Source of the DNA: Candidatus Synoicihabitans palmerolidicus | Lineage (GTDB): Bacteria > Verrucomicrobiota > Verrucomicrobiia > Opitutales > Opitutaceae | DNA: 64,000 nt | Assembly: GCA_020809425.1 (NCBI GenBank) | Contig: JAGGDC010000001.1 | Coordinates: 1,749,001-1,813,000, forward strand | Direction: 5' to 3' | Shown: in pieces, positions 1 to 64,000 of the stretch | How the letters are laid out: each line of letters opens with the position of its first letter | Position numbering within the stretch: the first letter of the stretch is position 1 | Translations under genes and position numbers: made by a program | Notes under the pieces: model-generated | Told to the model about the DNA's origin: nothing | Databases searched by the model: none | What the model saw: the letters and a program-made list of their open reading frames with translations, nothing else

Positions 1-50
1 AGCTCTACCGAGGCCCCTGCCGGTGACCCTTCGCCGAGTCCGGCAAACCT

Positions 51-183
51 TCAACGTTGCGGCGAGGACGACAGGGTGACTTTGCCCAGTTTGTCTTGCT
101 TCAACTCGGGGAAGTAGATGTTGCCGTCATTGCCCGCCTCGATCCGATGCATGAAGCTCCCCGGCCGAAATCACGTGGACCGC
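51..183 (-). pseudogene. C-terminal remnant of a beta-propeller (Vgb/NHL-like) protein
   Basis: The minus-strand reading frame ending at the TGA at 51-53 gives a convincing protein tail, HRIEAGNDGNIYFPELK followed by a short basic end. The pattern 'xGNDGNIYFxE' resembles a blade of virginiamycin-B-lyase or NHL-repeat propellers, which is a family-level guess. The frame closes upstream at a TGA near 184-186, and the plus strand becomes coding for an unrelated protein from about 167, so only about 40 codons survive. I infer that the gene was cut at a rearrangement junction near 165. Confidence 0.35.
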
Positions 184-360
184 CACACAATTGGCCAAAC
201 TAGATCTCCGCTATTTCCACGGAGGGCATTGCACCGGTATCGCTCCGATCCACCAAATTCTCGACGCCCTAAACCTGCCTCGTTCCACCGCCGTCGTTTG
301 GGGGTGGGCGCATCCTTCGATCTTAACACCGGCATCAATGCGCTCTGGATCGCTCGGTAG
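167..360 (+). pseudogene. C-terminal remnant of an MBL-fold hydrolase, frameshifted
   Basis: Codons from about 167 read ITWTATQLAKLDLRYFHGGH and continue CTGIAPIH. The GHCTG element is typical of the C-terminal half of metallo-beta-lactamase-fold proteins of the dihydropterin-phosphate-synthase-like group. After about 290 the reading continues in another frame as VGASFDLNTGINALWIAR and stops at 358-360, the usual short tail of such proteins. There is no N-terminal half and no start codon, and one frameshift is present. It abuts the minus-strand fragment just upstream, so both genes appear to be debris around one breakpoint. The family assignment is tentative. Confidence 0.4.
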
Positions 361-427
361 ATTCAGCCTCTCATCCGTGCCCCTGGCTCGCGCAATCCAT
401 CACTCGTCAACCCTACCCCACCGGTCG

Positions 428-865
428 TCAATTGCCCGTTGCAACCAAACGGGCCCGTTCTCGAGCTTCTCTAAAAATGTGGATACCACTGACACTCACC
501 CCACCAATTCCTCGCACAAAAGTTCGATGACCGAAACGTTCGCTCACAAATACTGCTGTTCTCAACGCATCCCCACGGAGGACTTTTATCGCGTGTTGTT
601 GAAGCAATGCCTGCATCCTCAGGCACGCTTTCTTCTGCCGATCATCCACTTCATAAATCCGGTGTTTTTTCAAGCCGATTTCGTGTTCCTTGACTGCATC
701 AGCCGGATCCGCACGCACGAACAACTTATCGATGAATCCCACGATTTTCGCCACGATCGCGCCAACCGCACCAGCCTGCGTCGCTGGTTTCGTCTCCGGG
801 TCTCCATCGCCCGCGTTCAGACCATAGTCCGCCCCTTGCTCTGAATCTTTGTATTCGCTCGCGGA
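428..865 (-). pseudogene. Unidentified protein fragment
   Basis: This frame is open from 865 to 428 on the minus strand and looks protein-like rather than random: an acidic low-complexity start (EYKDSEQGADYGLN), a short hydrophobic stretch (GAIVAKIVGFIDKLF), then a charged helical stretch (KEHEIGLKKHRIYEVDDRQK). There is no ATG. The first usable start is a GTG at 754, inside the hydrophobic stretch, while coding character extends further upstream, so the N-terminus is probably lost. I do not recognise the family. It could be the tail of a larger membrane protein. It lies in a region with no intact gene, between MBL debris and the PadR gene. Confidence 0.3.
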
Positions 866-961
866 TTAACCGTTGCGGAGCGCTGCCTCCGGACCTTGTT
901 GTCAAACTCCGACAACAAAGAACTTGCCTATTGTCGAAGCACGACACTATAAAAATCGGGT

Positions 962-1303
962 ATGGACAAAATGCCCAAGGAACTGCTGCAGGGGACTCTT
1001 GACCTCCTCATCCTCAAGACGCTTTCCACCGCGAGCTTGCACGGTTGGGACATTTCCAAGCGTATCGCAGTCGTCTCCAAAGAACGCCTTTCCCTGAAAC
1101 AGGGTTCCCTCTACCCCGCGCTTCACCGCCTCAAAGGCCGAGGTTGGATCGAAGCTGAGTGGGGTGTGTCCGACACTGGCCGCAGTGCAAAATTCTACCG
1201 CCTAACCTCTCTCGGTCGCAAACAATTGGAGACCGAAAAAGCACACTGGCTCTCCTTCGCCTCCGCCATGACCAGCGTGCTGCAGATGGAGGAGGAGGCG
1301 TGA
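962..1303 (+). CDS. PadR family transcriptional regulator
   Basis: A 113-residue protein with the PadR winged-helix layout. It begins LLQGTLDLLILKTLS (helix 1), followed by LHGWDISKRI, the signature QGSLYPALHRLKGRGWIEAEW (recognition helix and start of the wing) and a C-terminal dimerisation helix. It spans the full family length and is intact. The stop overlaps the GTG start of the following ADOP permease (GTGA), and GGAGGAGG just upstream of that start serves as its ribosome binding site, so the two were one transcription unit. In Acidobacteria and Opitutaceae such PadR genes commonly precede ADOP permeases and are thought to control them. Here its partner permeases are dead. A close relative lies at 48951-49298. 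Confidence 0.9.
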   Translation: MDKMPKELLQGTLDLLILKTLSTASLHGWDISKRIAVVSKERLSLKQGSLYPALHRLKGRGWIEAEWGVSDTGRSAKFYRLTSLGRKQLETEKAHWLSFASAMTSVLQMEEEA

Positions 1304-3945
1304 TTGACGAACGCCTACGTTGGATGCGCACCCAACTGCACCGCCTGTTTCGCCGCGGCCAACAGGAAGCCGATCTCGATGCGGAACTGCAATTCCACCT
1401 CGACGCGCTCACCACTCAATTCATCGCGGAAGGCATGACGGAACGCGACGCCCGTCTGGCCGCCCGGCGCGAGTTCGGCTCGGGGGATACTTATCGCGAG
1501 GAACGCGTGGCTCGTGGCGCCCTCTCGCGCTCGCCGACCTGTGGCGCGACATCCGCCACGCCGCTCGCTCACTGCGCCGCAGTCCGGGCTTTTCGGTCAC
1601 GGCAGTGGTTATCCTCGCCCTCGGCATCGGCACCACCACCACCATGGTCAGTGTCCTGCAAACTGTAGTGCTCGCTCCCCCTACCCGTACGGGATCAAGA
1701 CCGCTTGGTCTACTTTTTGGAAAATAATCCCTCGCGCAACATCACCATATTTTCCCAGTCGGTACCCAACTTCGTGGACTACCGAGATCGCACCCAGTCG
1801 TTCGAATCCCTGATCGGCAGCGACGTGCGCAACGTCAACTTGAGCAATGATTTCGCCAGGCCCGACCAAGCCAATTCCGTGCAAATCTCCCCAGGGTTAG
1901 CGATGCGCTCGGCTGGCCATCTGGTGATGGGTGGTGGATTTTTACCGGAGGAAAATACGCCAGGTGGTCCAGCTGTCGTCGTGATCGGGGAGCACGTGTG
2001 GCGCGAACGTTTTGATGCCGACCCCGCCGTGCTTGAACGCACCCTGGATATCGATCGCGTGCCGCATCGTATCATCGGCGTGATCGGTCGCCACGCCGAA
2101 ATCTTGGGTCCATGCGATGTGTGACGTCCGTTACGACCGGACCCCACTCAAGTCGCACGCGATAATCGTTGGCTCACCGTGATCGGGCGACTGGTCCCCG
2201 GCGTCTCATTGGTTCAAGCTCAAGCGGAGGTCGCTACCGTTGCCGCCGGCTTGCGCGCGGAATATTTCGAGGTCATGGAAGGCTGGGGCGGCTACCTGCA
2301 ACCTTTGGCCGACAACGTCATCCCGTCGACATTGCGCCATGCCCTTACCCTTTTATTTGCCGCCGTGGGTGTGCTACAATTGATCGCCTGCGCCAATGTC
2401 GCGAATCTGCTGCCTGCTCGCTCCATGGTTCGCGAACACGAGTTGGCTCTACGAACCGCGTTCGGTGCCACGCGAGGTCAGTTGATTCGCCAACTCCTCG
2501 CCGAAGCCGCAGTGCTGTCAGTAACCGGTGCATGTCTGGGCGGTTTGCTGACGCTGTACAGCATTGACGTGCTGCGGGCTGTCGCCCCGGCGGACATTCC
2601 GCGTATCGACCAAGCTGCGTTGGACGGACGGAGCATCCTGTTCACCGGCCTCATCGCCGTGCTCACCACTCTGGGGGCCGGCCTCCTGCCGGAATGGCGG
2701 TTTTCGCGTGCATCGACTTTCCCGACACTCGGATCCGCCGCCAAGACGGCGGGTCCGTCTCGAGGCAAACAACGACTACGAAACGGTCTCGTCGTGGTGC
2801 AGTTGGCCTTATCGCTGCTGCTCATCGCGGGAGCAGATCTGTTGCTGCGCAGTTTCGAGAAATTGCAGGACGTGGATCCCGGCTACGAAACCGGAGGTAT
2901 CCTGACGTTCAAGATCACTCCCGATGCCAAACTGTATGGCGGCGAGGCTCGCCTCCCACTCTACCGGCAAATGAAGCAACGCCTCAGCGCACTGCCGGGA
3001 GTCACAGGCGTTGGTCTTTTCAGTGGACTCCCATTCGGAGGCGGGCGGGCCAGCCTAAATCTATTCGCCCGCGACTCAGCGGCGCTGCCCGCGGATGAAT
3101 CCGTGCAAGCCTCCTGGCGCATCGTTGATGCCGATTACTTCAACGTACTGAAAATCCCCATGCGATCCGGTCGCGGATTCGAAGATCGGGATCACAATTG
3201 GGATGCCCCTGTAATTATCCTGAGCCAGTCTCTCGCCGAACTCTTTTGGCCGCACGAGGATGCCGTGGGTAAACGCGTTGTACCCGGCAGTGGAGACCAT
3301 GCCTACACGGTGGTTGACGTAGTCGGAGACACTCGGTTGACCGACCTGACGGGAAGTCGTGAACGCCCGCAGATGTATTTCCCACTCACTCTCTGAACCG
3401 GGTGGAACACGATGAGTTTCGCCGTTCGCACCGAACTCCCTCCCGCCACACTCACCGGCGCAGTCCGTTCGTTAATCCACGACGTCGATCCTCAGCAACC
3501 GTTGTTCGATTTCAACACGCTCTCCCATTTCACCGCCGCCCGCCTGCAATCTCCTCGCCTCCACTCCTGGTTGCTAACGGTGTTCTCCGCGCTCGCCCTG
3601 GTCTTAGCCAGCGTGGGTATCTACGCGGTCATGCACACGCTGGTGACCCAACGCACTCGAGAGATCGACGTGCGCATGGCCCTGGGCGCGCCGCGGGGGG
3701 CCGTGCAGCTCATGATGTTGCGCCAAGGGACTAGGTTGATCCTGAGCGGCACTGCCACCGGGACGATCCTCGCGGCGTATTGCTCCCGATTCCTCGCCCC
3801 GCAGCTGTTCCAAACCGAGGCGACCGACCTCGGCGTTTTCTTCGGCGCCGTTGTCATCATCTCGTTGGCGGCATTGGCCGCCATCTTCATTCCCGCCCAC
3901 CGCGCAACCAAGGTTGATCCGATTATCGCCCTGCGCGCCCAATAG
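1300..3945 (+). pseudogene. ADOP-type MacB/FtsX permease, broken
   Basis: It starts at GTG 1300, overlapping the PadR stop. The product would be an 'acidobacterial duplicated orphan permease' of about 880 residues: a short N-terminal prefix (ERLRWMRTQLHRLFRRG), first helix (ALGIGTTTTMVSVL), MacB_PCD domain, central FtsX helices (LLFAAVGVLQLIACANVANL), second MacB_PCD and a last FtsX block ending HRATKVDPIIALRAQ. It is disrupted at least four times: a frameshift near 1510-1525, an extra C in the run 1677-1681, TGA at 2122-2124 and TGA at 3394-3396. The family are inner-membrane permeases without their own ATPase. The adjacent copy at 3974 shares the prefix, indicating tandem duplication. Confidence 0.88.
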
Positions 3946-3973
3946 AGCCCTCCGTCCGTCCCTTAATTTTCCC

Positions 3974-6608
3974 ATGATATCCGAACGCTTGCGCTGGATG
4001 CGCACCAAATTTCGCCGAATTCTGCGCCGCGGCCAACAGGAGGCCGAGCTGGATGCGAAACTACAGTTTCACCTCGACGAACTCACCGCTCAATTCATCG
4101 CGGACGGCATGACGGAACACGACGCCCGCTTGGCCGCCCGGCGCGAGTTCGGCACCGGAGATACTTATCACGAGGAAATGCGTGACACGTGGCGTTCACC
4201 CATGCTCGCCGACGCTTGGCGCAGCCTCGCGTTCGCGTTTCGGTCCCTCGCCCGCACGCCCGGATTTACCCTCATCGCCATCCTCACTCTCGGCCTGGGC
4301 ATCGGCGCCAACACCTCCATGTTCAACCTCGTCAATGGCATCCTCATCAAGCCGCTGCCCTACGCCGAGCCCCAAGAATTGGAGACTATCTATCGCCAGA
4401 CCTCGCAGAACCCCAAAGGGCGCGTATCTGCCCTCGAATTCCTGGAATTCCAGTCCGCCACTTCCACTTACGACGCTGTGCTCGGATACGCCTCCGACAA
4501 CGTGAGTATGGCCAAACCGGGCACCCCGGCCGAGTTCGTCGAGGCCATACGCGTCTCGGCCAACTTCTTTGACGTACTCGGTATTCAACCCTACCTGGGC
4601 CGCTCCTTCCACTCCGAAGAAGAGACCGAGGGACGTCATCGAGTGATCGTGCTCAGTCAGCGTTATTGGCAAACCCGGTTTGGCGGACGCGCTGACGTGA
4701 TCGACCAAAAGGTGCGCATCAACGGCGAGCCGCACGAGATCATCGGGGTATTGCCGAACTCGTTCAATGACTGGCGTCATCTGGGCTAGGTCGATTTCTT
4801 TCGCCCGCTAGCGTTCACCAACGAGGAATTGGCTAATCGTACGCAGAGTTTGGTGCGTCCGATTGGACGACGCGCGGCGAACGCAAGTGACAGCGACACC
4901 GCCGCCGAGGTTGCCGCGTTTGGCCAACGCCTAGCCCGCGATTACCCGGCGGCGCTTGCCGTATCGACTGTCGCCATGGGGTCGAGTACCACATACACGC
5001 TCTCCATGCTCGTGGCGCTGTCCGGCTTCGTGCTGCTGATCGCCTGCTCCAATCTCGCCAACTTCCTCCTCGCTCGCACCATGGCCCGTTCTAGGGAGTT
5101 CGCCGTGCGTGCGGCTTTGGGCGCCTCCTGCGCGCAGCTGCTTCGCCCGCTCTTGATCGAGGCCGTGCTGCTTGCGTTGGCTGGCGGATTGCTGGCTTTG
5201 GTGATCGCGACAGAGGTCTCTGACTGGCTAGCTGTGCGCAGCACGGGCGACAACGGCGATCAAGTGGTAATCCCCCCTCAATTGGATCGTACTCGGGGCC
5301 GTCCTGGCATCCCTCGCGACGGCGGTGGCGTTTGGTTTGGCGCCCGCCCTGTTCGCGCTGCGCCTCAACCTCAATGAAACCTTGAAAAGCGGGGCTCGGG
5401 GCAGCGTTGATAGTCGCGCCCAAAACCGTTTTCGGCAATTGCTTATCGTAGGGCATTTCACCCTCGCCACGGTGCTGCTCTCAGGGGCGACCTTGTTTAT
5501 TTACGGGCTCGATGATCTGAACCATCGCCGGTCGGGATGGAGCTCTGATCGCCTTGTCACGGGCACTTTCCTGCTACCCGACGCCTCCTACGCGAATCCC
5601 CACGATATCACGGCTTTTCAGGACCGCGCTCTGGAGCAGTTGCGGGCATTGCCCGGCGTGGTCTCGGCCGGACTCGCCGCCCATCCTCCGTTCTTCAACT
5701 GGTCCGAATCGCGACGCTTCATCGCGGAGGGACCACTTCCGCCCGAACCGGGGCGCGAACCCGCGGCGATGATCAACGCAGTTTCGCCCGGCTATCTTTC
5801 CACCGTGGGTACATCCCTCATCGCTGGACGCACGTTTGATCCCAGGGACCAGGCCGACTCGCCCCGCGTGTTTGTGATCAACCAATCCATGGCGCGCACC
5901 CTCTTTCCGAATAGGGATCCCATTGGTCGGCGCATTGCCCGCGTATCCGATTCTGACCAGGAATGGGGAGAAATTGTCGGCGTGGTGGAAGACGTGCGCA
6001 ATGTGCTGCCCGAGGCTGTTACCGTGCCTTTCCAATTGTATGTCCCAATGACGCAAGAACCGCGCACCTACAATGAAGTCGCGGTGCGACTCCACGGCGA
6101 AGGGGCGAGCGCCCTGGTCCCGGCCATCCGGGCACTGATGAGCGATCTCGATCCCGATCTTCCTATTCGCAACCTCAAGACCGCCGAAGATCGCGTGTTC
6201 CGCGCCAACTATCAACTCGGTGTACTGCGAGACATGCTCACCGGATTTGCCGTGCTCGGCCTCGGTCTCGCTTCGCTCGGCATCTACGGCGTGATTGCAC
6301 GAACCATGGCTCAGCGCACCGGGGAGTTCGGCATCCGCCTCGCTCTAGGCGCACAAGTGAGCGACATCACGCGACTGGTCTTGGGTTCCGGCGTAAGACT
6401 CGCCTTAACCGGAGCCGTGCTGGGAGCTATCGGCGGAGCGGGGTTGAATCGAGTGATCGCCATGGGCTTCGCCAACATGCAGCTGAATAATCCGTGGATG
6501 ATGGTCACGTCCGTCGCCGTGCTGATCACCGTGGGTCTGCTCGCTTCCTACCTTCCGGCCCGACGTGCGGCCCGCATCAATCCGATCGATTCCCTTCGCT
6601 CCGAGTGA
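3974..6608 (+). pseudogene. ADOP-type MacB/FtsX permease, broken (second copy)
   Basis: ATG at 3974 begins MISERLRWMRTKFRRILRRG, nearly the same prefix as the upstream copy. First helix: ILTLGLGIGANTSMFNLVNG. MacB_PCD follows, then LVALSGFVLLIACSNLANFL, a second periplasmic domain and the final FtsX block SLGIYGVIARTMAQRTGEFG, ending PARRAARINPIDSLRSE. Two lesions are visible: TAG at 4787-4789, and a frameshift at the C6 run 5272-5277, where removing one C restores NWIVLGAVLASLATAVAFGL. The second half (5325-6608) remains a long open frame but lacks its N-terminal membrane anchor. It is the second gene of the PadR-ADOP-ADOP unit and is presumably non-functional. Confidence 0.88.
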
Positions 6609-6619
6609 ATGTGTGGCTC

Positions 6620-6901
6620 TCAATCTTCAGCCAGCGCCCGTGCGGCGATGGCGGCGCCTTCGTCCGTCGCCAACAGCGCAAACGCCGCCTGCACATCGCC
6701 CGGTTCCCTCCGTCGATCCATTTCGTGCAGCGCGCTTTTAATCAGCGACTTCCGTTGCACCATCGGCACACTCAATAATCGGAGCACCTCTTCCCGAAAC
6801 GCCTCGTCCTTCCGTGCCGCCAGTATCATCTGAGAGAATGCCTCTCCTGGCTCCTCGTCTTTCGCGGTGAACCAATCCCGGCATTTCTCGATCCAACTCA
6901 T
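6620..6901 (-). CDS. Small hypothetical protein
   Basis: A 93-residue open frame convergent with the upstream permease, only 11 bases from its end. I chose the ATG at 6901 (MSWIEKCRDWF); the frame stays open to 6952, but the extra residues look unlike protein. The product is soluble, helical and charged, with AFREEVLRLLSVPMVQRKSL and an alanine-rich end (ATDEGAAIAARALAED). There is no signal peptide, membrane segment or recognised motif. It is probably real, because the reading is sustained and protein-like, but I cannot assign a function. No convincing Shine-Dalgarno sequence precedes the start. Confidence 0.55.
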   Translation of the reverse strand: MSWIEKCRDWFTAKDEEPGEAFSQMILAARKDEAFREEVLRLLSVPMVQRKSLIKSALHEMDRRREPGDVQAAFALLATDEGAAIAARALAED

Positions 6902-7010
6902 CGCGTGAAACTGACCAAATGGTCTTCCTAAGCCAATCGGGAAAACCGACAATTCAACTCGGCCCAGAAAGTTGAAACCTTTCCGCCAAATCTAATGTGA
7001 ACACCACCAC

Positions 7011-8336
7011 GTGATCTCTCCTTTTCGCCTCATCCGCCTCCTGTCTCCGATTGCGGGGATTCAACTTCGCCTCTCTTCCGCAGGGGTCAAATTCGGACAG
7101 TTGCTTGCCCTCGTGGCTCTCACCACAATTTGCGCGCCATCAGCCTCGGCGGAGGATGATCCGGAATCCGTTAATCAGCTCAGCGCTGATTTCGCACCCG
7201 ATGTCCAACTCGCGCCGTTTACCGTCAATGGCGAACGTCTCTCCATCTCCATCACGCCCGGACCAAGCGCGACCAGCGCTACGCCGAGAAATTCGAGGAA
7301 GAAGTCGTCGAGATCGCTTACGAGACGTTGGAATCCGGAACCGGAGCAGGACTGGTGATTGTGGGCCGAGATAAAGAACCCCACCCCATCTTGGTTTTTC
7401 GTCAATTCACCCAACTGGCGGAAACCGGTCAACTTGACTCCGCCCGTCGCCGCACTCGAGCCCCGACTTTCCAAGTTCCTCCTCGACTGGAAAACACGCA
7501 TGAATCTCGAGGAGGGAAACCAAGATAACAGTGAAGACTTCGGACTCGATTTCGAGACGTTGGTCGTAGCCTTGCTCCTCCCGTTGGAAGATCTCGGCGC
7601 TCAATTGTACCAGCTCGCGTGGGCGGAAAATTTCGGTTCCGGCCGCATCGAACAACGTCTGCGGCAGCTCAAAGTCTCCGACCTCGAAAGTAACCAATTC
7701 GGTCACTACCACTGGGTGTTTTACCTGCCGCCGCGAAATGCTCTGAACAATGTGCTCAAAGCGGTGCTGCCCGTCATGATGAAGACAGAGAAGATGGGCT
7801 TCTTCAAGCGCGCCGCGATGCGCAGCGCTATCTTCGTATTTAAACCTGCCATCAAAAAAGCCATGGAAGGGGTCCGCAAAGGAATGCTCTTCCTGACCGT
7901 CCTCCGCACTCGCAGTGATTACAACGATGAGGAAATCATGTCTCTCACCGGCGCTTACATCGAGGTGCTGATGCCAGACTTTAAGTTCAATGGCAGCACC
8001 CAGCAGCGGCGCGCACTCGAAGCCATCAAGGCCAAAAAACAAGAGAACGCCAAATACGCCAAACATCCTTTTGTCACCCCCTCTCGGCTCGTCGACTTTG
8101 ACGCCGCCAGCTATGACCAATTCGTCGGCAACTACACCGACATAAGAAAAGATGAGAAAAAGACCACCCACCGATTCGCCCGGGATGGTGATACCTTCTC
8201 CTGGCAGTATCATGAGCAAGAACCGATGGTGTTCCATCCCGCCGGAGATCGACTCTTTGTCATCGAAGATGGCAAAATGACGAGCGAATTCCAAATGGAC
8301 GAATCCGGCAAATTGACGGGAGTCGAGGAACGCTGA
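7011..8336 (+). pseudogene. Exported protein with DUF3471-like tail, frameshifted
   Basis: Translation from the GTG at 7011 gives a signal peptide (FGQLLALVALTTICAPSASA) and then a mature start (EDDPESVNQLSADFAPDVQ). The frame shifts near 7245, where one C is missing and HARTKRDQRYAEKFEEEVVE continues in frame +2. It shifts back near 7425, after which the frame stays open to 8336. The C-terminal part includes FVGNYTDIRKDEKKTTHRF and DRLFVIEDGKMTSEFQM, like the small beta-barrel (DUF3471-type) module attached to some secreted hydrolases. The catalytic family is not recognisable. With two shifts the N-terminal third is scrambled, so I call it a pseudogene. Confidence 0.6.
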
Positions 8337-8371
8337 CACCGCCGGCGCAAAACCGTGCCGGTCATGCCCTA

Positions 8372-8841
8372 GTGTGCTGAGAGTTAATGAACTATACTGA
8401 ATGAAGGGATGCGGCGGTGCGGGCGCGTTGGATTTTCTCCAGGATGGCGGAGCCTTCGGCCTTCCAAGTGTAGTAGCGGGTGGGTTCGAGGTCGCGTGCG
8501 GCCATGTAGGTTTCGATGGCGTTGGTGAGGTCTCGAACGCTGGTGAAGCTGCCATCGCGGATACAATCGACGGTGAGGTCGCGGAAAAAGCGCTCTACTA
8601 GATTAAACCAGGAAGAGGATGTTGGAGTGCAGTGCGATGCGCTCGACGCCATGGGCTTTGGCATGGCGCTGATTGCGCCACTTTATCCAGCTCTTCAGTT
8701 GCGGCGTGGTCGGGCGTTTGATCATCTGTTCAAGTTCTTGATGCTGCGCGGCATCAATGATTAGCGGATTAACAGGGCGGGCCATGCACCCATCCTGCAC
8801 TACTATTTTTGTTTTGTATAGCTAATTAACTCCCACCACAC
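8372..8841 (-). mobile_element. IS630-type deletion derivative with terminal inverted repeats
   Basis: A 470-bp element bounded by 27-base inverted repeats (8370-8396 and 8817-8843, including TA at both outer edges) that differ at only 4 positions. IS630/Tc1 elements insert at TA and duplicate it, which fits TA at 8370-8371 and 8842-8843. The interior holds only the start and end of a minus-strand IS630 transposase; an autonomous element is about 1 kb. It therefore looks like a MITE-like internal deletion derivative. It sits between the broken exported gene and a small open frame. Confidence 0.8.
8392..8785 (-). pseudogene. IS630 family transposase, internally deleted and frameshifted
   Basis: The start (ATG at 8785) reads MARPVNPLIIDAAQHQELEQ, the N-terminal helix-turn-helix entry region of IS630 transposases. 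The frame then jumps directly to the catalytic C-terminal end. HCTPTSSSWFNLVERFFRDL carries the family signature 'TPTSSSWxNLVERFF', with the last DDE glutamate in 'VERFF'. A frameshift separates the two parts near 8640. The middle third, with the first catalytic aspartates, is missing. It cannot encode an active enzyme. Confidence 0.8.
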
Positions 8842-8871
8842 TAGGGGTGCCGGGGAACAGGTCAGGCCAAC

Positions 8872-9027
8872 ATGAACGAAAACGGCGACTCGGCCCAGGC
8901 GGCCGAGGCAGAGGAGGACCCGCAGGCCGTGCCACCGAGCACAACGCCGGTTCAGCAACCTTCTTCGTTTCTCTCGCAAGGCTCCGCGTTGAATTGGATT
9001 ATGTCTGAGCCCCCCTCAGCGCTGTAA
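8872..9027 (+). CDS. Short open frame, possibly a gene stub
   Basis: ATG at 8872 opens a 51-codon frame ending at TAA 9025-9027. It has a strongly biased, protein-like start (MNENGDSAQAAEAEEDPQ), then a proline/threonine-rich stretch. The product is acidic and probably disordered, like the N-terminal linker of a longer protein. GGAACAGG precedes the start at moderate distance. It may be a real small protein or the stub left when the IS630 derivative or a later deletion removed the rest. No family was recognised. Confidence 0.3.
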   Translation: MNENGDSAQAAEAEEDPQAVPPSTTPVQQPSSFLSQGSALNWIMSEPPSAL

Positions 9028-9167
9028 ATATATTGAAGGGAAATGGCGACGATTGAGGTTCCCGCTTTCGTCGTGTCACGTTTGACCGACGACGTTCGAC
9101 ACTTTCTACGTCTTCAACCCACTACCCTGGATCGCTTTACCCCGGTTCGTCCTCCCCGCGCCCCCCA
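9028..9167. other. Intergenic, nothing recognised
   Basis: A 140-base gap before the secreted protein. A pyrimidine-rich stretch (TCCTCCCCGCGCCCCCC) directly precedes the ATG at 9168, without a Shine-Dalgarno sequence. I see no clear promoter, hairpin or RNA. Confidence 0.3.
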
Positions 9168-9642
9168 ATGAAAAACTATCTCTGCCTCCTCCTCTCCCTC
9201 ACTGCCGTGAGCGTTCTCCCCACATGGGTTCAGGAAAACCCCGACAGCGCCCAACCTCTGATCAATAGTTCAACCCGCACCACGCTGACCGCGGATAATC
9301 CGCGCATGATTGTGGGATTCACCGTCCCGTCCAATCCGGATCCCGATCGCCCTTTCTACCCCAAATCCCTCCTCATTCGTGCGATCGGCCAGGGACTTTC
9401 TCAATTCGATGTCGCCAACCCACTATTGGATCCAGTGGTGCAGGTGTTCGACGCGGCGGGCAATGAACGTGTCCGCCAGTTGGACTCACGACTTCACCAA
9501 ACCACTCTCCGACGATGACAACGCTACCGCTGAGGCTCGCGCCGCCACCGCCACCGCCGTTGCCAATACCGCCGCGTCGGTCGGCGCTTTCGCCGTCTCC
9601 GTGCCGAGCGTTGAAACCGTAACGGTCGCCGACTATTCCATC

Positions 9643-9678
9643 GTGGCCGGCCTCACTGGTGTGGCCGGCCTCACTGGT
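9643..9678. repeat. 18-bp perfect tandem duplication
   Basis: GTGGCCGGCCTCACTGGT occurs twice back to back inside the secreted-protein pseudogene. The length is a multiple of three, so it adds the six residues VAGLTG without changing frame. Confidence 0.95.
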
Positions 9679-9743
9679 GGCAATTACACCGTGGTCGTGT
9701 CCTCCGCTTCCGGTGCCTCGGGCGAGGTGTTGGTGGAAGTCTA

Positions 9744-9785
9744 TTCCGTGCACAACTACCCCCTTCCGTGCACAACTACCCCCCC
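9744..9785. repeat. 20/22-bp tandem duplication
   Basis: Unit TTCCGTGCACAACTACCCCC at 9744-9763 is followed at once by a second copy at 9764-9785 that ends in seven C instead of five. It lies at the 3' end of the secreted-protein pseudogene and changes the reading frame of the last codons. Confidence 0.95.
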
Positions 9786-9801
9786 TTCCGTTCCCATCTG
9801 A

Positions 9802-10027
9802 CGGATGTCCGAACCAAGGTCAGACATCCCTGCCTGTCTGGCTCCCCATCGGCCGAAACGATGAAATCAGGCCGCCCGCTTCTTGTCGGGAGCTCCACTT
9901 GCAAGGATCATACCTCCACGTATCCTGCTGCCAGCCGAGAATTTCCGGTGGCCACGTCAGTCACCCCGCATTTTTCGCGTTTATTCCAAACTAAACACCA
10001 ATAGCAAATAGGGTTAAATACCTATTT
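9802..10027. other. Intergenic, nothing recognised
   Basis: A 226-base gap. The end is AT-rich (CAATAGCAAATAGGGTTAAATAC, 9999-10021 region), which may hold a promoter for the next gene, but no clear -35/-10 pair is visible. There is no RNA or hairpin I would defend. Confidence 0.3.
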
Positions 10028-11058
10028 ATGCTAGCGATACCACCCAGAAGCCACTTACCCCTGAACGATGAAGCTCTTGCGGCTGGTGAAGCCAGATTGC
10101 TGGAATTTATCTCCGAACAATTGGCTGACTTCGGAGGAGACATGGAGATCGCCGAGGGTTGCTGGACATTGCTCGCCGTGCCATGCCACGACGACGATAC
10201 CACTTTATTGCTCGCGGATTACTGAAGTCGGCCAATTTCGTTTTCGTCGAAGGACAATCGGCCGACGACGCCTGGACCATTTTCTATGTGGCAACCTCCG
10301 TTCGCGCCGACGCCCGCCATTGGTTGCAGGGGGTCGCCCAATTACTCCAAGGCGGGTCCCTCTCGCCGTCACCCACCCAACTTTCCCAAATCGATGGCTT
10401 GCTCGAATTAGCGATGCCACACCGCCTCGCGCGTCAGCTGATCGACGCCATGCAAAGTGGCACCATGCCAGTTGCCCCCATTCGCGATCCCGCCAAAGTT
10501 CGCCTGTTGCTCGATCGCTTGCACCAACAGGAACCCATGTTTCTGTCGGCCCTGCATCGCCTGCTGATGCATCACTCCATTGATCTGGCCGTACTCTTCG
10601 ACACCATCACCGCCGAAGATATCGCCGTCAGCAACGAGCTGACCCAAGGCGAAATATCCAGTGATCCGTTCTTCGAGAGCCGTCAATCCGCCGCCGCCGG
10701 GATTCGTCAACGATTGATCGAGGACAAAATTATCAACCCTATCGACCAGCACAAACACACCGACGTGAGCAACCCCTACGCCACGCTCATGCGACTTCGA
10801 TTCCAAGGCAACCGGGTAATCCTTCGCGTGGACGGTGTGGACTACCCCACTCCTTGTGCCGCACTACTCGATACTCTGACCAAAATCCGCCGTCGTCTCT
10901 ATCGTGGTATCGAGGTATGGGCGCCGGACTCACGTGCCCCATGGGCAACCGACGATTCCGCCTATCATCTTCGCTTCATCCGTCAGCAACTCTCCGAATT
11001 TTTAGACCGCGCTCACGCCGAGTGCCTGCATATACTCAATCGAGCCTTGGTCAATTAA
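10028..11058 (+). pseudogene. Hypothetical cytoplasmic protein, one frameshift
   Basis: ATG at 10028 opens MLAIPPRSHLPLNDEALAAG and runs to a TGA near 10225. From about 10205 the coding character continues one frame over as LLKSANFVFVEGQSADDAWT and stays open to 11058. Joined, the product is about 340 residues, soluble, rich in helices, with no signal peptide, membrane segment or motif known to me. Phrases such as WTIFYVATSVRADARHWLQG and YATLMRLRFQGNRVILRVDG look like genuine globular protein. The downstream acetyltransferase starts only 1 base after its stop, so the two probably formed an operon. Confidence 0.5.
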
Positions 11059-11059
11059 G

Positions 11060-11939
11060 GTGGCGATTCAACAGGGATTGTCCGTTCCTTCCCATTATGC
11101 GCATCCCGCGCTGTCCCCCCCCTTTCCCCGCGTGTCCACCTTCACCAATCTCGGTTACCTGACCGACTCCATCTTCCATCAGGAGGACGGCCTGATTGAG
11201 CAGCGCTCCGATTACGCCGTCGTGCGCACTCCGAGTAATCCTTCTTTTTGGTTCGTGGTTCGGCAACCTCCTGCACTTTCACCGCGCTCCCGTTGCAGGT
11301 GACATGCCGCGTTGGCTCGCCTTTCATGCCTCCGAATTTGGCACCACGCTCAACCACGTCACCCTCAGTTGGGACGAACCCATTCCCGGGGAAAATGCCG
11401 CCTGCATCGCGGCCGGATTCCGACTCAACAACGATATGGTACTTTCCATGTCGTCCTATGCCGGCGGCGTGACCACCAATCCCAACCGCATCATCCGTCC
11501 TCTCGTCAGCGACGACGATTGGCAGGCCATCGCAGCGCTGCAGATAGACGTCGATCGCGAGTATTTTGCCTACCCCGAAGACGGCGGTGAGTTTCGCCGC
11601 ACCCAACTCCTCTCCGCCCGGCAAATGTCCCAACGCGGTCGAGGCGATTGGTGGGGTGCCTACCTCCAGGACCAATTAGTCGGCGGCATGGGTCTGTACT
11701 TCGACCGCGAACGCACGCTAGGTAGATTCCAATACGTCACCATCCTGGCAGCATTCCGCCGCCAACGCGTCTGCTCCACTTTGCTCGATCACATCGCGAG
11801 GCACGCCTTCGCGACCGTCCGTCCACGACAGCTGGTCATCAACACCGGTGCCGACGAGACCAACCCTGCGAAAGCCGCCTACCAAAAAATAGGGTTCAGT
11901 GAGGCCACCCGCAGCTTCGCCGTCACTCGGATGATTTGA
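11060..11939 (+). pseudogene. GNAT family N-acetyltransferase, broken by a 7-bp tandem duplication
   Basis: The start is GTG 11060 or an internal codon; the coding part begins STFTNLGYLTDSIFHQ and continues DYAVVRTPSNPSFWF. The C-terminal half (LGRFQYVTILAAFRRQRVCS, then KAAYQKIGFSEA) carries the acetyl-CoA fold: the 'V.P..R..G'-like segment is degenerate as ILAAFRRQRVCS, and the 'N..A...Y.K.GF' helix is typical. The frame breaks at 11249-11262, where TGGTTCG is present twice in tandem. Deleting one copy restores NPSFWFGNLLHFHRAP, the conserved pattern in this subfamily. The lesion is therefore a slippage mutation in an otherwise good gene. Substrate unknown. Confidence 0.8.
11249..11262. repeat. 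7-bp tandem duplication causing a frameshift
   Basis: TGGTTCG is repeated twice with no spacer within the acetyltransferase gene. One unit removed restores the conserved reading frame. Confidence 0.95.
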
Positions 11940-11971
11940 TTCCGGGTCACGGCAGCCATCGCACTGCCTAT

Positions 11972-13453
11972 TCAGTTCTTCTTGCTCCGTAGCGGAGGCA
12001 TCACGATCGGAAAATCATCACCCGGCATCGCCGCGTAGCTTGGTTTCTGCCAACCGGGCGCCAGCTCATCGATCGTCACGGACTGCCCCGTTTCAAAACA
12101 CACGTTGGCAGCCGATCCGATCCGCACCGAAGCCGCGCCACCCCTGTCATCCGAAGCGCGCCTTAACGGATCCGCCGGCACGTTATCGAGAAAGAGTTCA
12201 TCGAGCATGACTTTGTCACCTCCCCCATGGCCACCCTTGGCTTCATGCGAAGGGATGATTTCGGCCGCACCTCGCAACGGAATCACCCGCGTCGAAATTC
12301 CCCCCCTGAGCCACCCCTCCTTGCTCCACGTCCGTGCCATTTACATAAACCTTCTCCACGATCGAGTGTTCGATCCGTCCCCGAGTGCCATTAAACGCGA
12401 TCTGGTAGCCTTCCCACGAATTGAAGGCGTTCAGCGAATAACTCAGCGTCACGTTGTTTTCATAACCCACGATCACATTCATCGTATCCTCGATATCAAT
12501 ACGTGGATTGAACACACACCGATCCCGGAAATAGCCATCATGATGCTCCTGGTCGAGGTAGAGCGATTTGAGTGATGGACTGGCGGCCAGATCCATACGG
12601 AAAGTGCATTTAGCCGCTTCCGGGCAAGTTTGGCAGCGCTCATATGATAGGACTCCAAGCCCAAGCGTTTCGCCATCTCCGGCGTATAGAACTCCCGTTT
12701 GCCCATCGCCGTGACGATCATGGGGTTCGACCCCACCCACCAATTCACCAAATCGAAATGGTGAGTCACCTTGTGCACCATCAAGCCCCCCGAATATTTC
12801 TTCTCACCGTGCCAACGCCGAAAATAATCCGCCCCATACTGTGTGTTGAGCAACCAATGAAAATCAACCGACAAGAGATCACCGATGCGACCGTCCATCA
12901 AGAGCTCCTTCACCTGGCTCCGGGCGGGAGTGTAGCGGTAGTTGAAGCACTCTCGCACTTTCCGCCCCGTCCGCTTCACCGCATCCTGAATCTTACCGAC
13001 CTTCGTGGCGTCCGTCGTCATCGGTTTTTCGGTGATCACATCACACCCCGCCTCCAACCCTCTCACAATGTAGTTGTCATGGGTGGAATCCATGGTGGTC
13101 ACAATGAGGTAGTCGGGCTTCGTTTCCTTCACCATCCGTTCGAAATCATCCGGCGCATACCCAGGCGGAATTGGAGCACTGTATTCCAACGACCGTTGCC
13201 GAGCCAGTTCGAGTCGCCCCGCATTCAGATTACACATGCCCACCAACTGCGCATGGTCCCGATAGGTGGACTGGATCGCTTTCTGATACATCCGTGCCCG
13301 CGATCCAGTCCCCACCTGGGCATACCGGCGCTTACGCGGTCCCGCCTGCGCCATTACGGAGGGGGCAAGAGTCAGTCCGGCACTGGCGATGACTGCAGTT
13401 TTCACAAAATCACGGCGGCGGAGCCCGAGCCTGAATCAATGGGGGTAATCATG
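11972..13453 (-). pseudogene. Gfo/Idh/MocA family oxidoreductase with Tat signal, broken
   Basis: Minus-strand gene whose N-terminus reads LGLRRRDFVKTAVIASAGLT, a twin-arginine signal. The Rossmann start follows (YAQVGTGSRARMYQKAIQ), then the family EKP motif in DVITEKPMTTDATKV and HVTHHFDLVNWW-type residues (VHKVTHHFDLVNWWVG). The frame changes near 12650 and again near 12310, and the last part ends GDDFPIVMPPLRSKKN. The likely ATG near 13451 is out of frame with the signal, so a further N-terminal shift exists; only a GTG at 13405 is in frame. At least three lesions. Relatives are exported sugar or inositol oxidoreductases common in Verrucomicrobiota. Confidence 0.8.
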
Positions 13454-14109
13454 GGGTTCTGAGGGGTTCTGACGAATACGTAAGTGGCATCCTTCCGCCT
13501 ATCCACTCCGCATATGAGTTGATCGCCAGTATTTGAACTTTACTCAAGGGAACATCCCCGATTTCGCGAGTTCGTGGGCTCTCAACACCAACGCTTCGTA
13601 AAATCCGCCTCACAACAAACCACGCCACCCATCACGCCGGATCCCCGCGCCGGCAATCTATCGACGAAAAAAAGCATAGCATTGCATTGCAATCGCCGGT
13701 CCATACCAACGCCAGTTCACAACCAATCCGACCGTGAGTTCTCCTCCGTTTCGGGGATTTCCGTATCCGTCATGCCACGACATCCCGTTCGTCATTCCCC
13801 TCTTCGGATCTACCGGACATCGCGACCGTAGGGTCCATTCCCAGTGTCACCTAGGCCCGTCGCCATTTCCGTGAGAATCTCAGTCGATAAGTAAAATTAA
13901 TATAAAAAGCCGCCCGCACGTTCTGAGAACTCCTACCTAATTGCCTGTTTATTATTATCTTACCCACTTATTCGTTCGTCCAACTAAGATCGACCTCCGA
14001 ACAGGAACTCAAGTGACGAGAATTATTCACCGACAACCCCGATTGACTCCTTGGTCACGTCGACAGTTCAATCTCACTGCCCACCTTCCGGACACTTCCT
14101 CCCCACCAC
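13454..14109. other. Long intergenic region upstream of mgtE
   Basis: About 650 bases with no convincing gene; an 85-codon open frame at 13574-13831 lacks protein-like composition. The part from 13880 to 13990 is AT-rich (TAAAATTAATATAAAAAGCC at 13892) and could carry the mgtE promoter. I looked for a magnesium riboswitch (M-box) and did not see its conserved elements. Confidence 0.4.
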
Positions 14110-15468
14110 ATGCCTACTAGCGACAAAATGATCGACCGCCTTGTGACCTGCATCGATACCCAAGATGCAGCCGGTGCCAGTGCGGTGCTCGATGCCCTGT
14201 CCAATACGGAGCGGTCGCGTTTTATCGATCGGCTCGATGACGATACTCAGGAGCAACTTATGCTTCTCGTATCGCCGCAAGAGGCTGCCCGGTGGTTGAA
14301 AAAAATGCCTGAAGCCCAGGCCGAAGACATTCTCGATGGCCTCGCCCCCGAACGCGCCGCCGACATTCTGGAGGAACTGGACAGCGACGCAGCCGCCGAT
14401 CTGCTCGGTATCCTCGAGGACGATGAAGCAGAGGCCATTCTCGAAGAGATGAAACCCGAAGAGGCTGCCGATGCCCGGGAACTCCTTGCTTACGAAGAGG
14501 ACACCGCTGGCGGCCTCATGCGCTCGGAGTTTCTCGCCTACCCGCTCGACGCCACCGTCGGTTCGGTCACCGAGGACATGCGGACCAACGCCGCAACCTA
14601 CACCGACTACGATGTGCAATACGCCTACATCATCAATGCGGTTGAACAACCGGTCGGGGTTCTGCGCCTGCGTGACCTGCTTCTCTCCACAAAGGTCACC
14701 CCCGTTCCCAAAATCATGTTGCCTCGTCCGCTCGTCGTGCATCACGCGATGGAACAGGATGAGTTAGCCCAACTCTTTGACGACAAGGGGTTCGTAGGCC
14801 TTCCCGTTGTCGACGACCAAAAGCGACTGGTGGGGGTTGTCATGCGCAAGTCCGTGCGGGAAGCCGCGGCGGAAGACGTGGCGGAGGACTTTCTCAAAGT
14901 AAGCGGTTTGGGCGGCCGAGAAGAACTCCGTTCCATGCCCCTGATCGTGCGCTCCCGGCGGCGTCTCTCCTGGTTGAGTATCAACATCGTGCTCAACGTC
15001 CTGGCCGCCAGCGTCATCGCCGCCTATCAGGACACTCTCGCGCAGGTTATCGCTCTGGCTGTTTTTCTGCCCATCATCTCCGACATGAGTGGTTGCAGTG
15101 GGAGCCAAGCCGTCGCCGTCAGCATTCGTGAACTCGCCCTTGGACTCGTCCGTCCCGTGGAAATGATGCGGATCCTTGGCAAGGAAATGGCTCTCGGCTG
15201 CATCAACGGGCTCGCCCTCGGGCTTCTCCTCGCGGTCGTCGCTCTGCTTTGGCAGGGCAACCCTTGGCTCGGCGCCGTGGTCGGGGGCGCCCTCATGGTC
15301 AACACGGTCGTTGCCGTAAGCCTCGGCGGGCTCATCCCCCTCGCCCTCAAACGACTCGACTACGACCCCGCCCTCGCCTCCGGCCCCATTCTCACCACCG
15401 TCACCGACATGTGCGGCTTTTTCTTTGTCCTCAGTCTGGCGACATTGCTGCTCCCCCGATTGATATAG
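14110..15468 (+). CDS. mgtE: Magnesium transporter MgtE
   Basis: A 452-residue intact protein of normal family length. The MgtE N-domain (residues about 20-140) has the acidic superhelix repeats AEDILDGLAPERAADILEEL and AAADLLGILEDDEAEAILEE. The CBS pair follows (about 150-270), with GLPVVDDQKRLVGVVMRKS. The membrane domain (about 290-450) has five helices including VFLPIISDMSGCSGSQAVAV, which contains the pore signature, and VTDMCGFFFVLSLATLLLPR. MgtE homodimers conduct Mg2+ inward, gated by cytosolic Mg2+ binding to the N and CBS domains. There is no Shine-Dalgarno sequence before ATG 14110. It is one of the few intact genes in this half of the window. Confidence 0.93.
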   Translation: MPTSDKMIDRLVTCIDTQDAAGASAVLDALSNTERSRFIDRLDDDTQEQLMLLVSPQEAARWLKKMPEAQAEDILDGLAPERAADILEELDSDAAADLLGILEDDEAEAILEEMKPEEAADARELLAYEEDTAGGLMRSEFLAYPLDATVGSVTEDMRTNAATYTDYDVQYAYIINAVEQPVGVLRLRDLLLSTKVTPVPKIMLPRPLVVHHAMEQDELAQLFDDKGFVGLPVVDDQKRLVGVVMRKSVREAAAEDVAEDFLKVSGLGGREELRSMPLIVRSRRRLSWLSINIVLNVLAASVIAAYQDTLAQVIALAVFLPIISDMSGCSGSQAVAVSIRELALGLVRPVEMMRILGKEMALGCINGLALGLLLAVVALLWQGNPWLGAVVGGALMVNTVVAVSLGGLIPLALKRLDYDPALASGPILTTVTDMCGFFFVLSLATLLLPRLI

Positions 15469-15519
15469 CACCGTCCTCTGTCTCCGCTCTGCGGATACTG
15501 CCGCGCCCCACTGGATCCC

Positions 15520-17237
15520 GTGCCCGCCCTCTCGCCACCGTCCCCTTCCAACCCGGCTCCGCCCCCTTCCTCGGCCGTGCCTCCCCTGATGCCGGTCCTC
15601 CTGCCGCTCGTCGTCGCGGCCATTCTAATCAACTTGTTGTTCGCCTGGCTGTTTCCCGCCCTCGACACCTCTCGCCCAAGCCCGGCCGCAAAATTTACCG
15701 ATGTCACTGCCGCCGCCGGCATCACCTTCACGCACCGCCACGGGTCCGGTCATTCCCCACTTCGCTCGGCGGAGGGGTGACCGTATTCGACGCCAACGGG
15801 GACTCCTTCCCCGATATATTTCTCGTTAACGGTGCTCCTTGGCCGTGGTCCGACAACGCTTGGCAGGCCCCCTCGGCCAGCGCCCTCTACCTCAACGACG
15901 GCACCGGCTGATTCACCGATGTCCCTCCGGCCGCCGGTCTCGACATCGTAATGAACGGCATGGCCGCCACCTCCGGCGATTATGACAACGATGGTGACGC
16001 CGACCTCTTTGTCACTTGCATCGGCCCCAATCACCTCTTCCGCAACAACGGCGACACCACATCTTTCACGGAAGTCACCGCTGAAGCCGCGGTGGGAGGT
16101 GAGGACAATGACTGGAGCACCGGCACCACTTGGATCGACTACGACTCAGACGGGCACCTCGACCTCATCGTGGGCCACTACCTGCGCTGGCCCGAGGAAT
16201 TCGGTCTGGGCGCCGCATTCAACTTCGCCCGGGTCGGCCGTTCCTACGGTACCCCGGTCGGCTTTGCCAGCCTCTTCCCTTCCGTGTATCGAAATCTAGG
16301 GGACAGGAGGTTCAACTTCGTCCGCGACCACGCAGGACTTCGCCCGACCGATCCACTCACGGGATTCGCTCGAGCAAAGACCCTCGCCATTGCCACCCTC
16401 GACGCCAACCAAGACGGTCGTCTCGACCTCCTCTTCAGCTTCCATACCGGCAATGATACGCTTTACTTGGGTCAGACCGATGGTCGGTTCACGCCACGGA
16501 TATCCGCCGAAACTCAACGCCGTGAAGGTATCGCCGCCAGCCTCGCCGCTGGAGGCTCCCTGCCATTGGCTCCCGTCAATCACGCGGACGATTTTTTTCC
16601 CATGCTCCAATCTTGGCAGTTGGCTTCATTTTTAACACCGTCCCCGGCCACGATTGATCTGGCCTCGAAACTCGGTCTGGTCGCCATGGACTATGACCTC
16701 GATGGACACCGCGATATGTTCTCCAGCCACAGCCTGGTCGAGCGCGATCTCGCTCTGATCGAATCCGACGAACCATTTCCGTCCGCCTCTCAATTGTATT
16801 GGCGAAACGGCGACACGTGGCTGCCCGCCACCGACCAGCCCGTCCTGCCCACCACTCTCACCGCTCGCGGCCAGGCCGTCGCCGACTTCGACGGTGACGG
16901 TGATCTCGATCTGCTGGTGGGGCAAAATCAGGGAGCAGCCCGTCTCTTCCGCAACGACCTGCGCGCGGGGCATCCATGGCTGCGCCTGTCCCTCATCGCC
17001 ACCCGCACTCATGCCTCCGCCACCGGCACCAAGGTTGAATTGCATACTCTGCGCCATGTCACCGTGCGAACCTACGGCCCTCAACTGGGCTATCTCGCCC
17101 AATCCGACTCCGCCCTCACGTTTGGCCTCGGCGAAGACACCCGCATTCGCCGCCTCGTCATTCAATGGCCATCCGGCCAGCGTCAGGAACTGCGCGGCAT
17201 TGATATCAATCAACACCTCACGATCGAGGAGCCCTAG
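15520..17237 (+). pseudogene. FG-GAP/VCBS repeat protein with CRTAC1-like (ASPIC/UnbV) end, broken
   Basis: N-terminus: a proline-rich start, membrane anchor (LMPVLLPLVVAAILINLLFA), then FTDVTAAAGITFTHRHGSG. The body has several calcium-type repeats: DANGDSFPDIFLVNG, DYDNDGDADLFVTCIGP, DYDSDGHLDLIVGHYL and DFDGDGDLDLLVGQNQG. The end GLGEDTRIRRLVIQWPSGQR is the ASPIC/UnbV module. Lesions: a one-base loss near 15755 (one T missing from a T run) and TGA at 15909-15911. Members are surface or secreted propellers of uncertain function. It ends 20 bases inside the convergent copper ATPase gene. Confidence 0.85.
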
Positions 17238-19128
17238 CAGACGTGCGCAGCGACCGCACCGCCACGGCCAAACTCGATCCGACCATCAAAAACGCGGCCA
17301 CCACGGGATGCAACAGGCCGGTCGCCGCCAACGCCATTCCGATCACGTTGTAACAAGCGGCAAAACGCAGATTTCCGTGCACCCGTCGGCGGACCGCCCG
17401 GGCCAGTTCAATCGCCCGCGGCAACACTCGAAGGTCATCTCCGATCATCGTCGCGGTCGCGGTCGCGCGGGCTAGGTCGGCGCCTCCTCTCATCGCGATT
17501 GATCCTGCGGCCACCGCCATTGCCGCCGCATCATTCACGCCATCTCCGACCAGAATCACCGTGTCTCCCGCACTTGTCCATCGCTCGACTTTCTCCTGCT
17601 TTTGCTTCGCCGTCAGTCCCGCTTGCACCGGAACGGGCAGATCACGCGGGGGATGAGTATCTCCCGTTAACACTTCCACCTTCACGCCTTGAGCCGCGAG
17701 TTGTTCCAACGCTTCAAGCATGCCTACTCGCCATCGCTCGCCCAGCTCGATGGTCGCGGCCATCACTCCGTCCACTGAAACGTAAATGACCTTCTGCGCG
17801 CCTCGCGGTTCCATTTCCTCCCACCCGTGCAACACCCATTCGCCCACTCTCACCGCGAACCCGTCGATCTCGGCTTCCACGCCTGTTCCCGGCACGATTC
17901 GCCGATCGTTCATCGTGGGCCTCTCTCCTTGGTAAGCTGCCTGCAATGCCTGCGCGATCGGGTGCCCCAGTCCGTCCTCCACCGCCGCCACCGCCCCGCG
18001 CAACCAAGGTTCCCGCTCCGACCAAGTCGGCGCGGTCCGCCACTCCGTAATTTCCATCCGCTCCTCCGACAACGTGCCCGTTTTATCGATACAAATTCGA
18101 TCAACTCGTCCCATCACGTCGAGGGCGTCTCCGGTGCGCGCCACCATCCCGAGCTTCGCCCACTGTGCGAGTCCACTCCACACTGCGATCGGTGTGGCCA
18201 GTCCCATCGCACAGGGACATGCGACCAACAACACCGCCATGGCGTTAAACAACGCATCCTGCCACGGGCCCATTCCCCACCAAACGATAAACGTGCCCCC
18301 GCTGACTCCCACCACCACGGGTAAAAACCACTGCATCAACCGATCCGCCTGAGCCTGCAACGCACTCGGTGCCATCCGTGCCTTCTCCACTTCGCTTAAG
18401 ATGGCGTCAAGCCGGCGCGGTCCAACCTGGGGCGCGATGAGTAGATCTCCGTCAATGGTATGAGTCCCCGCCAAAACCGGATCCCCCGACCCTTTGGCCA
18501 CCGGTCTCCATTCACCGGTCATCGAAGTCTCCGCGACATAACTGTGTCCCGATTCGATCATGCCATCCACCGCGATCGCGCCCCCCGGCGCGACCTTCAC
18601 CCGATCCGTTTCCCGCACCTCCTTGATCGACTTGACCACTTCGTTCCTGGCCGCATCTCGCACGCGTACCTCGGCAAAGCTCTGCCTCGTTTGATCCACC
18701 GCCGACAACGCCGCCAGACGGCTGCGTGCACCGATCATTTTGCCGACCGTGTGCACAGCAATCAGAACCGTCACCACTTCATAATAGATCCCCCCCGAGC
18801 GCGTGAACGTACTCACAAGCGACCCCGTCAGCGCTCCGAACAAGGTCACCAGAAACAACAGATCAATACTCACCCGTCGGTCGCCGAGAGACCGCCACGC
18901 AGACCCGATCAAGTCTCCTCCCAAAAATACCAAACTCCCCACCGTCGCCAGAATCAGCAACCCGTGCACCACCCAATATCCCAATCCATCCGCCGGGGTC
19001 ACATTGACCGCCAACCCAAACACCATGGCCTGCCCCGCCACGGCCATCCCCACGCCAATGCGCAACCATCCCTTCGCCACCAGTTGCTCGTCCGCCTGCA
19101 ATCCCGGCTCGGCCGCATCCGCGTTCAT
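17218..19128 (-). CDS. Copper-translocating P-type (P1B) ATPase
   Basis: A 636-residue membrane pump. Motifs in order: TGE actuator loop (about 204-206), ACPCAMGLATP with the CPC ion site (304-306), phosphorylation site DKTGT (348-352), HP (389-390), GDGVNDAAAMAVA (528-540) and the last helices ACYNVIGMALAATG. CPC plus HP places it in P1B, copper type. It lacks an N-terminal CxxC heavy-metal domain and is shorter than CopA. With the oxidase genes nearby, a CcoI/CtpA-like role supplying copper for oxidase assembly is more likely than detoxification (inference). I chose ATG 19128 because it forms an ATGA overlap with the upstream gene's stop. It is the last gene of the SCO1 operon. Confidence 0.88.
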   Translation of the reverse strand: MNADAAEPGLQADEQLVAKGWLRIGVGMAVAGQAMVFGLAVNVTPADGLGYWVVHGLLILATVGSLVFLGGDLIGSAWRSLGDRRVSIDLLFLVTLFGALTGSLVSTFTRSGGIYYEVVTVLIAVHTVGKMIGARSRLAALSAVDQTRQSFAEVRVRDAARNEVVKSIKEVRETDRVKVAPGGAIAVDGMIESGHSYVAETSMTGEWRPVAKGSGDPVLAGTHTIDGDLLIAPQVGPRRLDAILSEVEKARMAPSALQAQADRLMQWFLPVVVGVSGGTFIVWWGMGPWQDALFNAMAVLLVACPCAMGLATPIAVWSGLAQWAKLGMVARTGDALDVMGRVDRICIDKTGTLSEERMEITEWRTAPTWSEREPWLRGAVAAVEDGLGHPIAQALQAAYQGERPTMNDRRIVPGTGVEAEIDGFAVRVGEWVLHGWEEMEPRGAQKVIYVSVDGVMAATIELGERWRVGMLEALEQLAAQGVKVEVLTGDTHPPRDLPVPVQAGLTAKQKQEKVERWTSAGDTVILVGDGVNDAAAMAVAAGSIAMRGGADLARATATATMIGDDLRVLPRAIELARAVRRRVHGNLRFAACYNVIGMALAATGLLHPVVAAFLMVGSSLAVAVRSLRTSARAPRS

Positions 19129-20042
19129 AGCATCACCGAAAACCAAAACGGGACAAACGTCTCGATTTCATCAAACACCATCTGAGCCCAAATTACATAC
19201 TCTCCCTCCTTCGGAATCGTCACCTGAAAATGCAACTCCGGCGACTCCGGATCCAAAGTCATCCTAAGATCTGTTTCCCGGGGATGCAGATGGGCGAATC
19301 CGCTGCGTTCACGATCAAACGCCACCAAGTGGGCAAAAGCTCCCATGACTTTGCCCAAATGCACCGCCCCGCCATCATCGCGCCAAATTTTCAGGGTCAT
19401 GTCGATCGGTTCCCTCGCCCGCAGTATCTCCTGCTCGAATCGAAGCTCATATCGAAATCCGTCCGCCTTCGCCTCTCGATCGTCACCGGAACGCCCATCC
19501 ACTTCGATATCCGCACTCGCATAAAGCCCGCGCGCGGTCGCCGCCGGGGTGAAATCTGCGAATAGCCGATACGTGCCGGTCGTATGGGGGGTAAAGGCAA
19601 CCGTCCACTCCCCCGGCGTCTCCGTGGGTTCCGGGTGCACGTGCAAGTAGTCGGTCAAAGTCGGATCCACTGCCATCACATGTAACTTGCGGGTATGCGC
19701 GACCATCAAATCTACCGGCCCGATCTGCTTTCCGCTCGAGGTCGCCAAGCGCAGCGTGAACGTCGTGGGCTGGCCTGCCGTCGCCATCGCCGGAGTGACG
19801 TCGAACGACACCGGCGAACGCGCCGTCGTCACAGGTAGAAATTGCGGCGCCGACGGATCGCAAAACTCCAACACATTGTCGCCCTCGAGCCTGAAGTCGC
19901 CGTGACTCAAATTCGTGCCGGTCGGCAACCAGCGAAACACGGCAAACACCACCAGTGCCGCCACCGTCAGTCCGATCAACTGCCTCCATTGCGCGCCCGT
20001 GAGCGGAGGCGTCTTTTCTACAGTCGGCTCCATCACCTTCAT
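19125..20042 (-). CDS. Membrane-anchored copper-locus protein (YtkA/FixH-like beta domains)
   Basis: A 305-residue protein starting at ATG 20042 (ATGA overlap with the SCO1 stop). One membrane segment (LIGLTVAALVVFAVFRWL) anchors a periplasmic body with two similar beta-sandwich parts. These carry the histidine-rich phrases RKLHVMAVDPTLTDYLHVHP and AFAHLVAFDRERSGFAHLHP, each followed by a strand ending like GTYRLFADFTP or GEYVIWAQMV. Such 'HLxVxxxDLxxFxHxHP' proteins occur beside copper and RND efflux genes, and histidine-mediated metal binding is plausible but unproven. It lies between SCO1 and the copper ATPase with 4-base overlaps on both sides, so it is translationally coupled and likely helps periplasmic copper handling. 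Confidence 0.7.
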   Translation of the reverse strand: MKVMEPTVEKTPPLTGAQWRQLIGLTVAALVVFAVFRWLPTGTNLSHGDFRLEGDNVLEFCDPSAPQFLPVTTARSPVSFDVTPAMATAGQPTTFTLRLATSSGKQIGPVDLMVAHTRKLHVMAVDPTLTDYLHVHPEPTETPGEWTVAFTPHTTGTYRLFADFTPAATARGLYASADIEVDGRSGDDREAKADGFRYELRFEQEILRAREPIDMTLKIWRDDGGAVHLGKVMGAFAHLVAFDRERSGFAHLHPRETDLRMTLDPESPELHFQVTIPKEGEYVIWAQMVFDEIETFVPFWFSVML

Positions 20043-20968
20043 CGCACGATCTTTCGCACAAACTGCTGCACATCCCACTGACTACCATCCGCCCGATCAA
20101 TGATTCGGCCCTGCTCGTCGATCAACAACGTGGTCAACGTGTGGGCGATAAGGGGGCCGTCCACCTGCGCCAAGACGCCAAACTGCCGTAACAGATCCTG
20201 AATCGCGGACTCCGGTCCCGTGAGCAAACTGTAGTTGCCCGTATCAATGCCCCGCGCCGCCGCGTATTTGCTCAATACCCCCGGGGTATCAAACTCCGGA
20301 TCAAACGTAATCGAAATCAGTTCCAAGTTATCGGTATGGCCGGCCTCCGCCACCGCCGTTTGGACCGCCATCATATTGCTGACCGCCGCCGGACACATCG
20401 TCGCAATGGGACAACGGGTGTAGATAAAGTTCATGATCACCTTCTTACCGCGGAACAGCGAGGGATCCACCACCGCGCCAGTTTGGTCATACAGCGAAAA
20501 GTCCGGCAAATTTTCTCCCACGGCGCGATACGCCTTCCGCCCTCGAATCGTGGTATCCTGCCGCAGTGCCGCCGCCGCCGCCGAAACCCATGTTTCCTCG
20601 ACATCTTCGACCACCCAAATGTGGGCCAACGCAAACTTGCCGTTCGCCTCCTCCACCAACCGCCCCCGGATATGCTGCCCCGCTTCGAGATTCGCGATAT
20701 CGCCTGGCCCGGCGCGAAACTCCATCACCATTGCAGGCATGTAGTCCGGAATCTCATCATGATCGACCAACAACGTGCCCCGCTCCGCGTCGATCTTGAC
20801 GACCTGTCCAGTGACCGGACGTCCGGGTACTTCCAACTTGGCCTCATCGACCGGCGCTGCCGAACGCCCGCAACCGCTGAAAACCAATCCCGCGCTCCCC
20901 CAAATGCTGAAGAGGATACAAAATGCGACCGACTTGCGACCTAGTGCACGAATCATACGATCACGCAT
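20039..20968 (-). CDS. SCO1/SenC family copper chaperone with N-terminal CusF-like domain
   Basis: A 309-residue lipoprotein: the lipobox is LVFSGC (Cys33). Residues about 50-120 form a CusF_Ec-like copper-binding domain (HDEIPDYMPAMVMEF). The thioredoxin-like SCO domain (about 155-305) has the metal-binding cysteines in TRCPIATMCPA (Cys186, Cys192; CxxxxxC spacing rather than CxxxC) and the distal ligand His276 in AHTLTT. SCO proteins help assemble the CuA site of cytochrome oxidase subunit II, encoded at 24.1 kb. It is the first gene of the minus-strand copper operon and is divergent from ctaA by 78 bases. GAGGA lies right before ATG 20968, so the in-frame ATG at 20956 may be the true start. 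Confidence 0.9.
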   Translation of the reverse strand: MRDRMIRALGRKSVAFCILFSIWGSAGLVFSGCGRSAAPVDEAKLEVPGRPVTGQVVKIDAERGTLLVDHDEIPDYMPAMVMEFRAGPGDIANLEAGQHIRGRLVEEANGKFALAHIWVVEDVEETWVSAAAAALRQDTTIRGRKAYRAVGENLPDFSLYDQTGAVVDPSLFRGKKVIMNFIYTRCPIATMCPAAVSNMMAVQTAVAEAGHTDNLELISITFDPEFDTPGVLSKYAAARGIDTGNYSLLTGPESAIQDLLRQFGVLAQVDGPLIAHTLTTLLIDEQGRIIDRADGSQWDVQQFVRKIVR

Positions 20969-21046
20969 TCCTCACCAGTTAGATTTGTCAAAGGAAATGC
21001 GGCCCCTAGGGTGCCGGACTCCATCCTTCCAATCTGCCATCGATAA
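20969..21046. promoter_or_regulatory. Divergent promoter region between SCO1 and ctaA
   Basis: A 78-base gap that must drive both the copper-chaperone operon (minus) and ctaA-ctaB-DUF420 (plus), unless transcripts overlap. I see no strong -35/-10 pair or obvious operator palindrome. The call rests on gene arrangement only. Confidence 0.4.
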
Positions 21047-22018
21047 ATGTCCGCCGAGAGTCCTTCTTCCCGAACCGCCACCTACCAGCCTGGCCTGGCG
21101 TGGTTTACCACCCTGGGTGGCATCTGGGTCTTCGTCCTCGTGATGCTGGGCGCCTTCACCACCAGCATCGGCGCGGGCATGATTTTTCTCGATTGGCCAC
21201 TTTCCAACGGATCGCTCAATCCCGAAGGTTGGCTGAACGACATCATGATGTTCGCCGAACATTCACATCGCCTGAGCGCCGGCATGATGAGTGTGATCAC
21301 GATCGCGATCGGCATCGCCGTTTGGCGCCGGGAGGCCCGCGCCTTGGTCCGTCACGTCGCGATCTTCGCCATCGCCCTGGTCTTGGTGCAAGCTCTGGTC
21401 GGCGGGCTGCGCGTGATGCTGGATCACATTTTCCTGGATTCCGTCAGCGTCGGTCGGCTTTTCGCCATGCTGCACGCGGTCCTCGCGCAAATCTACGTGT
21501 GCACCTTGTTGGCCATTTCCGTCGCCCTCTCTCGCCCGTGGATCGAACGACCGACCCTCGCCTTCAGCGACAACCTCCGTCGATTGGGTCGCTGGTGTTG
21601 CGGCCTGCTCCTCCTACAGCTCGCCATCGCCGCCGTCATGAGGCATAGCTACGCTGGTCTCGCCATTCCCCGTTTCCCGCTGAGTTCTCCGGACGGGGAT
21701 CTACTGCCACCTTTGTGGAACTTTCGCGTTGGCATACATTTCGCCCACCGCGTCATGGCCTTGGTACTCACTGCTGCGCTCATCTGGTTCGCCGCCCGCA
21801 TCTGGCGAGCCCCGGAGTCGGGTCAAGGAATCCGACGCGCCACCGGACTCGTCCTGGCTCTCCTGGTCACTCAAATCGCCTTGGGCGCCTCCGTTATCTG
21901 GACGACCCGCAACCCCTACATCACCACGGCCCACCTCCTGGTCGGTGCCCTGCTGTTGGCCACCACCTTTGGTATTACCATGTGGCTGCATCGAACCGTG
22001 CAGGAGACTCAGTCGTGA
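21047..22018 (+). CDS. ctaA: Heme A synthase (COX15/CtaA family)
   Basis: A 323-residue protein with eight predicted membrane helices. The conserved histidines sit in the expected helices: EHSHRLSAGMM (helix 2), MLHAVLAQIYV (helix 4), HFAHRVMALVL (helix 6) and TTAHLLVGALLL (helix 8), the four heme ligands of the family. The conserved entry helix is present (GAFTTSIGAGMIFLDWPLSN). It oxidises the C8 methyl group of heme O to give heme A for the caa3 oxidase encoded downstream. The stop overlaps the GTG start of ctaB (GTGA), indicating translational coupling. Intact and full length. Confidence 0.94.
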   Translation: MSAESPSSRTATYQPGLAWFTTLGGIWVFVLVMLGAFTTSIGAGMIFLDWPLSNGSLNPEGWLNDIMMFAEHSHRLSAGMMSVITIAIGIAVWRREARALVRHVAIFAIALVLVQALVGGLRVMLDHIFLDSVSVGRLFAMLHAVLAQIYVCTLLAISVALSRPWIERPTLAFSDNLRRLGRWCCGLLLLQLAIAAVMRHSYAGLAIPRFPLSSPDGDLLPPLWNFRVGIHFAHRVMALVLTAALIWFAARIWRAPESGQGIRRATGLVLALLVTQIALGASVIWTTRNPYITTAHLLVGALLLATTFGITMWLHRTVQETQS

Positions 22019-22908
22019 GCACCGCAGCGCCTGCCTCCGTCTCCCCGGCTCGTTGGGGCGACTACCTCGAACTCACCAAACCGCGCCTCAGCATGTTGTC
22101 GGTCGTCACCGCCATGGTCGGCTACCTGGTCGTTGATGTGCCCTGGAATTGGTTTCACTTCGTCTTCACCATGCTGGGCACCTCCGCCTGCGCAGGGGGC
22201 GTCGCTTCCCTCAATCAATGGATGGAACGCGACACCGATGGCAAAATGAACCGCACCGCCGATCGGCCCATCCCGTCCGGGAAGGTTCCCGATGGCGCCG
22301 CTTTTGTCTTGGGGTGGGGCTTGTGCCTCGGCGGTCTGGCCATTCTGTTCTCTTTCGCCAGCGCGCTCGCCGCCTCCTTCGCCCTCGCCACCATCATCAC
22401 CTATCTGGCTTGGTACACCCCGGCCAAACGTTCCTCTCGCTGGAGCACCGAAATCGGCGCCATCGCGGGCGCTTTCCCTCCGCTGATTGGCTACTCCGCC
22501 GCCCACGGCGGCGTTGAAACCTTGGGCTGGGTGCTGTTTGGCATTCTTACCTTTTGGCAAATCCCACACTTCATGGCCATCTCCTGGACCTACCGTGCTG
22601 ACTATGGGGCCGTGGACTTTCCCATACTCCCCGTGCGCGACAGTGAAGGTGGCCGGGTCGCCGGGTGGTCACTCGTAAATACCTTCGCGGTGGTTGCGGT
22701 CAGCGCCCTACCCACGTTTTGGGGTGATGCCACGTGGTTTTACTTCGGCGCCACGGTGCTCTTCGGCATTTGGTTCATCTTCCGCGCCATCGTCTTCACC
22801 CGTAAGGACTCCCGCGATCACGCCGCCCGCCAGCTGTTCCTCGCTTCCATCGCCTGGCTCCCCTTGCAATTGGGAGCCTTGGTCATCGACCGACTCTTTT
22901 TATTATGA
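22015..22908 (+). CDS. ctaB: Protoheme IX farnesyltransferase (heme O synthase)
   Basis: 297 residues from GTG 22015, which overlaps the ctaA stop. UbiA-type prenyltransferase with about nine membrane helices. The first aspartate-rich motif is in NQWMERDTDGKMNRTADRPI (N...DxxxD...R.RP pattern) and the second in YRADYGAVDFPILPV. It farnesylates heme B to heme O, the substrate of CtaA. It overlaps the next gene by four bases (ATGA), so ctaA-ctaB-DUF420 form a tight operon. Intact and normal length; the GTG start is supported by overlap and by the conserved early phrase DYLELTKPRLSML. Confidence 0.94.
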   Translation: MSTAAPASVSPARWGDYLELTKPRLSMLSVVTAMVGYLVVDVPWNWFHFVFTMLGTSACAGGVASLNQWMERDTDGKMNRTADRPIPSGKVPDGAAFVLGWGLCLGGLAILFSFASALAASFALATIITYLAWYTPAKRSSRWSTEIGAIAGAFPPLIGYSAAHGGVETLGWVLFGILTFWQIPHFMAISWTYRADYGAVDFPILPVRDSEGGRVAGWSLVNTFAVVAVSALPTFWGDATWFYFGATVLFGIWFIFRAIVFTRKDSRDHAARQLFLASIAWLPLQLGALVIDRLFLL

Positions 22909-23336
22909 ATATTTCCGATATTCCCGCCCTGAACGCCACATTGAACGGGTTGGCCACGATTCTGATAACGGCCGGCTTCATCTGCATTAAGACCGGTCGC
23001 AAGGAAACCCATCGTCGCATGATGCTCTCCGCCGGCGTGGTGTCCGCGGTGTTTTTAATCGGCTACGTGACGCACAAAGTGCTGGTCCGCGGGGTTCATA
23101 CCCCCTTTTGGGGGGAAGGATTTATTCGCAGTGTGTATTACACCATGCTGATAACCCACATCATCCTCGCCATCTCCATCGCCTACTTGGTGCCGCGGAC
23201 TTTCTATTTCGCGATCAAAGGCAATTTTGAACGCCACCGCGCGTGGGCCAAGTGGACGTTTCCCATCTGGTACTACGTCAGCATCACCGGCGTTCTGGTC
23301 TACTTCTTCCTCTACCGCTGGTGGCCCAGCCACTGA
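22905..23336 (+). CDS. DUF420 (CtaM-like) oxidase maturation protein
   Basis: A 143-residue membrane protein with four helices: an N-terminal helix after NISDIPALNATLNGLATILI, then GRKETHRRMMLSAGVVSAVF, RSVYYTMLITHIILAISIAY and a final FPIWYYVSITGVLVYFFLYR. The histidines in 'RKETHRRMM', 'YVTHKVL' and 'ITHIILA' match the DUF420 family. The Bacillus/Staphylococcus member CtaM is needed for maturation of heme-copper oxidases of the caa3/aa3 class. Position directly after ctaB and before ctaC fits that role. The start overlaps the ctaB stop. Intact. Confidence 0.88.
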   Translation: MNISDIPALNATLNGLATILITAGFICIKTGRKETHRRMMLSAGVVSAVFLIGYVTHKVLVRGVHTPFWGEGFIRSVYYTMLITHIILAISIAYLVPRTFYFAIKGNFERHRAWAKWTFPIWYYVSITGVLVYFFLYRWWPSH

Positions 23337-23356
23337 GCGACGCTGTAATTTGAGCG

Positions 23357-23387
23357 AAAAAAGCCGCCAAACTCAATGCATGGCGGC
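23357..23387 (-). terminator. Intrinsic terminator of the azurin gene
   Basis: Read on the minus strand, a GC-rich hairpin with a 7-bp perfect stem (GCCGCCA / TGGCGGC) and 11-base loop is followed by TTTTTT. It lies about 50 bases after the azurin pseudogene's last codon, so it once ended that transcript. The plus-strand operon ending at 23336 has no T-run after this hairpin. Confidence 0.8.
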
Positions 23388-23435
23388 CGTCGGAACCATT
23401 TGTTCCTCCATCTGGAACACGAAATATCCGCTCAA

Positions 23436-23910
23436 CTACGAGCTGGTCACCACAATAACGCCCTTCATTCCGGCCATAAAGTGGGCCGGAAAACTGCAGA
23501 GGAATACATAGTCGCCAGGCTCGGAAGGCACCGTGAACGTGATTGTGTCGCTCTCGCCCGGCCCGAGGAGCTTGGTGTGAGCGAGGACTTAGTCGGCCAT
23601 CGCCGCCGGAATGTTACTCCGTGTCCCGCACCATCATCGCGCCGTTGGCAAACTGCATGGGATTGGCTGACTTCTTCAGCACCACCAAGTTATGCCCCAT
23701 CGCCGCTTTGGGTAGCTTACCGTTGTTATCGAGCTTGATCTCCAACGTGGTTCCGGCCACCGCTTCGATTTTCGTCACGTCGAAACGCATGGTGTCCCCT
23801 GCTTTCACGACCACAGATTTATCAGCCCCAGCGGCGAAAACACTGGTGCCGAGGGCAAGCATAAGGGCCAACATGGCCACGACAGGGGAGAATCGAGATT
23901 GGGAGTTCAT
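23436..23910 (-). pseudogene. Azurin-type blue copper protein, broken
   Basis: ATG 23910 opens a signal peptide (SPVVAMLALMLALGTSVFAA), then AGDTMRFDVTKIEAVAGTTL and MGHNLVVLKKS, which supplies the first copper histidine. The C-terminal block is also recognisable, FLCSFPAHFMAGMKGVIVV, with ligands Cys, His and Met. Between them the frame shifts near 23630 and a TAA replaces the expected tyrosine in 'ADYVLAHTKL' (about 23590). All four ligands survive in the DNA but not in one frame. Azurins carry electrons to terminal oxidases, so this was probably an electron donor to the neighbouring caa3 oxidase. An intact-looking terminator remains downstream. Confidence 0.88.
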
Positions 23911-24113
23911 CAGACCCACGGCATTCGACCATTCACGAATCGCCAGCGAAATCGGATCCCTCCTCCGCATGCCTGCAAATAGCTTCACACCCGAATAAGC
24001 ACATTCATCTTATCTGCTAACGCCCGATATAATGGCTTGAAATGACCCCATGCATCGGGAGGCTCCTCTCCACCTTCCGTGTCCACCTGCACGGAGCCCG
24101 TTTGATTGTTCCC

Positions 24114-25424
24114 ATGAGTTCCTCCGCTTCTTCCGGCCTCTCTGGCCGACGAGTCTTCACCGCGCTTCTCGTAGCCCTGCTGCCTATATGCTTCGGCGGC
24201 TGCTGGTTCAATATGAGCGGCCCTCAGTCCACTTTTGATACCAAAGGTCCGGTCGCTGAAAGCCAGCTCCAGGTTTTTTACGTGACGCTCTGGGTCACGT
24301 TGGCCATCTTTGTGTTGGTCGCCAGCGTGTTGGCTTACGCCACGTTGAAGTTCAAAGCACGTAGCGACGCCGACGAACACGCCGAACCGCCGCCTCAGGG
24401 CCACGGCAATCCGCTGGTCGAGCTCAGCCTCATCGTTGTTTCGATTCTCGCTCTTGTGGTCATCGCCGTACCCACCCTCAAGGCGATTTGGTATACCTAC
24501 GACGTGCCCGAGGAAGAACGAGCCAATGCCTACGAAATTACGGCCACGGGCTACCAATGGTGGTTTAAGTTCTCGTACGACAAGGCCATGGTTCCCCAGC
24601 CTTTTGGCGGCGAAGCCCCGCTCGTGACGGCCAATGAATTGGTGATCCCCGCCGGTCGCCCCGTCCGTATCGAGCTGCGCACGGTCGATGTGATTCACTC
24701 TTTCTGGGTGCCCAAACTCGCCGGCAAGGTCGATATGATGCCCAACCGCGGCAACCACCTCTGGCTCCAAGCCGACGAGCCCGGCTACTTCTGGGGACAA
24801 TGCGCCGAATACTGCGGCGAATCCCATGCGGTCATGCGCTTCCGCGTTATCGCCCTCGCTGAAGACGAATTTAACACCTGGCTCGCCAATCAGAAACAGA
24901 GCGCCCGCACGGTTGAGGTGCCGGAAGGCGCCACCGCTCCGACCGAATTCGCTTCGTATGGCACCTTTGAGGTAAACCAACCGGGTTGGACCGAAGAATT
25001 TGACGCCGATCCGTTCGGTATGTGGCACGCTCAACAAATCCCCTCCGCGACGGAGGAGCCCGCCCTCATCACCGACGGTCGCAAATACTTCATGGAAAAC
25101 CGCTGCGCAGGCTGCCACACCGTGCGGGGCCACGATGGCGCTGGCGTGATCGGTCCCGACCTGACTCGCGTAGGCGCTCGCACGACCATCGCGGCCGGTT
25201 TGCTGGAAAACAGCCCGGAAAACCTCTACCGCTGGATTACCGAACCCGATAACGTGAAACCCGGCAACTTCATGTATCACATCCGCATCGTCGCGCCTTC
25301 CGGCATGATCGTGATGCCAGGCTACACGATGGTTGACGAAGAAACTGGCGAGGAAGCGGTGAGTGTCGAAGTCACCCCTGAAGAGGGTCACGCCCTCGTC
25401 GCCTACCTCCATAGTCTTAAATAA
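24114..25424 (+). CDS. ctaC: Cytochrome c oxidase subunit II fused to cytochrome c (caa3 type)
   Basis: 436 residues from ATG 24114, chosen because the signal peptide with lipobox CFGGC (Cys30) begins there; an in-frame ATG at 24042 adds an unlikely leader. Two membrane helices lie at about 52-75 and 100-122. The cupredoxin domain holds the CuA ligands His195, Cys230, Glu232, Cys234, His238 and Met241 (GQCAEYCGESHAVM). The C-terminal cytochrome c domain has the heme site CAGCH (331-335) and a likely axial methionine in GMIVMPGY. The fusion means that electrons can enter directly through the attached cytochrome. It is the first gene of the ctaCDEF operon. Intact. Confidence 0.95.
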   Translation: MSSSASSGLSGRRVFTALLVALLPICFGGCWFNMSGPQSTFDTKGPVAESQLQVFYVTLWVTLAIFVLVASVLAYATLKFKARSDADEHAEPPPQGHGNPLVELSLIVVSILALVVIAVPTLKAIWYTYDVPEEERANAYEITATGYQWWFKFSYDKAMVPQPFGGEAPLVTANELVIPAGRPVRIELRTVDVIHSFWVPKLAGKVDMMPNRGNHLWLQADEPGYFWGQCAEYCGESHAVMRFRVIALAEDEFNTWLANQKQSARTVEVPEGATAPTEFASYGTFEVNQPGWTEEFDADPFGMWHAQQIPSATEEPALITDGRKYFMENRCAGCHTVRGHDGAGVIGPDLTRVGARTTIAAGLLENSPENLYRWITEPDNVKPGNFMYHIRIVAPSGMIVMPGYTMVDEETGEEAVSVEVTPEEGHALVAYLHSLK

Positions 25425-25445
25425 TCCGGCTCCACTTTACTCGCC

Positions 25446-27398
25446 ATGGACCAATCACTGACCAAGCAAGAATTTATCGGCCACGAAGAGCACGCGCCCG
25501 CCGCCAAACGCTCCTGGCTCTTCGCTCGCCCGGATCACAAAACCGGCATCGTGAGCTGGCTGACCACCGTCGACCACAAGCGCATCGGCTTCCTCTACGG
25601 AATCACCGCTCTGTTCTTCTTCCTAGTCGGGGGAGCCGAGGCGTTGATGATCCGTACCCAACTCGCGGTGCCCAACAACACCTTCATCTCAGCTCAGACT
25701 TACAACGAGATGTTCACCATGCACGCGACGACGATGATCTTCCTCGCCGTCATGCCCCTCTCGGCCGCGTTCTTTAATTATATCATGCCGCTACAAATCG
25801 GGGCCCGCGACGTCGCGTTTCCTCGTCTCAACGGTTTCGCCTTCTGGGTCTTCCTCGCGGGCGCTGTCATTCTCAACGTGGGCTTCTTCGCCAAGTCCGG
25901 CCTGCCCGATATCGGCTGGTTCGGTTACGCCCCGATGACCGCCAAGGCGTTCTCGAGCGAATTTGTCGGCGATATGTCGACAGACCTCTGGGTCATGGGG
26001 CTGCAGATCCTGGGAGTATCCTCCGTGATCGGCTCGCTGAACTTCATCGTCACCATCATCAACATGCGGGCCTCGGGTCTCACGATGATGCGCCTGCCAG
26101 TGTTTACTTGGATGACGCTCTTCACCGCCTTTCTGATCATCCTCTCCTTCCCCGCGATTACCATCGCTCTGGTTGAGGTCATGATGGACCGCAATTTCGG
26201 CACGCACTTCTTTGAAGTCTCCGGCGGCGGCTTACCCATCCTGTGGCAGCACTTGTTCTGGGTCTTTGGCCATCCCGAAGTGTATATTCTCATTCTTCCG
26301 GCCATGGGCATTATTTCAGAGATCCTGCCCTGCTTCGCCCGTAAACCTCTCTTCGGTTATCCCATCGTGGTCTTTTCCGGTGCCGTTATCGGCTTCCTCG
26401 GCTTTGGGGTGTGGTCTCACCACATGTTCACCACCGGCATGGGCACCGTCGCGACCGCGGCATTCTCCCTCGCGACCATGGCCATCGCCGTGCCGACGGG
26501 CGTGAAAATCTTCAACTGGATCGGGACCCTCTGGAAGGGTCACCTCTCCATGCGCCCGCCCATGTTGTTTGCCTTGGGGTTTGTGTGGATGTTCATGTTT
26601 GGCGGATTTTCTGGCATCATGCACTCGGCCGCTCCGGCCGATGCCCAGCAACAAGACTCCTATTTTGTGGTCGCTCACTTCCACTATGTGCTGATCGGCG
26701 GTTCCATCTTCGCCCTACTCGCTGGCATCCACTACTGGTTCCCGCTCATGTTCGGCCGCAAAGTTTCTGAAAAGGCGGGCAAGTTGTCGTTCTGGATCAT
26801 ATTCGTCGGCTTCAACACCACTTTCTTCCCAATGCACTTCCTGGGGTTGAACGGCATGCCACGACGCACCTTCACCTATGACGGCAACATGGGATGGAAC
26901 GATGGTAACTTCATTGCGACGGTGGGAGCCTTCATCCTCGGCATCGGCGTGGCTTACTACTTCGTCGTAATGATCTACACCTACTTCAAGGGGGAGAAGG
27001 TCGGCCGCGACCCTTGGGATGGCCGCACCCTCGAATGGTCGCTCCCCAATCCTCCTCCCGCCCACAACTTCGACGTCACTCCTGTCGTCCACGCTCGCGA
27101 CGCCTTCTGGTATGAGAAGGAGCACCAAGCCGAAATCGCCGCCGAGAAAGCCAAACAGGCCGCCGACGACGAAGCCCACGGCGGAGTTCATATGCCGAGC
27201 AATTCGTGGTTCCCCATTATCACCGCCATTGGCATGCTCACCGGTTCACTCTTTTTCGCGAATCATAACATGGTCGGCGCGATTGTCGGCTTGGGCATCA
27301 CCTTCTTCGGCGCGTGGATGTGGTCCGTGGAAGGCCCCGGCGGTTACCACCTTCACCCGACCAAAAAGGACGGCGACAATGCCGCCTCCTCCTACTGA
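25446..27398 (+). CDS. ctaD: Cytochrome c oxidase subunit I
   Basis: A 650-residue heme-copper oxidase core. The low-spin heme histidine is in MFTMHATTMIF. The CuB/Tyr site is in GHPEVYILILPAMG, with the A1-type glutamate of the D-channel. The paired histidines are in WSHHMFTTGM, with the K-channel threonine region. The heme a/a3 ligands are in VVAHFHYVLIGG. After the normal twelve helices there is a C-terminal extension with a charged coiled segment (EIAAEKAKQAADDE) and two more helices, as in long caa3 subunits I that carry part of subunit III. It reduces O2 to water and pumps protons. It starts 21 bases after ctaC. Intact. Confidence 0.96.
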   Translation: MDQSLTKQEFIGHEEHAPAAKRSWLFARPDHKTGIVSWLTTVDHKRIGFLYGITALFFFLVGGAEALMIRTQLAVPNNTFISAQTYNEMFTMHATTMIFLAVMPLSAAFFNYIMPLQIGARDVAFPRLNGFAFWVFLAGAVILNVGFFAKSGLPDIGWFGYAPMTAKAFSSEFVGDMSTDLWVMGLQILGVSSVIGSLNFIVTIINMRASGLTMMRLPVFTWMTLFTAFLIILSFPAITIALVEVMMDRNFGTHFFEVSGGGLPILWQHLFWVFGHPEVYILILPAMGIISEILPCFARKPLFGYPIVVFSGAVIGFLGFGVWSHHMFTTGMGTVATAAFSLATMAIAVPTGVKIFNWIGTLWKGHLSMRPPMLFALGFVWMFMFGGFSGIMHSAAPADAQQQDSYFVVAHFHYVLIGGSIFALLAGIHYWFPLMFGRKVSEKAGKLSFWIIFVGFNTTFFPMHFLGLNGMPRRTFTYDGNMGWNDGNFIATVGAFILGIGVAYYFVVMIYTYFKGEKVGRDPWDGRTLEWSLPNPPPAHNFDVTPVVHARDAFWYEKEHQAEIAAEKAKQAADDEAHGGVHMPSNSWFPIITAIGMLTGSLFFANHNMVGAIVGLGITFFGAWMWSVEGPGGYHLHPTKKDGDNAASSY

Positions 27399-27422
27399 GT
27401 CACAACCTTCTTTGATCCTGTC

Positions 27423-28292
27423 ATGAGTTCCCACGCCGCCGCCGGCCCTATCGGCCACCACCCCGACGCGACCACGACGACCGGTATTCCACACAAGAAG
27501 CTCTTCATGTGGGCTTTCCTGGCGTCGGATTGCATGTTCTTCGGTTCGCTCATCGCGACCCACCTGATTTATCGTCTGCATCCTCCAGTCGGCACGATCG
27601 ATCCCCGGGACATCTTCTCCATCGAACTCACATCCGGTTCGACTTTCATTCTGTTGATGTCCTCGCTGTTGATGGCTTTGGCGGTCCATTCCATCCAAAA
27701 AGGCAATGTCAACACCACCCGGAAGATGCTCGTGGGCACGATCATCTTTGGTCTCATCTTTCTCGGAGGTCAGGTCTACGAGTTCAACCACTTCGTGCAT
27801 GTGGGCGGGCTCACCCTCAGCAACAGCATCTTCGGTTCAACCTTTTATACCCTTACCGGCACCCATGGCACCCACGTCGCCATCGGTGTGCTTTGGCTGG
27901 TGTTGATGTATATCCGCACGTTCAAACCCGCCGATGGCGACGTGGGTGCCATGGGTGCCGGTAAGGGCTGGATCTTCAAAGGCATACTTCACTTCCTCGC
28001 CTTCACTGGCCTGGTCGTAATCGGCATGTACACCGTGCTGGCCTTAATCCATGCCTTCGAGGAAGGTCACGGTCTCGCCTACTACTTCAGCCATCACCTC
28101 CCTTCTTTTGCCGCAACCTTGGCCTTACTGGGCAGTTTGTTCTGGTTTGTTCGCACCAGCGGACCGGTCGACTTCGGTGAGGCTAATGCCATCGATGTGG
28201 AATCCATGGGCCTTTATTGGCATTTCGTGGATATCGTCTGGATCGTTATCTTCCCGGTCGTTTACCTTCTCGAATACGTTGTTCTGCCATGA
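27423..28292 (+). CDS. ctaE: Cytochrome c oxidase subunit III
   Basis: 289 residues, seven predicted membrane helices. The family pattern starts KLFMWAFLASDCMFFGSLIA and continues GQVYEFNHF, FYTLTGTHGTHVAIGVLWLV (a conserved His-rich helix) and a C-terminal GLYWHFVDIVWIVIFPVVYL, which is the subunit III signature. An insertion of about 60 residues between helices (GVRTF..., VLALIHAFEEGHGLAYYF) makes it longer than minimal subunits III. It stabilises subunit I and its proton uptake. It starts 24 bases after ctaD, and its stop overlaps the ctaF start (ATGA). Intact. Confidence 0.94.
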   Translation: MSSHAAAGPIGHHPDATTTTGIPHKKLFMWAFLASDCMFFGSLIATHLIYRLHPPVGTIDPRDIFSIELTSGSTFILLMSSLLMALAVHSIQKGNVNTTRKMLVGTIIFGLIFLGGQVYEFNHFVHVGGLTLSNSIFGSTFYTLTGTHGTHVAIGVLWLVLMYIRTFKPADGDVGAMGAGKGWIFKGILHFLAFTGLVVIGMYTVLALIHAFEEGHGLAYYFSHHLPSFAATLALLGSLFWFVRTSGPVDFGEANAIDVESMGLYWHFVDIVWIVIFPVVYLLEYVVLP

Positions 28293-28645
28293 GCACCACC
28301 GCTGACGCCATCCTCGCCCCTTCCGACGATCACGCCCACGAGGGCAAATTTCACGTTTTCGTCCAACTGGCGATGATCCTCGCGATCATCACCGGCATGG
28401 AGCTACTCGTGATTTATATCCCCATGATGACGTGGTTGATTATCACGTTGCTCGCGATCATGTCGGTCGTGAAATTCATGGCGGTTATCTTCATCTTCAT
28501 GCATCTGAAGTGGGATAAACCATTTTGCACCATCCTGTTTTTCATCGGTTTGATCCTAGGCACGGGTACGCTCGGTGCATTTCTTCTGATTCACCACGCA
28601 GACGCCTCCAGTCCGACCGGTCCGGCTTACGATGTCGTAGAGTAA
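28289..28645 (+). CDS. ctaF: Prokaryotic cytochrome c oxidase subunit IV
   Basis: 118 residues from ATG 28289, which overlaps the ctaE stop by four bases. Three membrane helices: FVQLAMILAIITGMELLVIY, MTWLIITLLAIMSVVKFMAV and FCTILFFIGLILGTGTLGAF. The motif KFMAVIFIFMHLKWDK between helices 2 and 3 is characteristic of the COX4_pro family (YtcD/CtaF). Small accessory subunit of the caa3 oxidase. Intact; last gene of the ctaCDEF group before a gap of about 120 bases. Confidence 0.9.
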   Translation: MSTTADAILAPSDDHAHEGKFHVFVQLAMILAIITGMELLVIYIPMMTWLIITLLAIMSVVKFMAVIFIFMHLKWDKPFCTILFFIGLILGTGTLGAFLLIHHADASSPTGPAYDVVE

Positions 28646-28678
28646 CGTTAGCCGTTTCGACGATTCCTTTTCAAGAGA

Positions 28679-28697
28679 CGGCCAGCAGGCCGCCTTT
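28679..28697 (+). terminator. Possible weak terminator after ctaF
   Basis: CGGCC-AGCA-GGCCG forms a 5-bp GC hairpin 34 bases after the ctaF stop, followed by CCTTT. The T-run is short, so termination would be partial at best and ctaG may still be co-transcribed. Confidence 0.3.
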
Positions 28698-28764
28698 GTA
28701 ATGTAGCATTCGCCACCGCTCACACGTCGCCTTAGATGTAGTTCACCTTCTCTCCATTGTTAAC

Positions 28765-29559
28765 ATGATCGATTGGCGCCACTGGCACAACGAACCTTAC
28801 CTCATCGGCGGATTACTGGTCTTAGCCTGGGGCTATGCCGTGCTCACTGGACCACTCAAGAACCGGGTCGCCCCGCATGCCCCCCGTCTCAGTCGCTGGC
28901 GTGCGTCCAGTTACTATTCTTCATTGATCCTGTTTTACTTGGCGGTCGGTTCCCCGTTTGACCAAATCGGCGAACGCTTCCTCTTTTCGGCCCATATGGC
29001 GCAACACGTGGTACTCATCTATCCGTGCGCCGTGCTCTGGGTCCTCGGTTTGCCTGGTTGGCTGGTGGACGGAGTCATCCGGACCAATACCCTCCGCTCC
29101 ATCGGTCGGTTGTTCACCTACCCCGTCGTCGTCGGTATCATCTATGTAATGACGCAGAGCCTCTGGCACATCCCGGCGCTCTACGATCTCGCGTTGCAAG
29201 ACCGGTTCATTCACGTGCTTGAACACGTGACATTCTTTGGTTCAGCCGTGCTTTACTGGTGGCCCGTATTATCGTCCTCCCAGGCCATCCCTCCCATGCG
29301 GCTTGCCGGCCAGATGATTTACTTGTTCGCGATCGCCGTCGGTCTCACGCCTCTTTTTGCGTTCATCACCTTTTCGTCAGACGTGCTCTACCCCACCTAC
29401 GAATTCGCCCCTCGACTCATTGAGGGATTCACCTCCATGGACGATCAGTTGCTGGCCGGAGCGATTATGAAACTCAGTAACGTGGTCGTCACTTTCCTCG
29501 GCCTCACGGGGGTCTTCATTCGCTGGTATCGCCAAAGTGAACTCAAATCCGCTGCTTAA
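28765..29559 (+). CDS. ctaG: Cytochrome c oxidase assembly factor CtaG (caa3 type)
   Basis: A 264-residue polytopic membrane protein of the caa3_CtaG family, with about seven helices. Conserved elements: an N-terminal WRHWHNEPYLIGGLL, SAHMAQHVVLIYPCAVLWVL (histidines that may bind metal), QSLWHIPALYDLAL, HVLEHVTFFGSAVLYWWPVL and a C-terminal MDDQLLAGAIMKLSNVVVTF. In Bacillus, this CtaG is required for active caa3 oxidase, probably in copper insertion. Its place right after the structural genes fits. Intact and of normal length. Confidence 0.92.
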   Translation: MIDWRHWHNEPYLIGGLLVLAWGYAVLTGPLKNRVAPHAPRLSRWRASSYYSSLILFYLAVGSPFDQIGERFLFSAHMAQHVVLIYPCAVLWVLGLPGWLVDGVIRTNTLRSIGRLFTYPVVVGIIYVMTQSLWHIPALYDLALQDRFIHVLEHVTFFGSAVLYWWPVLSSSQAIPPMRLAGQMIYLFAIAVGLTPLFAFITFSSDVLYPTYEFAPRLIEGFTSMDDQLLAGAIMKLSNVVVTFLGLTGVFIRWYRQSELKSAA

Positions 29560-29607
29560 AATTAAGCAGGGACGTTGGAGGACCATCCCGTAACTTTTAC
29601 GTCACCC

Positions 29608-31869
29608 ATGACTGGGGACATCGCCCTAATCTTCGTCTTCTTAGTCCTCACGTTCGCCAGCTTCGTGTGGGGAAAATTCCCTCCTGACGTTACCGCGTTG
29701 GCGCTTTTTATTGCGCTCATTGTCACCGGACTCCTCCCCGCTGCCGAAGCACTTGCAGTATTTTCCAACCCCGCTCCGATCACAGTCGGAGCCATGTTTG
29801 TACTCAGTGCCGCGCTGGTCAAATGCGGGCTGATTGATCGTATTTCAGGCTGGGTCAACCGCGCCGGTTCGCTTCCTTATCCGGTTGTCCTTCTCGTTAT
29901 GGTTGCCTTCGTGGCCACGCTATCGGCCTTCGTCAACAACACCCCTGTCGTCGTGGTATTCCTGCCCGTGGTCCTGGGTCTGGCCCGGAAGATGAAACTG
30001 GCCCCGTCCAAGCTCCTCATTCCGCTTTCCTACGCCGCCGTTCTGGGAGGGACCTGCACCCTCGTAGGCACCAGTACCAATCTGATCGTAAACGGCATCG
30101 CCATCTCCCATGGCGAACGTTCCTTTTCCTTCTTTGAACTCGCCTGGTTGGGCGTCCCGACCGCCATTCTTGGCGGTATCTACCTCGCCATCGTGGGCAA
30201 ACGCGTGCTCCCCGTGCGTGAGATGTTCACTGATATTCTGAGCGAGGAGGAGCGCCGCGAATACATCGCTGAGGCTTTCGTCCAACCCAACTCCGCCTTG
30301 ACCGGCAAAACCATCAACGAATCCGGCCTTAAGAAAGCTCGGGGCGTGCGAGTGCTCGAATTGGTGCGCCATGGTATTGCCATTCCTCTCGACCCCGCGA
30401 CGACCAAGCTCCACGCCGGTGACCGGATGATTCTGTCGTGCCGTCCCCACGATATCGCTCACATCCGTAGTGTCGAGGGCATCGATCTCTTCGCCGATCT
30501 CCAACTCGGGCTTGAACAGATCGCCGCCCAGGAAGGCTCCCTCGTTGAGGCCGTTGCCACTCCTCAGTCCTCTCTCGTCGGTCAAACCGTGCGAGGCGTA
30601 AACTTCCGACAACGTTTCCGGATGGTCGCGGTCGCCTTGCACCGGAAAGGTCGCAACGTCCGCAAGGCGATCGAAACCTTGCCCATCGAACCCGGCGACG
30701 TGCTCCTCATGATGGGCACGGACCAAGCCATTGATCGGCTCCGCAATAGTGACGATCTGGTGCTCTTCGACCGCGCTCGCACTCCAGCCAAGTCCCCCGC
30801 GGGCAAGATCGCCCTCGTCATCGGTGTCATCGCCGCCGTCATCACCGCCGTCACTTGGAACATCGCCCCCCTCGAAATCACCGCCCTCACCGGTTGCGTC
30901 GTGCTCCTCGTGGCGGGCGTGCTTAAATCCAAGGAAGCCTACGCCGCCGTCGAGTGGAATCTCATCTTCCTCATCTTCGGCATGCTCGGCATGGGTGTGG
31001 CGCTCGAACAAACCGGCGGCGCCTCTTGGCTCGCTTCTCATTTGGTCGACGGCGTTCACGGACTCGCCAGCACGGAATACCGTCCCCTGGTTGCGCTGGC
31101 CGCGATCTACCTCACCACCATGGTGCTGACCGAGCTTCTCTCCAACAACGCCATCGCCGCTCTGATGGCTCCCATCGCCTTGCGGGTGGCCAGCGAGATG
31201 GGTATGGATCCTCGCCCCTTTATTGTCGGCGTGACTTTCGCCGCCTCCGCCGCGTTCTCCACTCCTATCGGATACCAGACCAACACCTACATCTACGGCG
31301 TCGGCGGGTATCGCTTCACCGATTTCCTCAAGATCGGTCTGCCCATGAACGCTCTTGGTTTCGGCATGGCGTTGACCATAATTCCGATCATCTGGCCTTT
31401 TCAAGAATCCGGTGCTGCGAGCGTTGATCCGCCCGCCATTTCCTTTTTCACTATGACCCCGATAGTGGTTGTCTCCGATGATGTCACTGGTGCCGCGAAA
31501 ATCGCCGGTATCGCTCACCGTCACGGATATCGCACATCATTGCGAACCACCTCGGGACCGCTGAGTTGCAACAATGTCGAGGTACTCGTCATCGATCTGG
31601 ACACGCGAACCAAAACCGAAGATGCCGCCGTGCTTTTGCACCGCGCTTTTGCCCCGCGCTTTTGCCCCGCGCTTTTGCCCCGCGCTTTTGCCCCGCGCTT
31701 TTGCCCCGCGCTTTTGCCCCGCGCTTTTGCCCCGCGCTTTTGCCCCGCGCTTTTGCCCCGCGCTTTTGCCCCGCGCTTTTGCCTCGCGCTTTTGCCCCGC
31801 GCTTTTGCCCCGCGCTTTTGCCCCGCGCTTTTGCCCCGCGCTTTTGCACCGCGAATTGGCGCTACGTAG
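29608..31869 (+). CDS. SLC13/SAC1-type anion transporter with TrkA-C domains, run-on into a kinase fragment
   Basis: Residues about 1-190 form the first transport half (FPPDVTALALFIALIVTGLL, then STLSAFVNNTPVVVVFLPV and GGTCTLVGTSTNLIVNGIAI, the conserved NTP and STN hairpin signatures). Two TrkA-C regulatory domains follow (about 200-400; SALTGKTINESGLKKARGVR and SSLVGQTVRGVNF). The second half repeats the hairpin as ELLSNNAIAALMAPIALRVA and STPIGYQTNTYIYGVGGYRF. The transporter should end near 'IIPIIWPF' at about 31405. No stop follows, and the frame runs into the DUF1537 kinase start at 31453 and on to 31869. ATG 29608 is preferred to TTG 29575. Substrate (sulfate, dicarboxylate or similar) cannot be told. 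Confidence 0.8.
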   Translation: MTGDIALIFVFLVLTFASFVWGKFPPDVTALALFIALIVTGLLPAAEALAVFSNPAPITVGAMFVLSAALVKCGLIDRISGWVNRAGSLPYPVVLLVMVAFVATLSAFVNNTPVVVVFLPVVLGLARKMKLAPSKLLIPLSYAAVLGGTCTLVGTSTNLIVNGIAISHGERSFSFFELAWLGVPTAILGGIYLAIVGKRVLPVREMFTDILSEEERREYIAEAFVQPNSALTGKTINESGLKKARGVRVLELVRHGIAIPLDPATTKLHAGDRMILSCRPHDIAHIRSVEGIDLFADLQLGLEQIAAQEGSLVEAVATPQSSLVGQTVRGVNFRQRFRMVAVALHRKGRNVRKAIETLPIEPGDVLLMMGTDQAIDRLRNSDDLVLFDRARTPAKSPAGKIALVIGVIAAVITAVTWNIAPLEITALTGCVVLLVAGVLKSKEAYAAVEWNLIFLIFGMLGMGVALEQTGGASWLASHLVDGVHGLASTEYRPLVALAAIYLTTMVLTELLSNNAIAALMAPIALRVASEMGMDPRPFIVGVTFAASAAFSTPIGYQTNTYIYGVGGYRFTDFLKIGLPMNALGFGMALTIIPIIWPFQESGAASVDPPAISFFTMTPIVVVSDDVTGAAKIAGIAHRHGYRTSLRTTSGPLSCNNVEVLVIDLDTRTKTEDAAVLLHRAFAPRFCPALLPRAFAPRFCPALLPRAFAPRFCPALLPRAFAPRFCLALLPRAFAPRFCPALLPRAFAPRIGAT

Positions 31870-31872
31870 AGA
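31453..31872 (+). pseudogene. N-terminal fragment of a four-carbon acid sugar kinase (DUF1537), truncated
   Basis: ATG 31453 opens MTPIVVVSDDVTGAAKIAGI and AHRHGYRTSL, the N-terminal signature 'ADDLTGAAEIAGIAHRxG' of the four-carbon acid sugar kinase family (OtnK/YgbK). It continues to VEVLVIDLDTRTKTEDAAVL and then enters a 17-copy, 13-bp repeat. After the array the original reading LLHRELALR resumes in another frame for a few codons before an insertion sequence end begins at about 31870. Only about 70 of roughly 430 residues are left. The enzyme family phosphorylates threonate/erythronate-type acids; here the gene is dead. Confidence 0.75.
31632..31852. repeat. 13-bp tandem array, 17 copies
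   Basis: Consensus unit GCTTTTGCCCCGC repeated 17 times without spacers (221 bp). The first and last units read GCTTTTGCACCGC, unit 12 (31775-31787) reads GCTTTTGCCTCGC, and all others are identical. Because 13 is not a multiple of three, each strand reads as one 13-residue periodic peptide in all three frames (RAFAPRFCPALLP on plus), and no stop occurs in any of the six frames. It lies inside the truncated DUF1537 kinase. Confidence 0.98.
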
Positions 31873-32415
31873 GTGTCCCATTTACCCTAATTTTGGAAGG
31901 GGGGCAGGCAAGCCGATTTTTTGAGCGGATTTCCGGCTACCAATGGCGGATGTAGGCGCGCGCAGATGCAATTTAATGGCTAAATTGCAGTGTCGCAGCA
32001 GTCAGTGCCTGGATCGTTTCCATGAGGGAACCTCCGGCAGCCGGTTTATTGTTCATCGTTGGAGTAGGCTTGGTGGTTTTAGGCGGCTTGGGCCTGCGGT
32101 GGTTGGTCGGCCAGCAAGTCGGGCGATGAGCCACAGGTTGTGACCGAGGATGCTCCAGGCTACCGCCAGGTAGCGATTCGTGAAGCCTCTGGCACTCACT
32201 CGCTTGCCTTGGCGTTGCTTGATGATGGCGATGCGGGCCTCCGTCGACGCCCGGCGATGTTGGAGCGCCACGAACTGCGGCTCCTGCATGCGCCGTTGCA
32301 GCTGCTGCGGATCGCGGGGGCAAGTGGCGTCATAAAGGTCGGCTTCGGCCAAGCGTTCGCACAGCCGTTTGGTCGAGAAGCCTCGGTCGGTGCTCGCCGC
32401 TTTGATCGCGGTTCA
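31869..32415 (-). mobile_element. Insertion sequence remnant (3' end plus transposase C-terminus)
   Basis: The left edge, GTGTCCCATTTACCCT at 31873, and the next 160 bases recur at 63841-64000 with about seven differences, so this is an IS end. The minus-strand transposase C-terminus lies inside. The element is truncated on its right side near 32415, where coding similarity stops, and no matching inverted repeat is visible there. It cuts the DUF1537 kinase on its left. The family is probably ISNCY/IS1182-like, judged only from the transposase tail. Confidence 0.7.
32053..32415 (-). pseudogene. DDE transposase, C-terminal fragment
   Basis: The frame begins abruptly as IKAASTDRGFSTKRLCERLA, then LYDATCPRDPQQLQRRMQE and the characteristic tail RRASTEARIAIIKQRQGKRV ... 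RYLAVAWSILGHNLWLIARL, with the final catalytic glutamate likely in 'STEARI'. About 120 codons survive; the N-terminal DNA-binding part and the first catalytic aspartates are gone. The tail resembles transposases of the IS1182/ISNCY group. Non-functional. Confidence 0.7.
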
Positions 32416-32633
32416 AAGTTCTCAATTCGGCCTGATATGACTCGTCTCACTTTGATCACCTCATCTTATCCAACGGTCACGACCAAACTGAAAAATAGGA
32501 TCGATGAATCGAATTCGCAATCATCAGGAACTGGGAGGGTTCAGCGATCTCCCATTGCTCGCCTCAATAAACCAAAAGTCCCAGCTCCCGACCTTTTCAG
32601 GCCAAGAGCCAGGACCGGCTTGGGGTTCGGAAG

Positions 32634-32658
32634 CCCGGAGAAGATTTAATTCTCCGGG
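32634..32658 (-). terminator. Hairpin downstream of cysK
   Basis: Perfect 9-bp inverted repeat CCCGGAGAA / TTCTCCGGG with a 7-base loop (GATTTAA), 14 bases past the cysK stop. On the minus strand no strong T-run follows, so it may be a terminator-like or RNA-stabilising hairpin rather than a classic intrinsic terminator. Confidence 0.5.
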
Positions 32659-32672
32659 GATTTCAAAGTAGA

Positions 32673-33647
32673 TCAGCTTTTGATCAGATCGTCCAGTGAA
32701 TCACTGTCCGTATTCACATCCGCAAAAAGCCACGTGGATAAATAGCGCTCCGAACAGGATGGAATGATGGCGACCACCGTCTTTCCTGCATTTTCCGGTC
32801 GCTTTGCCACCTCTAGAGCAGCCCAAGTGATAGCGCCCGACGAAATGCCGATCGGAATTCCGTCCAACTCGGACACTTCCTTGGAAATCGGACCAGAGTC
32901 TTCCTCCTTCACCGTGATAACTTCATCATAAATCGAGGTATTCAACACCTCGGGCACAAATCCCGCCCCGATACCTTGTAACTTGTGAGGACCTGGAGCC
33001 CCGCCTGAGAGCACGGGTGATGAAGCCGGTTCGACCGCCACCATCTTTAAATCCGACTTCTTAGCCTTCAGCCTCTCGCCCACACCGGTGATCGTGCCCC
33101 CGGTACCAATGCCTGCGACCACGAAATCAACGTTGCCATCCGTATCGTTCCAAATCTCCTCTGCGGTGGTTTTACGGTGAATCGCGGGATTGGAGGGATT
33201 CGCAAACTGCTGCAAAACAACCGCATTGGGAATCTTTGCCGCCAGCTCTTCCGCCTTGGCAATCGCGCCCTTCATTCCCTTGGGACCTTCGGTCAGCACT
33301 AAACGGGCACCCAAAACCTTGAGCAGCTTACGACGCTCCATGCTCATCGTCTCTGGCATCGTCAAAATTAGCTGCAAACCCTTGGCCGCCGCCACAAAGG
33401 CCAATGCAATACCGGTGTTGCCTGAGGTCGGTTCGATCAAACAAGAGTTCTCATTGATCGCGCCGCTCTCCAACGCGTCCGTGATCATCGCGAAGCCAAT
33501 ACGGTCTTTCACCGATGAGAGCGGGTTGAAAAACTCCAATTTCAACAAGATGTCAGCGACCGCGCCGTGTTTTTTCGCCGTGCGGTTCAATCGCACGAGT
33601 GGAGTGTTACCAATGGTTTCGGTGATATCGTTGTGGATTCGGGCCAT
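32673..33647 (-). CDS. cysK: Cysteine synthase A (O-acetylserine sulfhydrylase)
   Basis: A 324-residue intact PLP enzyme. The lysine that binds the cofactor is in LSSVKDRIG (Lys47), the substrate loop is TSGNTGIA (about 74-81), the phosphate-binding glycine loop is [10 protein letters not shown] and the C-terminal active-site region is [10 protein letters not shown]. The enzyme makes cysteine from O-acetylserine and sulfide. The usual C-terminus is slightly extended by an acidic tail ([15 protein letters not shown]). It stands alone here, with a hairpin just downstream and an AT-rich leader upstream (33660-33820). Start ATG 33647. Confidence 0.95.
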
Positions 33648-33828
33648 GATCGGGGTTACAAGTGGTTAAAAAGAGAATTTAGGTAAACTTACTCAGAATT
33701 AAAGTCTACCGAATTTTGCCTCGATTCTCCGTTGGTCAGTTCAATCAGACCCTTTTAGGCAATAATATCCAATTAGCCCCAGTGATAACCCTACTAATAG
33801 GGCTATAAGATATACTTTCGTCCAATGA

Positions 33829-34728
33829 TTGCGACTCCAGGCGGATCCGACACCTTTACGGCGAGTAGGAGAACCTATCCGAGTCACCATTTTATTAGTC
33901 GCGGCCTGCACCGCTCATTCCGCCACTTTCACTTGGCGGGACGGGTCAACCGACACGTCCGTTTCGGAGAAGACAAATTGGGCGGGAGGCAACGCTCCCA
34001 ACGGTAATCCCAACATCGTTTTCAATACAGCGACCGCAACCGACGTGAATTTTGATTTCGCCAACGGCGCCACTACGGTCGTGGGAGACGTGACCTTTAC
34101 GGCATCCGCCGGTTCCTTTACCATCCAAAGTGATAGCAACGGCGTCCTGAAAATCGGCGACATCGATAATCAATCTACCGCCCTGCAAATCTTCGACTTG
34201 GAATTGGAATTCCAAAATAAGGAGACCGTGCTCGCAGGAGGTCCTGTTCAATTCAATCAGGCGATCACGACCAAAACGGGGAATACCGAACTCACGTTCT
34301 CCGGTAATTCGGAAATCATAGCCGGCAACAACAACATCTTTGATGGCTCCATCGATCTCTTTCTCAACGGAACCACGCTCGATCTCAGCGATACAACTCA
34401 ATTCTTCTCCAGTATCAGCGTATCCGGTGACTCGATTATAGATTGTGGAGGAGCATCAGCGGCGTTGAATCTGAACATCCTCAGCGTCCTGGGCGGCACC
34501 TTGACCGTAAAAAATTGGACCGGCAACCCAGGTGATTTTGCCGTATCCGGTGCGGTTGATAGTACCAGCTTGGGCAACATCATTTTTGAGGGATGGGGCG
34601 ACGCTACTTGGGATCCAACCTCCGGCGTTCTCCCGGCCGTAGTTCCAGAATCGTCTACCTGCGGCGGTTACCTCGTGATGGCATCCTTGGCCTTCCATGC
34701 TTGGCGACGACGACACCGGTCTCGTTAA
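33829..34728 (+). CDS. PEP-CTERM-like exported beta-rich protein
   Basis: A signal peptide (TILLVAACTAHSA) is followed by a mature start (TFTWRDGSTDTSVSEKTNWA), like autotransporter-associated beta-strand proteins ('W.....W....NW'). The middle is threonine- and asparagine-rich beta-repeat sequence (DLELEFQNKETVLAGGPVQF). The end is a sorting signal: VPESSTCGGYLVMASLAFHA then WRRRHRSR. It has the form VPEP-helix-basic tail of PEP-CTERM proteins, but proline is replaced by serine (PES for PEP). The start is uncertain: TTG 33829 or a frame-shifted ATG at 33825. A small inverted repeat (CCCTA/TAGGG, 33789-33802) precedes it. No exosortase gene is in this window. Confidence 0.65.
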   Translation: MRLQADPTPLRRVGEPIRVTILLVAACTAHSATFTWRDGSTDTSVSEKTNWAGGNAPNGNPNIVFNTATATDVNFDFANGATTVVGDVTFTASAGSFTIQSDSNGVLKIGDIDNQSTALQIFDLELEFQNKETVLAGGPVQFNQAITTKTGNTELTFSGNSEIIAGNNNIFDGSIDLFLNGTTLDLSDTTQFFSSISVSGDSIIDCGGASAALNLNILSVLGGTLTVKNWTGNPGDFAVSGAVDSTSLGNIIFEGWGDATWDPTSGVLPAVVPESSTCGGYLVMASLAFHAWRRRHRSR

Positions 34729-34729
34729 T

Positions 34730-35906
34730 CTAAGCCGCCGGTCGCCGGACCACAGAGTCATCCGATATCTGCACCGTCACTTCGTCTTTCAGCCCATACA
34801 GCAAATGGTGATTACGCAGCCGCGAGATGACCATCGCGGTTAGTTTACTCCCTGCATGGAGCAGGACCATTCCATCCGGCGTGTCGATGTCCGAGACTAA
34901 AACCTGTCCCGGAACCAGCTGATTATACCGCATGGTTTTCACCGGATCTGTGCGATTTAAAGGCTGATTAAGGTAGGCGGGGAAACACTCGAAACTTAAT
35001 TCAAGTAAATCCGGATCATACCACTCAGCCTCCCGGGTCATCGCCATTTCCGCCGCGTCTTTCACGATCCCATCCGCGTCCAAGGCCAATCGATCCAAAA
35101 GTATCCGCAGCATACGAGAAACCAACGGGATGGCCTCACCAGCTACATCATCCTCGGGAAACCCGCCTCCGTTGTAGTCCTTTTTGATATACAGTATAAT
35201 CCGAGTCACTTGCTCGCATCGCGGAATCGTCACCAATAAATCGTGACCGATTTGTGGCAGCTGCTTGAGCAACTCCTTCTCTTTTGCCGTGAGTTCTTGC
35301 TCGCCATCCCATCGATCCAACCGGCCTGCGGGCAATGAGCACGCCCCCACCTCATTGGAGCAATGCCGCGAATTCTACCTCCCACCCTGCCCCCTCCTTT
35401 AAATAAGGTAGCATTCCCTTCGCGGCATCCCGGAGTCGTTGTCCTCGCGCCAACGCATTCGGGGCCACCACTCAGAGAATTTCCGACATGACCCGCATGA
35501 TACCGAAAAGCGTATTTTCCAGCAATTCGTGCTCGGCGCTCAATACCTGATGATGCGTGAGAGCTTCCCTCAATATCGGAAGCAAAGACTCCGCCGGACA
35601 CGGTTTGTGTATGAACCGAAAGACCTGCCCCCGGTTCACCGCGTCCACCGCCGTAACCTGATCGGCGTTACCCGTCAGCATCACCCTCACGGTCTCTGGG
35701 AAGAGCTGACGAACCTTCTCCAGCAACACCACCCCGCGCATTCGAGGCATGGTCATATCCGCCACCACCACCGCATAGCGGGTATGCTCCTTGAGTGCCA
35801 ACACCTCCGCCCTTTCCACCACCGTATCAAACTCCACTTGATAACGCAACGAACGTCTAAACGCCGCCAATACCATAGGACCATCGTCCACAAACAGAAT
35901 CTTCAT
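34730..35906 (-). pseudogene. Response regulator (REC plus HD-type output domain), broken
   Basis: ATG 35906 overlaps the stop of the kinase gene (ATGA). The receiver domain starts MKILFVDDGPMVLAAFRRSL, with the phospho-acceptor in VVVADMTMPRMRG and the conserved lysine in RFIHKPCPAESL. The output part resembles a degenerate HD-GYP/HDOD helical domain: LPQIGHDLLVTIPRCEQVTR, KKDYNGGGFPEDDVAGEAIP and LDRLALDADGIVKDAAEMAM. Lesions: TGA at 35472-35474 right after the receiver domain, a second TGA near 35358 and a frameshift next to it. Only the receiver could still be made as a stand-alone protein of 144 residues. Confidence 0.82.
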
Positions 35907-37438
35907 ACCTCCTCCGTCCCTTCCTGCATCGCGATCGGCAGCCTCACGTGGAACGTCGTCCCACGACCAATTTCTAACTCAAAGTGTATCCGTCCCCGGT
36001 GCTGTTCCGTCACCACTTTGTGAGCAATCGCCAATCCCTGACCGGTCCCGTACCTCACCTCCTTGGTGGTGAAAAACGGATCGAATACCCGTGTCTGAAT
36101 TGAGGCGGGTATCCCGCTGCCATCGTCCTCCACTTCTATCATCACTTCGTTTTCAAGCCGTCGAGTCCGCACCTCAATCCTTCCTCTTTCTCTTTCCGTT
36201 TCTCGGTTTGCAGCTTCGATCACATGCGCCGCATTCACCACCAAATTTAGCACCACTTGATTGATCTGATCGATCATGCAAGAAACCCGCGGGAGGGCTT
36301 CATCGAGGCGACAGACCATCTCTGCCACGTACTTCCACTCGTGCCAGAAAACCTGGATTGTCGCTTCAATCGCCGCATTGAGGTCAGCCGGTTTGCTTTC
36401 GGGTGCACTGGGATGCGCAAACTGTTTGCGCGAACTCACGATCCGTCCGACCCGCTCCAATCCATCCAATCTCTGCGACAAAGCTTGAGGAATTTTGTCC
36501 AGCAGAAAGGCCATGTCGTTATTCCGCTCTTTTATGTCAGCAGGTAGTTCCGCCACGAGCTCCGAAAAGGGGTCTAAACCAAATTTCACATTATCGGTGA
36601 TAAACTGTGTCGGGATATTGATCTCGTGTGCGATTCCCGCCGCCATCGCTCCGATCGATTCCAACTTTTGAGCTAACTGACGATCTGCCTCCTCCAACTT
36701 TCGTGAAGTGATGTCTCGGGAAACACCAAATATTCCGACCACATCCCCCTTTCGGTCAAACCTCGGCATCTTGGTCGTAGTTAGCCACCTCGTGTTGCCC
36801 GCCGAATCTATTTCGTGCTCCTCCTCATCTAGAACTGGTGCCCGGGTTTTAATGATCGTTTGTTCATCCGTAAATGCCTTTGCCGCGTGGGACACCCCAC
36901 AAAAATCAAAGTCCGTTTTACCCATGGCATCTGCCTCGGATTCCACTCCGAATTGCTCCAGCATGGAGCGATTTATACGGATGAATCTGCTGGCCAGATC
37001 CTTAAAAGAAATGTCGTCGGGCAAATTGTCCAAAAGCGCCCGCAAACAATCGTTATCGCTGGCCCGGCCGTCCGCTTTCTCCGTCGACGAGATTGGCAAT
37101 TCGAGCATCCCAATTCGAGCATCTGCTCCCGATTCTTCTGTTGTCTCCCGCACCAAGTGCAACATGACCTCCACTTCCGACCCATCCATCGTAAGGAGCC
37201 AACACTGCCCAGACCATTCTCCAAAGATCCGGAGCTCCGGCAAAATTCTGGATGTGAATTTTCCCTTGATCGTGGGCGAAATAATTGCGGCCAACCCCTG
37301 ATCTGACGTCTCGTCGTCTCTGTCTCCAAACACCGCTACCGCACTTGGGTTAAGGAACTCAATCTTCATGTCACTTCCCCTGAATACTCCCACCCACACC
37401 GAGGACGCCTTCTCAAAGAGCCTCAGCAATTCTGACAT
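35903..37438 (-). CDS. PAS-domain sensor histidine kinase
   Basis: About 511 residues from ATG 37438, preceded by GGGTGA; a GTG at 37462 would add eight residues. Two PAS-like domains lie at about 10-100 and 130-245 (the second ends GIFGVSRDITSRKLEEADRQ). The kinase core is of the HPK4-like type: the H-box is AGIAHEINIPTQF (His271), the N-box NLVVNAAHVIEAA (Asn402), G1 DDGSGIP, F-box FDPFFTTKE and G2 GTGQGLAIAHKVV. There is no membrane segment, so it is cytoplasmic. It overlaps the response regulator start and was co-expressed with it; that partner's output domain is now broken. Intact itself. Confidence 0.88.
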   Translation of the reverse strand: MSELLRLFEKASSVWVGVFRGSDMKIEFLNPSAVAVFGDRDDETSDQGLAAIISPTIKGKFTSRILPELRIFGEWSGQCWLLTMDGSEVEVMLHLVRETTEESGADARIGMLELPISSTEKADGRASDNDCLRALLDNLPDDISFKDLASRFIRINRSMLEQFGVESEADAMGKTDFDFCGVSHAAKAFTDEQTIIKTRAPVLDEEEHEIDSAGNTRWLTTTKMPRFDRKGDVVGIFGVSRDITSRKLEEADRQLAQKLESIGAMAAGIAHEINIPTQFITDNVKFGLDPFSELVAELPADIKERNNDMAFLLDKIPQALSQRLDGLERVGRIVSSRKQFAHPSAPESKPADLNAAIEATIQVFWHEWKYVAEMVCRLDEALPRVSCMIDQINQVVLNLVVNAAHVIEAANRETERERGRIEVRTRRLENEVMIEVEDDGSGIPASIQTRVFDPFFTTKEVRYGTGQGLAIAHKVVTEQHRGRIHFELEIGRGTTFHVRLPIAMQEGTEEV

Positions 37439-37575
37439 AGAATTGGATTCACCCGGTTTCACGGTAGTTGGAGATGCTTCCTAATTCGGCACGTAGTTCC
37501 CCGACTTGAACCGCCAACCTGAAAACCTAAGCCCGGCGTCCTCCCCCCCCCCTCTGCTCCCACTGTCTTTTCTGC

Positions 37576-38347
37576 CTACAGATTCAGACGTAATCCGTCG
37601 TAGGCAAATTTCACGTTTTCAGGCAGGAACGCTTCGCCTTCCGCGTGATCGGTTAAATGAGTCAGATACGTCAGCGGAGCTCCGATCTCCTGCGCGATTA
37701 CCACCGCCTCATCAATCGACATATGAGACGGATGCGGCTCCGGCCTGAGTTCGTCGAGGACCACCACGTCCGAATCCAACGCCATCGCCACGGCATCCCG
37801 CAGCACACGTTTACAGTCGGTGTAGTACGTAAATTTTTTGCCGCTGCTGCGCTCCGTGAAAACCAATCCCAACGTATTGATGCCTCCGTGCGGCAAGACC
37901 GTCGATTCGATTGTCCCCTGCTCGAGTTCCAACCGCTCCGACATTTCCTCCAATTTGAAGGCCGCGTAACCCCGCACCACGGCTCGCTCCATAATAGCAT
38001 AAGGATAAATCGATAACACTCGACTAATCCCCTCGTCTGTCGAGTAGACCTTCAGCGCTTCCCCTCCGAGCAAATCACAAAACCGGCGCAGATCATCCCT
38101 TCCCGTGATGTGATCGGCGTGCCCATGGGGTGAGAATGAAGAGGTCGATCCAGTTCACTTTCTCCTGCACACAACGCACCCGAAATGCCGAAGATGCATC
38201 GATCTGGATGTGCAGACCGTCCATGACCACATGAGTACACGCACGCGTCCGCGTGTTGCGCGGGTCCGACGAAGTGCAGACCGCACAATTACACGCGATC
38301 ATGGGAACGCCTTGGGAAGTGCCGGTACCGAGAAAGATTACCTCCAT
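37576..38347 (-). pseudogene. MBL-fold metallo-hydrolase (PhnP-like), one frameshift in the metal site
   Basis: ATG 38347 reads MEVIFLGTGTSQGVPMIACN and CAVCTSSDPRNTRTR, the start of cyclic-phosphodiesterase-type (PhnP-like) beta-lactamase-fold enzymes. The frame breaks exactly in the metal motif. A run of four G on the plus strand (38127-38130) gives LTPWARRSHH; with three G the sequence reads LTHGHADHITGRDDL, the expected THxHADH. The second half is intact: NTLGLVFTERSSGKKFTYYT, VVVLDELRPEPHPSHMSIDEA and YLTHLTDHAEGEAFLPENV. A single-base homopolymer error or mutation is the only lesion seen. Confidence 0.85.
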
Positions 38348-38461
38348 AACAAGTCTCCAACGAACCGCGCTCGTGCCGCGCTGGAAAGCGCAAACTCAAC
38401 GCAGCTTCAATCTTGCGCCTCCTACTCCGACCCACAAAATACCTTCAGCTTCTCAATTTTG

Positions 38462-39085
38462 ATGAACACTGACTCCGCTCAGCTCGTTTTCGATTACCTG
38501 AATCTTCGATCGAGCACCGCCCCTACCGGTTGTGACGCAATCATTGGGTTTGGACACTTCGACTTGGCTATCGCTCGACATTGTGGCGAACTCTAGTGGG
38601 CCGGCGTGGCTCCACGCATCGTGTTCACAGGCGGTGTGGGCGCCGGATCGGCCGATCTTACCCAACCCGAAGCTAACGCCTTCGCGGCGGAGTTAGCGGA
38701 AAAATTCCCCGAAATCCCCACCGCCGCCGTGCTGCTCGAGACTCGCTCCACCAACACGGGGGAAAACGTACGCATGCTACAGGTAGAGACCTTGGCCGCC
38801 CATTGGCCCTTACAAACAGTGGCTCTCGTCGCGAGTCCCTATCGACAGCGACGCGTCGCCCTCACCTGGCGCAAGCAGGGACCGGGCGGCGCATTTTTCA
38901 ACTGCCCACCTGCCACCTGCCTCGTCGAGGAACGAACTCGCTTCGCCGCCAAGGGCGAGAACTTCATCGACCATCTCCCGGGAGAAGTCGATCGCTTGAC
39001 CACCTACGCCGAACGCGGCTGGATTACCGCTAAGCCTGTCCCGCTCGCCGTAGTGGAGGCCACGGCTGCACTCCGTAAAAGCTAG
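38462..39085 (+). pseudogene. YdcF-like (DUF218) protein with one nonsense codon
   Basis: ATG 38462 opens MNTDSAQLVFDYLNLRSS and CDAIIGFGHFDLAIARHCGE, then TAG at 38594-38596, then in the same frame WAGVAPRIVFTGGVGAG. The DUF218 features are the initial 'D.I..G' strand, FTGGVGAG, EALxxxGIP-like FPEIPTAAVLLETRSTNTGE (the E..S.NT.EN motif) and a histidine/arginine-rich second half (ASPYRQRRVALTW). Family members (YdcF, SanA, ElyC) are soluble or periplasmic, with S-adenosylmethionine binding suggested for YdcF. It is divergent from the MBL gene. If the stop is real, a start at the GTG near 38606 would lose the first strand. Confidence 0.7.
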
Positions 39086-39256
39086 CGATCACGACGCGCA
39101 TTCAACCTAGAAAACGCATGTCACAAGATTTTTCTATCCAGTCAGTTAGTGGGTTTTAACCGTGCACCAGTCGACTCACCTGGCAGGTGAACGAAACGTA
39201 AGCGTCCGGGAAGCGACCCCCTGTGCGAAAGGGCGATAGCGAGGTAGGATGTTCGG
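39086..39256. other. Junction between the YdcF-like gene and IS66
   Basis: This holds the 53-base direct repeat (39146-39198) and the IS66 left end. TCACCTG-G-CAGGTGA at 39175-39189 is a perfect 7-bp inverted repeat inside the direct repeat. No gene. Confidence 0.5.
39146..39198. repeat. 53-base direct repeat, left copy
   Basis: Matches 41713-41765 in the same orientation at 44 of 53 positions. The pair flanks the IS66 element. It is far longer than an IS66 target duplication (8 bp), so it is not created by the insertion itself. Confidence 0.8.
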
Positions 39257-39628
39257 ATGGAAACAATCGAAATGGAGGTGGGCGCGAAAAAGCGCGATGA
39301 GCGGGGGCGTCAGCTGCGCGCGACGGACGAGTGGCGCGGCTTGGGGGAACGCTATGAGCGCAGCGGTTTGACGCAGCGGGCGTTCGCGCAGAGCGAGGGA
39401 CTCAAGTATACGACGTTTGTGGCGTGGTTGGGCCGGGTGCGGCGTAGACGCACCTTTTCGGGTGAGCCTGGTGTGCGGTTTGCGACGGTGCGGTTGCCCG
39501 CTCCGGTGTCATCGTCTGGAGAAACCTCCGCAGGCACGACACTGGAGGTGGTGTTGCGCGACGGATTGATCGTGCGGGGTCGCGATGCGCGTGAGGTGGC
39601 CGGGTTGGTCCGGGCGTTGACTTCCTGA
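39257..39628 (+). CDS. tnpA: IS66 accessory protein TnpA
   Basis: A 123-residue small protein with an N-terminal helix-turn-helix (ERYERSGLTQRAFAQSEGLK then YTTFVAWLGRVRRR), as in IS66 TnpA. The tail is LEVVLRDGLIVRGRDAREVA. It is intact and lies five bases before tnpB. It is needed with TnpB for transposition; its precise activity is not established. Confidence 0.85.
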   Translation: METIEMEVGAKKRDERGRQLRATDEWRGLGERYERSGLTQRAFAQSEGLKYTTFVAWLGRVRRRRTFSGEPGVRFATVRLPAPVSSSGETSAGTTLEVVLRDGLIVRGRDAREVAGLVRALTS

Positions 39629-39632
39629 AGCG

Positions 39633-39977
39633 ATGCTGAGGTTTCCGAGCGCATTGAAGATCCACGTGGCGATCGAGCCGGTGGATATGCTCAAACAGTT
39701 TGACGGGTTGTGGAGTCTGGCCACGGGCGTGTTGCGCGAGGACCCTCGATCGGGCGCGGTGTTTGTGTTCAGCAACAAGCGGCGCAATCGCATCAAGCTG
39801 CTCTACTGGGACGGCACCGGGCCGTGGGTTTTTGCGAAGCGACTGGAGAAAGGTCGCTTCAGTTGGCCGGTGGGCAGCGACCACACGAAGGTCAGTTTGA
39901 AGCCCGAGGCGCTGACGATGCTGCTGGCCGGAATCGACCTGAAACAGGGCTGCGAAAAAGCGTGGTTTGAGCGGTAA
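39633..39977 (+). CDS. tnpB: IS66 accessory protein TnpB (Orf2)
   Basis: 114 residues with the whole family pattern: MLRFPSALKIHVAIEPVDM, KQFDGLWSLATGVLREDPRS, GAVFVFSNKRRNRIKLLYWD then GTGPWVFAKRLEKGRFSWP. Intact. It lies between tnpA and tnpC of the same IS66 element. Confidence 0.92.
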   Translation: MLRFPSALKIHVAIEPVDMLKQFDGLWSLATGVLREDPRSGAVFVFSNKRRNRIKLLYWDGTGPWVFAKRLEKGRFSWPVGSDHTKVSLKPEALTMLLAGIDLKQGCEKAWFER

Positions 39978-40019
39978 AAATCGTTGCCTTAAGTCGTATC
40001 CTAAGTATGGATATTAGGC

Positions 40020-41612
40020 GTGCCGCCTGCCGTCGAACTCTATGCTGAAAACATTGCGCTAAAGGCGGAACTGGCGCAGCGCGATGCCTTGATCGAGTGG
40101 CTCAAAAAGCAGATGTTTGGCGGAGGAAAGAGCGAAAAACTCGATCCCGCGCAGCTGCAGATCAAGCTGTCGGACCAGCAAAAACTGGCGGCAGCGGACC
40201 AGGGCACCGAGCGGATCAGTTACGAGCGTCGCCGCTCTTCACAGGAGAAACGGCCCTTGCGCGCTGAAATTTTTGCGAAGCTGCCGGTAAGCGCAACCAT
40301 CGTGATCGAGCCCGCCGAAGTACAGGCCGCGCCGGAACAGTATGAGCGCATCGGTGAAGAGCGTAGCTTCGAGGTCGATGTGGTGCCCCCGAAGTTGTTC
40401 AAGCGCGAGTTCGTGCGTCCGAAGTATCGGACCAAGGGCAACCGCGATCTAGCGCCGGTGGTGGCGCCGGCACGGGTGCGCCCAGTCGAAGGCGGCTTCG
40501 CTTCGGCCGGACTGTTAGCCTGGGTGCTCTACGCCAAATACGTGGAACACCAACCGCTTTTCCGGCTCGAAAAGGCGTCCTTGCGCTGGGGCGCTCAGTT
40601 ATCGCGCCAGAGCATGGCTGAGTGGGTGCGCATCGCGGCCATGTGGCTTGAACCGCTTTATCAATGCATGCGCTAAAAGTTGATCGACTCCGGGTATGTG
40701 CAAGTCGATGACGTAGCGCGCAGCGCGGAGATGGCGTAACCCAGAGCGTAGCGATGGGTGAGCTGAGCGGGTGCCCCGCAGGGGCGGCGAAGCGAACAAA
40801 CGCCGGTGCGATGCCACGACCCGGATCAAAAACGAGGCAAAACCCTACTGAGTTGGTTCTGGGCGCTCAGCGCGCCCAAGGCCGATGTCGTGTTCGATTG
40901 GCGAAAGACGCGCCAACACGCCGAACTGATCGCTTTGATCAAGGGGCTTCAAGGGCGTGCTCCAATCCCACGGGTATGGCGCGTATAAGCCTATGACAAA
41001 GCGCACCCCGAGGTCTCGTGGGTAGGGTGTTGGGCGCACGCGCGGCGTAAGTTTTTTGCCGCCCAGGATGAATCGCCGCGAGTGGCCCAGTGGATCCTCG
41101 GGCAAATCGCCCAGTTGTATCATCTCGAAAATCTATGGGATGAGGCCGGACTGGATGACTCACAACGCCTCGCTCGGCGTCGCCGCCACTTTACCCGCCG
41201 CCTGTATTGGCTGAAGATCGTGGGGATCCGGTTACCTCAACACGTGCTGCCCAAATCCGGACTCGGCAAAGCCTGTACTTACTTGCTCGGGCAATGGAGC
41301 CCGTTGGTCGAACATCTCAACCACGGTCAAACCCGTCTGGACAACAATCTGATTGAGAACGCCATCCGCCACACGGCCCTGGGCAAGAAAAACTGGCTGT
41401 TCATCGGACATCCCGACGCCGGCCAACGTTCGGCCATCATTTACTCGCTCGTAGTCAGCTGCCTGCGCCGTGGCATCGATCCGCTAGATTACCTGCGCGA
41501 CGTGCTCGGTCGCCTGCCGCAACTGTGCCCAGGCGCGGACTTGAGCGCCCTGTTGCCCTGCAACTGCAAACCGCCAGTCGACATCGAACTGACCGCCGTA
41601 GAGAAGTCGTAA
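40020..41612 (+). pseudogene. tnpC: IS66 transposase TnpC, broken, with an 87-bp insertion
   Basis: GTG 40020 opens an N-terminal coiled coil (ENIALKAELAQRDALIEWLK) and the leader of the IS66 zinc-finger region. Then comes ASAGLLAWVLYAKYVEHQPL. TAA at 40674-40676 replaces a glutamine. Next, VQVD[D/E] is interrupted by 87 extra bases before TPVR, at the first catalytic aspartate. Two compensating frameshifts follow around 40955-40990 (VLQSHGYGAYK). The remainder reads GCWAHARRKFFAAQDESPRV and DNNLIENAIRHTALGKKNWL, with the catalytic glutamate in 'NLIENAIR'. Inactive. Confidence 0.9.
40712..40798. other. 87-bp structured insertion in tnpC
   Basis: Removing these bases rejoins GATGA with AACG to give the conserved VDETPVR. 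The insert can form three small hairpins: CGCG-CAG-CGCG, ACCCA...TGGGT and GCCCC-GCA-GGGGC. It may be a small palindromic (REP- or MITE-like) element. No other copy is obvious in this window. Confidence 0.6.
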
Positions 41613-41712
41613 CGTTTACGATCAAGGCATCATCACGATGTCTCCTCCATTATCGTGACGTTTGCTATCCGTTCATGGGGTCTTCTCTCGGACGCTTACA
41701 ACGAAGTTACGG

Positions 41713-41765
41713 TTAGTCGGTTTCAAACGTGCACACCCCGACTCACCTGGCAGTTGAACGAATCG
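41713..41765. repeat. 53-base direct repeat, right copy
   Basis: Same orientation as 39146-39198, 83 percent identical by hand count. It lies 93 bases outside the IS66 right end. Confidence 0.8.
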
Positions 41766-42103
41766 ATGCCTTCGACGGACCGTAACTCGTTTCAACTTCG
41801 CGCCCTTCGTCCCCTTGTGTAACATCCAACTTCGGAATTTAGGATAGTGGCACCACCTCAGCACTGCTGGGTTACGTAGTGGGCTAGAAAACAGCCGCCT
41901 GATCCACTGGGAACCGCGTCGTACCGGATGGCTCCGTTCTCTACGTTCCCTCCTGTAAAACCCACCCCTCAGCCGCTCAGCGCCAGGAGTTCATTCCATG
42001 CGCGCCGGATCTCCAACCGTACTCCGGCCGATTACGCGGATGTCGCCCGTGTATCCGCCCGATTGGCGGTTCAAGGGCACACCTATCCTCCGTCAACCCG
42101 CTG
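41766..42103. other. Intergenic with degenerate purine-rich repeats
   Basis: No gene seen. Around 41795-41830 and 41930-41958 there are sequences related to the dispersed repeat family described at 42838-43248 (for example CTCCTGTAAAACCC at 41950). On the minus strand these read as purine-rich ACAAGGGGACGAAGGGC-type runs. Confidence 0.4.
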
Positions 42104-42745
42104 CTACTTCGTCGGCCCCGACGCATCTCGCGTGGGTAATTCCAAGGTTTTTCCGGTCACAAACGGCGCGATCAAAGGCACAAAATAGAGTCCAATCGTG
42201 GGCCCTAACCAGAGGACGTTCGCGCCGAGCACCCACCCGAGGAACACCACCGCCAGACCTCCTCCCATGAAGAAGGTAAAGAAATTGCGGAATGCAAACA
42301 GCCCCGTGATCGACACGATGGCGCTCACCAGCGCTACCTCCCCCGGCATCAAGGCGGCGGTCGCGCCCAGCACCCACCCCAACGGCGCCAACAACACGCC
42401 CTCTTCACGCCGCGTATAAAGCTGCGCGATCACCCCCACCAATAACGAATAATCCACTTTCGGCACAAACTCCCAACGCACGGACTCCAAGGTCAGGGAT
42501 TCCTTCACCCACCAAGCCCCCCCCCGCAACGGATCGAGCCACAATGCCGGCACCCATCACCACCGACGATGGCGCACCGCATTGTCCATGTTGTTAAAAC
42601 TATCGAACGTGCGCAACTGCACCAGCGACGACAGGAGCCAATTCGCCGGGATCAGCAACAACAGCACCCCGAGCCCAAACAAACTCCAATTAATGGTAAT
42701 CAAGTTCCCAACATCCACCCCTTCCCCTGCAAAGTCGATGGACAT
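42104..42745 (-). pseudogene. Unidentified membrane protein, one nonsense codon
   Basis: ATG 42745 (GGAGGGG upstream) opens MSIDFAGEGVDVGNLITINW with a helix SLFGLGVLLLLIPANWLLSS, then TFDSFNNMDNAVRHRRW. TGA follows at 42557-42559 and the frame continues WVPALWLDPLRGGAW, where a tryptophan is expected. Further helices: VDYSLLVGVIAQLY, GEVALVSAIVSITGLFAFRN, FFTFFMGGGLAVVFLGWVLG and WLGPTIGLYFVPLIAPFVTG. There are about five helices in all. I know no function. The single in-frame stop splits a short N-terminal piece from the rest. Confidence 0.6.
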
Positions 42746-42837
42746 CACGGAATTCCCCTCCACCCCCAGCCAAGCCCATTTATGCCAGGACCTTACCCAA
42801 CAAAATAGCCCCCCTCTACCGCCTCACCGCCAGACTA

Positions 42838-43248
42838 ACTCCGCTCCCTCGGCTCCCTCCTGTAAAAACCCACAGGCTGACGGCAGGCAGCCACGCCACC
42901 ACTCCAACGCTGATTTTACACAGAGGAAACGAAGCAAACACAGCCACTCCTCGGCCCCCGCTCTCCCCATGTGAGCCACACCATGCTGACCGCCTTCCTT
43001 CCCTTTGTGTCCTTCTGTAAAAAACAATCCAGTATCCACCGCCTCACCGTTCCACCGCGTCACCGCCCAACCGTCACACCATCCGCCACCGCCCCACCGC
43101 CAGGCTAACTCCGCTCCCTCTGCTCCCTTCTGTAAAAAAACCCCAGGCTGACGGCCTTCCCTCCCTTCGTGCCCTTCTGTAAAAAACAATCCAGTATCCA
43201 CCGCCTCCCCATTCCACCGCGTCACCGCCCAACCGTCTCACCACCGCC
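42838..43248. repeat. Cluster of dispersed purine/pyrimidine-biased repeats
   Basis: A gene-free stretch built from repeated modules. These are CTCCGCTCCCT..GCTCCCT(C/T)CTGTAAAAA at 42838 and 43111, a longer module with TTTTACACAGAGGAAACGAA at 42914-43050, and CCCTTCTGTAAAAAACAATC at 43174. Each is followed by CAGGCTGACGGC or CACCGCCTCACCG. The same modules recur at 46346-46640. On the minus strand they read through as false peptides such as FLQKGAEGAEL and FFTEGHEGREG. Confidence 0.8.
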
Positions 43249-44285
43249 CTACAGCCACTCAGCCTGAGCCCGATAACTCGCCGGATACATATTCAGATAA
43301 AAAACCATGCGAGGTTGCTCACCGCGGTTGGGCGTCGGTCCGTGCGGCAACAAGTGATTCCAAATGCTCAGATCCCCAGCCTTTCCGCCCACGGGCTCCG
43401 GTCCAAGGGCCGGTAAATCCTGCTGACCGGGACTCTCGTCCTCCGGCAACGAATCGAGCCATGCGTCGATCTTTCGGTTAAACTCAGGCACGAGTGCGAA
43501 CGCACCTTGTTCGGGCGGAGTGTCGGTCAAATAAAGGATCCCTTGCGTCCCAAACGGAATAGGCCGGGCCAAATTTACGTCCCAATGCATGCCCTGACCC
43601 GCGTAGGGATGCAAGACGGTCTCAGGCAGATTGAAGCTCATTCGATCCGCCGAAGTCCATAAATCTGCCGTGCCCGACAGTTGCGCAAAGGCCTTGTGGA
43701 TACGGGACGAGCGCCGCAACGCAGTCAGCACGGGGTGCTGGAAAATATCGATCGTGATGCCAGTGCGCGTCGGTCCATACCAGGTGGACTCATCCAGAGG
43801 ATCCGCCTCCACTTTTTCCCACAACAACGCCTCCGCCGCGGCCCGGGTGGCCTCCAGCACAGCGTTGGCCAGAATTACATAACTTTGCTCCTCCCAGTGA
43901 GCCAGATCCGCCGCGAAAGCACATCGGGCGCCGCCTCCACAACCTCGAGCGCCGCGCGCGTCAACGCGGGCGGCGCTTCGCCCCGCACTGCCGCGTTGAA
44001 CCGCGCCACGATCGCGGGATCCGGCTCGCCGATCGTATCCCGTATCCATTGTTCGAATTCAGAAAACTCGGCCGGATATTCCAACAATCTCCCCAATCCT
44101 TGCGCCAGACCGATACCCAATGCATCCATCACCATTCGGTCAAACTGTGCGTCAGCCATCGTCTCCTCCACCCGCAGACCGCCACGCTTCGCCCGCAACC
44201 GCGACCATATCCGTTTTAGGTGGTAGATTCCGAGGCTACCGATTTCTTCAAGCGAGGCGATGGGCGGGGTGGGCTCTACGGGCAT
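43249..44285 (-). pseudogene. Phytanoyl-CoA dioxygenase (PhyH) family protein, one frameshift
   Basis: ATG 44285 opens an N-terminal helical region (SLGIYHLKRIWSRLRAKRGG, then FDRMVMDALGIGLAQGLGRL). The frame shifts near 43920, after which DLAHWEEQSYVILANAVLEA begins the PhyH double-stranded beta-helix. The Fe ligands are probably His and Asp in GQGMHWDVNLARPIPFG and the distal His in LSIWNHLLPHGPTPNRG, with the 2-oxoglutarate arginine in GEQPRMVFYLNMYPAS. Members are Fe(II)/2-oxoglutarate oxygenases with varied substrates. Without the shift the product would be about 345 residues. Substrate unknown. Confidence 0.8.
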
Positions 44286-44418
44286 GGTCTCAAACTAGGG
44301 CAGGGAATGTGCGATCACTCAATATTAGGTTGTCCCCGCCCCGGAATCCAATATCACCTCCGGTCCGACCCCTGATCTTCGATCCGACCATTCCGCCCGC
44401 TCCTAATTCGCCGTCTCA

Positions 44419-45375
44419 TCAGCCCGTCTCGGCCGCGGTCATCGCCCAGTCCGGAAGCGTGTCCGTAAAGGTCACGCATTTGCCCTCCACCGGATGAGTA
44501 AACCCGAGAGCGTGGCAGTGCAGACACAAAGGAAGATCGTCGGGCGCCAGGGTTTGCGGGGCACCGGGTCGCATGGGTTCACGACCATAGATGGGATCGC
44601 CAACGATGGGGTGACCCAGGAAGTGCAAGTGCAAACGAATCTGGTGGGTGCGACCGGTAATGAGACGCGCTTCGATCAGCGTCGTGTCATCACTTTCCTG
44701 ATACGATAGCACGCGAAATTCGGTCCGGGCAGCGAGGGACTTGCCGGCAGTGGGGTTGCACGTGCGATTGCCCGCCGGGCCGGGCTCATCGCTGATGGGA
44801 GCCTCGCCATCGAATGAGGTTGCGGTGGGTCGGCCCTGCACGCGGGCCACGTAGACTTTGTCGACTTCGGTCCGATCAAACTGAGGGTGTAATTGCTGGG
44901 CGTGACGACGCGTCCGCGCACAGACGACCAATCCGCTGGTGTTGGCGTCGAGTCGATGCGCAGGCCGCAGACGGTGCGGGCGGTAAACCTGCGCCAACAG
45001 GTAGTCGAGCGTGTTGCGCTTGAATCATCCCGCCGCGTGCATCGGAAAAGGCGCCGGCGTGGAAAGCACTACAATGGCATCGTCTTCATACAGCAGTCGG
45101 ACGCCGGCGTTCACCGGGGGCTCCACCGTCGCAGGTTGCAATTGCGCAAAATACTCCCCCGCCCTCACCGTCCGATCAAGAGTCACGGGTTGGTTCTTAC
45201 CATCGACCAAACGCCCCTCCGCCACCATGTCCGCCCAATGACTCTCCGGCAGATGGGGAAAGGCAGCCTGCAGCGCCACTCCCAATGGAGTATTATCCTG
45301 CGCCCCCGGCACGGTGAAAGGACGGTGATTGTCGGAAGGCACCGAGCCGGGCAAGGGACTGGCCGCCTCCCACAA
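44419..45375 (-). pseudogene. RluA-type pseudouridine synthase, one nonsense codon
   Basis: The frame starts TTG 45375 (ALWEAASPLPGS) four bases after the TrhO stop. An S4-like RNA-binding part (ALQAAFPHLPESHWADMVAE then GRLVDGKNQPVTLDRTVRAG) precedes LYEDDAIVVLSTPAPFPMHA. TGA at 45025-45027 replaces the usual arginine in 'HAAGRFKRNTL'. The catalytic motif is RPAHRLDANTSGLVVCARTR, with Asp in HRLD; later RLITGRTHQIRLHLHFLGHP and GDPIYG. The family isomerises uridines in rRNA or tRNA. All motifs survive in one frame, so only the stop inactivates it. Confidence 0.88.
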
Positions 45376-45378
45376 CGC

Positions 45379-46232
45379 CTATTGCCGGCGACTAAGCCGT
45401 TCCGCGCAACGCACTTCATCGCTCACATGACAATGCGGGCAGCTATGCGGAGACTGGAACAGCGGATGCGCCTGCTCCTTCGCCGTGAGTGGTGTCTGGC
45501 AGTTGAAACACTGCGTCGAGTCCGTCTCCGCCAACGCCGGATCCACCCCCACGCGTTGGTCGAAGACAAAGCATTCTCCGTCGTAGTGGTCGCCACCGAC
45601 TGCTTCGAAATACTTCAGGATCCCACCATCCAGGCTGGTAAATGTCCTTAAACCCCTCCCGTTCCATGAACGGCCCCGCCTTCTCGCACCGGATCCCGCC
45701 CGTACAAAACACCACCACCGGCTGAGACTTCAACTCCTCCGGAACCCGCTCCACTGCCGCTGGAAAGTCCAGGAAATGATCGATTCCCGCCGCGACCGCC
45801 CCTCTTGAACGTACCCAGCTTCACCTCGTAGTCGTTGCGCGTATCCAGCACGTCACCGGCCGTCCCTCATCCAGCCACCGCTTCAGATCCCCCGCCTTCA
45901 ACTTCGGCGAAGTCCGTGCCGCCGGATCGATCCCCGCCCCGCCAAAAGCGATGATCTCCTTCTTGATTCGCACCAACATCCGATTGAACGGCTGATGCCC
46001 ACTCTCGCTGTATTTCGGCGCCAGATCCTCCAATCCCGGCACCGCCCGAATCACCCCCACTACCGCATCCACCGCCGGGCGTGGCCCTGCAATGAACAAA
46101 TTAATTCCCTCTGTGCTCAACAAACTCGTACCCTTCAACCCATGGATTTTCTCACACGCCAACAACTTCCGCCCGCAACCCCTTGAGCTCACTCAGATGG
46201 GCAAACTTGTAACACGAAATATTGGTAATCAG
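45379..46232 (-). pseudogene. trhO: tRNA uridine(34) hydroxylase TrhO (rhodanese family), multiply frameshifted
   Basis: Pieces in order: [72 protein letters not shown] (rhodanese entry) and [20 protein letters not shown] (active-site Cys in [10 protein letters not shown]). The tail is [19 protein letters not shown] and SCPHCHVSDEVRCAERLSRR, with zinc-type cysteine pairs. The reading frame changes at least four times (near 46165, 45850, 45790 and 45640), and no ATG starts it (CTG at 46232). The extra cysteine-rich tail is typical of the longer TrhO/YceA forms. It precedes the RluA gene, with which it was probably co-transcribed. Confidence 0.85.
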
Positions 46233-46345
46233 ATCAACGTCAGCAGACACCCCTCCATTCAGTCCACCCTCCCCCTCCATGCCAAGCCCATCCACCAAGT
46301 AAGTTACCAAGACATCCCGGTCACTGCTAAAATCCCCCCCGGCTC

Positions 46346-46640
46346 CCCACCCCTCCAACGCTGGTTTTACACAAAGGCAACGAAGAAAACAAAGCCACAC
46401 CTCCGCTCTCCCCATCTGAGCCACACCACGCCGCCCCCCTTCCTTCCCTTCGTGCTCTTCTGTAAAAAACAACCCAGTCCCCACCGCCCTCACCGTCCCA
46501 CCACCCACCGTCTCACCGCCCCACCGCCTCACCGCCTGTTCAGCTCCGCTCCCTCTGCTCCCTCCTGTAAAAAAACAGGCTGACGGCCATCACCACCACC
46601 ACCCTCCTGTAAAAAACCCACAGGCTGACGGCAGCCACCA
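46346..46640. repeat. Second cluster of the dispersed repeat family
   Basis: Modules match those at 42838-43248: a TTTTACACAAAGGCAACGAA module at 46362-46480 (same order, including CTCTCCCCAT(C/G)TGAGCCACACCA), CTCCGCTCCCTCTGCTCCCT at 46543, and CTCCTGTAAAAAACCCACAG at 46603. It sits between trhO and the exchanger gene. Confidence 0.8.
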
Positions 46641-46687
46641 CTCTCACTCGCCAAACCGAACCCCTTCTGCATCAGTAACCCCGACTC

Positions 46688-47626
46688 ATGCCACCCATTC
46701 TGTTGTTCATTATCGGACTAATCATCCTCACTGCCGGCGCCGAACTCCTCGTCCGAGGTGCCGGTGCCCTCGCGCTGCGGCTCGGCCTCACGCCCCTCGT
46801 GATCGGCCTGACTGTCGTCGCGTTCGGCACGAGCGCCCCCGAACTCGTCGTGAGTCTGCAAGCCGCTCAACGCGGTTCCGCCGCCATCGCCGTCGGCAAC
46901 GTCATCGGCTCCAACCTCTGCAATCTCACCCTCATCATGGGACTGTGCGCAATCCTGCGCCCCCTCACGGCCAGCCACGCCGTAATACGACGCGAAGTCC
47001 CCCTGCTCATCGGCGCCACCTTGCTCGTCGCCCTCTTCCTTTGGAATGACCACCTGTCCTCCATCGAAGCCGCCGTACTCTTCCTCTCCCTCATCGGCTA
47101 CACCTGGCTGACCCTGCGTAATGCTCGCCAAGACCCCGATCAATCTCCGCTGAGCCACGAAGAAGCCCCGGCTGCGCTCAACCTCCCTCTCGCCTGCGTC
47201 CTCACTCTGGCCGGCCTCGGAATGCTGCTCTACGGCTCCGATCTCTTTGTCGACGGTGCAGTTACCCTCGCCCGCGAGTGGGGTTGCAGCGAAACCATCA
47301 TCGGCCTCACCATCGTTGCCGTCGGCACCAGCCTGCCCGAACTCGCCATCTCCATCGTCGCCGTATCCAAAGGCGAACACGACGTCGCCATCGGCAATCT
47401 CATGGGTTCCAGTCTGTTCAACCTCCTCGGCATCCTCGGCGCCGCCGGCCTGGCCAGTGGAGGCACTTTCGCCCACCTCAATCCCATCGATCTCTTCGTC
47501 CTCCTCGGCATCACCGTCGCCATCTTCCCTCTCGTTAAAACCGGCGGTCGCGTCAACCGCTGGGAAGGCGCCGCCCTCGTCATCGCCTACCTCGCCTACA
47601 CAGTCCATCTCGTCACCCGCGCCTAA
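46688..47626 (+). CDS. CaCA family Na+/Ca2+ exchanger (YrbG-like)
   Basis: A 312-residue intact membrane protein with ten predicted helices in two inverted halves. The alpha-1 repeat is GLTVVAFGTSAPELVVSLQA with GNVIGSNLCNLTLIMG; the alpha-2 repeat is GLTIVAVGTSLPELAISIVA with GNLMGSSLFNLLGILG. The acidic residues in the two PEL motifs are the ion ligands. The halves are linked by a charged cytoplasmic loop (RQDPDQSPLSHEEAPAA). It exchanges Ca2+ for Na+ or H+ across the inner membrane. It stands alone between a repeat cluster and a broken channel gene; it is the only intact gene between about 39.98 and 48.95 kb. Confidence 0.93.
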   Translation: MPPILLFIIGLIILTAGAELLVRGAGALALRLGLTPLVIGLTVVAFGTSAPELVVSLQAAQRGSAAIAVGNVIGSNLCNLTLIMGLCAILRPLTASHAVIRREVPLLIGATLLVALFLWNDHLSSIEAAVLFLSLIGYTWLTLRNARQDPDQSPLSHEEAPAALNLPLACVLTLAGLGMLLYGSDLFVDGAVTLAREWGCSETIIGLTIVAVGTSLPELAISIVAVSKGEHDVAIGNLMGSSLFNLLGILGAAGLASGGTFAHLNPIDLFVLLGITVAIFPLVKTGGRVNRWEGAALVIAYLAYTVHLVTRA

Positions 47627-47807
47627 GCCAGGAAGGCGGGCCCACTCCGAACGCATGTACCGTGGGCACCACAAAACAGACTGTCAGCCTTCGTGCCCCC
47701 TTTGCCTAAATAGGGGGCCATTGTCCCTTCCCTCCACCGACGGCCGCCGCCCAGTTTCACCGCTAAAAATTGCCCACGACTCCCGGTGATACCCAAACTC
47801 AGCTCTC

Positions 47808-48556
47808 ATGTTACCCAAACGCGACCTCCCGGAAGAACTCGGCCCGTTCCAATTCGGCATCCTCGTTCTTTCGCTGGCGCTACTCTTGGGATTGGCGGCC
47901 GAGATCTTGCTGGATCTCGACCCCGAAATCGTCCGCCTGATCTTCATCATCGATACCGCCGTCTGCGTACTGCTGCTCATAGATTTTGGCGTTCGTTTCA
48001 AAGAAGCTGAATCCAAGCTGCAATTCATGAAGTGGGGATGGATTGATCTCATCGCCAGCATCCCCGCCATCGATCTCTTTCGCCTCGGTCGTATCCTGCG
48101 CATCCTTATCGCCCTCCGGTCCCTGCGCCGCCTGATTCACATCCTTTGGCGCAGTAAAACCAGCGCCGGTCTCACCGGCGCCTGGGTGATCACTTTCCTC
48201 GTGTTCTCATTCGGTTCCACCGGCGTACTCATGGCCGAAATGCACCACCCCGAAGCAGATATCCGAACCGCCGCAGACGCCCTGTGGTGGAGCATCACCA
48301 CCATCGGCTATGGCGATCTCCGTCTGGTCACGACAGAGGGCCGTATCATTGCCTCCTTCCTCATGATCCCGGGATCGGACTCTTCGGCGCTCTCAGCGGC
48401 GTCGCAGCCAGTATCTTCCTCGGCAACTCACGGCAACCGCCCGCGTCCCCGGAAGCTCAAAAGCAGATTCTCCACCGCCTCGAAACGATGCAGCGTGAGA
48501 TCCACGAGCTCCAGGACCGCTCCGCTCCCCCGCCGCCACCATCCCGGCGAGATTGA
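47808..48556 (+). pseudogene. Voltage-gated-like potassium channel, one frameshift
   Basis: ATG 47808 opens a six-helix channel: S1 FGILVLSLALLLGLAAEILL, S2 IFIIDTAVCVLLLIDFGVRF, S4 with spaced arginines FRLGRILRILIALRSLRRLI, S5 AWVITFLVFSFGSTGVLM, pore loop and filter WWSITTIGYGD, S6 RIIASFLMI. Near 48372 one base is lost or gained (CATGATCCCGGG). The coding then continues in the next frame as GIGLFGALSGVAASIFLGNS, with a C-terminal coiled coil QILHRLETMQREIHELQDR and stop at 48556. The lesion removes only the end of S6 and the coiled coil in the translated product. Confidence 0.85.
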
Positions 48557-48950
48557 CCCGACCACGGGCCCACGCGCTTCCACCGAATCGCGTGAAATAG
48601 CGTCCACTTGCTCGTCGTCCCGGTAACCCCTCGGCGCAAAAAAAGACGCGGCCTTGAATCTAAATTCAACCCGCGCTCCTCTCTCCTTGACAATCTACAG
48701 AAGAGAGGCACTTCATGTAGATCATCTAGGAAAGGGATTTCATGCTTCCCTTTGTGCCAAACCGACCAACTGCCTCGCTGTTCGCGGCATCGTTATCCGC
48801 CGCAACCTCCCACCAATCGATATCCCGGACTTCGACATGGACGGCATTCAATGGCCATCGTCCCCTCCTCTCCAAACACGAGCTCCAAACCTCCGCGTTC
48901 TGAGCGCTTAGTATCCATACCTTTCATACTTCCTACCTCTGACTTATAAA
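48557..48950. other. Intergenic upstream of the second PadR gene
   Basis: About 390 bases with no convincing coding sequence. TTGACA at 48685-48690 could be a -35 box, but no matching -10 lies at the right distance. The last 45 bases are AT-rich (CCTCTGACTTATAAA just before ATG 48951). No repeat or RNA seen. Confidence 0.4.
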
Positions 48951-49298
48951 ATGGACAAAGACAAAACCGACCTCCTGCAGGGCACGCTCGACATGCTCAT
49001 CCTGAAATCGCTGCAGCTCCAGCCCATGCACGGCTTCGGCATCAGCGTGCGCATCCGTCAAATTTCCTCCGAGGTGCTCCGCGTCGAGCAAGGCTCCCTC
49101 TACCCCGCCCTCTACCGCCTGGAGGAGCAGGGTTGGATCAAGTCCGACTGGGGCGTTTCCGAAAACAACCGCAAAGCAAAATTCTATGAGATCACCAAGC
49201 TCGGCCGCAAACAACTCGACCGCGAGACCGCCAACTGGGCCCGTCTCTCCGACGCCGTCAACGCCGTCCTCGGCACGAAGCTGGAGGACCTCGCCTGA
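48951..49298 (+). CDS. PadR family transcriptional regulator
   Basis: A 115-residue intact winged-helix protein closely similar to the one at 962: DLLQGTLDMLILKSLQL, MHGFGISVRIRQISS, EQGSLYPALYRLEEQGWIKS, DWGVSENNRKAKFYEITKLG and a C-terminal helix. TATAAA lies seven bases before the ATG, while no good Shine-Dalgarno sequence is seen. It precedes three ADOP permeases, all broken, separated from the first by 186 bases. Probably a repressor of the former permease operon (inference from the family and arrangement). Confidence 0.9.
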   Translation: MDKDKTDLLQGTLDMLILKSLQLQPMHGFGISVRIRQISSEVLRVEQGSLYPALYRLEEQGWIKSDWGVSENNRKAKFYEITKLGRKQLDRETANWARLSDAVNAVLGTKLEDLA

Positions 49299-49484
49299 AT
49301 GCTACTCGGACGGCGTGGAAGTCGGCCCTCCCCTGTGGTCTAGCACCGCACCACCTTCTCAAAATTGAAATAAAACCCGCGGCCTCACCGCCCGTGCGTA
49401 GCGATAGGCGCTTATGCCGCCGAAGCCTTGGCGAAGGAGCAAGCCCTCGGTGTCCATCCGTGGTAAAAAAATACCCGCCCTGCC

Positions 49485-52129
49485 ATGAACAAACTCTCCG
49501 GCCTCCTCACCCGCCTGCACCGCACGTTCCGTCAACGCGATTTGGAACAACAAATGGCCGCCAAAATGCGCGATCACATCGAGCTCGAAACCGCCCGCCG
49601 CATCGCCGCCGGCGAAGACCCCGCCCTCGCCCGCCGCCGCGCCGCCGAGTTCGGTTCCCTTGACGCGCGCACCGAGGAGGTGCGCGATAATCGAATCGGA
49701 CACTGGTTCGAACAGTTGATTCGGGATCTTGCCTACGCGGTCCGCGTTCTACGCAAATCTCCGCCTTCACCGCGGTCGCCGTGCTCTCGCTGGCCATCGG
49801 GATCGGAGCGACCATCACGATATTCTCCTACATCAACGCCTACTTGCTTCGTCCGCTACCTTTTCCGAACGGAGACCGCTTCACTCAGATCCAACCGTCC
49901 ACCGAGAACTTCGGTCGGATGTCAGTCGCCTACGCCAATTTTCGAGACTGGCAGCGGCTGAACCAATCCTTCGAGTCGATCGAGAGTTTCCGGTGGCAGC
50001 GTTTCAATCTCACCGGGACCGATCCACCCGAGCGGCTGAGGACAGGCGAGGTCAGTGCCAACTTTCGCACGCAGCTCGAGGTCCAGCCACTACGGGGACG
50101 CCTGTTCCGCCCCGATGATGATCACGGCAGCGCCGCTCCCACCGCCGTTATTTCGCAGAGTCTCTGGCAACGCCTTTATGGCGCAAATTCCAAATCGATC
50201 GAGCAGCCCATCATCCTCGATGGGAAACTCCACACGGTGATCGGCATCGTGTCGGATGATTTCAGCTACCCACCCCACAATTCCAATGCTCCGGAACTGT
50301 GGGTCCCGCTCGAACTCAACGAATCCCAGCCCAATTTCTTGAAACAGTGGAATCATGCCGGAATTAGCACCGTCGGTAAACTCAAGACGGGCGTGTCCTT
50401 GGAACAAGCTCAGACCGATAGCAACCGGGTGGCGGAGCAACTTGCACTAGCCTACCCCGAAACCAACACCGGTGCCACCGTGCTGGTCGACGATTTCAAA
50501 ACGGGACAGACCCAGCATGTTCGGCCCGGCATTCTCACGCTCATGGCGGCCGTGGGCTGCGTTCTCCTCATCGTATGCGTCAACGTCGCCGGGCTTCTGT
50601 TGGCCCGGGCTGCTCGGCGCACGCACGAGCTTTCGATTCGTTCGGCCTTGGGCGCGCGTCGAGCAGACCTCGTCCGTCAGTTGCTCAGCGAAAACCTCAT
50701 TCTCACGGTATTGGGCGCCGCCGGCGGTCTACTGGGCGCTCGACTGGGCTCGGATCTATTGTTCACCTTGATCGGCGAGGACTCCGGTCTGCTCCAGAGT
50801 CCGCCCATCCTGATGGACCCTCGCATGGCCGCGTTTTTCGTCGGCGTAACCCTGTTTTCGGCCCTCCTGTTTGGACTGTTTCCCGCCCTCCAATCCTCGG
50901 TCGTCAAATTGGCTGGCGCCTTGCCGAGTGGCTCGCGATCCGCCACGGCGGGTCGCAACTCAACCCGGTTACCAGGCGCTCTCGTGGTGACCCAAATTGC
51001 CATGGCCCTGATGCTACTTTGCGGAGCGGGACTGTTGCTGCACAGTTATCAACACTATCTGCAAGCGGACCCCGGCTATAACCCCCACGGCGTGTTAACC
51101 ATGAATTTGTCGCTGCCTGACACGGTGTACGACAATGACCAAAAACGACAGGAGTTCTATCGCACCCTTCTGCGCAAAGTCACCGCCCTTCCCGGAGTGA
51201 TGCATGCGGGGCTCGGCTCCACCCTGCTCGGCAATTCGCAATCCAGCTACGCGGTGGAAGGAGCGCCCCACGCAGAATCGGGACAGGCACCTTACGCGGA
51301 ACGCAAGTCCATCACCTCCGACTTCCTTACCACGATGGGCATGCGACTCATCGCCGGCCGCAGTATCAATGACCAGGACACGTTAAATGCTCCGAGGGTG
51401 GCGCTCGTCGACGAGCGCTTCGCCCAACGCTGGTGGCCCGACGAATCCCCCCTTGGGCAAACGTTTCCAATATGGAGGAACCGCCACACCCGACGGAAAC
51501 TGGCTTGAGGTCGTCGGCGTGGTTTCCCACGTAAAATCCTACGGTATCGATTGAGATTCTCGCGAATCGATTTACGTGTCCGCCTACCAATCCAGCTTCA
51601 GCGAATTGGTGCTGGTGACCCGGAGCGAGACGAACCCGTCAATCCTCCTGGCTCCCATTCGAGAGGCTATTCTGGAGTCCGACCCCAACCTGGCTCCCTC
51701 GAACGTCATGACCTTGCAGTCCATCGTCCGGGAACAGTCTCTCATGCACCGCGCGATCACGTCGATTTTGACCGTGTTCGCGGTCACCGCCATGGCGTTG
51801 GCCGCACTGGGAATCTACGGTGTCATCGCCTACGCGGTGGGCCAACGCACCAAGGATTTCGGGATTCGGACCGCCGTGGGAGCCACGGAGGGGAACATCA
51901 TGGCTCTCGTTTTGCGCCAAGGCATTCGGCTGGTGGCCGTGGGGTGCTTCATTGGCGTGATCGACTTTCTTGGCATTCACCAGTTCCTGCGAAATCTCGT
52001 CTACGGCGTCACCGCGCTCGACCCGCTTTCCCTAGTGCTAGCATCCATCACCTTGTTGGCCGTCACGCTGATAGCCTGCCTCCTGCCCGCCCCAAAGTAG
52101 ACCCCATCACCGCCCGCCGCAGCGAATAA
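49485..52129 (+). pseudogene. ADOP-type MacB/FtsX permease, broken (third copy)
   Basis: ATG 49485 opens the ADOP prefix MNKLSGLLTRLHRTFRQRDL and HIELETARRIAAGEDPALAR. Frameshift near 49760. The long second piece (49781-51508) reads AVAVLSLAIGIGATITIFSY, MacB_PCD, LMAAVGCVLLIVCVNVAGLL and a second periplasmic domain, then shifts near 51470 within 'TFPIW'. TGA at 51552-51554 interrupts VGVVSHVKSYGID-DSRESIY. The last FtsX block is ALAALGIYGVIAYAVGQRTK, and a final shift near 52090 separates PAPK from KVDPITARRSE. At least three frameshifts and one nonsense. Codon-level similarity to the copies at 52172 and 54703 points to tandem duplication. Confidence 0.87.
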
Positions 52130-52137
52130 ATCAGGTA

Positions 52138-52159
52138 GGGCGGGACCTCCGGGCCCGCC
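52138..52159 (+). terminator. GC-rich hairpin between ADOP copies
   Basis: GGCGGG and CCCGCC pair around a 9-base loop, 9 bases after the TAA of the third ADOP gene. No T-run follows, so it is either a terminator-like hairpin or part of a dispersed GC-rich intergenic repeat. Confidence 0.3.
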
Positions 52160-52171
52160 GCGAAATCCACC

Positions 52172-54710
52172 ATGCCCTCCGTTTCCGGCCTTCTCACCCG
52201 CCTGCGCCGCGCCTTCGAGCGCGATATGGCCGCTGAAATGCGCACGCACATCGAACGCGAAACCGCCCGCCGCATCGCCGCCGGCGAGGATCCTGCCATC
52301 GCCCGCCGCCGTGCCGCGGCCGCATTCGGCTCCGTCGATGCCCGCGTGGAGGAAGTGCGTGACCGCCGCCTCGGCAATCGAATCGAAGACTTTGTCCAAG
52401 CCATCCGTTTCGCCCTGCGCCGTCTGCGCCGCACTCCCGCCTTCACCGTGACCGCGCTCGCCCTTTGCATCGGTGCCAACCTTGCCATCTTCACCGTCGT
52501 TGACGTCTTGGTGTTGCGGCCGTTGCCGTTTTCCGAGCCCGAGCGATTGGTCACGGTGATCAACAGCTACCCGGGCGCCGGCCACCCGCGCGCCGGACCG
52601 TCCATTCCTAACTACTTTGCTCGGCGTGAGGCAATCGATGCTCTCGCCAACGTTGCCTTGTTCGATCCGGTTGGCGGCGTCATCGGCGAAACTGGCAGTA
52701 TGCGCAAAGTCGACGGAGCTCGAGTGACGCCGGAATTCTTCGCGACACTGGGCGTGCCTTTGACCATGGGCAGGATGTGGGGCGAAGACAAGTTCACCTA
52801 CCAAACCAGCGGCGTCATCGTGCTAACGCACGAGTTCTGGCAGTCGCATTTCGGGGCGGCCCCCGACATTCTCGGCCGGACCCTCATCGTCGACGGCGTG
52901 CCTGCGTCCATCATTGGCGTGTTGCCCCCAAGGTTCCGGTTTTTGGCCAGCAAGGCTCAATTTTTCAAACCGCTCGCATTCAATCCACCGGAACGTGCGC
53001 CTACCAACCGGCACAACAGTCTGCCCGGCATGATCATGATCGGCTGACTCGCCCCCGGAGCGACGCTCGCTGCAGCTCAGGCTCAACTGGATGGGCTCAA
53101 TGTCCGGCAGGCCGAGGTCGACCCGAATCAGGCCCGCTTGGCGGAGGGGAATTTCCACAGCCTGATTCGTCCGCTGCACACCGACACCATTCGCGAGATT
53201 CAGTCCACGCTTCTGCTGCTCCAAGCCGGCGTGCTCGTTTTGCTCCTGATCGACGCAGTAAACCTCACCAACTTGCTACTGGTCCGCACTAGCGGACGCA
53301 GCCGCGAACTCGCCGTGCGCCAAGCCCTCGGAGCACGTCAGGGCTACCTCGCCCGTGACGCGTGGCTGGAAACCACCCTCATCACATTCGGCGGCGGCGC
53401 GCTCGGAATGGGCATCGGCGCGGCGGGGGTGCGATTGCTGACGACCCTGGGCGCAGATCAATTGCCTCTCGGTGCCACGATCTCCTTCGACACGCGAGTG
53501 GTGGGGATCGCCTTGGCCGCCACATTGGTTCTAGGCGGACTACTCGCGTTTGCTCCGAGTTGGTTGATGCACCGTATTTCGATCAATTGCCAACTGCAAT
53601 CTGAAACGGCGGGAGGCACGCCTGGCGGGGCATCGCAGAGGCTTCGACAGACATTCGGCATGGTGCAGATCGCGCTCGCATTCGTGCTGCTGTGCGCCGC
53701 CGGTCTGCTCGGCGTGAGCCTGAACCGAGCACTCGCGCAGCCCGTTGGCTTCACGCCCAATAATATCCTAGTCGGTGAACTCTGGCTGCCTTGGAAGGGG
53801 TATCCCAGCGGCATGCACCAACCCGTTTTCGTCAATCGCCTGCAGCAGGCACTCATGAGCGAACCCGGCGTGTTGCAAATCTCGGTTAACAACAGTCTGC
53901 CTTTCGGCGGGTTCGTGAATGGTAGACCGATCGCCGTCGAGGATAACGGAAACAATACGTCCACCAACGTGCGAACGCATCACCACTCCGGAGTGACCTC
54001 CGGGTATTGGCAAGTGATAGGAATCTCGTTCCTGCGTGGACGCCTCCCAGGCAACGAAGTTTTTGCGCCAGACGCCCAACAAGTTTGCGTCATCGATCAG
54101 GCGATGGCGGATGCCTAGTGGCCCGATTGGAAAACGAGTGAGCTTCAGCACCACGTTCGAGCCCCAAAAAGCGGCGACGATCATCGGGGTCGTGGCCACG
54201 GTGAAGCAGAGGCATCCGACCGAAGTCAAACCCACGGGTATGGTCTACTCTCCATTTATTCAATTTCCGTCCAACTGGTTTCGGATCGTCGCGCGCACCC
54301 AGATGCCTCCTGAGACCATGGCCAAGTCGCTACGTAGGGCCGTCGCACATCTAGACCCTGAATTGGTCGTCACCAAAATCACCACGATGGAGCAACTGAT
54401 CGACGACAGCCTCTTAACGAGACGCGCTCCCGCGATACTGACCGCGATCTTTGCAGGCGTCGCCTTGGTGCTCGCCACCGTAGGAACCTATGGCGTGTTG
54501 GCCTACACGGTCAGTCATCGCCGTCGCGAAATCGGCGTGTGGGTCACCGGTAGAGCCATGCAAAATTTCTTGTTCGAGATCGTCCCTTTCCCTCCCGTTC
54601 TCATCGCCGCGACCGCCGCACTGATGGGTCTCGTCGTGCTGGTCGCGATCCTTGTTCCCTCCATTCGCGCCGCCACCATCGATCCCTCCGAAACCCTCCG
54701 CCATGAATAA
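52172..54710 (+). pseudogene. ADOP-type MacB/FtsX permease, broken (fourth copy)
   Basis: ATG 52172 opens MPSVSGLLTRLRRAFERDMA. First half: LALCIGANLAIFTVVDVLVL, MacB_PCD with HEFWQSHFGAAPDILGR. TGA at 53045-53047 stands where arginine is usual (MIGRLAPGAT). Second half in the same frame: LVLLLIDAVNLTNLLLVRTS, RSRELAVRQALGARQGYLAR, then a second MacB_PCD. TAG at 54116-54118 and a frameshift near 54125 (NPIGKRVSF). The last FtsX block lacks about 30 residues between REIGV and WVTGRAMQNFLFEIV, so a segment with the conserved 'RMALGA' is deleted. It overlaps the start of the next copy by eight bases. Confidence 0.87.
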
Positions 54711-57408
54711 ACTCTCCGGCCTCTTCACCCGCCTCCGCCGCGCCTTCACCCGCCGTAACTTCGAACGCGATATGGCCGCCGAAATGAAGCACCACATCGA
54801 GCTTGAGACCGCCCGCCGCATCACCGCCGGCGAGGCCCCTGCCACCGCCCGTCGTCGCGCCGCCGCTGAGTTCGGCTCCGTCGATGCCCGCGTGGCGGAA
54901 GTGCGTGAAGCGCGCTTCGCGGCGTGGCTCGACGAGACGATTCGACAGACACGCTACGCTTGGCGCGGGTTGCGTAAGTCTCCCGTGTTCACGCTCGTTG
55001 CGGTCGGCACCATGGCCATCGCGATCGGCGCCGGCACCGCCGTGTTCTCGCTGGTCAACGCCATCCTGCTGCGCCCGCTCCCCGTGCCCGCGCCGCAGGA
55101 GCTGCGCCTCCTCCACTGGGTCGGCACCGACGTGGACATGCGCTCGATCAACCGCACGTTTTCCCGCACCGTTGGTGACGTCACCGAAGGCGAATCAGTC
55201 AACCAACCCACCTTCGCCGCCCTTCGCGCCAACGTCTCGGACATTGCCGACGTGATGGGCTATTTTCCCCTGCGTGAACTCACCGCCCAGTCCGACCGCA
55301 ACGTCTTTGCTTCCACCGGCCTCATGGTATCGGACAACTTCTTCACCGGACTCGGCGTGCAGCCACACCTCGGCCGCACCTTCCAACCTGGCGACGAGGC
55401 GGCCGGTGCGCCGCTCGCCATTATCAGCTACGGTCTGTGGCAGTGCCAGTTTGGCAGCGATACTTCGGTCATCGGCCAGCCGCTGCGCATGCACGGCGTC
55501 CCGCACGAGATCGTGGGCGTGTTACCGCCGGATTTTGAGGGTATTCGGCCCGGCCAATCGACCGGCGTCTACGTACCGCTCATCGATGGTTCACCCTTTC
55601 TGTATGTAGGTTTTGGTGACGACTGGCACTGGTTCGTCCGCTTGCTGGTCCGTGTGCGGCCTGGCGCGAACGAGGTCGAGTTGACCAATCGCCTCGGCGC
55701 GATCTTCCCCCCTTCACCACAGGCTACATGAGCGAACCACACATCGTGACGCACGACGGGGCTGGTGGGCTCGACTTCGACCGCGACACCTATCGCACGC
55801 CGTTGCAACTTATGCTCGGCATCACCGCCTTCGTCATGCTGGTGGCTTGTGCCAACCTCGCCGGGCTCTCACTCGCGCGAGGCGCCGCTCGCCAACACGA
55901 ACTCGCGGTGCGCCACGCCCTCGGCGCGGGTAGACGAAGGCTGGTGCAGCAGGCCTTGGTCGAGAGCACCGTGCTGGCCGGGCTCGGGGGCGCGCTGGGC
56001 GTGCTGCTCGCGGCCTGGATGCAGGGCGCCTTGTCCCGATTGCTCGCCGGCACCAGTGAAGGCTTGCACTACGCGCTCACGCTCGACGGTCCCGTGCTCG
56101 CTTTCGCCCTCGCGACGGCCGGCCTCACCGCCTTGCTCGCGGGCCTGCCGTCGGCCTGGCGCGCCGGGCAGCACCGACCCTTTGCACAGCCTGCGATCAC
56201 GCGGAGCGATCGGCGCACCGCGCCTGCGCCTGGGTCCAGTGCTCATCGTCGGGCAGATCTGCCTATCGCTGGTCGTCCTCGCCGGCGCCGGGCTGTCTCT
56301 TCGGAGCCTGTTCAACCTGCAACGCATCGATCCAGGCTTCGTCATCGAAAACACGCTTCTCTTCCGCCTCAACCCCGCCAGTGCGGGCTACGCCGACGCC
56401 GCCCGCATCGGCTACTATGACCGCGTGCAGGCCGCGTTGGACAACCTGCCCGGGGTACAACACGCCGGTCTCATGCAGTTCCTCCCTCTCACCGACGAGG
56501 TCTCGGTCGGCGGAGTCCAACTCACATCGCTGGCCGATGCCCAAATCGAGGGCAGCTACACCTTTCGCCAGATGGTCAACGCCCGCTTCTTCGACGTCAT
56601 GGGCATCCCGCTCATCACCGGCCGCGCGATCGCGGCGAGCGACACCGCCGACTCACCCAAGGTCATCGTGGTCAATGAAACCTTTGCCCGTCGCTACCTC
56701 GCCGGGCGCGACCCCGTCGGCCACACCCTGCGCATGTGGAGCGCAGAGTGGCGCATCGTCGGCGTGTGCGCAGACACCATTTTTGACGACGTCAAAGACG
56801 AGCCGCCGCCCACCTCCTACTTTCCGATGAGCCAGCGCCTTTACGGTCGTTTCGCCGCGACTTCGGTCGCCTCGGCGACCTTTGCGGTGCGCTCGGACTT
56901 ACCCGCCAGCGTGCTCACCGCCGACATCCGTCGGGTCGTGACTGCAATCGATCCGGCCGTGCCTTTGATGGACGTAATGATGCAAACCGCGCTCCTCGCG
57001 CAGAACCTCGGCCGCGAACGCATGATCGCCATCCTCGGCTCGGCGCTCGCCACCCTCTCCTTCGTGCTCTGCGCCATCGGACTATATGGAATCATCGCCT
57101 ACGACGTGAGCCGCCGCCGCGGGGAGATCGCCATCCGCATGGCCATCGGCGCCCAGCGCGGCGATGTCGCCCGACCCATCGTGCGGCAGGCCCTCACGTT
57201 AACCGTAATTGGTACGATCGTTGGACTTCCCGTAATGTTCGGCGCAATCCTTCTGATCCGCAGCCAATTGCACGGTATCGAACCCCACGACCCGGCGACT
57301 TTGGCCGCCGTGGTCATGACCCTGCTTCTCGTCGCCACCCTCGCCGCCCTGCTTTCGGCTTGGCGAGCCACCCGCATCGATCCCATCGAAGCCCTGCGCA
57401 GTGAATAG
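54703..57408 (+). pseudogene. ADOP-type MacB/FtsX permease, broken (fifth copy)
   Basis: ATG 54703 lies inside the end of the previous copy. Prefix MNKLSGLFTRLRRAFTRRNF, first helix AVGTMAIAIGAGTAVFSLVN. The first piece ends at 55731. The frame shifts there, and MSEPHIVTHDGAGGLDFDRD then LMLGITAFVMLVACANLAGL continue. A second shift near 56200 leads to GPVLIVGQICLSLVVLAGAG, and the frame stays open to 57408 with LCAIGLYGIIAYDVSRRRGE and the canonical end RATRIDPIEALRSE. Only two lesions: the least damaged of the five copies. Confidence 0.87.
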
Positions 57409-57555
57409 ATCAGCCACCAACACCCGATCCTACGACCTTGTAGAGGCGTCGCTCGCCGACGACTGAGAACGTCAATCAACCACATCTCCTCTCGCGACCT
57501 CCGCCCACCACGGACGGCCTCGCAGTCCGTCGCTACGTCTCACGCCACGCCCCCC

Positions 57556-57642
57556 TTTTCCGGCTTCCTCGCCCACCTGCACCGCGCATCTCGCCGCCGC
57601 GCCTTCAAGCGCAAAATGACTGCCGAAATGCGCGACTCCTAA
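57556..57642 (+). pseudogene. Stub of a sixth ADOP permease
   Basis: The reading FSGFLAHLHRASRRRAFKRK then MTAEMRDS and TAA matches the first 30 codons of the ADOP prefix (compare LSGLFTRLRRAFTRRNFERD / MAAEMK). Nothing more of the gene follows. This is a deletion scar at the end of the tandem cluster. Confidence 0.6.
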
Positions 57643-58160
57643 ACCCACCGTGACCTCGCCGCTTAATTGAACTCGGCCGGCCATCGCTCGCCAACGTTGG
57701 CCTCATGCTGCAGTCGCGGTTTTCCGATGCCTGCCGCGGTGCCAAGAGGATCATCGGTCGGATTCCATCCACGCCGGCAACGTGTGCCCCCCAGCGTAAA
57801 CGCTCCGCGCGGTAGGTCCGGCTGAGGCCAAATTGTAAAGACAACCGGAATCGCTGCTCGGTGCATACCGTGTTGTTGGCGGTGGCTGCACATAGCTGCA
57901 AGGATTACGCGGACCAGTCTGCCGTCGTATGCGGTATCATGACTCAATCCCGCCGCGACATAACATCGCCAATTCGTCGGCACCTCTTCGATCAACAGAG
58001 AACACATCGAATGCGACGCATTTCCTTCCGCCGCGCGCATCACCGGCCATCGTCTGCGCAATGCAGTGAGCACGGGCGGGCTTTGGGTTGGACAGGCTTT
58101 CGTTGCAGCCTCTGGAACTTCGTCTTTGTTTCCGTTTACCCCTTACCGGCCCATTGCTGA
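57643..58160. other. No recognisable gene
   Basis: About 520 bases. Overlapping minus-strand open frames at 57605-57901 and 57663-58073 exist but neither has a known motif; they may be debris of a deleted gene of the following carbohydrate locus. No RNA or repeat identified. Confidence 0.35.
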
Positions 58161-59910
58161 GACCGACTGCCCCCCCCGTCCATTGAATATTTCACCCTCG
58201 CAGCCTATTTTATCCTGCTGATTGTGATCGGCGGCGTCTTCGCCCGATTTAATCGCAACCTGAGTGATTTCACCCGCGGCGGGGCCCAGTGCTCTTGGTG
58301 GCTGGTCGGCACGAGCACTTTGATGGCGGGGATCAGCGCCTTCACGTTCACGGGCAACGGCTCGGCCGCCTACGCTGCGGGCCCCACGTTCCTCATTATC
58401 TATCTGGCCAACATCCTGGGTTACGCCATCGGCGCACTTTTTCTCGCCCGCTGGTATCGGCAAACCCGGGCATTAACATCCGCCGATGTCGTTCGCGCCC
58501 GCTTCGGCCCGGCGGTGGAAAAACTGTATATCGGCGTCAGTCTGGTGCAGGCACCATTCAGCGCCGCGGTCCAACTCTGGTCGTTGGCCGTGTTTGTGCA
58601 CGCGGTGTTTGGGCTGCCGCTCATCGTCGTCATCGGACTCGTCACCATCCTCTATTCAGCCTCGGGCGGCATGGCCACGGATGTCCTGCAGGGCATCGTG
58701 CTATTTGGCATGACTCTGGTGGTGGCGGCGCTGGCGCTCCACGCCGTGGGGGCTGGACAGGCTTTTTTGCCCACTGGTCCGATCCGGAGATCGTGGAGGA
58801 TTTCCGTTGGGTGAAACCAGCCGGACAATTTCCCCCGGACCGCTTCACACATGGCCGTGGATGGTGGTGGTGTTCATCATGCAGTTGACCGGACAAATCC
58901 ATCTGGGTGCTTCCAGCAAGTTCCTGGCAGTGAAAAACGGCCGCGAGGCCACCAAAGCGGCTGGATTGGCCTTGGTGCTCATGGCGCTGAGCAGTGTGAT
59001 CTGGTTTATCCCTCCGATGGTCGCCCGATTCATCTATGCCTCGGGAGTCGAGTCCCTGAGTATTAACGATCCGGCGACGGCCGCCTATGCAGTGGCCGCT
59101 CGCCAATTGCTGCCACACGGCCTGATGGGCGTGATGATCGCCGCCATGTTTTCGGCCACCATGAGCAGCATGGATATGGGCATGAACCATCTCATTGGCA
59201 TCATCGTGCGAAACCTGCTGCCGTCGGCGCGCGCCCGCCTGCGGCTGGCTCCACTTTCCGAATTCGTGCAAGTGCGGTGGTGCCGGGGTGTCACGGCCGT
59301 GCTGGGGGGCTTGATCATCACGTTCAGCCTGATATTCGCTCAACAAGGTCGGTGCGTGCTATTCGACGCCTACCTGTTCTTTGCCTCTCTCGTGAATTTC
59401 CCCGTATTTCTGCCGCTGCTGGCGGGCATCTTTTTCCGGCACCTGCCCCGCTGGGGATTCATCGCCATGATGGGCACCGCGCTGATTCCCGGGATCACTT
59501 CGCTGGTGCAGGAGAAGCTGGGGGCAACGCCATGGACGATTCAGGAACGTGGGGCCTGGGTGTTCGGCTTTTTCCTGATCGCGTTGTTCGTGAGGCTGCT
59601 TTTCTCCCGCCGGTCCCCTCCGGAGCACCGCGCCCGCGAGGCCAAGTTCTTCGCCACCCTGCATCGCCCGGTGAACTTTGCGGAAGAGGTCGGGGCCAAT
59701 CGTGACGCCGAACAGGCCTCCCTGATTGGCCGCGCGGTCTGCATCACGGGTGGGCTGTTCCTTTTGTTTCTAGTGGTGCCCAACTCCGGTGCTCATCGCG
59801 CGGTCATCCTGGCGCTGGCGTTGTTTATTATCGCTATCGGCGCAATTCTGCTTCGTGTCGCGCATCAAGCCGGCAAAGGTGAAACCGCCTCGCGCCATGA
59901 GAGCCCGTGA
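58161..59910 (+). pseudogene. Sodium:solute symporter (SSS) family protein, broken
   Basis: The coding signal begins PSIEYFTLAAYFILLIVIGG without an ATG in frame. Conserved SSS elements: FNRNLSDFTRGGAQCSWWLV (unwound first helix), TSTLMAGISAFTFTGNGSAA, SASGGMATDVLQGIVLFGMT, QIHLGASSKFLAVKNGREAT and MMSATMSSMD-like MFSATMSSMDMGMNHLIGII. Frameshifts occur near 58755 (T6 run at 58764-58769 region) and near 58850. The second piece from 58807 stays open to 59910 and ends with the last helices (VICITGGLFLLFLVVP region). In Opitutaceae such transporters accompany polysaccharide-use genes. Substrate unknown. Confidence 0.82.
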
Positions 59911-59956
59911 ACAGAAAGTCACTTGCTCAACCGCTAACACGTGCTAAGTGTGAAAA

Positions 59957-60205
59957 GTGGAACGTGTCACCTTAAAAGCAGTCGCTTTGGCGGCCAGAGT
60001 TCATCCCTCAACCGCTTCCCTCGCGCTACGGAACCGGTCCCGCATTCCCCTCACCACCCGGGAACGCATCGCCTTGATTGCCCGGGAAATGGGGTATCAA
60101 CCCGATCCGGTGTTGGCGGCCCTCAATGCCTATCGGGTCAACCTGCAGGCTCCCGACTCCGGCGTGGCGACATTGGGCTGGATGGTGATACGCACCAACG
60201 CAACC
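59957..60205 (+). pseudogene. LacI family regulator, N-terminal fragment
   Basis: GTG 59957 opens MERVTLKAVALAARVHPSTA and SLALRNRSRIPLTTRERIAL, a complete LacI helix-turn-helix and hinge (IAREMGYQPDPVLAALNAYR). The next phrase GVATLGWMVI begins the ligand-binding domain, after which similarity ends at about 60205, where minus-strand sulfatase coding begins. About 80 of roughly 350 residues remain. Confidence 0.8.
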
Positions 60206-60440
60206 GCGACACCAACCCCGGCGTGCGTAATCGCGAGTTACCCGCATTGCCCATAGCCGAGGCCGTCTGTTGATCAGTCCAAACGAAAATAATGTTCGGT
60301 CGGGAAGTCGCCGCGGGTGCAGGCGCCTCCTGCTCTCTCACCGCCCGGCTCGCGATCAGGGTCGAAGCCAGCAGGCCCGCCCCCGCAGTCTGCAGAAAAT
60401 CGCGACGTTTTATATCGGCAGGGGCAGCGCGGTTCGGCAT
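60205..60440 (-). pseudogene. Sulfatase, N-terminal fragment with Tat signal
   Basis: ATG 60440 opens MPNRAAPADIKRRDFLQTAG with the twin-arginine signal, then SRPNIIFVWTDQQTASAMGN, the N-terminal metal-binding strand of type I sulfatases (the DQ pair), and SRLRTPGLVSRL. Coding similarity ends near 60205, before the CxPxR active site. It meets the truncated LacI gene tail to tail, so both lost their 3' parts in one event. Confidence 0.75.
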
Positions 60441-60489
60441 GGGGAAATCAGATTGAATATTTGATCAGGGTAATCGGCGGAATCACGGC

Positions 60490-61377
60490 TCACGCCATGG
60501 TCATGGCCCGAGCCTCGCTGACCGCATGTTGCAGCGGTTGTCCGCGTCGAAAGCGATGGAATTCAGTGATCATCAATTCCCCCAATCGACGGCGTTCCCG
60601 TCCCCGGGAGCCGGCGATGTGCGGGGTCAGCACGACGTTGAGCAGTGAATACAGCGGAGAGCCCGGAGCTGGCGGCTCAGGATCGGTCACGTCCAACACC
60701 ACCTGCAGATCCGGGCGATGGCGCAGCGCCTCACACAGTTCGTCCTCCTTCACCAACGTTCCTCGCGACGTGTTGATCAAGGTCGCATTAGGCTTCATGC
60801 TGGCGATCAGTTCCCCGGTGATCATGCCGATCGTCGCCGGCAGACGCGGCGCATGCAAACTCACCACGCTGCAAGTCGCAAACAGCTCTGCCAGCGGCAG
60901 CAGTCGCACGTCGAGCTCCGTGGCATCTGTTGACGACAAATAGGGATCATAGGCCACTACCTCCAACTCGAACGGCCACATGCGTTTCAGTCCCATCAGC
61001 GTCGAGGCTAGGGTATACTCCGACACCGGCACGGCGTTGGCCGAAGCCGCGGTGGTCAAGAGGATGCCGCGACGCCAGAACTCGGGCGTCGCCAGATACC
61101 GAATACTTCCGGCACCGTAGAAGACAGCGCGGAGGCGGGGAAATCGCGCCAGCATCGCCGCATCGAGCACCGGCGCTTGCCAACTGGTGAAAAGCACTTC
61201 CACCTCCTGCGTCCAGGGATGGGGTTGCGCGGCCAACTCCTCGCGACTGACCGGGGGATGGACGAGTCGGGCGTGTTGCGTGATTTCCGCCACTCCCTCG
61301 GCTCCGTAAACCTCGTCCAATACGGATGCTGGCAGCATAAAGGCTGCGGCGGGAATCTCGGGAGGGGACAAGGTCAT
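60490..61377 (-). CDS. D-2-hydroxyacid dehydrogenase-like protein lacking the NAD glycine motif
   Basis: A 295-residue open frame. N-terminal catalytic domain: VEVLFTSWQAPVLDAAMLAR, AVFYGAGSIRYLATPEFWRR and SANAVPVSEYTLASTLMGLK. It then jumps from RMW directly to PFELEVVAYDPYLSS. The usual linker of about 40 residues with the GxGxxG dinucleotide loop is missing. Later elements remain: LHAPRLPATIGMITGELIAS, LINTSRGTLVKEDELCEALR and LDVTDPEPPAPGSPLY with the acid near HIAGSRGRERRRLGE. Family members are about 335 residues. The deletion keeps the frame, so a protein could be made, but NAD binding should be lost. It lies in the TonB/SSS/LacI locus. Confidence 0.65.
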   Translation of the reverse strand: MTLSPPEIPAAAFMLPASVLDEVYGAEGVAEITQHARLVHPPVSREELAAQPHPWTQEVEVLFTSWQAPVLDAAMLARFPRLRAVFYGAGSIRYLATPEFWRRGILLTTAASANAVPVSEYTLASTLMGLKRMWPFELEVVAYDPYLSSTDATELDVRLLPLAELFATCSVVSLHAPRLPATIGMITGELIASMKPNATLINTSRGTLVKEDELCEALRHRPDLQVVLDVTDPEPPAPGSPLYSLLNVVLTPHIAGSRGRERRRLGELMITEFHRFRRGQPLQHAVSEARAMTMA

Positions 61378-61473
61378 AACACGCAGCGGAATCGCGGAGC
61401 GGGCGGAATTCCGACCGAAACTTCTGGGGGATCAGGAGCGAAGCTATCGGGGGGCGACATCATTCAGGCAGGG

Positions 61474-63566
61474 TCAGAACCGGTAGCGCAGGCGAGCCAG
61501 AAAATTGGTCGGCGTTCCGGGTCGCACGGCCGTGCGGGAGCTGACCGACTCGATGTAGTCTTCATCCAAGGCATTGCGCAGGTTCACATCCACCGCCCAA
61601 CGCTCACGGACATAACTTACGCTCAGATCGAGACGCGTGTAGCTGGGAACTAAAAACGAGTTGTTCGCGTCCCCCACCCGGTCGGATACGTGGATAATAC
61701 CACAACCGACGCCAAAACCGTCGAGCGGATCCGATTGCCACATGTATTTGTTCCAAACACTGAACGTCTGATCGGGCGTGTTAGGCACACGCAGCCCGAT
61801 TCGCGCCGGATTCACATCCCCGCTCACTTCGGCCTTCAAGAGCGAGGCCGAGCCGAGAATTTGCCACCCAACCAGCGGACTTGCGGTCAGGTCCAACTCC
61901 ACCCCATTACTGGAACTCTCGCCCGTCTGGATACGACAACCGAGGCGCGCGGGATCGGATTGAAGCACGTTGTTCTGCACCAAATCAAAGTAGCTCAAAG
62001 TGAGCGTCACTCGCTTGTCGGCCAGTTCGAACCGGACTCCCGCCTCCACCAGTTCCGAGGTCACCGGGTCAAAGGTGGTGCCATCCAGATCAGCGACGGT
62101 CGAGGCCACTTGAATCTCGGAGTTGACCACATAAACTGAAACCCCGTCGCGCGGTAACCATACCGCTCCAAAGCGAGAATTCGGGGCATCGCCGCCCGCC
62201 CGATTACTGGCGCCCGTGCGGTAGTTGTTGGTCAAATTGGAAAATTCCGCCCAACGAGCTCCCGCCAACAACGACAACCGATCATCAAAACTAAATGTCT
62301 GCTCCTGCACATAATACTCCCGATATCACGTGTCCGTGGAGTTGTTGGAGCAAGGGGAAAACGTTCCAGGAGTGGCCTGCCCACGCTGGGGATTCACCAC
62401 CGCGATGGGAGCTAGGCTGGCACGGTCCACCGCACCTCCGCTGAGATTCCACCCATACTCGTAGCCGGCCAATAGGTTGTGCCGCACCGCGCCGGTCTCG
62501 AAATTGAAGAGCAAATCGGTCTGCAGGTAGTGGTTGTCGACGTAGTTATTTTGTCGTGACACTCGCCGATTGACCAGCTCGCCATTGGCGGACACCTCGG
62601 TTTGATTGACGATGTCCCCCACGTCATTGGTTTGATTATTGCGATAGGCCACCCGGGCCTAAAAATGCTCACTTTTAGTGAACAGTGCCTCGTAGCGCTG
62701 GGGGAAGGTCTGCACGTCGTTGTAGGCAAAGTCTTCCCCGGAATAGGTCTCCGGCCCCACGGCGAGTGGAGCAGTGCCGTAGGCCAAAATGCCATAATAA
62801 GGCCGGCGGCGGTCGTCGGTGTATTCCCACTCTCCCACGAACTTCAACGCGTCGGTCGCTTGAAAAGTCACAATCGTGAAACAAACGTGCGATCGATGAA
62901 GAAGGTGTCAACGTGGGATCCAGAGGCCTGCCACGCTCCCGTCAGGCGGTAGGCCAGACGACCGTCTCCGACCGGGCCCGTGGTGTCGAGGACGGCGCGT
63001 TTGAAGGAATCGCTGCCAACCTGTGCCTCCAAGGTGGTGCTGGCGACCGGTTGAGGCACCTTGGACAGAATATTCATCGCGCCGCCCGGCGAAGTGCGGC
63101 TCATGATCACCGAAGCGGGGCCCTTGGCGATTTCAATGCGATCCATGTTGGCAGTGTCACGAGGGGCCCGTCCCGTGTCGCGAAATCCATTCTTGAAAGG
63201 AATCCCGGTTGTAAACCCTCGCATCTCGAAGCGATCCCCGCGGGAGTTATTGCCCTCGGTAACGCCGCTGGTGTAGCGCAGCGCGTCTGCCATCACCAAC
63301 GCCTGCTGATCGGCGATGAAGGAATTATTGATAACCTGAATAGACTGAGGCGTTTTGAGAATCTCAGTATTGGTCTTCGTTCCCGAGACGGAATTTTCGG
63401 AACGATAACCTTCGTCCGATTCGACCGAGATCTTAAAGGGAGACAACTTCACCAGATCGTCCGCCAACGCCACCTCGGACGTTTGAGCATGAACCAGAAT
63501 AAGAATGAATACGGAAAGGAATAATGGAAACGTGATTCCGCGAACAGTCGACAGAGAGGGTAACAT
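61474..63566 (-). pseudogene. TonB-dependent receptor, broken
   Basis: ATG 63566 opens a signal peptide (ITFPLFLSVFILILVHAQ), then LVKLSPFKISVESDEGYRSE and the plug domain (TEILKTPQSIQVINNSFIAD, MADALRYTSGVTEGNNSRGD, MDRIEIAKGPASVIMSRTSP, GGAMNILSK), as in siderophore-type receptors. Barrel strands follow to the end FLARLRYRF with a C-terminal phenylalanine. Lesions: a frameshift near 62870, TAG at 62659-62661 (glutamine expected) and TGA at 62326-62328 (tryptophan likely). In Opitutaceae these receptors often import oligosaccharides; next to sulfatase and LacI remnants that is likely here. About 695 codons in all. Confidence 0.88.
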
Positions 63567-63836
63567 AACGGCGGGGGTTTGGGTGAAAGACAGCGATCGC
63601 CTGCAACAGGTCCATTCGACTGACCGGAGTTCTGAGCTCGGACTCGCCGAAACTAAAGACCGCCCGCGCTCACTCTATTGCGCATCGCGCTCCACGTCGA
63701 AGCCCACGGGGCTCAATCACTGCCCCCATCTATTCGAATCGAGTTGAGCAAGTCAAAGGTCTCAGCCTCCCCGGAGAAGTGCCCCCCCCACAATACACCG
63801 AGACCTTTGGTATGCTGATGTCGCGAAGTAACGAGA
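63567..63836. other. Intergenic, nothing recognised
   Basis: 270 bases between the receptor start and the insertion sequence end. It presumably contains the receptor's promoter on the minus strand, but I see no clear boxes or palindromes. Confidence 0.35.
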
Positions 63837-63840
63837 GCGT

Positions 63841-64000
63841 GTCCCATTTACCCTGATTTTGGAAGGGGGGCAGGAAAGTCGATTTTTTGAACGGATTTCC
63901 GACTACCAATGGCGGATTTAGGCGCGCGCAAATGCAATTTAATGGCTAAATTGCAGTGTCGCAGCAGTCAGTGCCTGGATCGTTTCCATGAGGGAACCTC
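63841..64000 (-). mobile_element. Insertion sequence end, second copy, running off the window
   Basis: The last 160 bases match 31873-32032 at about 95 percent, in the same orientation, starting with GTGTCCCATTTACCCT. In the first copy the minus-strand transposase C-terminus lies just beyond this point, so the transposase of this copy should begin right after the window end. Whether it is complete cannot be seen here. Confidence 0.85.

Follow-up and report, generated by a model that had tools for sequence, protein, structure and literature searches.

The window, the whole 64,000-nucleotide stretch of DNA analysed here, comprises bases 1,749,001-1,813,000 of contig 1 of an assembly of 4,399,668 bases in 10 contigs, and holds genes for permeases, transporters and enzymes, an IS66 transposase and several genes lacking a Pfam match, many of them broken, around a block of respiratory genes that is largely open (Table 1). 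Among the 36 distinct genes that could be aligned, 16 are broken, with a total of 34 validated lesions (25 frameshifts and nine stops), and three further genes outside this strict set, a MacB-like gene, a TonB-dependent receptor and a weak kinase match, are probably broken as well. The initial annotation, which had put the number of broken genes at about two dozen, was right that many are broken, but its figure is higher than can be validated here, with 16 genes on the strict and about 19 on the loose count. An Rfam search of the window found no family at threshold.

Table 1. Genes and features of the window, with their state and the positions of accepted lesions (window coordinates).
Feature	Position	Strand	State	Lesions and remarks
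MacB/FtsX-type permease	1318..3942	+	broken	frameshifts near 1504, 1677; stops 2122, 3394
MacB/FtsX-type permease	3974..6605	+	broken	stop 4787; frameshift near 5273
Gene without Pfam match (congener 505 aa)	7110..8357	+	broken	frameshift near 7251; first 88 residues unaligned
Gene without Pfam match (congener 191 aa)	9168..9756	+	broken	frameshift near 9459
Gene without Pfam match (congener 349 aa)	10040..11049	+	broken	frameshift near 10208
GNAT acetyltransferase-like	11135..11936	+	broken	frameshift near 11246
Gfo/Idh/MocA-type oxidoreductase	11984..13417	-	broken	frameshifts near 12643, 12296
MgtE-type divalent cation transporter	14110..15468	+	intact	broken genes either side
FG-GAP/UnbV_ASPIC protein	15592..17234	+	broken	frameshift near 15748; stop 15909; N-terminal part not found
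P-type (E1-E2) ATPase (copper ATPase of the initial annotation)	17230..19128	-	intact	
SCO1/SenC with CusF-like domain	20042..20968	-	intact	
ctaA (COX15-CtaA)	21050..22015	+	intact	
ctaB (UbiA family)	21943..22905	+	intact	
DUF420 gene	22905..23336	+	intact	
Cupredoxin (plastocyanin/azurin family)	23442..23922	-	broken	frameshift near 23616; stop 23591; between DUF420 gene and ctaC
ctaC (COX2 + cytochrome c domain)	24042..25424	+	intact	
ctaD	25446..27398	+	intact	88-91% identity to congener proteins
ctaE (COX3)	27423..28292	+	intact	
ctaF (COX4_pro)	28289..28645	+	intact	
ctaG (Caa3_CtaG)	28765..29559	+	intact	
CitMHS/TrkA_C transporter	29608..31401	+	intact	
IS-like repeat	31867..32412	-	truncated end	other copy's longest frame without Pfam match
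PLP-dependent enzyme	32676..33647	-	intact	91% identity
Weak kinase match	35556-36685		possibly broken	31% identity; outside strict set
Metallo-beta-lactamase-fold hydrolase	37579..38395	-	broken	frameshift near 38128
DUF218 gene	38357..39076	+	broken	stop 38594
IS66 transposase	40005..41588	+	broken	frameshifts near 40710, 40799, 40944, 40987; stop 40674
UPF0176/rhodanese/pseudouridine-synthase fusion	44443..46232	-	broken	four frameshifts, two stops
Na/Ca exchanger	46679..47623	+	intact	
Ion channel gene	47808..48547	+	broken	frameshift near 48369; excess non-third-position changes
PadR regulator	48963..49292	+	open	aligned from congener residue 40
MacB-like gene	49391..52091	+	probably broken	36% identity; three frameshifts, one stop; outside strict set
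MacB/FtsX permease	54703..57405	+	broken	frameshifts near 55708, 56166
Sodium:solute symporter	58179..59877	+	broken	frameshifts near 58770, 58847; excess changes on this branch
TonB-dependent receptor	61477..63674	-	in at least two frames	plug domain 62871-63566; barrel end 61477-62310

Lesions were called by frameshift-aware alignment of congener proteins to the window at a cut-off of 40% identity, and a lesion was accepted only if it was flanked on both sides by conserved alignment (up to 40 aligned residues each); lesion status is accordingly judged in those parts of the window that have a congener match. The reference proteins were codon-model predictions from three congener genomes, termed G001, G003 and G005, which replaced a first set, built from the longest frames, that was rejected for containing antisense frames. 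Thirty-seven rows passed, equivalent to 36 distinct matches since one MacB gene is listed twice, and three of these 36 are short and partial, with 42-47% identity. From later counts, frames lacking a third-position peak in congener or target differences were excluded. Individual calls were also discarded: the one at 24043 in ctaC proved to be a start-site artefact, and those at 15639 and 22407 (coordinates of a further region around rpoB), in genes presumed from their start sequences to be rpsC-like and rpsL-like, came from over-extended reference starts. A coding-potential HMM alone was a poor detector of lesions, with 6 frameshift calls in the window against 34 lesions found by homology, because such a model accommodates a frameshift by closing the frame at a stop and opening another one after it; its calls, given for contrast only, number 79 in 300 kb of the window's genome (G000) versus 5 in G001 and 6 in G003 (200 kb each).

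The respiratory genes were described in the initial annotation as an intact island, and this holds for the P-type ATPase, SCO1, ctaA, ctaB, the DUF420 gene and ctaC to ctaG, all of which are open and of full or near-full length, but not for the cupredoxin gene that lies within. Over the block as a whole (17.2-33.6 kb), which makes up 35% of the aligned bases, only 2 of the 34 window lesions are found (P = 8e-5, a value that is descriptive only, because the block was chosen post hoc and about 1.8 kb outside it was counted twice). The block is one of several retained gene sets, with a broken cupredoxin gene inside.

Broken genes are also frequent in the other sampled regions of this genome, many of them with about one lesion for each kb. 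In 60 kb around rpoB and in three 20-kb stretches, 20, 18, 6 and 27 lesions were counted with start artefacts taken out, the first figure still including four stops in two antisense frames of the rpoB region that were removed from later counts. These three stretches are the aligned ones among 15 spaced 20-kb stretches; the other 12 had few congener matches, four of them none, the matching congener regions being absent from the comparison set. With the coding-frame filter, and with four of 123 rows left out, G000 carries 88 lesions, of which 21 are stops; the 119 rows examined span 123 kb, and 43 of them are broken. The congener G001, searched with G003 proteins under the same filter, has 9 lesions in 161 rows over 159 kb, with 6 of 161 broken, so that lesions per kb are about 12 times more frequent in G000 than in this single congener control. 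In this comparison, the G000 sample contains the deliberately chosen rpoB region, three start artefacts were removed manually from G000 and none from the control, and calls in rejected frames amount to 19 for the control (14 rows) and, as obtained by subtraction, to 17 for G000 (4 rows). In the 300 kb sampled from G000, frames of at least 300 amino acids make up a fraction of 0.457, versus 0.656 in G001 and 0.731 in G003 (200 kb each).

Other features of the genome were compared with its relatives. At 4.4 Mb it lies inside the congener range of 3.6-6.1 Mb, and its GC content is 0.57-0.62 in 15 spaced stretches versus 0.56-0.63 in G001 and 0.60-0.66 in G003. When named genomes were scanned with the ctaD protein, 80 of 141 relatives were kept, and the window's own genome may be missing from this set. 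The total published for this genome is 4,297,084 bases in the available text of PMC8636102, the assembly used here being about 100 kb larger.

Several sets of core genes have been spared. Around rpoB, 38 minus-strand genes covering 28,752 nt, including 17 homopolymers of at least six bases, contain no lesion at all; rpoB is the sole one of the 38 named by family search, and the ribosomal-protein and rpoC labels nearby are presumptive, assigned by gene position, gene size and how the sequences begin. The same 60 kb contains a 2-oxoacid:ferredoxin-oxidoreductase-like gene (1,549 residues) with ten lesions. Open frames were likewise found for rpoB, dnaE, mutS and mutL, and the chaperonin and Hsp70 genes are whole, while lesions occur in the neighbours of dnaE, mutS, mutL and the Hsp70 gene, in frames unchecked by a third genome. 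Since mutS and mutL are open, loss of mismatch repair was ruled out as the source of the frameshifts, and the indels therefore need no mutator; such loss is common in advanced genome reduction and is not required early. On the palmerolide contigs, frames remain open across 18.6 kb and more than 20 kb, and are presumed to encode polyketide synthase (PKS) on the basis of the contig match; 20-kb pieces taken from contigs 7, 9 and 10 agree base for base in their overlaps. These contigs are reported at higher read depth in the available part of PMC8636102.

The distribution of lesions was further compared with conservation, homopolymers and codon positions. Grouped by identity to the congeners, the 89 of 123 rows used comprise 16 genes of at least 92% identity without any lesion, 28 genes at 85-92% with 8 lesions and 45 genes below 85% with 45, the 34 rows left out having no congener pair, an unverified frame or fewer than 60 codons. 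Lesion density falls with conservation in this set (rho -0.50, p = 7e-7, rpoB region included), less so once the chosen rpoB region is removed (rho -0.25, p = 0.09, with 3 of 10 genes of at least 85% identity broken), and in the window alone at rho -0.44 (p = 0.05); the link depends largely on the chosen region and is weaker than it looks. Homopolymers are over-represented at frameshifts: 11 of 75 have a run of at least six no more than 10 bases away, when 0.8 would be expected.

For the codon-position test, changes unique to G000 were set against changes unique to the congeners in 28 broken and 57 intact genes. The shift between broken and intact genes was not significant overall (p = 0.18) or in the less conserved class (p = 0.54), nor was the difference in total changes overall (p = 0.51). 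The dN/dS-type contrast that the initial annotation proposed to check is mostly not seen, although a strong substitution signal of relaxed selection had been expected. The exception is the less conserved class, in which broken genes have more total changes (p = 0.003) and more first-plus-second-position changes (p = 0.03), values drawn from several uncorrected tests. A minority of genes have plainly lost constraint, among them the symporter (58.2-59.9 kb), the ion channel gene (47.8-48.5 kb) and a gene at 17114-18480 of the sampled locus L040. Because most broken genes still look functional at the codon level, the decay would be recent if the lesions are real.

Mobile elements offer a separate view of the lesions. 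The IS66 copy of the window and a second copy elsewhere are 1.2% apart, with 31 substitutions in the 2,509 bases compared and no indel; the four frameshifts are common to both copies, and the stop at 40674 is private to the window copy, this sharing of lesions being evidence from a mobile element and not from a host gene. Two IS-like families were also compared, a comparison that covers these two and not the total IS load: the first, the same repeat as the truncated one in the window, has 9 copies of at least 150 bp in the 300 kb of spaced G000 sequence, where the second has 5; a search of 1.33 Mb from G001 and G003 yielded neither. A transposase domain was found for the second family only.

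Lesions also reach genes of motility and central metabolism. The gene flhA, encoding the flagellar export gate FlhA, is fragmented by one TAG and two frameshifts. A single frameshift interrupts fliR; flhB and fliQ have open frames. Two frameshifts lie in hemA, the only sampled copy of the glutamyl-tRNA reductase gene, and a lipoamide-dehydrogenase-like gene is frameshifted; both hemA and lipoamide dehydrogenase are normally needed in a respiring cell. If the loss of hemA is real and there is no second copy, the preserved oxidase would need external haem, a lead drawn from the sampled regions only, in which residual errors are possible. It is conceivable, albeit unlikely, that the producer is already obligate, non-motile and host-dependent, with flhA and fliR dead, with hemA dead too beside a complete terminal oxidase block, and with respiration relying on haem or a precursor from the ascidian or a neighbouring microbe; with both flagellar genes dead, flagellum-driven horizontal acquisition would then no longer apply. 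In the available text of PMC8636102, flagellar biosynthesis is taken to fit horizontal acquisition.

Taken as a whole, these observations suggest that the window's genome is probably in an early and ongoing phase of decay in an ascidian-associated Opitutaceae bacterium, 'Ca. Synoicihabitans palmerolidicus', a reading to which we give a probability of about 0.84. Host-associated life would have made many genes dispensable and weakened selection on them; indels, partly arising by homopolymer slippage, nonsense mutations and insertion-sequence activity would then have become fixed in unneeded genes, and purifying selection would have kept those still needed, including the genes for aerobic respiration and for polyketide synthesis. 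The initial annotation had likewise argued for relaxed selection and genome reduction, and found random sequencing error a poor explanation; both views gain support here, the former from the frequency of broken genes in the other sampled regions. Core genes do not share the lesion rate of the remainder: the 38 genes of the rpoB region have none, and the respiratory block holds just 2 of the window's 34.

An alternative is that the organism has intact genes and that the lesions arose as consensus errors when 454, Ion Proton and PacBio data were combined in a hybrid assembly. In its favour are that there are more frameshifts than stops, with an excess at homopolymers, that the listed completeness of G000 is 69.8% versus 82-100% in seven same-genus relatives, and that, according to the available part of PMC8636102, a first co-assembly from 454 and Ion Proton reads fed a second. 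We regard it as improbable, as errors of this kind should not leave 28.8 kb around rpoB free of lesions despite 17 long homopolymers, nor intact genes, dnaE, mutS and mutL among them, interspersed with broken ones, nor two IS66 copies that have lesions in common and no indel between them; stops, moreover, make up 21 of the 88 lesions under the strict filter (28 of 101 in a looser set), and the palmerolide-contig frames are open over 18-20 kb, although read depth is reported to be higher there (PMC8636102, available part). A mixture, in which decay is real and noticeable homopolymer errors remain, so that genes such as hemA, the cupredoxin and the lipoamide-dehydrogenase-like gene are in fact intact, is compatible with ongoing decay and is a good deal less far-fetched, if still doubtful. 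Several genes with one or two lesions retain a constrained codon pattern, the hemA lesions adjoin short C runs, and the loss of hemA is odd next to an intact oxidase; against this, rpoB-region genes with similar homopolymers show no lesion, and recent real mutations would have the same appearance.

Ordinary turnover of accessory genes, as in free-living bacteria, fits with the lesions that the G001 control also has, in 6 of its 161 rows, but is very improbable as an account of a roughly 12-fold higher rate per kb in G000, measured against that one congener, and of damage to flhA, hemA and an RsmB/F-type rRNA methyltransferase gene. Recoding, by programmed frameshifts or a reassigned stop codon, can hardly be entertained: no point in its support was found, the frameshifts run in both directions, the in-frame stops include both TAA and TAG, and the rpoB-region genes and long palmerolide-contig frames are normal under the standard code.

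With ongoing decay as the preferred reading, about a third of alignable rows (43 of 119) are broken, which corrects the published reading of a biomedically interesting symbiont. As we read the sequence, it disagrees with the available text of PMC8636102, in which no ongoing genome reduction is apparent, yet a high pseudogene content is suspected. Within the open-licence literature searched for earlier accounts of decay in this organism, two papers mention both the species and pseudogenes, PMC8636102 and PMC9600693. The finding is relevant to the supply of palmerolide, an anticancer compound of which this bacterium is the presumed producer, in the choice between culture of the organism and expression elsewhere, and the genome adds a recent example of decay in a symbiont whose host, an Antarctic sea squirt, lives in cold water.

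The process itself is already known, namely early genome reduction, as in Ca. Didemnitutus mandela, Ca. Thermopylae lasonolidus and Sodalis. Sodalis glossinidius is a gammaproteobacterium living in an insect and is not known to have a repeated polyketide cluster. Its likeness lies in being a recent symbiont, of the tsetse, with very many pseudogenes and a proliferation of mobile elements (PMC5698493, in the part available). Ca. Didemnitutus mandela, the mandelalide producer, is an Opitutaceae bacterium which, in the available part of PMC5698493, shares an ascidian host, the same family, many pseudogenes and a repeated PKS cluster retained amid decay, but is more reduced, at 2.68 Mb, 69% coding and 51.9% GC versus 4.4 Mb and 57-62% GC (15 stretches) here. 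Ca. Thermopylae lasonolidus, a verrucomicrobial lasonolide producer, resembles the present case in its genome of about 5 Mb and its three PKS cluster copies and is described as at an early stage of reduction, with about 16% pseudogenes by truncated length, a percentage not directly comparable with ours, and differs in its sponge host and its lineage (PMC9600693, available part). With the present case, decay around a retained cluster would be common to all three of the verrucomicrobial symbionts that the available text of PMC9600693 groups together as having repeated trans-AT PKS clusters.

Lesions, scored as frameshifts or stops in frameshift-aware alignments of congener proteins, affect the flagellar export genes in a 60-kb stretch of the same genome outside the window, with three in flhA and one in fliR, while flhB and fliQ are both open. 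The remaining part of these 60 kb gave no accepted match to the flagellar-cluster proteins of the congener G003 beyond fliQ. The same stretch holds an open ccsB-like gene adjoining the frameshifted hemA ortholog, whose two lesions are odd given that the terminal oxidase block is kept intact.

Two families of IS-like repeats, with nine and five copies, were found in 300 kb of spaced sequence from this genome, and remnants occur in the window. The nine-copy family had no Pfam match, and the five-copy one carries a DDE_3 transposase domain, seen in another copy. Elsewhere, a broken IS66 transposase gene lies inside a perfect inverted duplication, the arms of which are spaced ~20 kb apart with a conserved gene block between them.

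Coordinates of the features, by stretch
Feature	Stretch	Positions	Details
hemA (glutamyl-tRNA reductase) ortholog	L357-L359 joined (G000:C1:225001-285000)	19929-20932	two frameshifts; 76% identity
Flagellar export genes	L357-L359 joined	24764-29388	
Lipoamide-dehydrogenase-like gene	L042 (another locus of the genome)	7565-8930	one frameshift; Pyr_redox_2, Pyr_redox_dim; 89% identity
IS-like repeat remnants (two families)	window	31867-32412, 63834-64000, 8366-8708	
Perfect inverted duplication	G000:C5:385001-445000	1-3239 and 23799-27037	3,239 bp

A second DnaE-like polymerase was not found in this genome by a family search identical to that in which both congeners, G001 and G003, were found to possess it.
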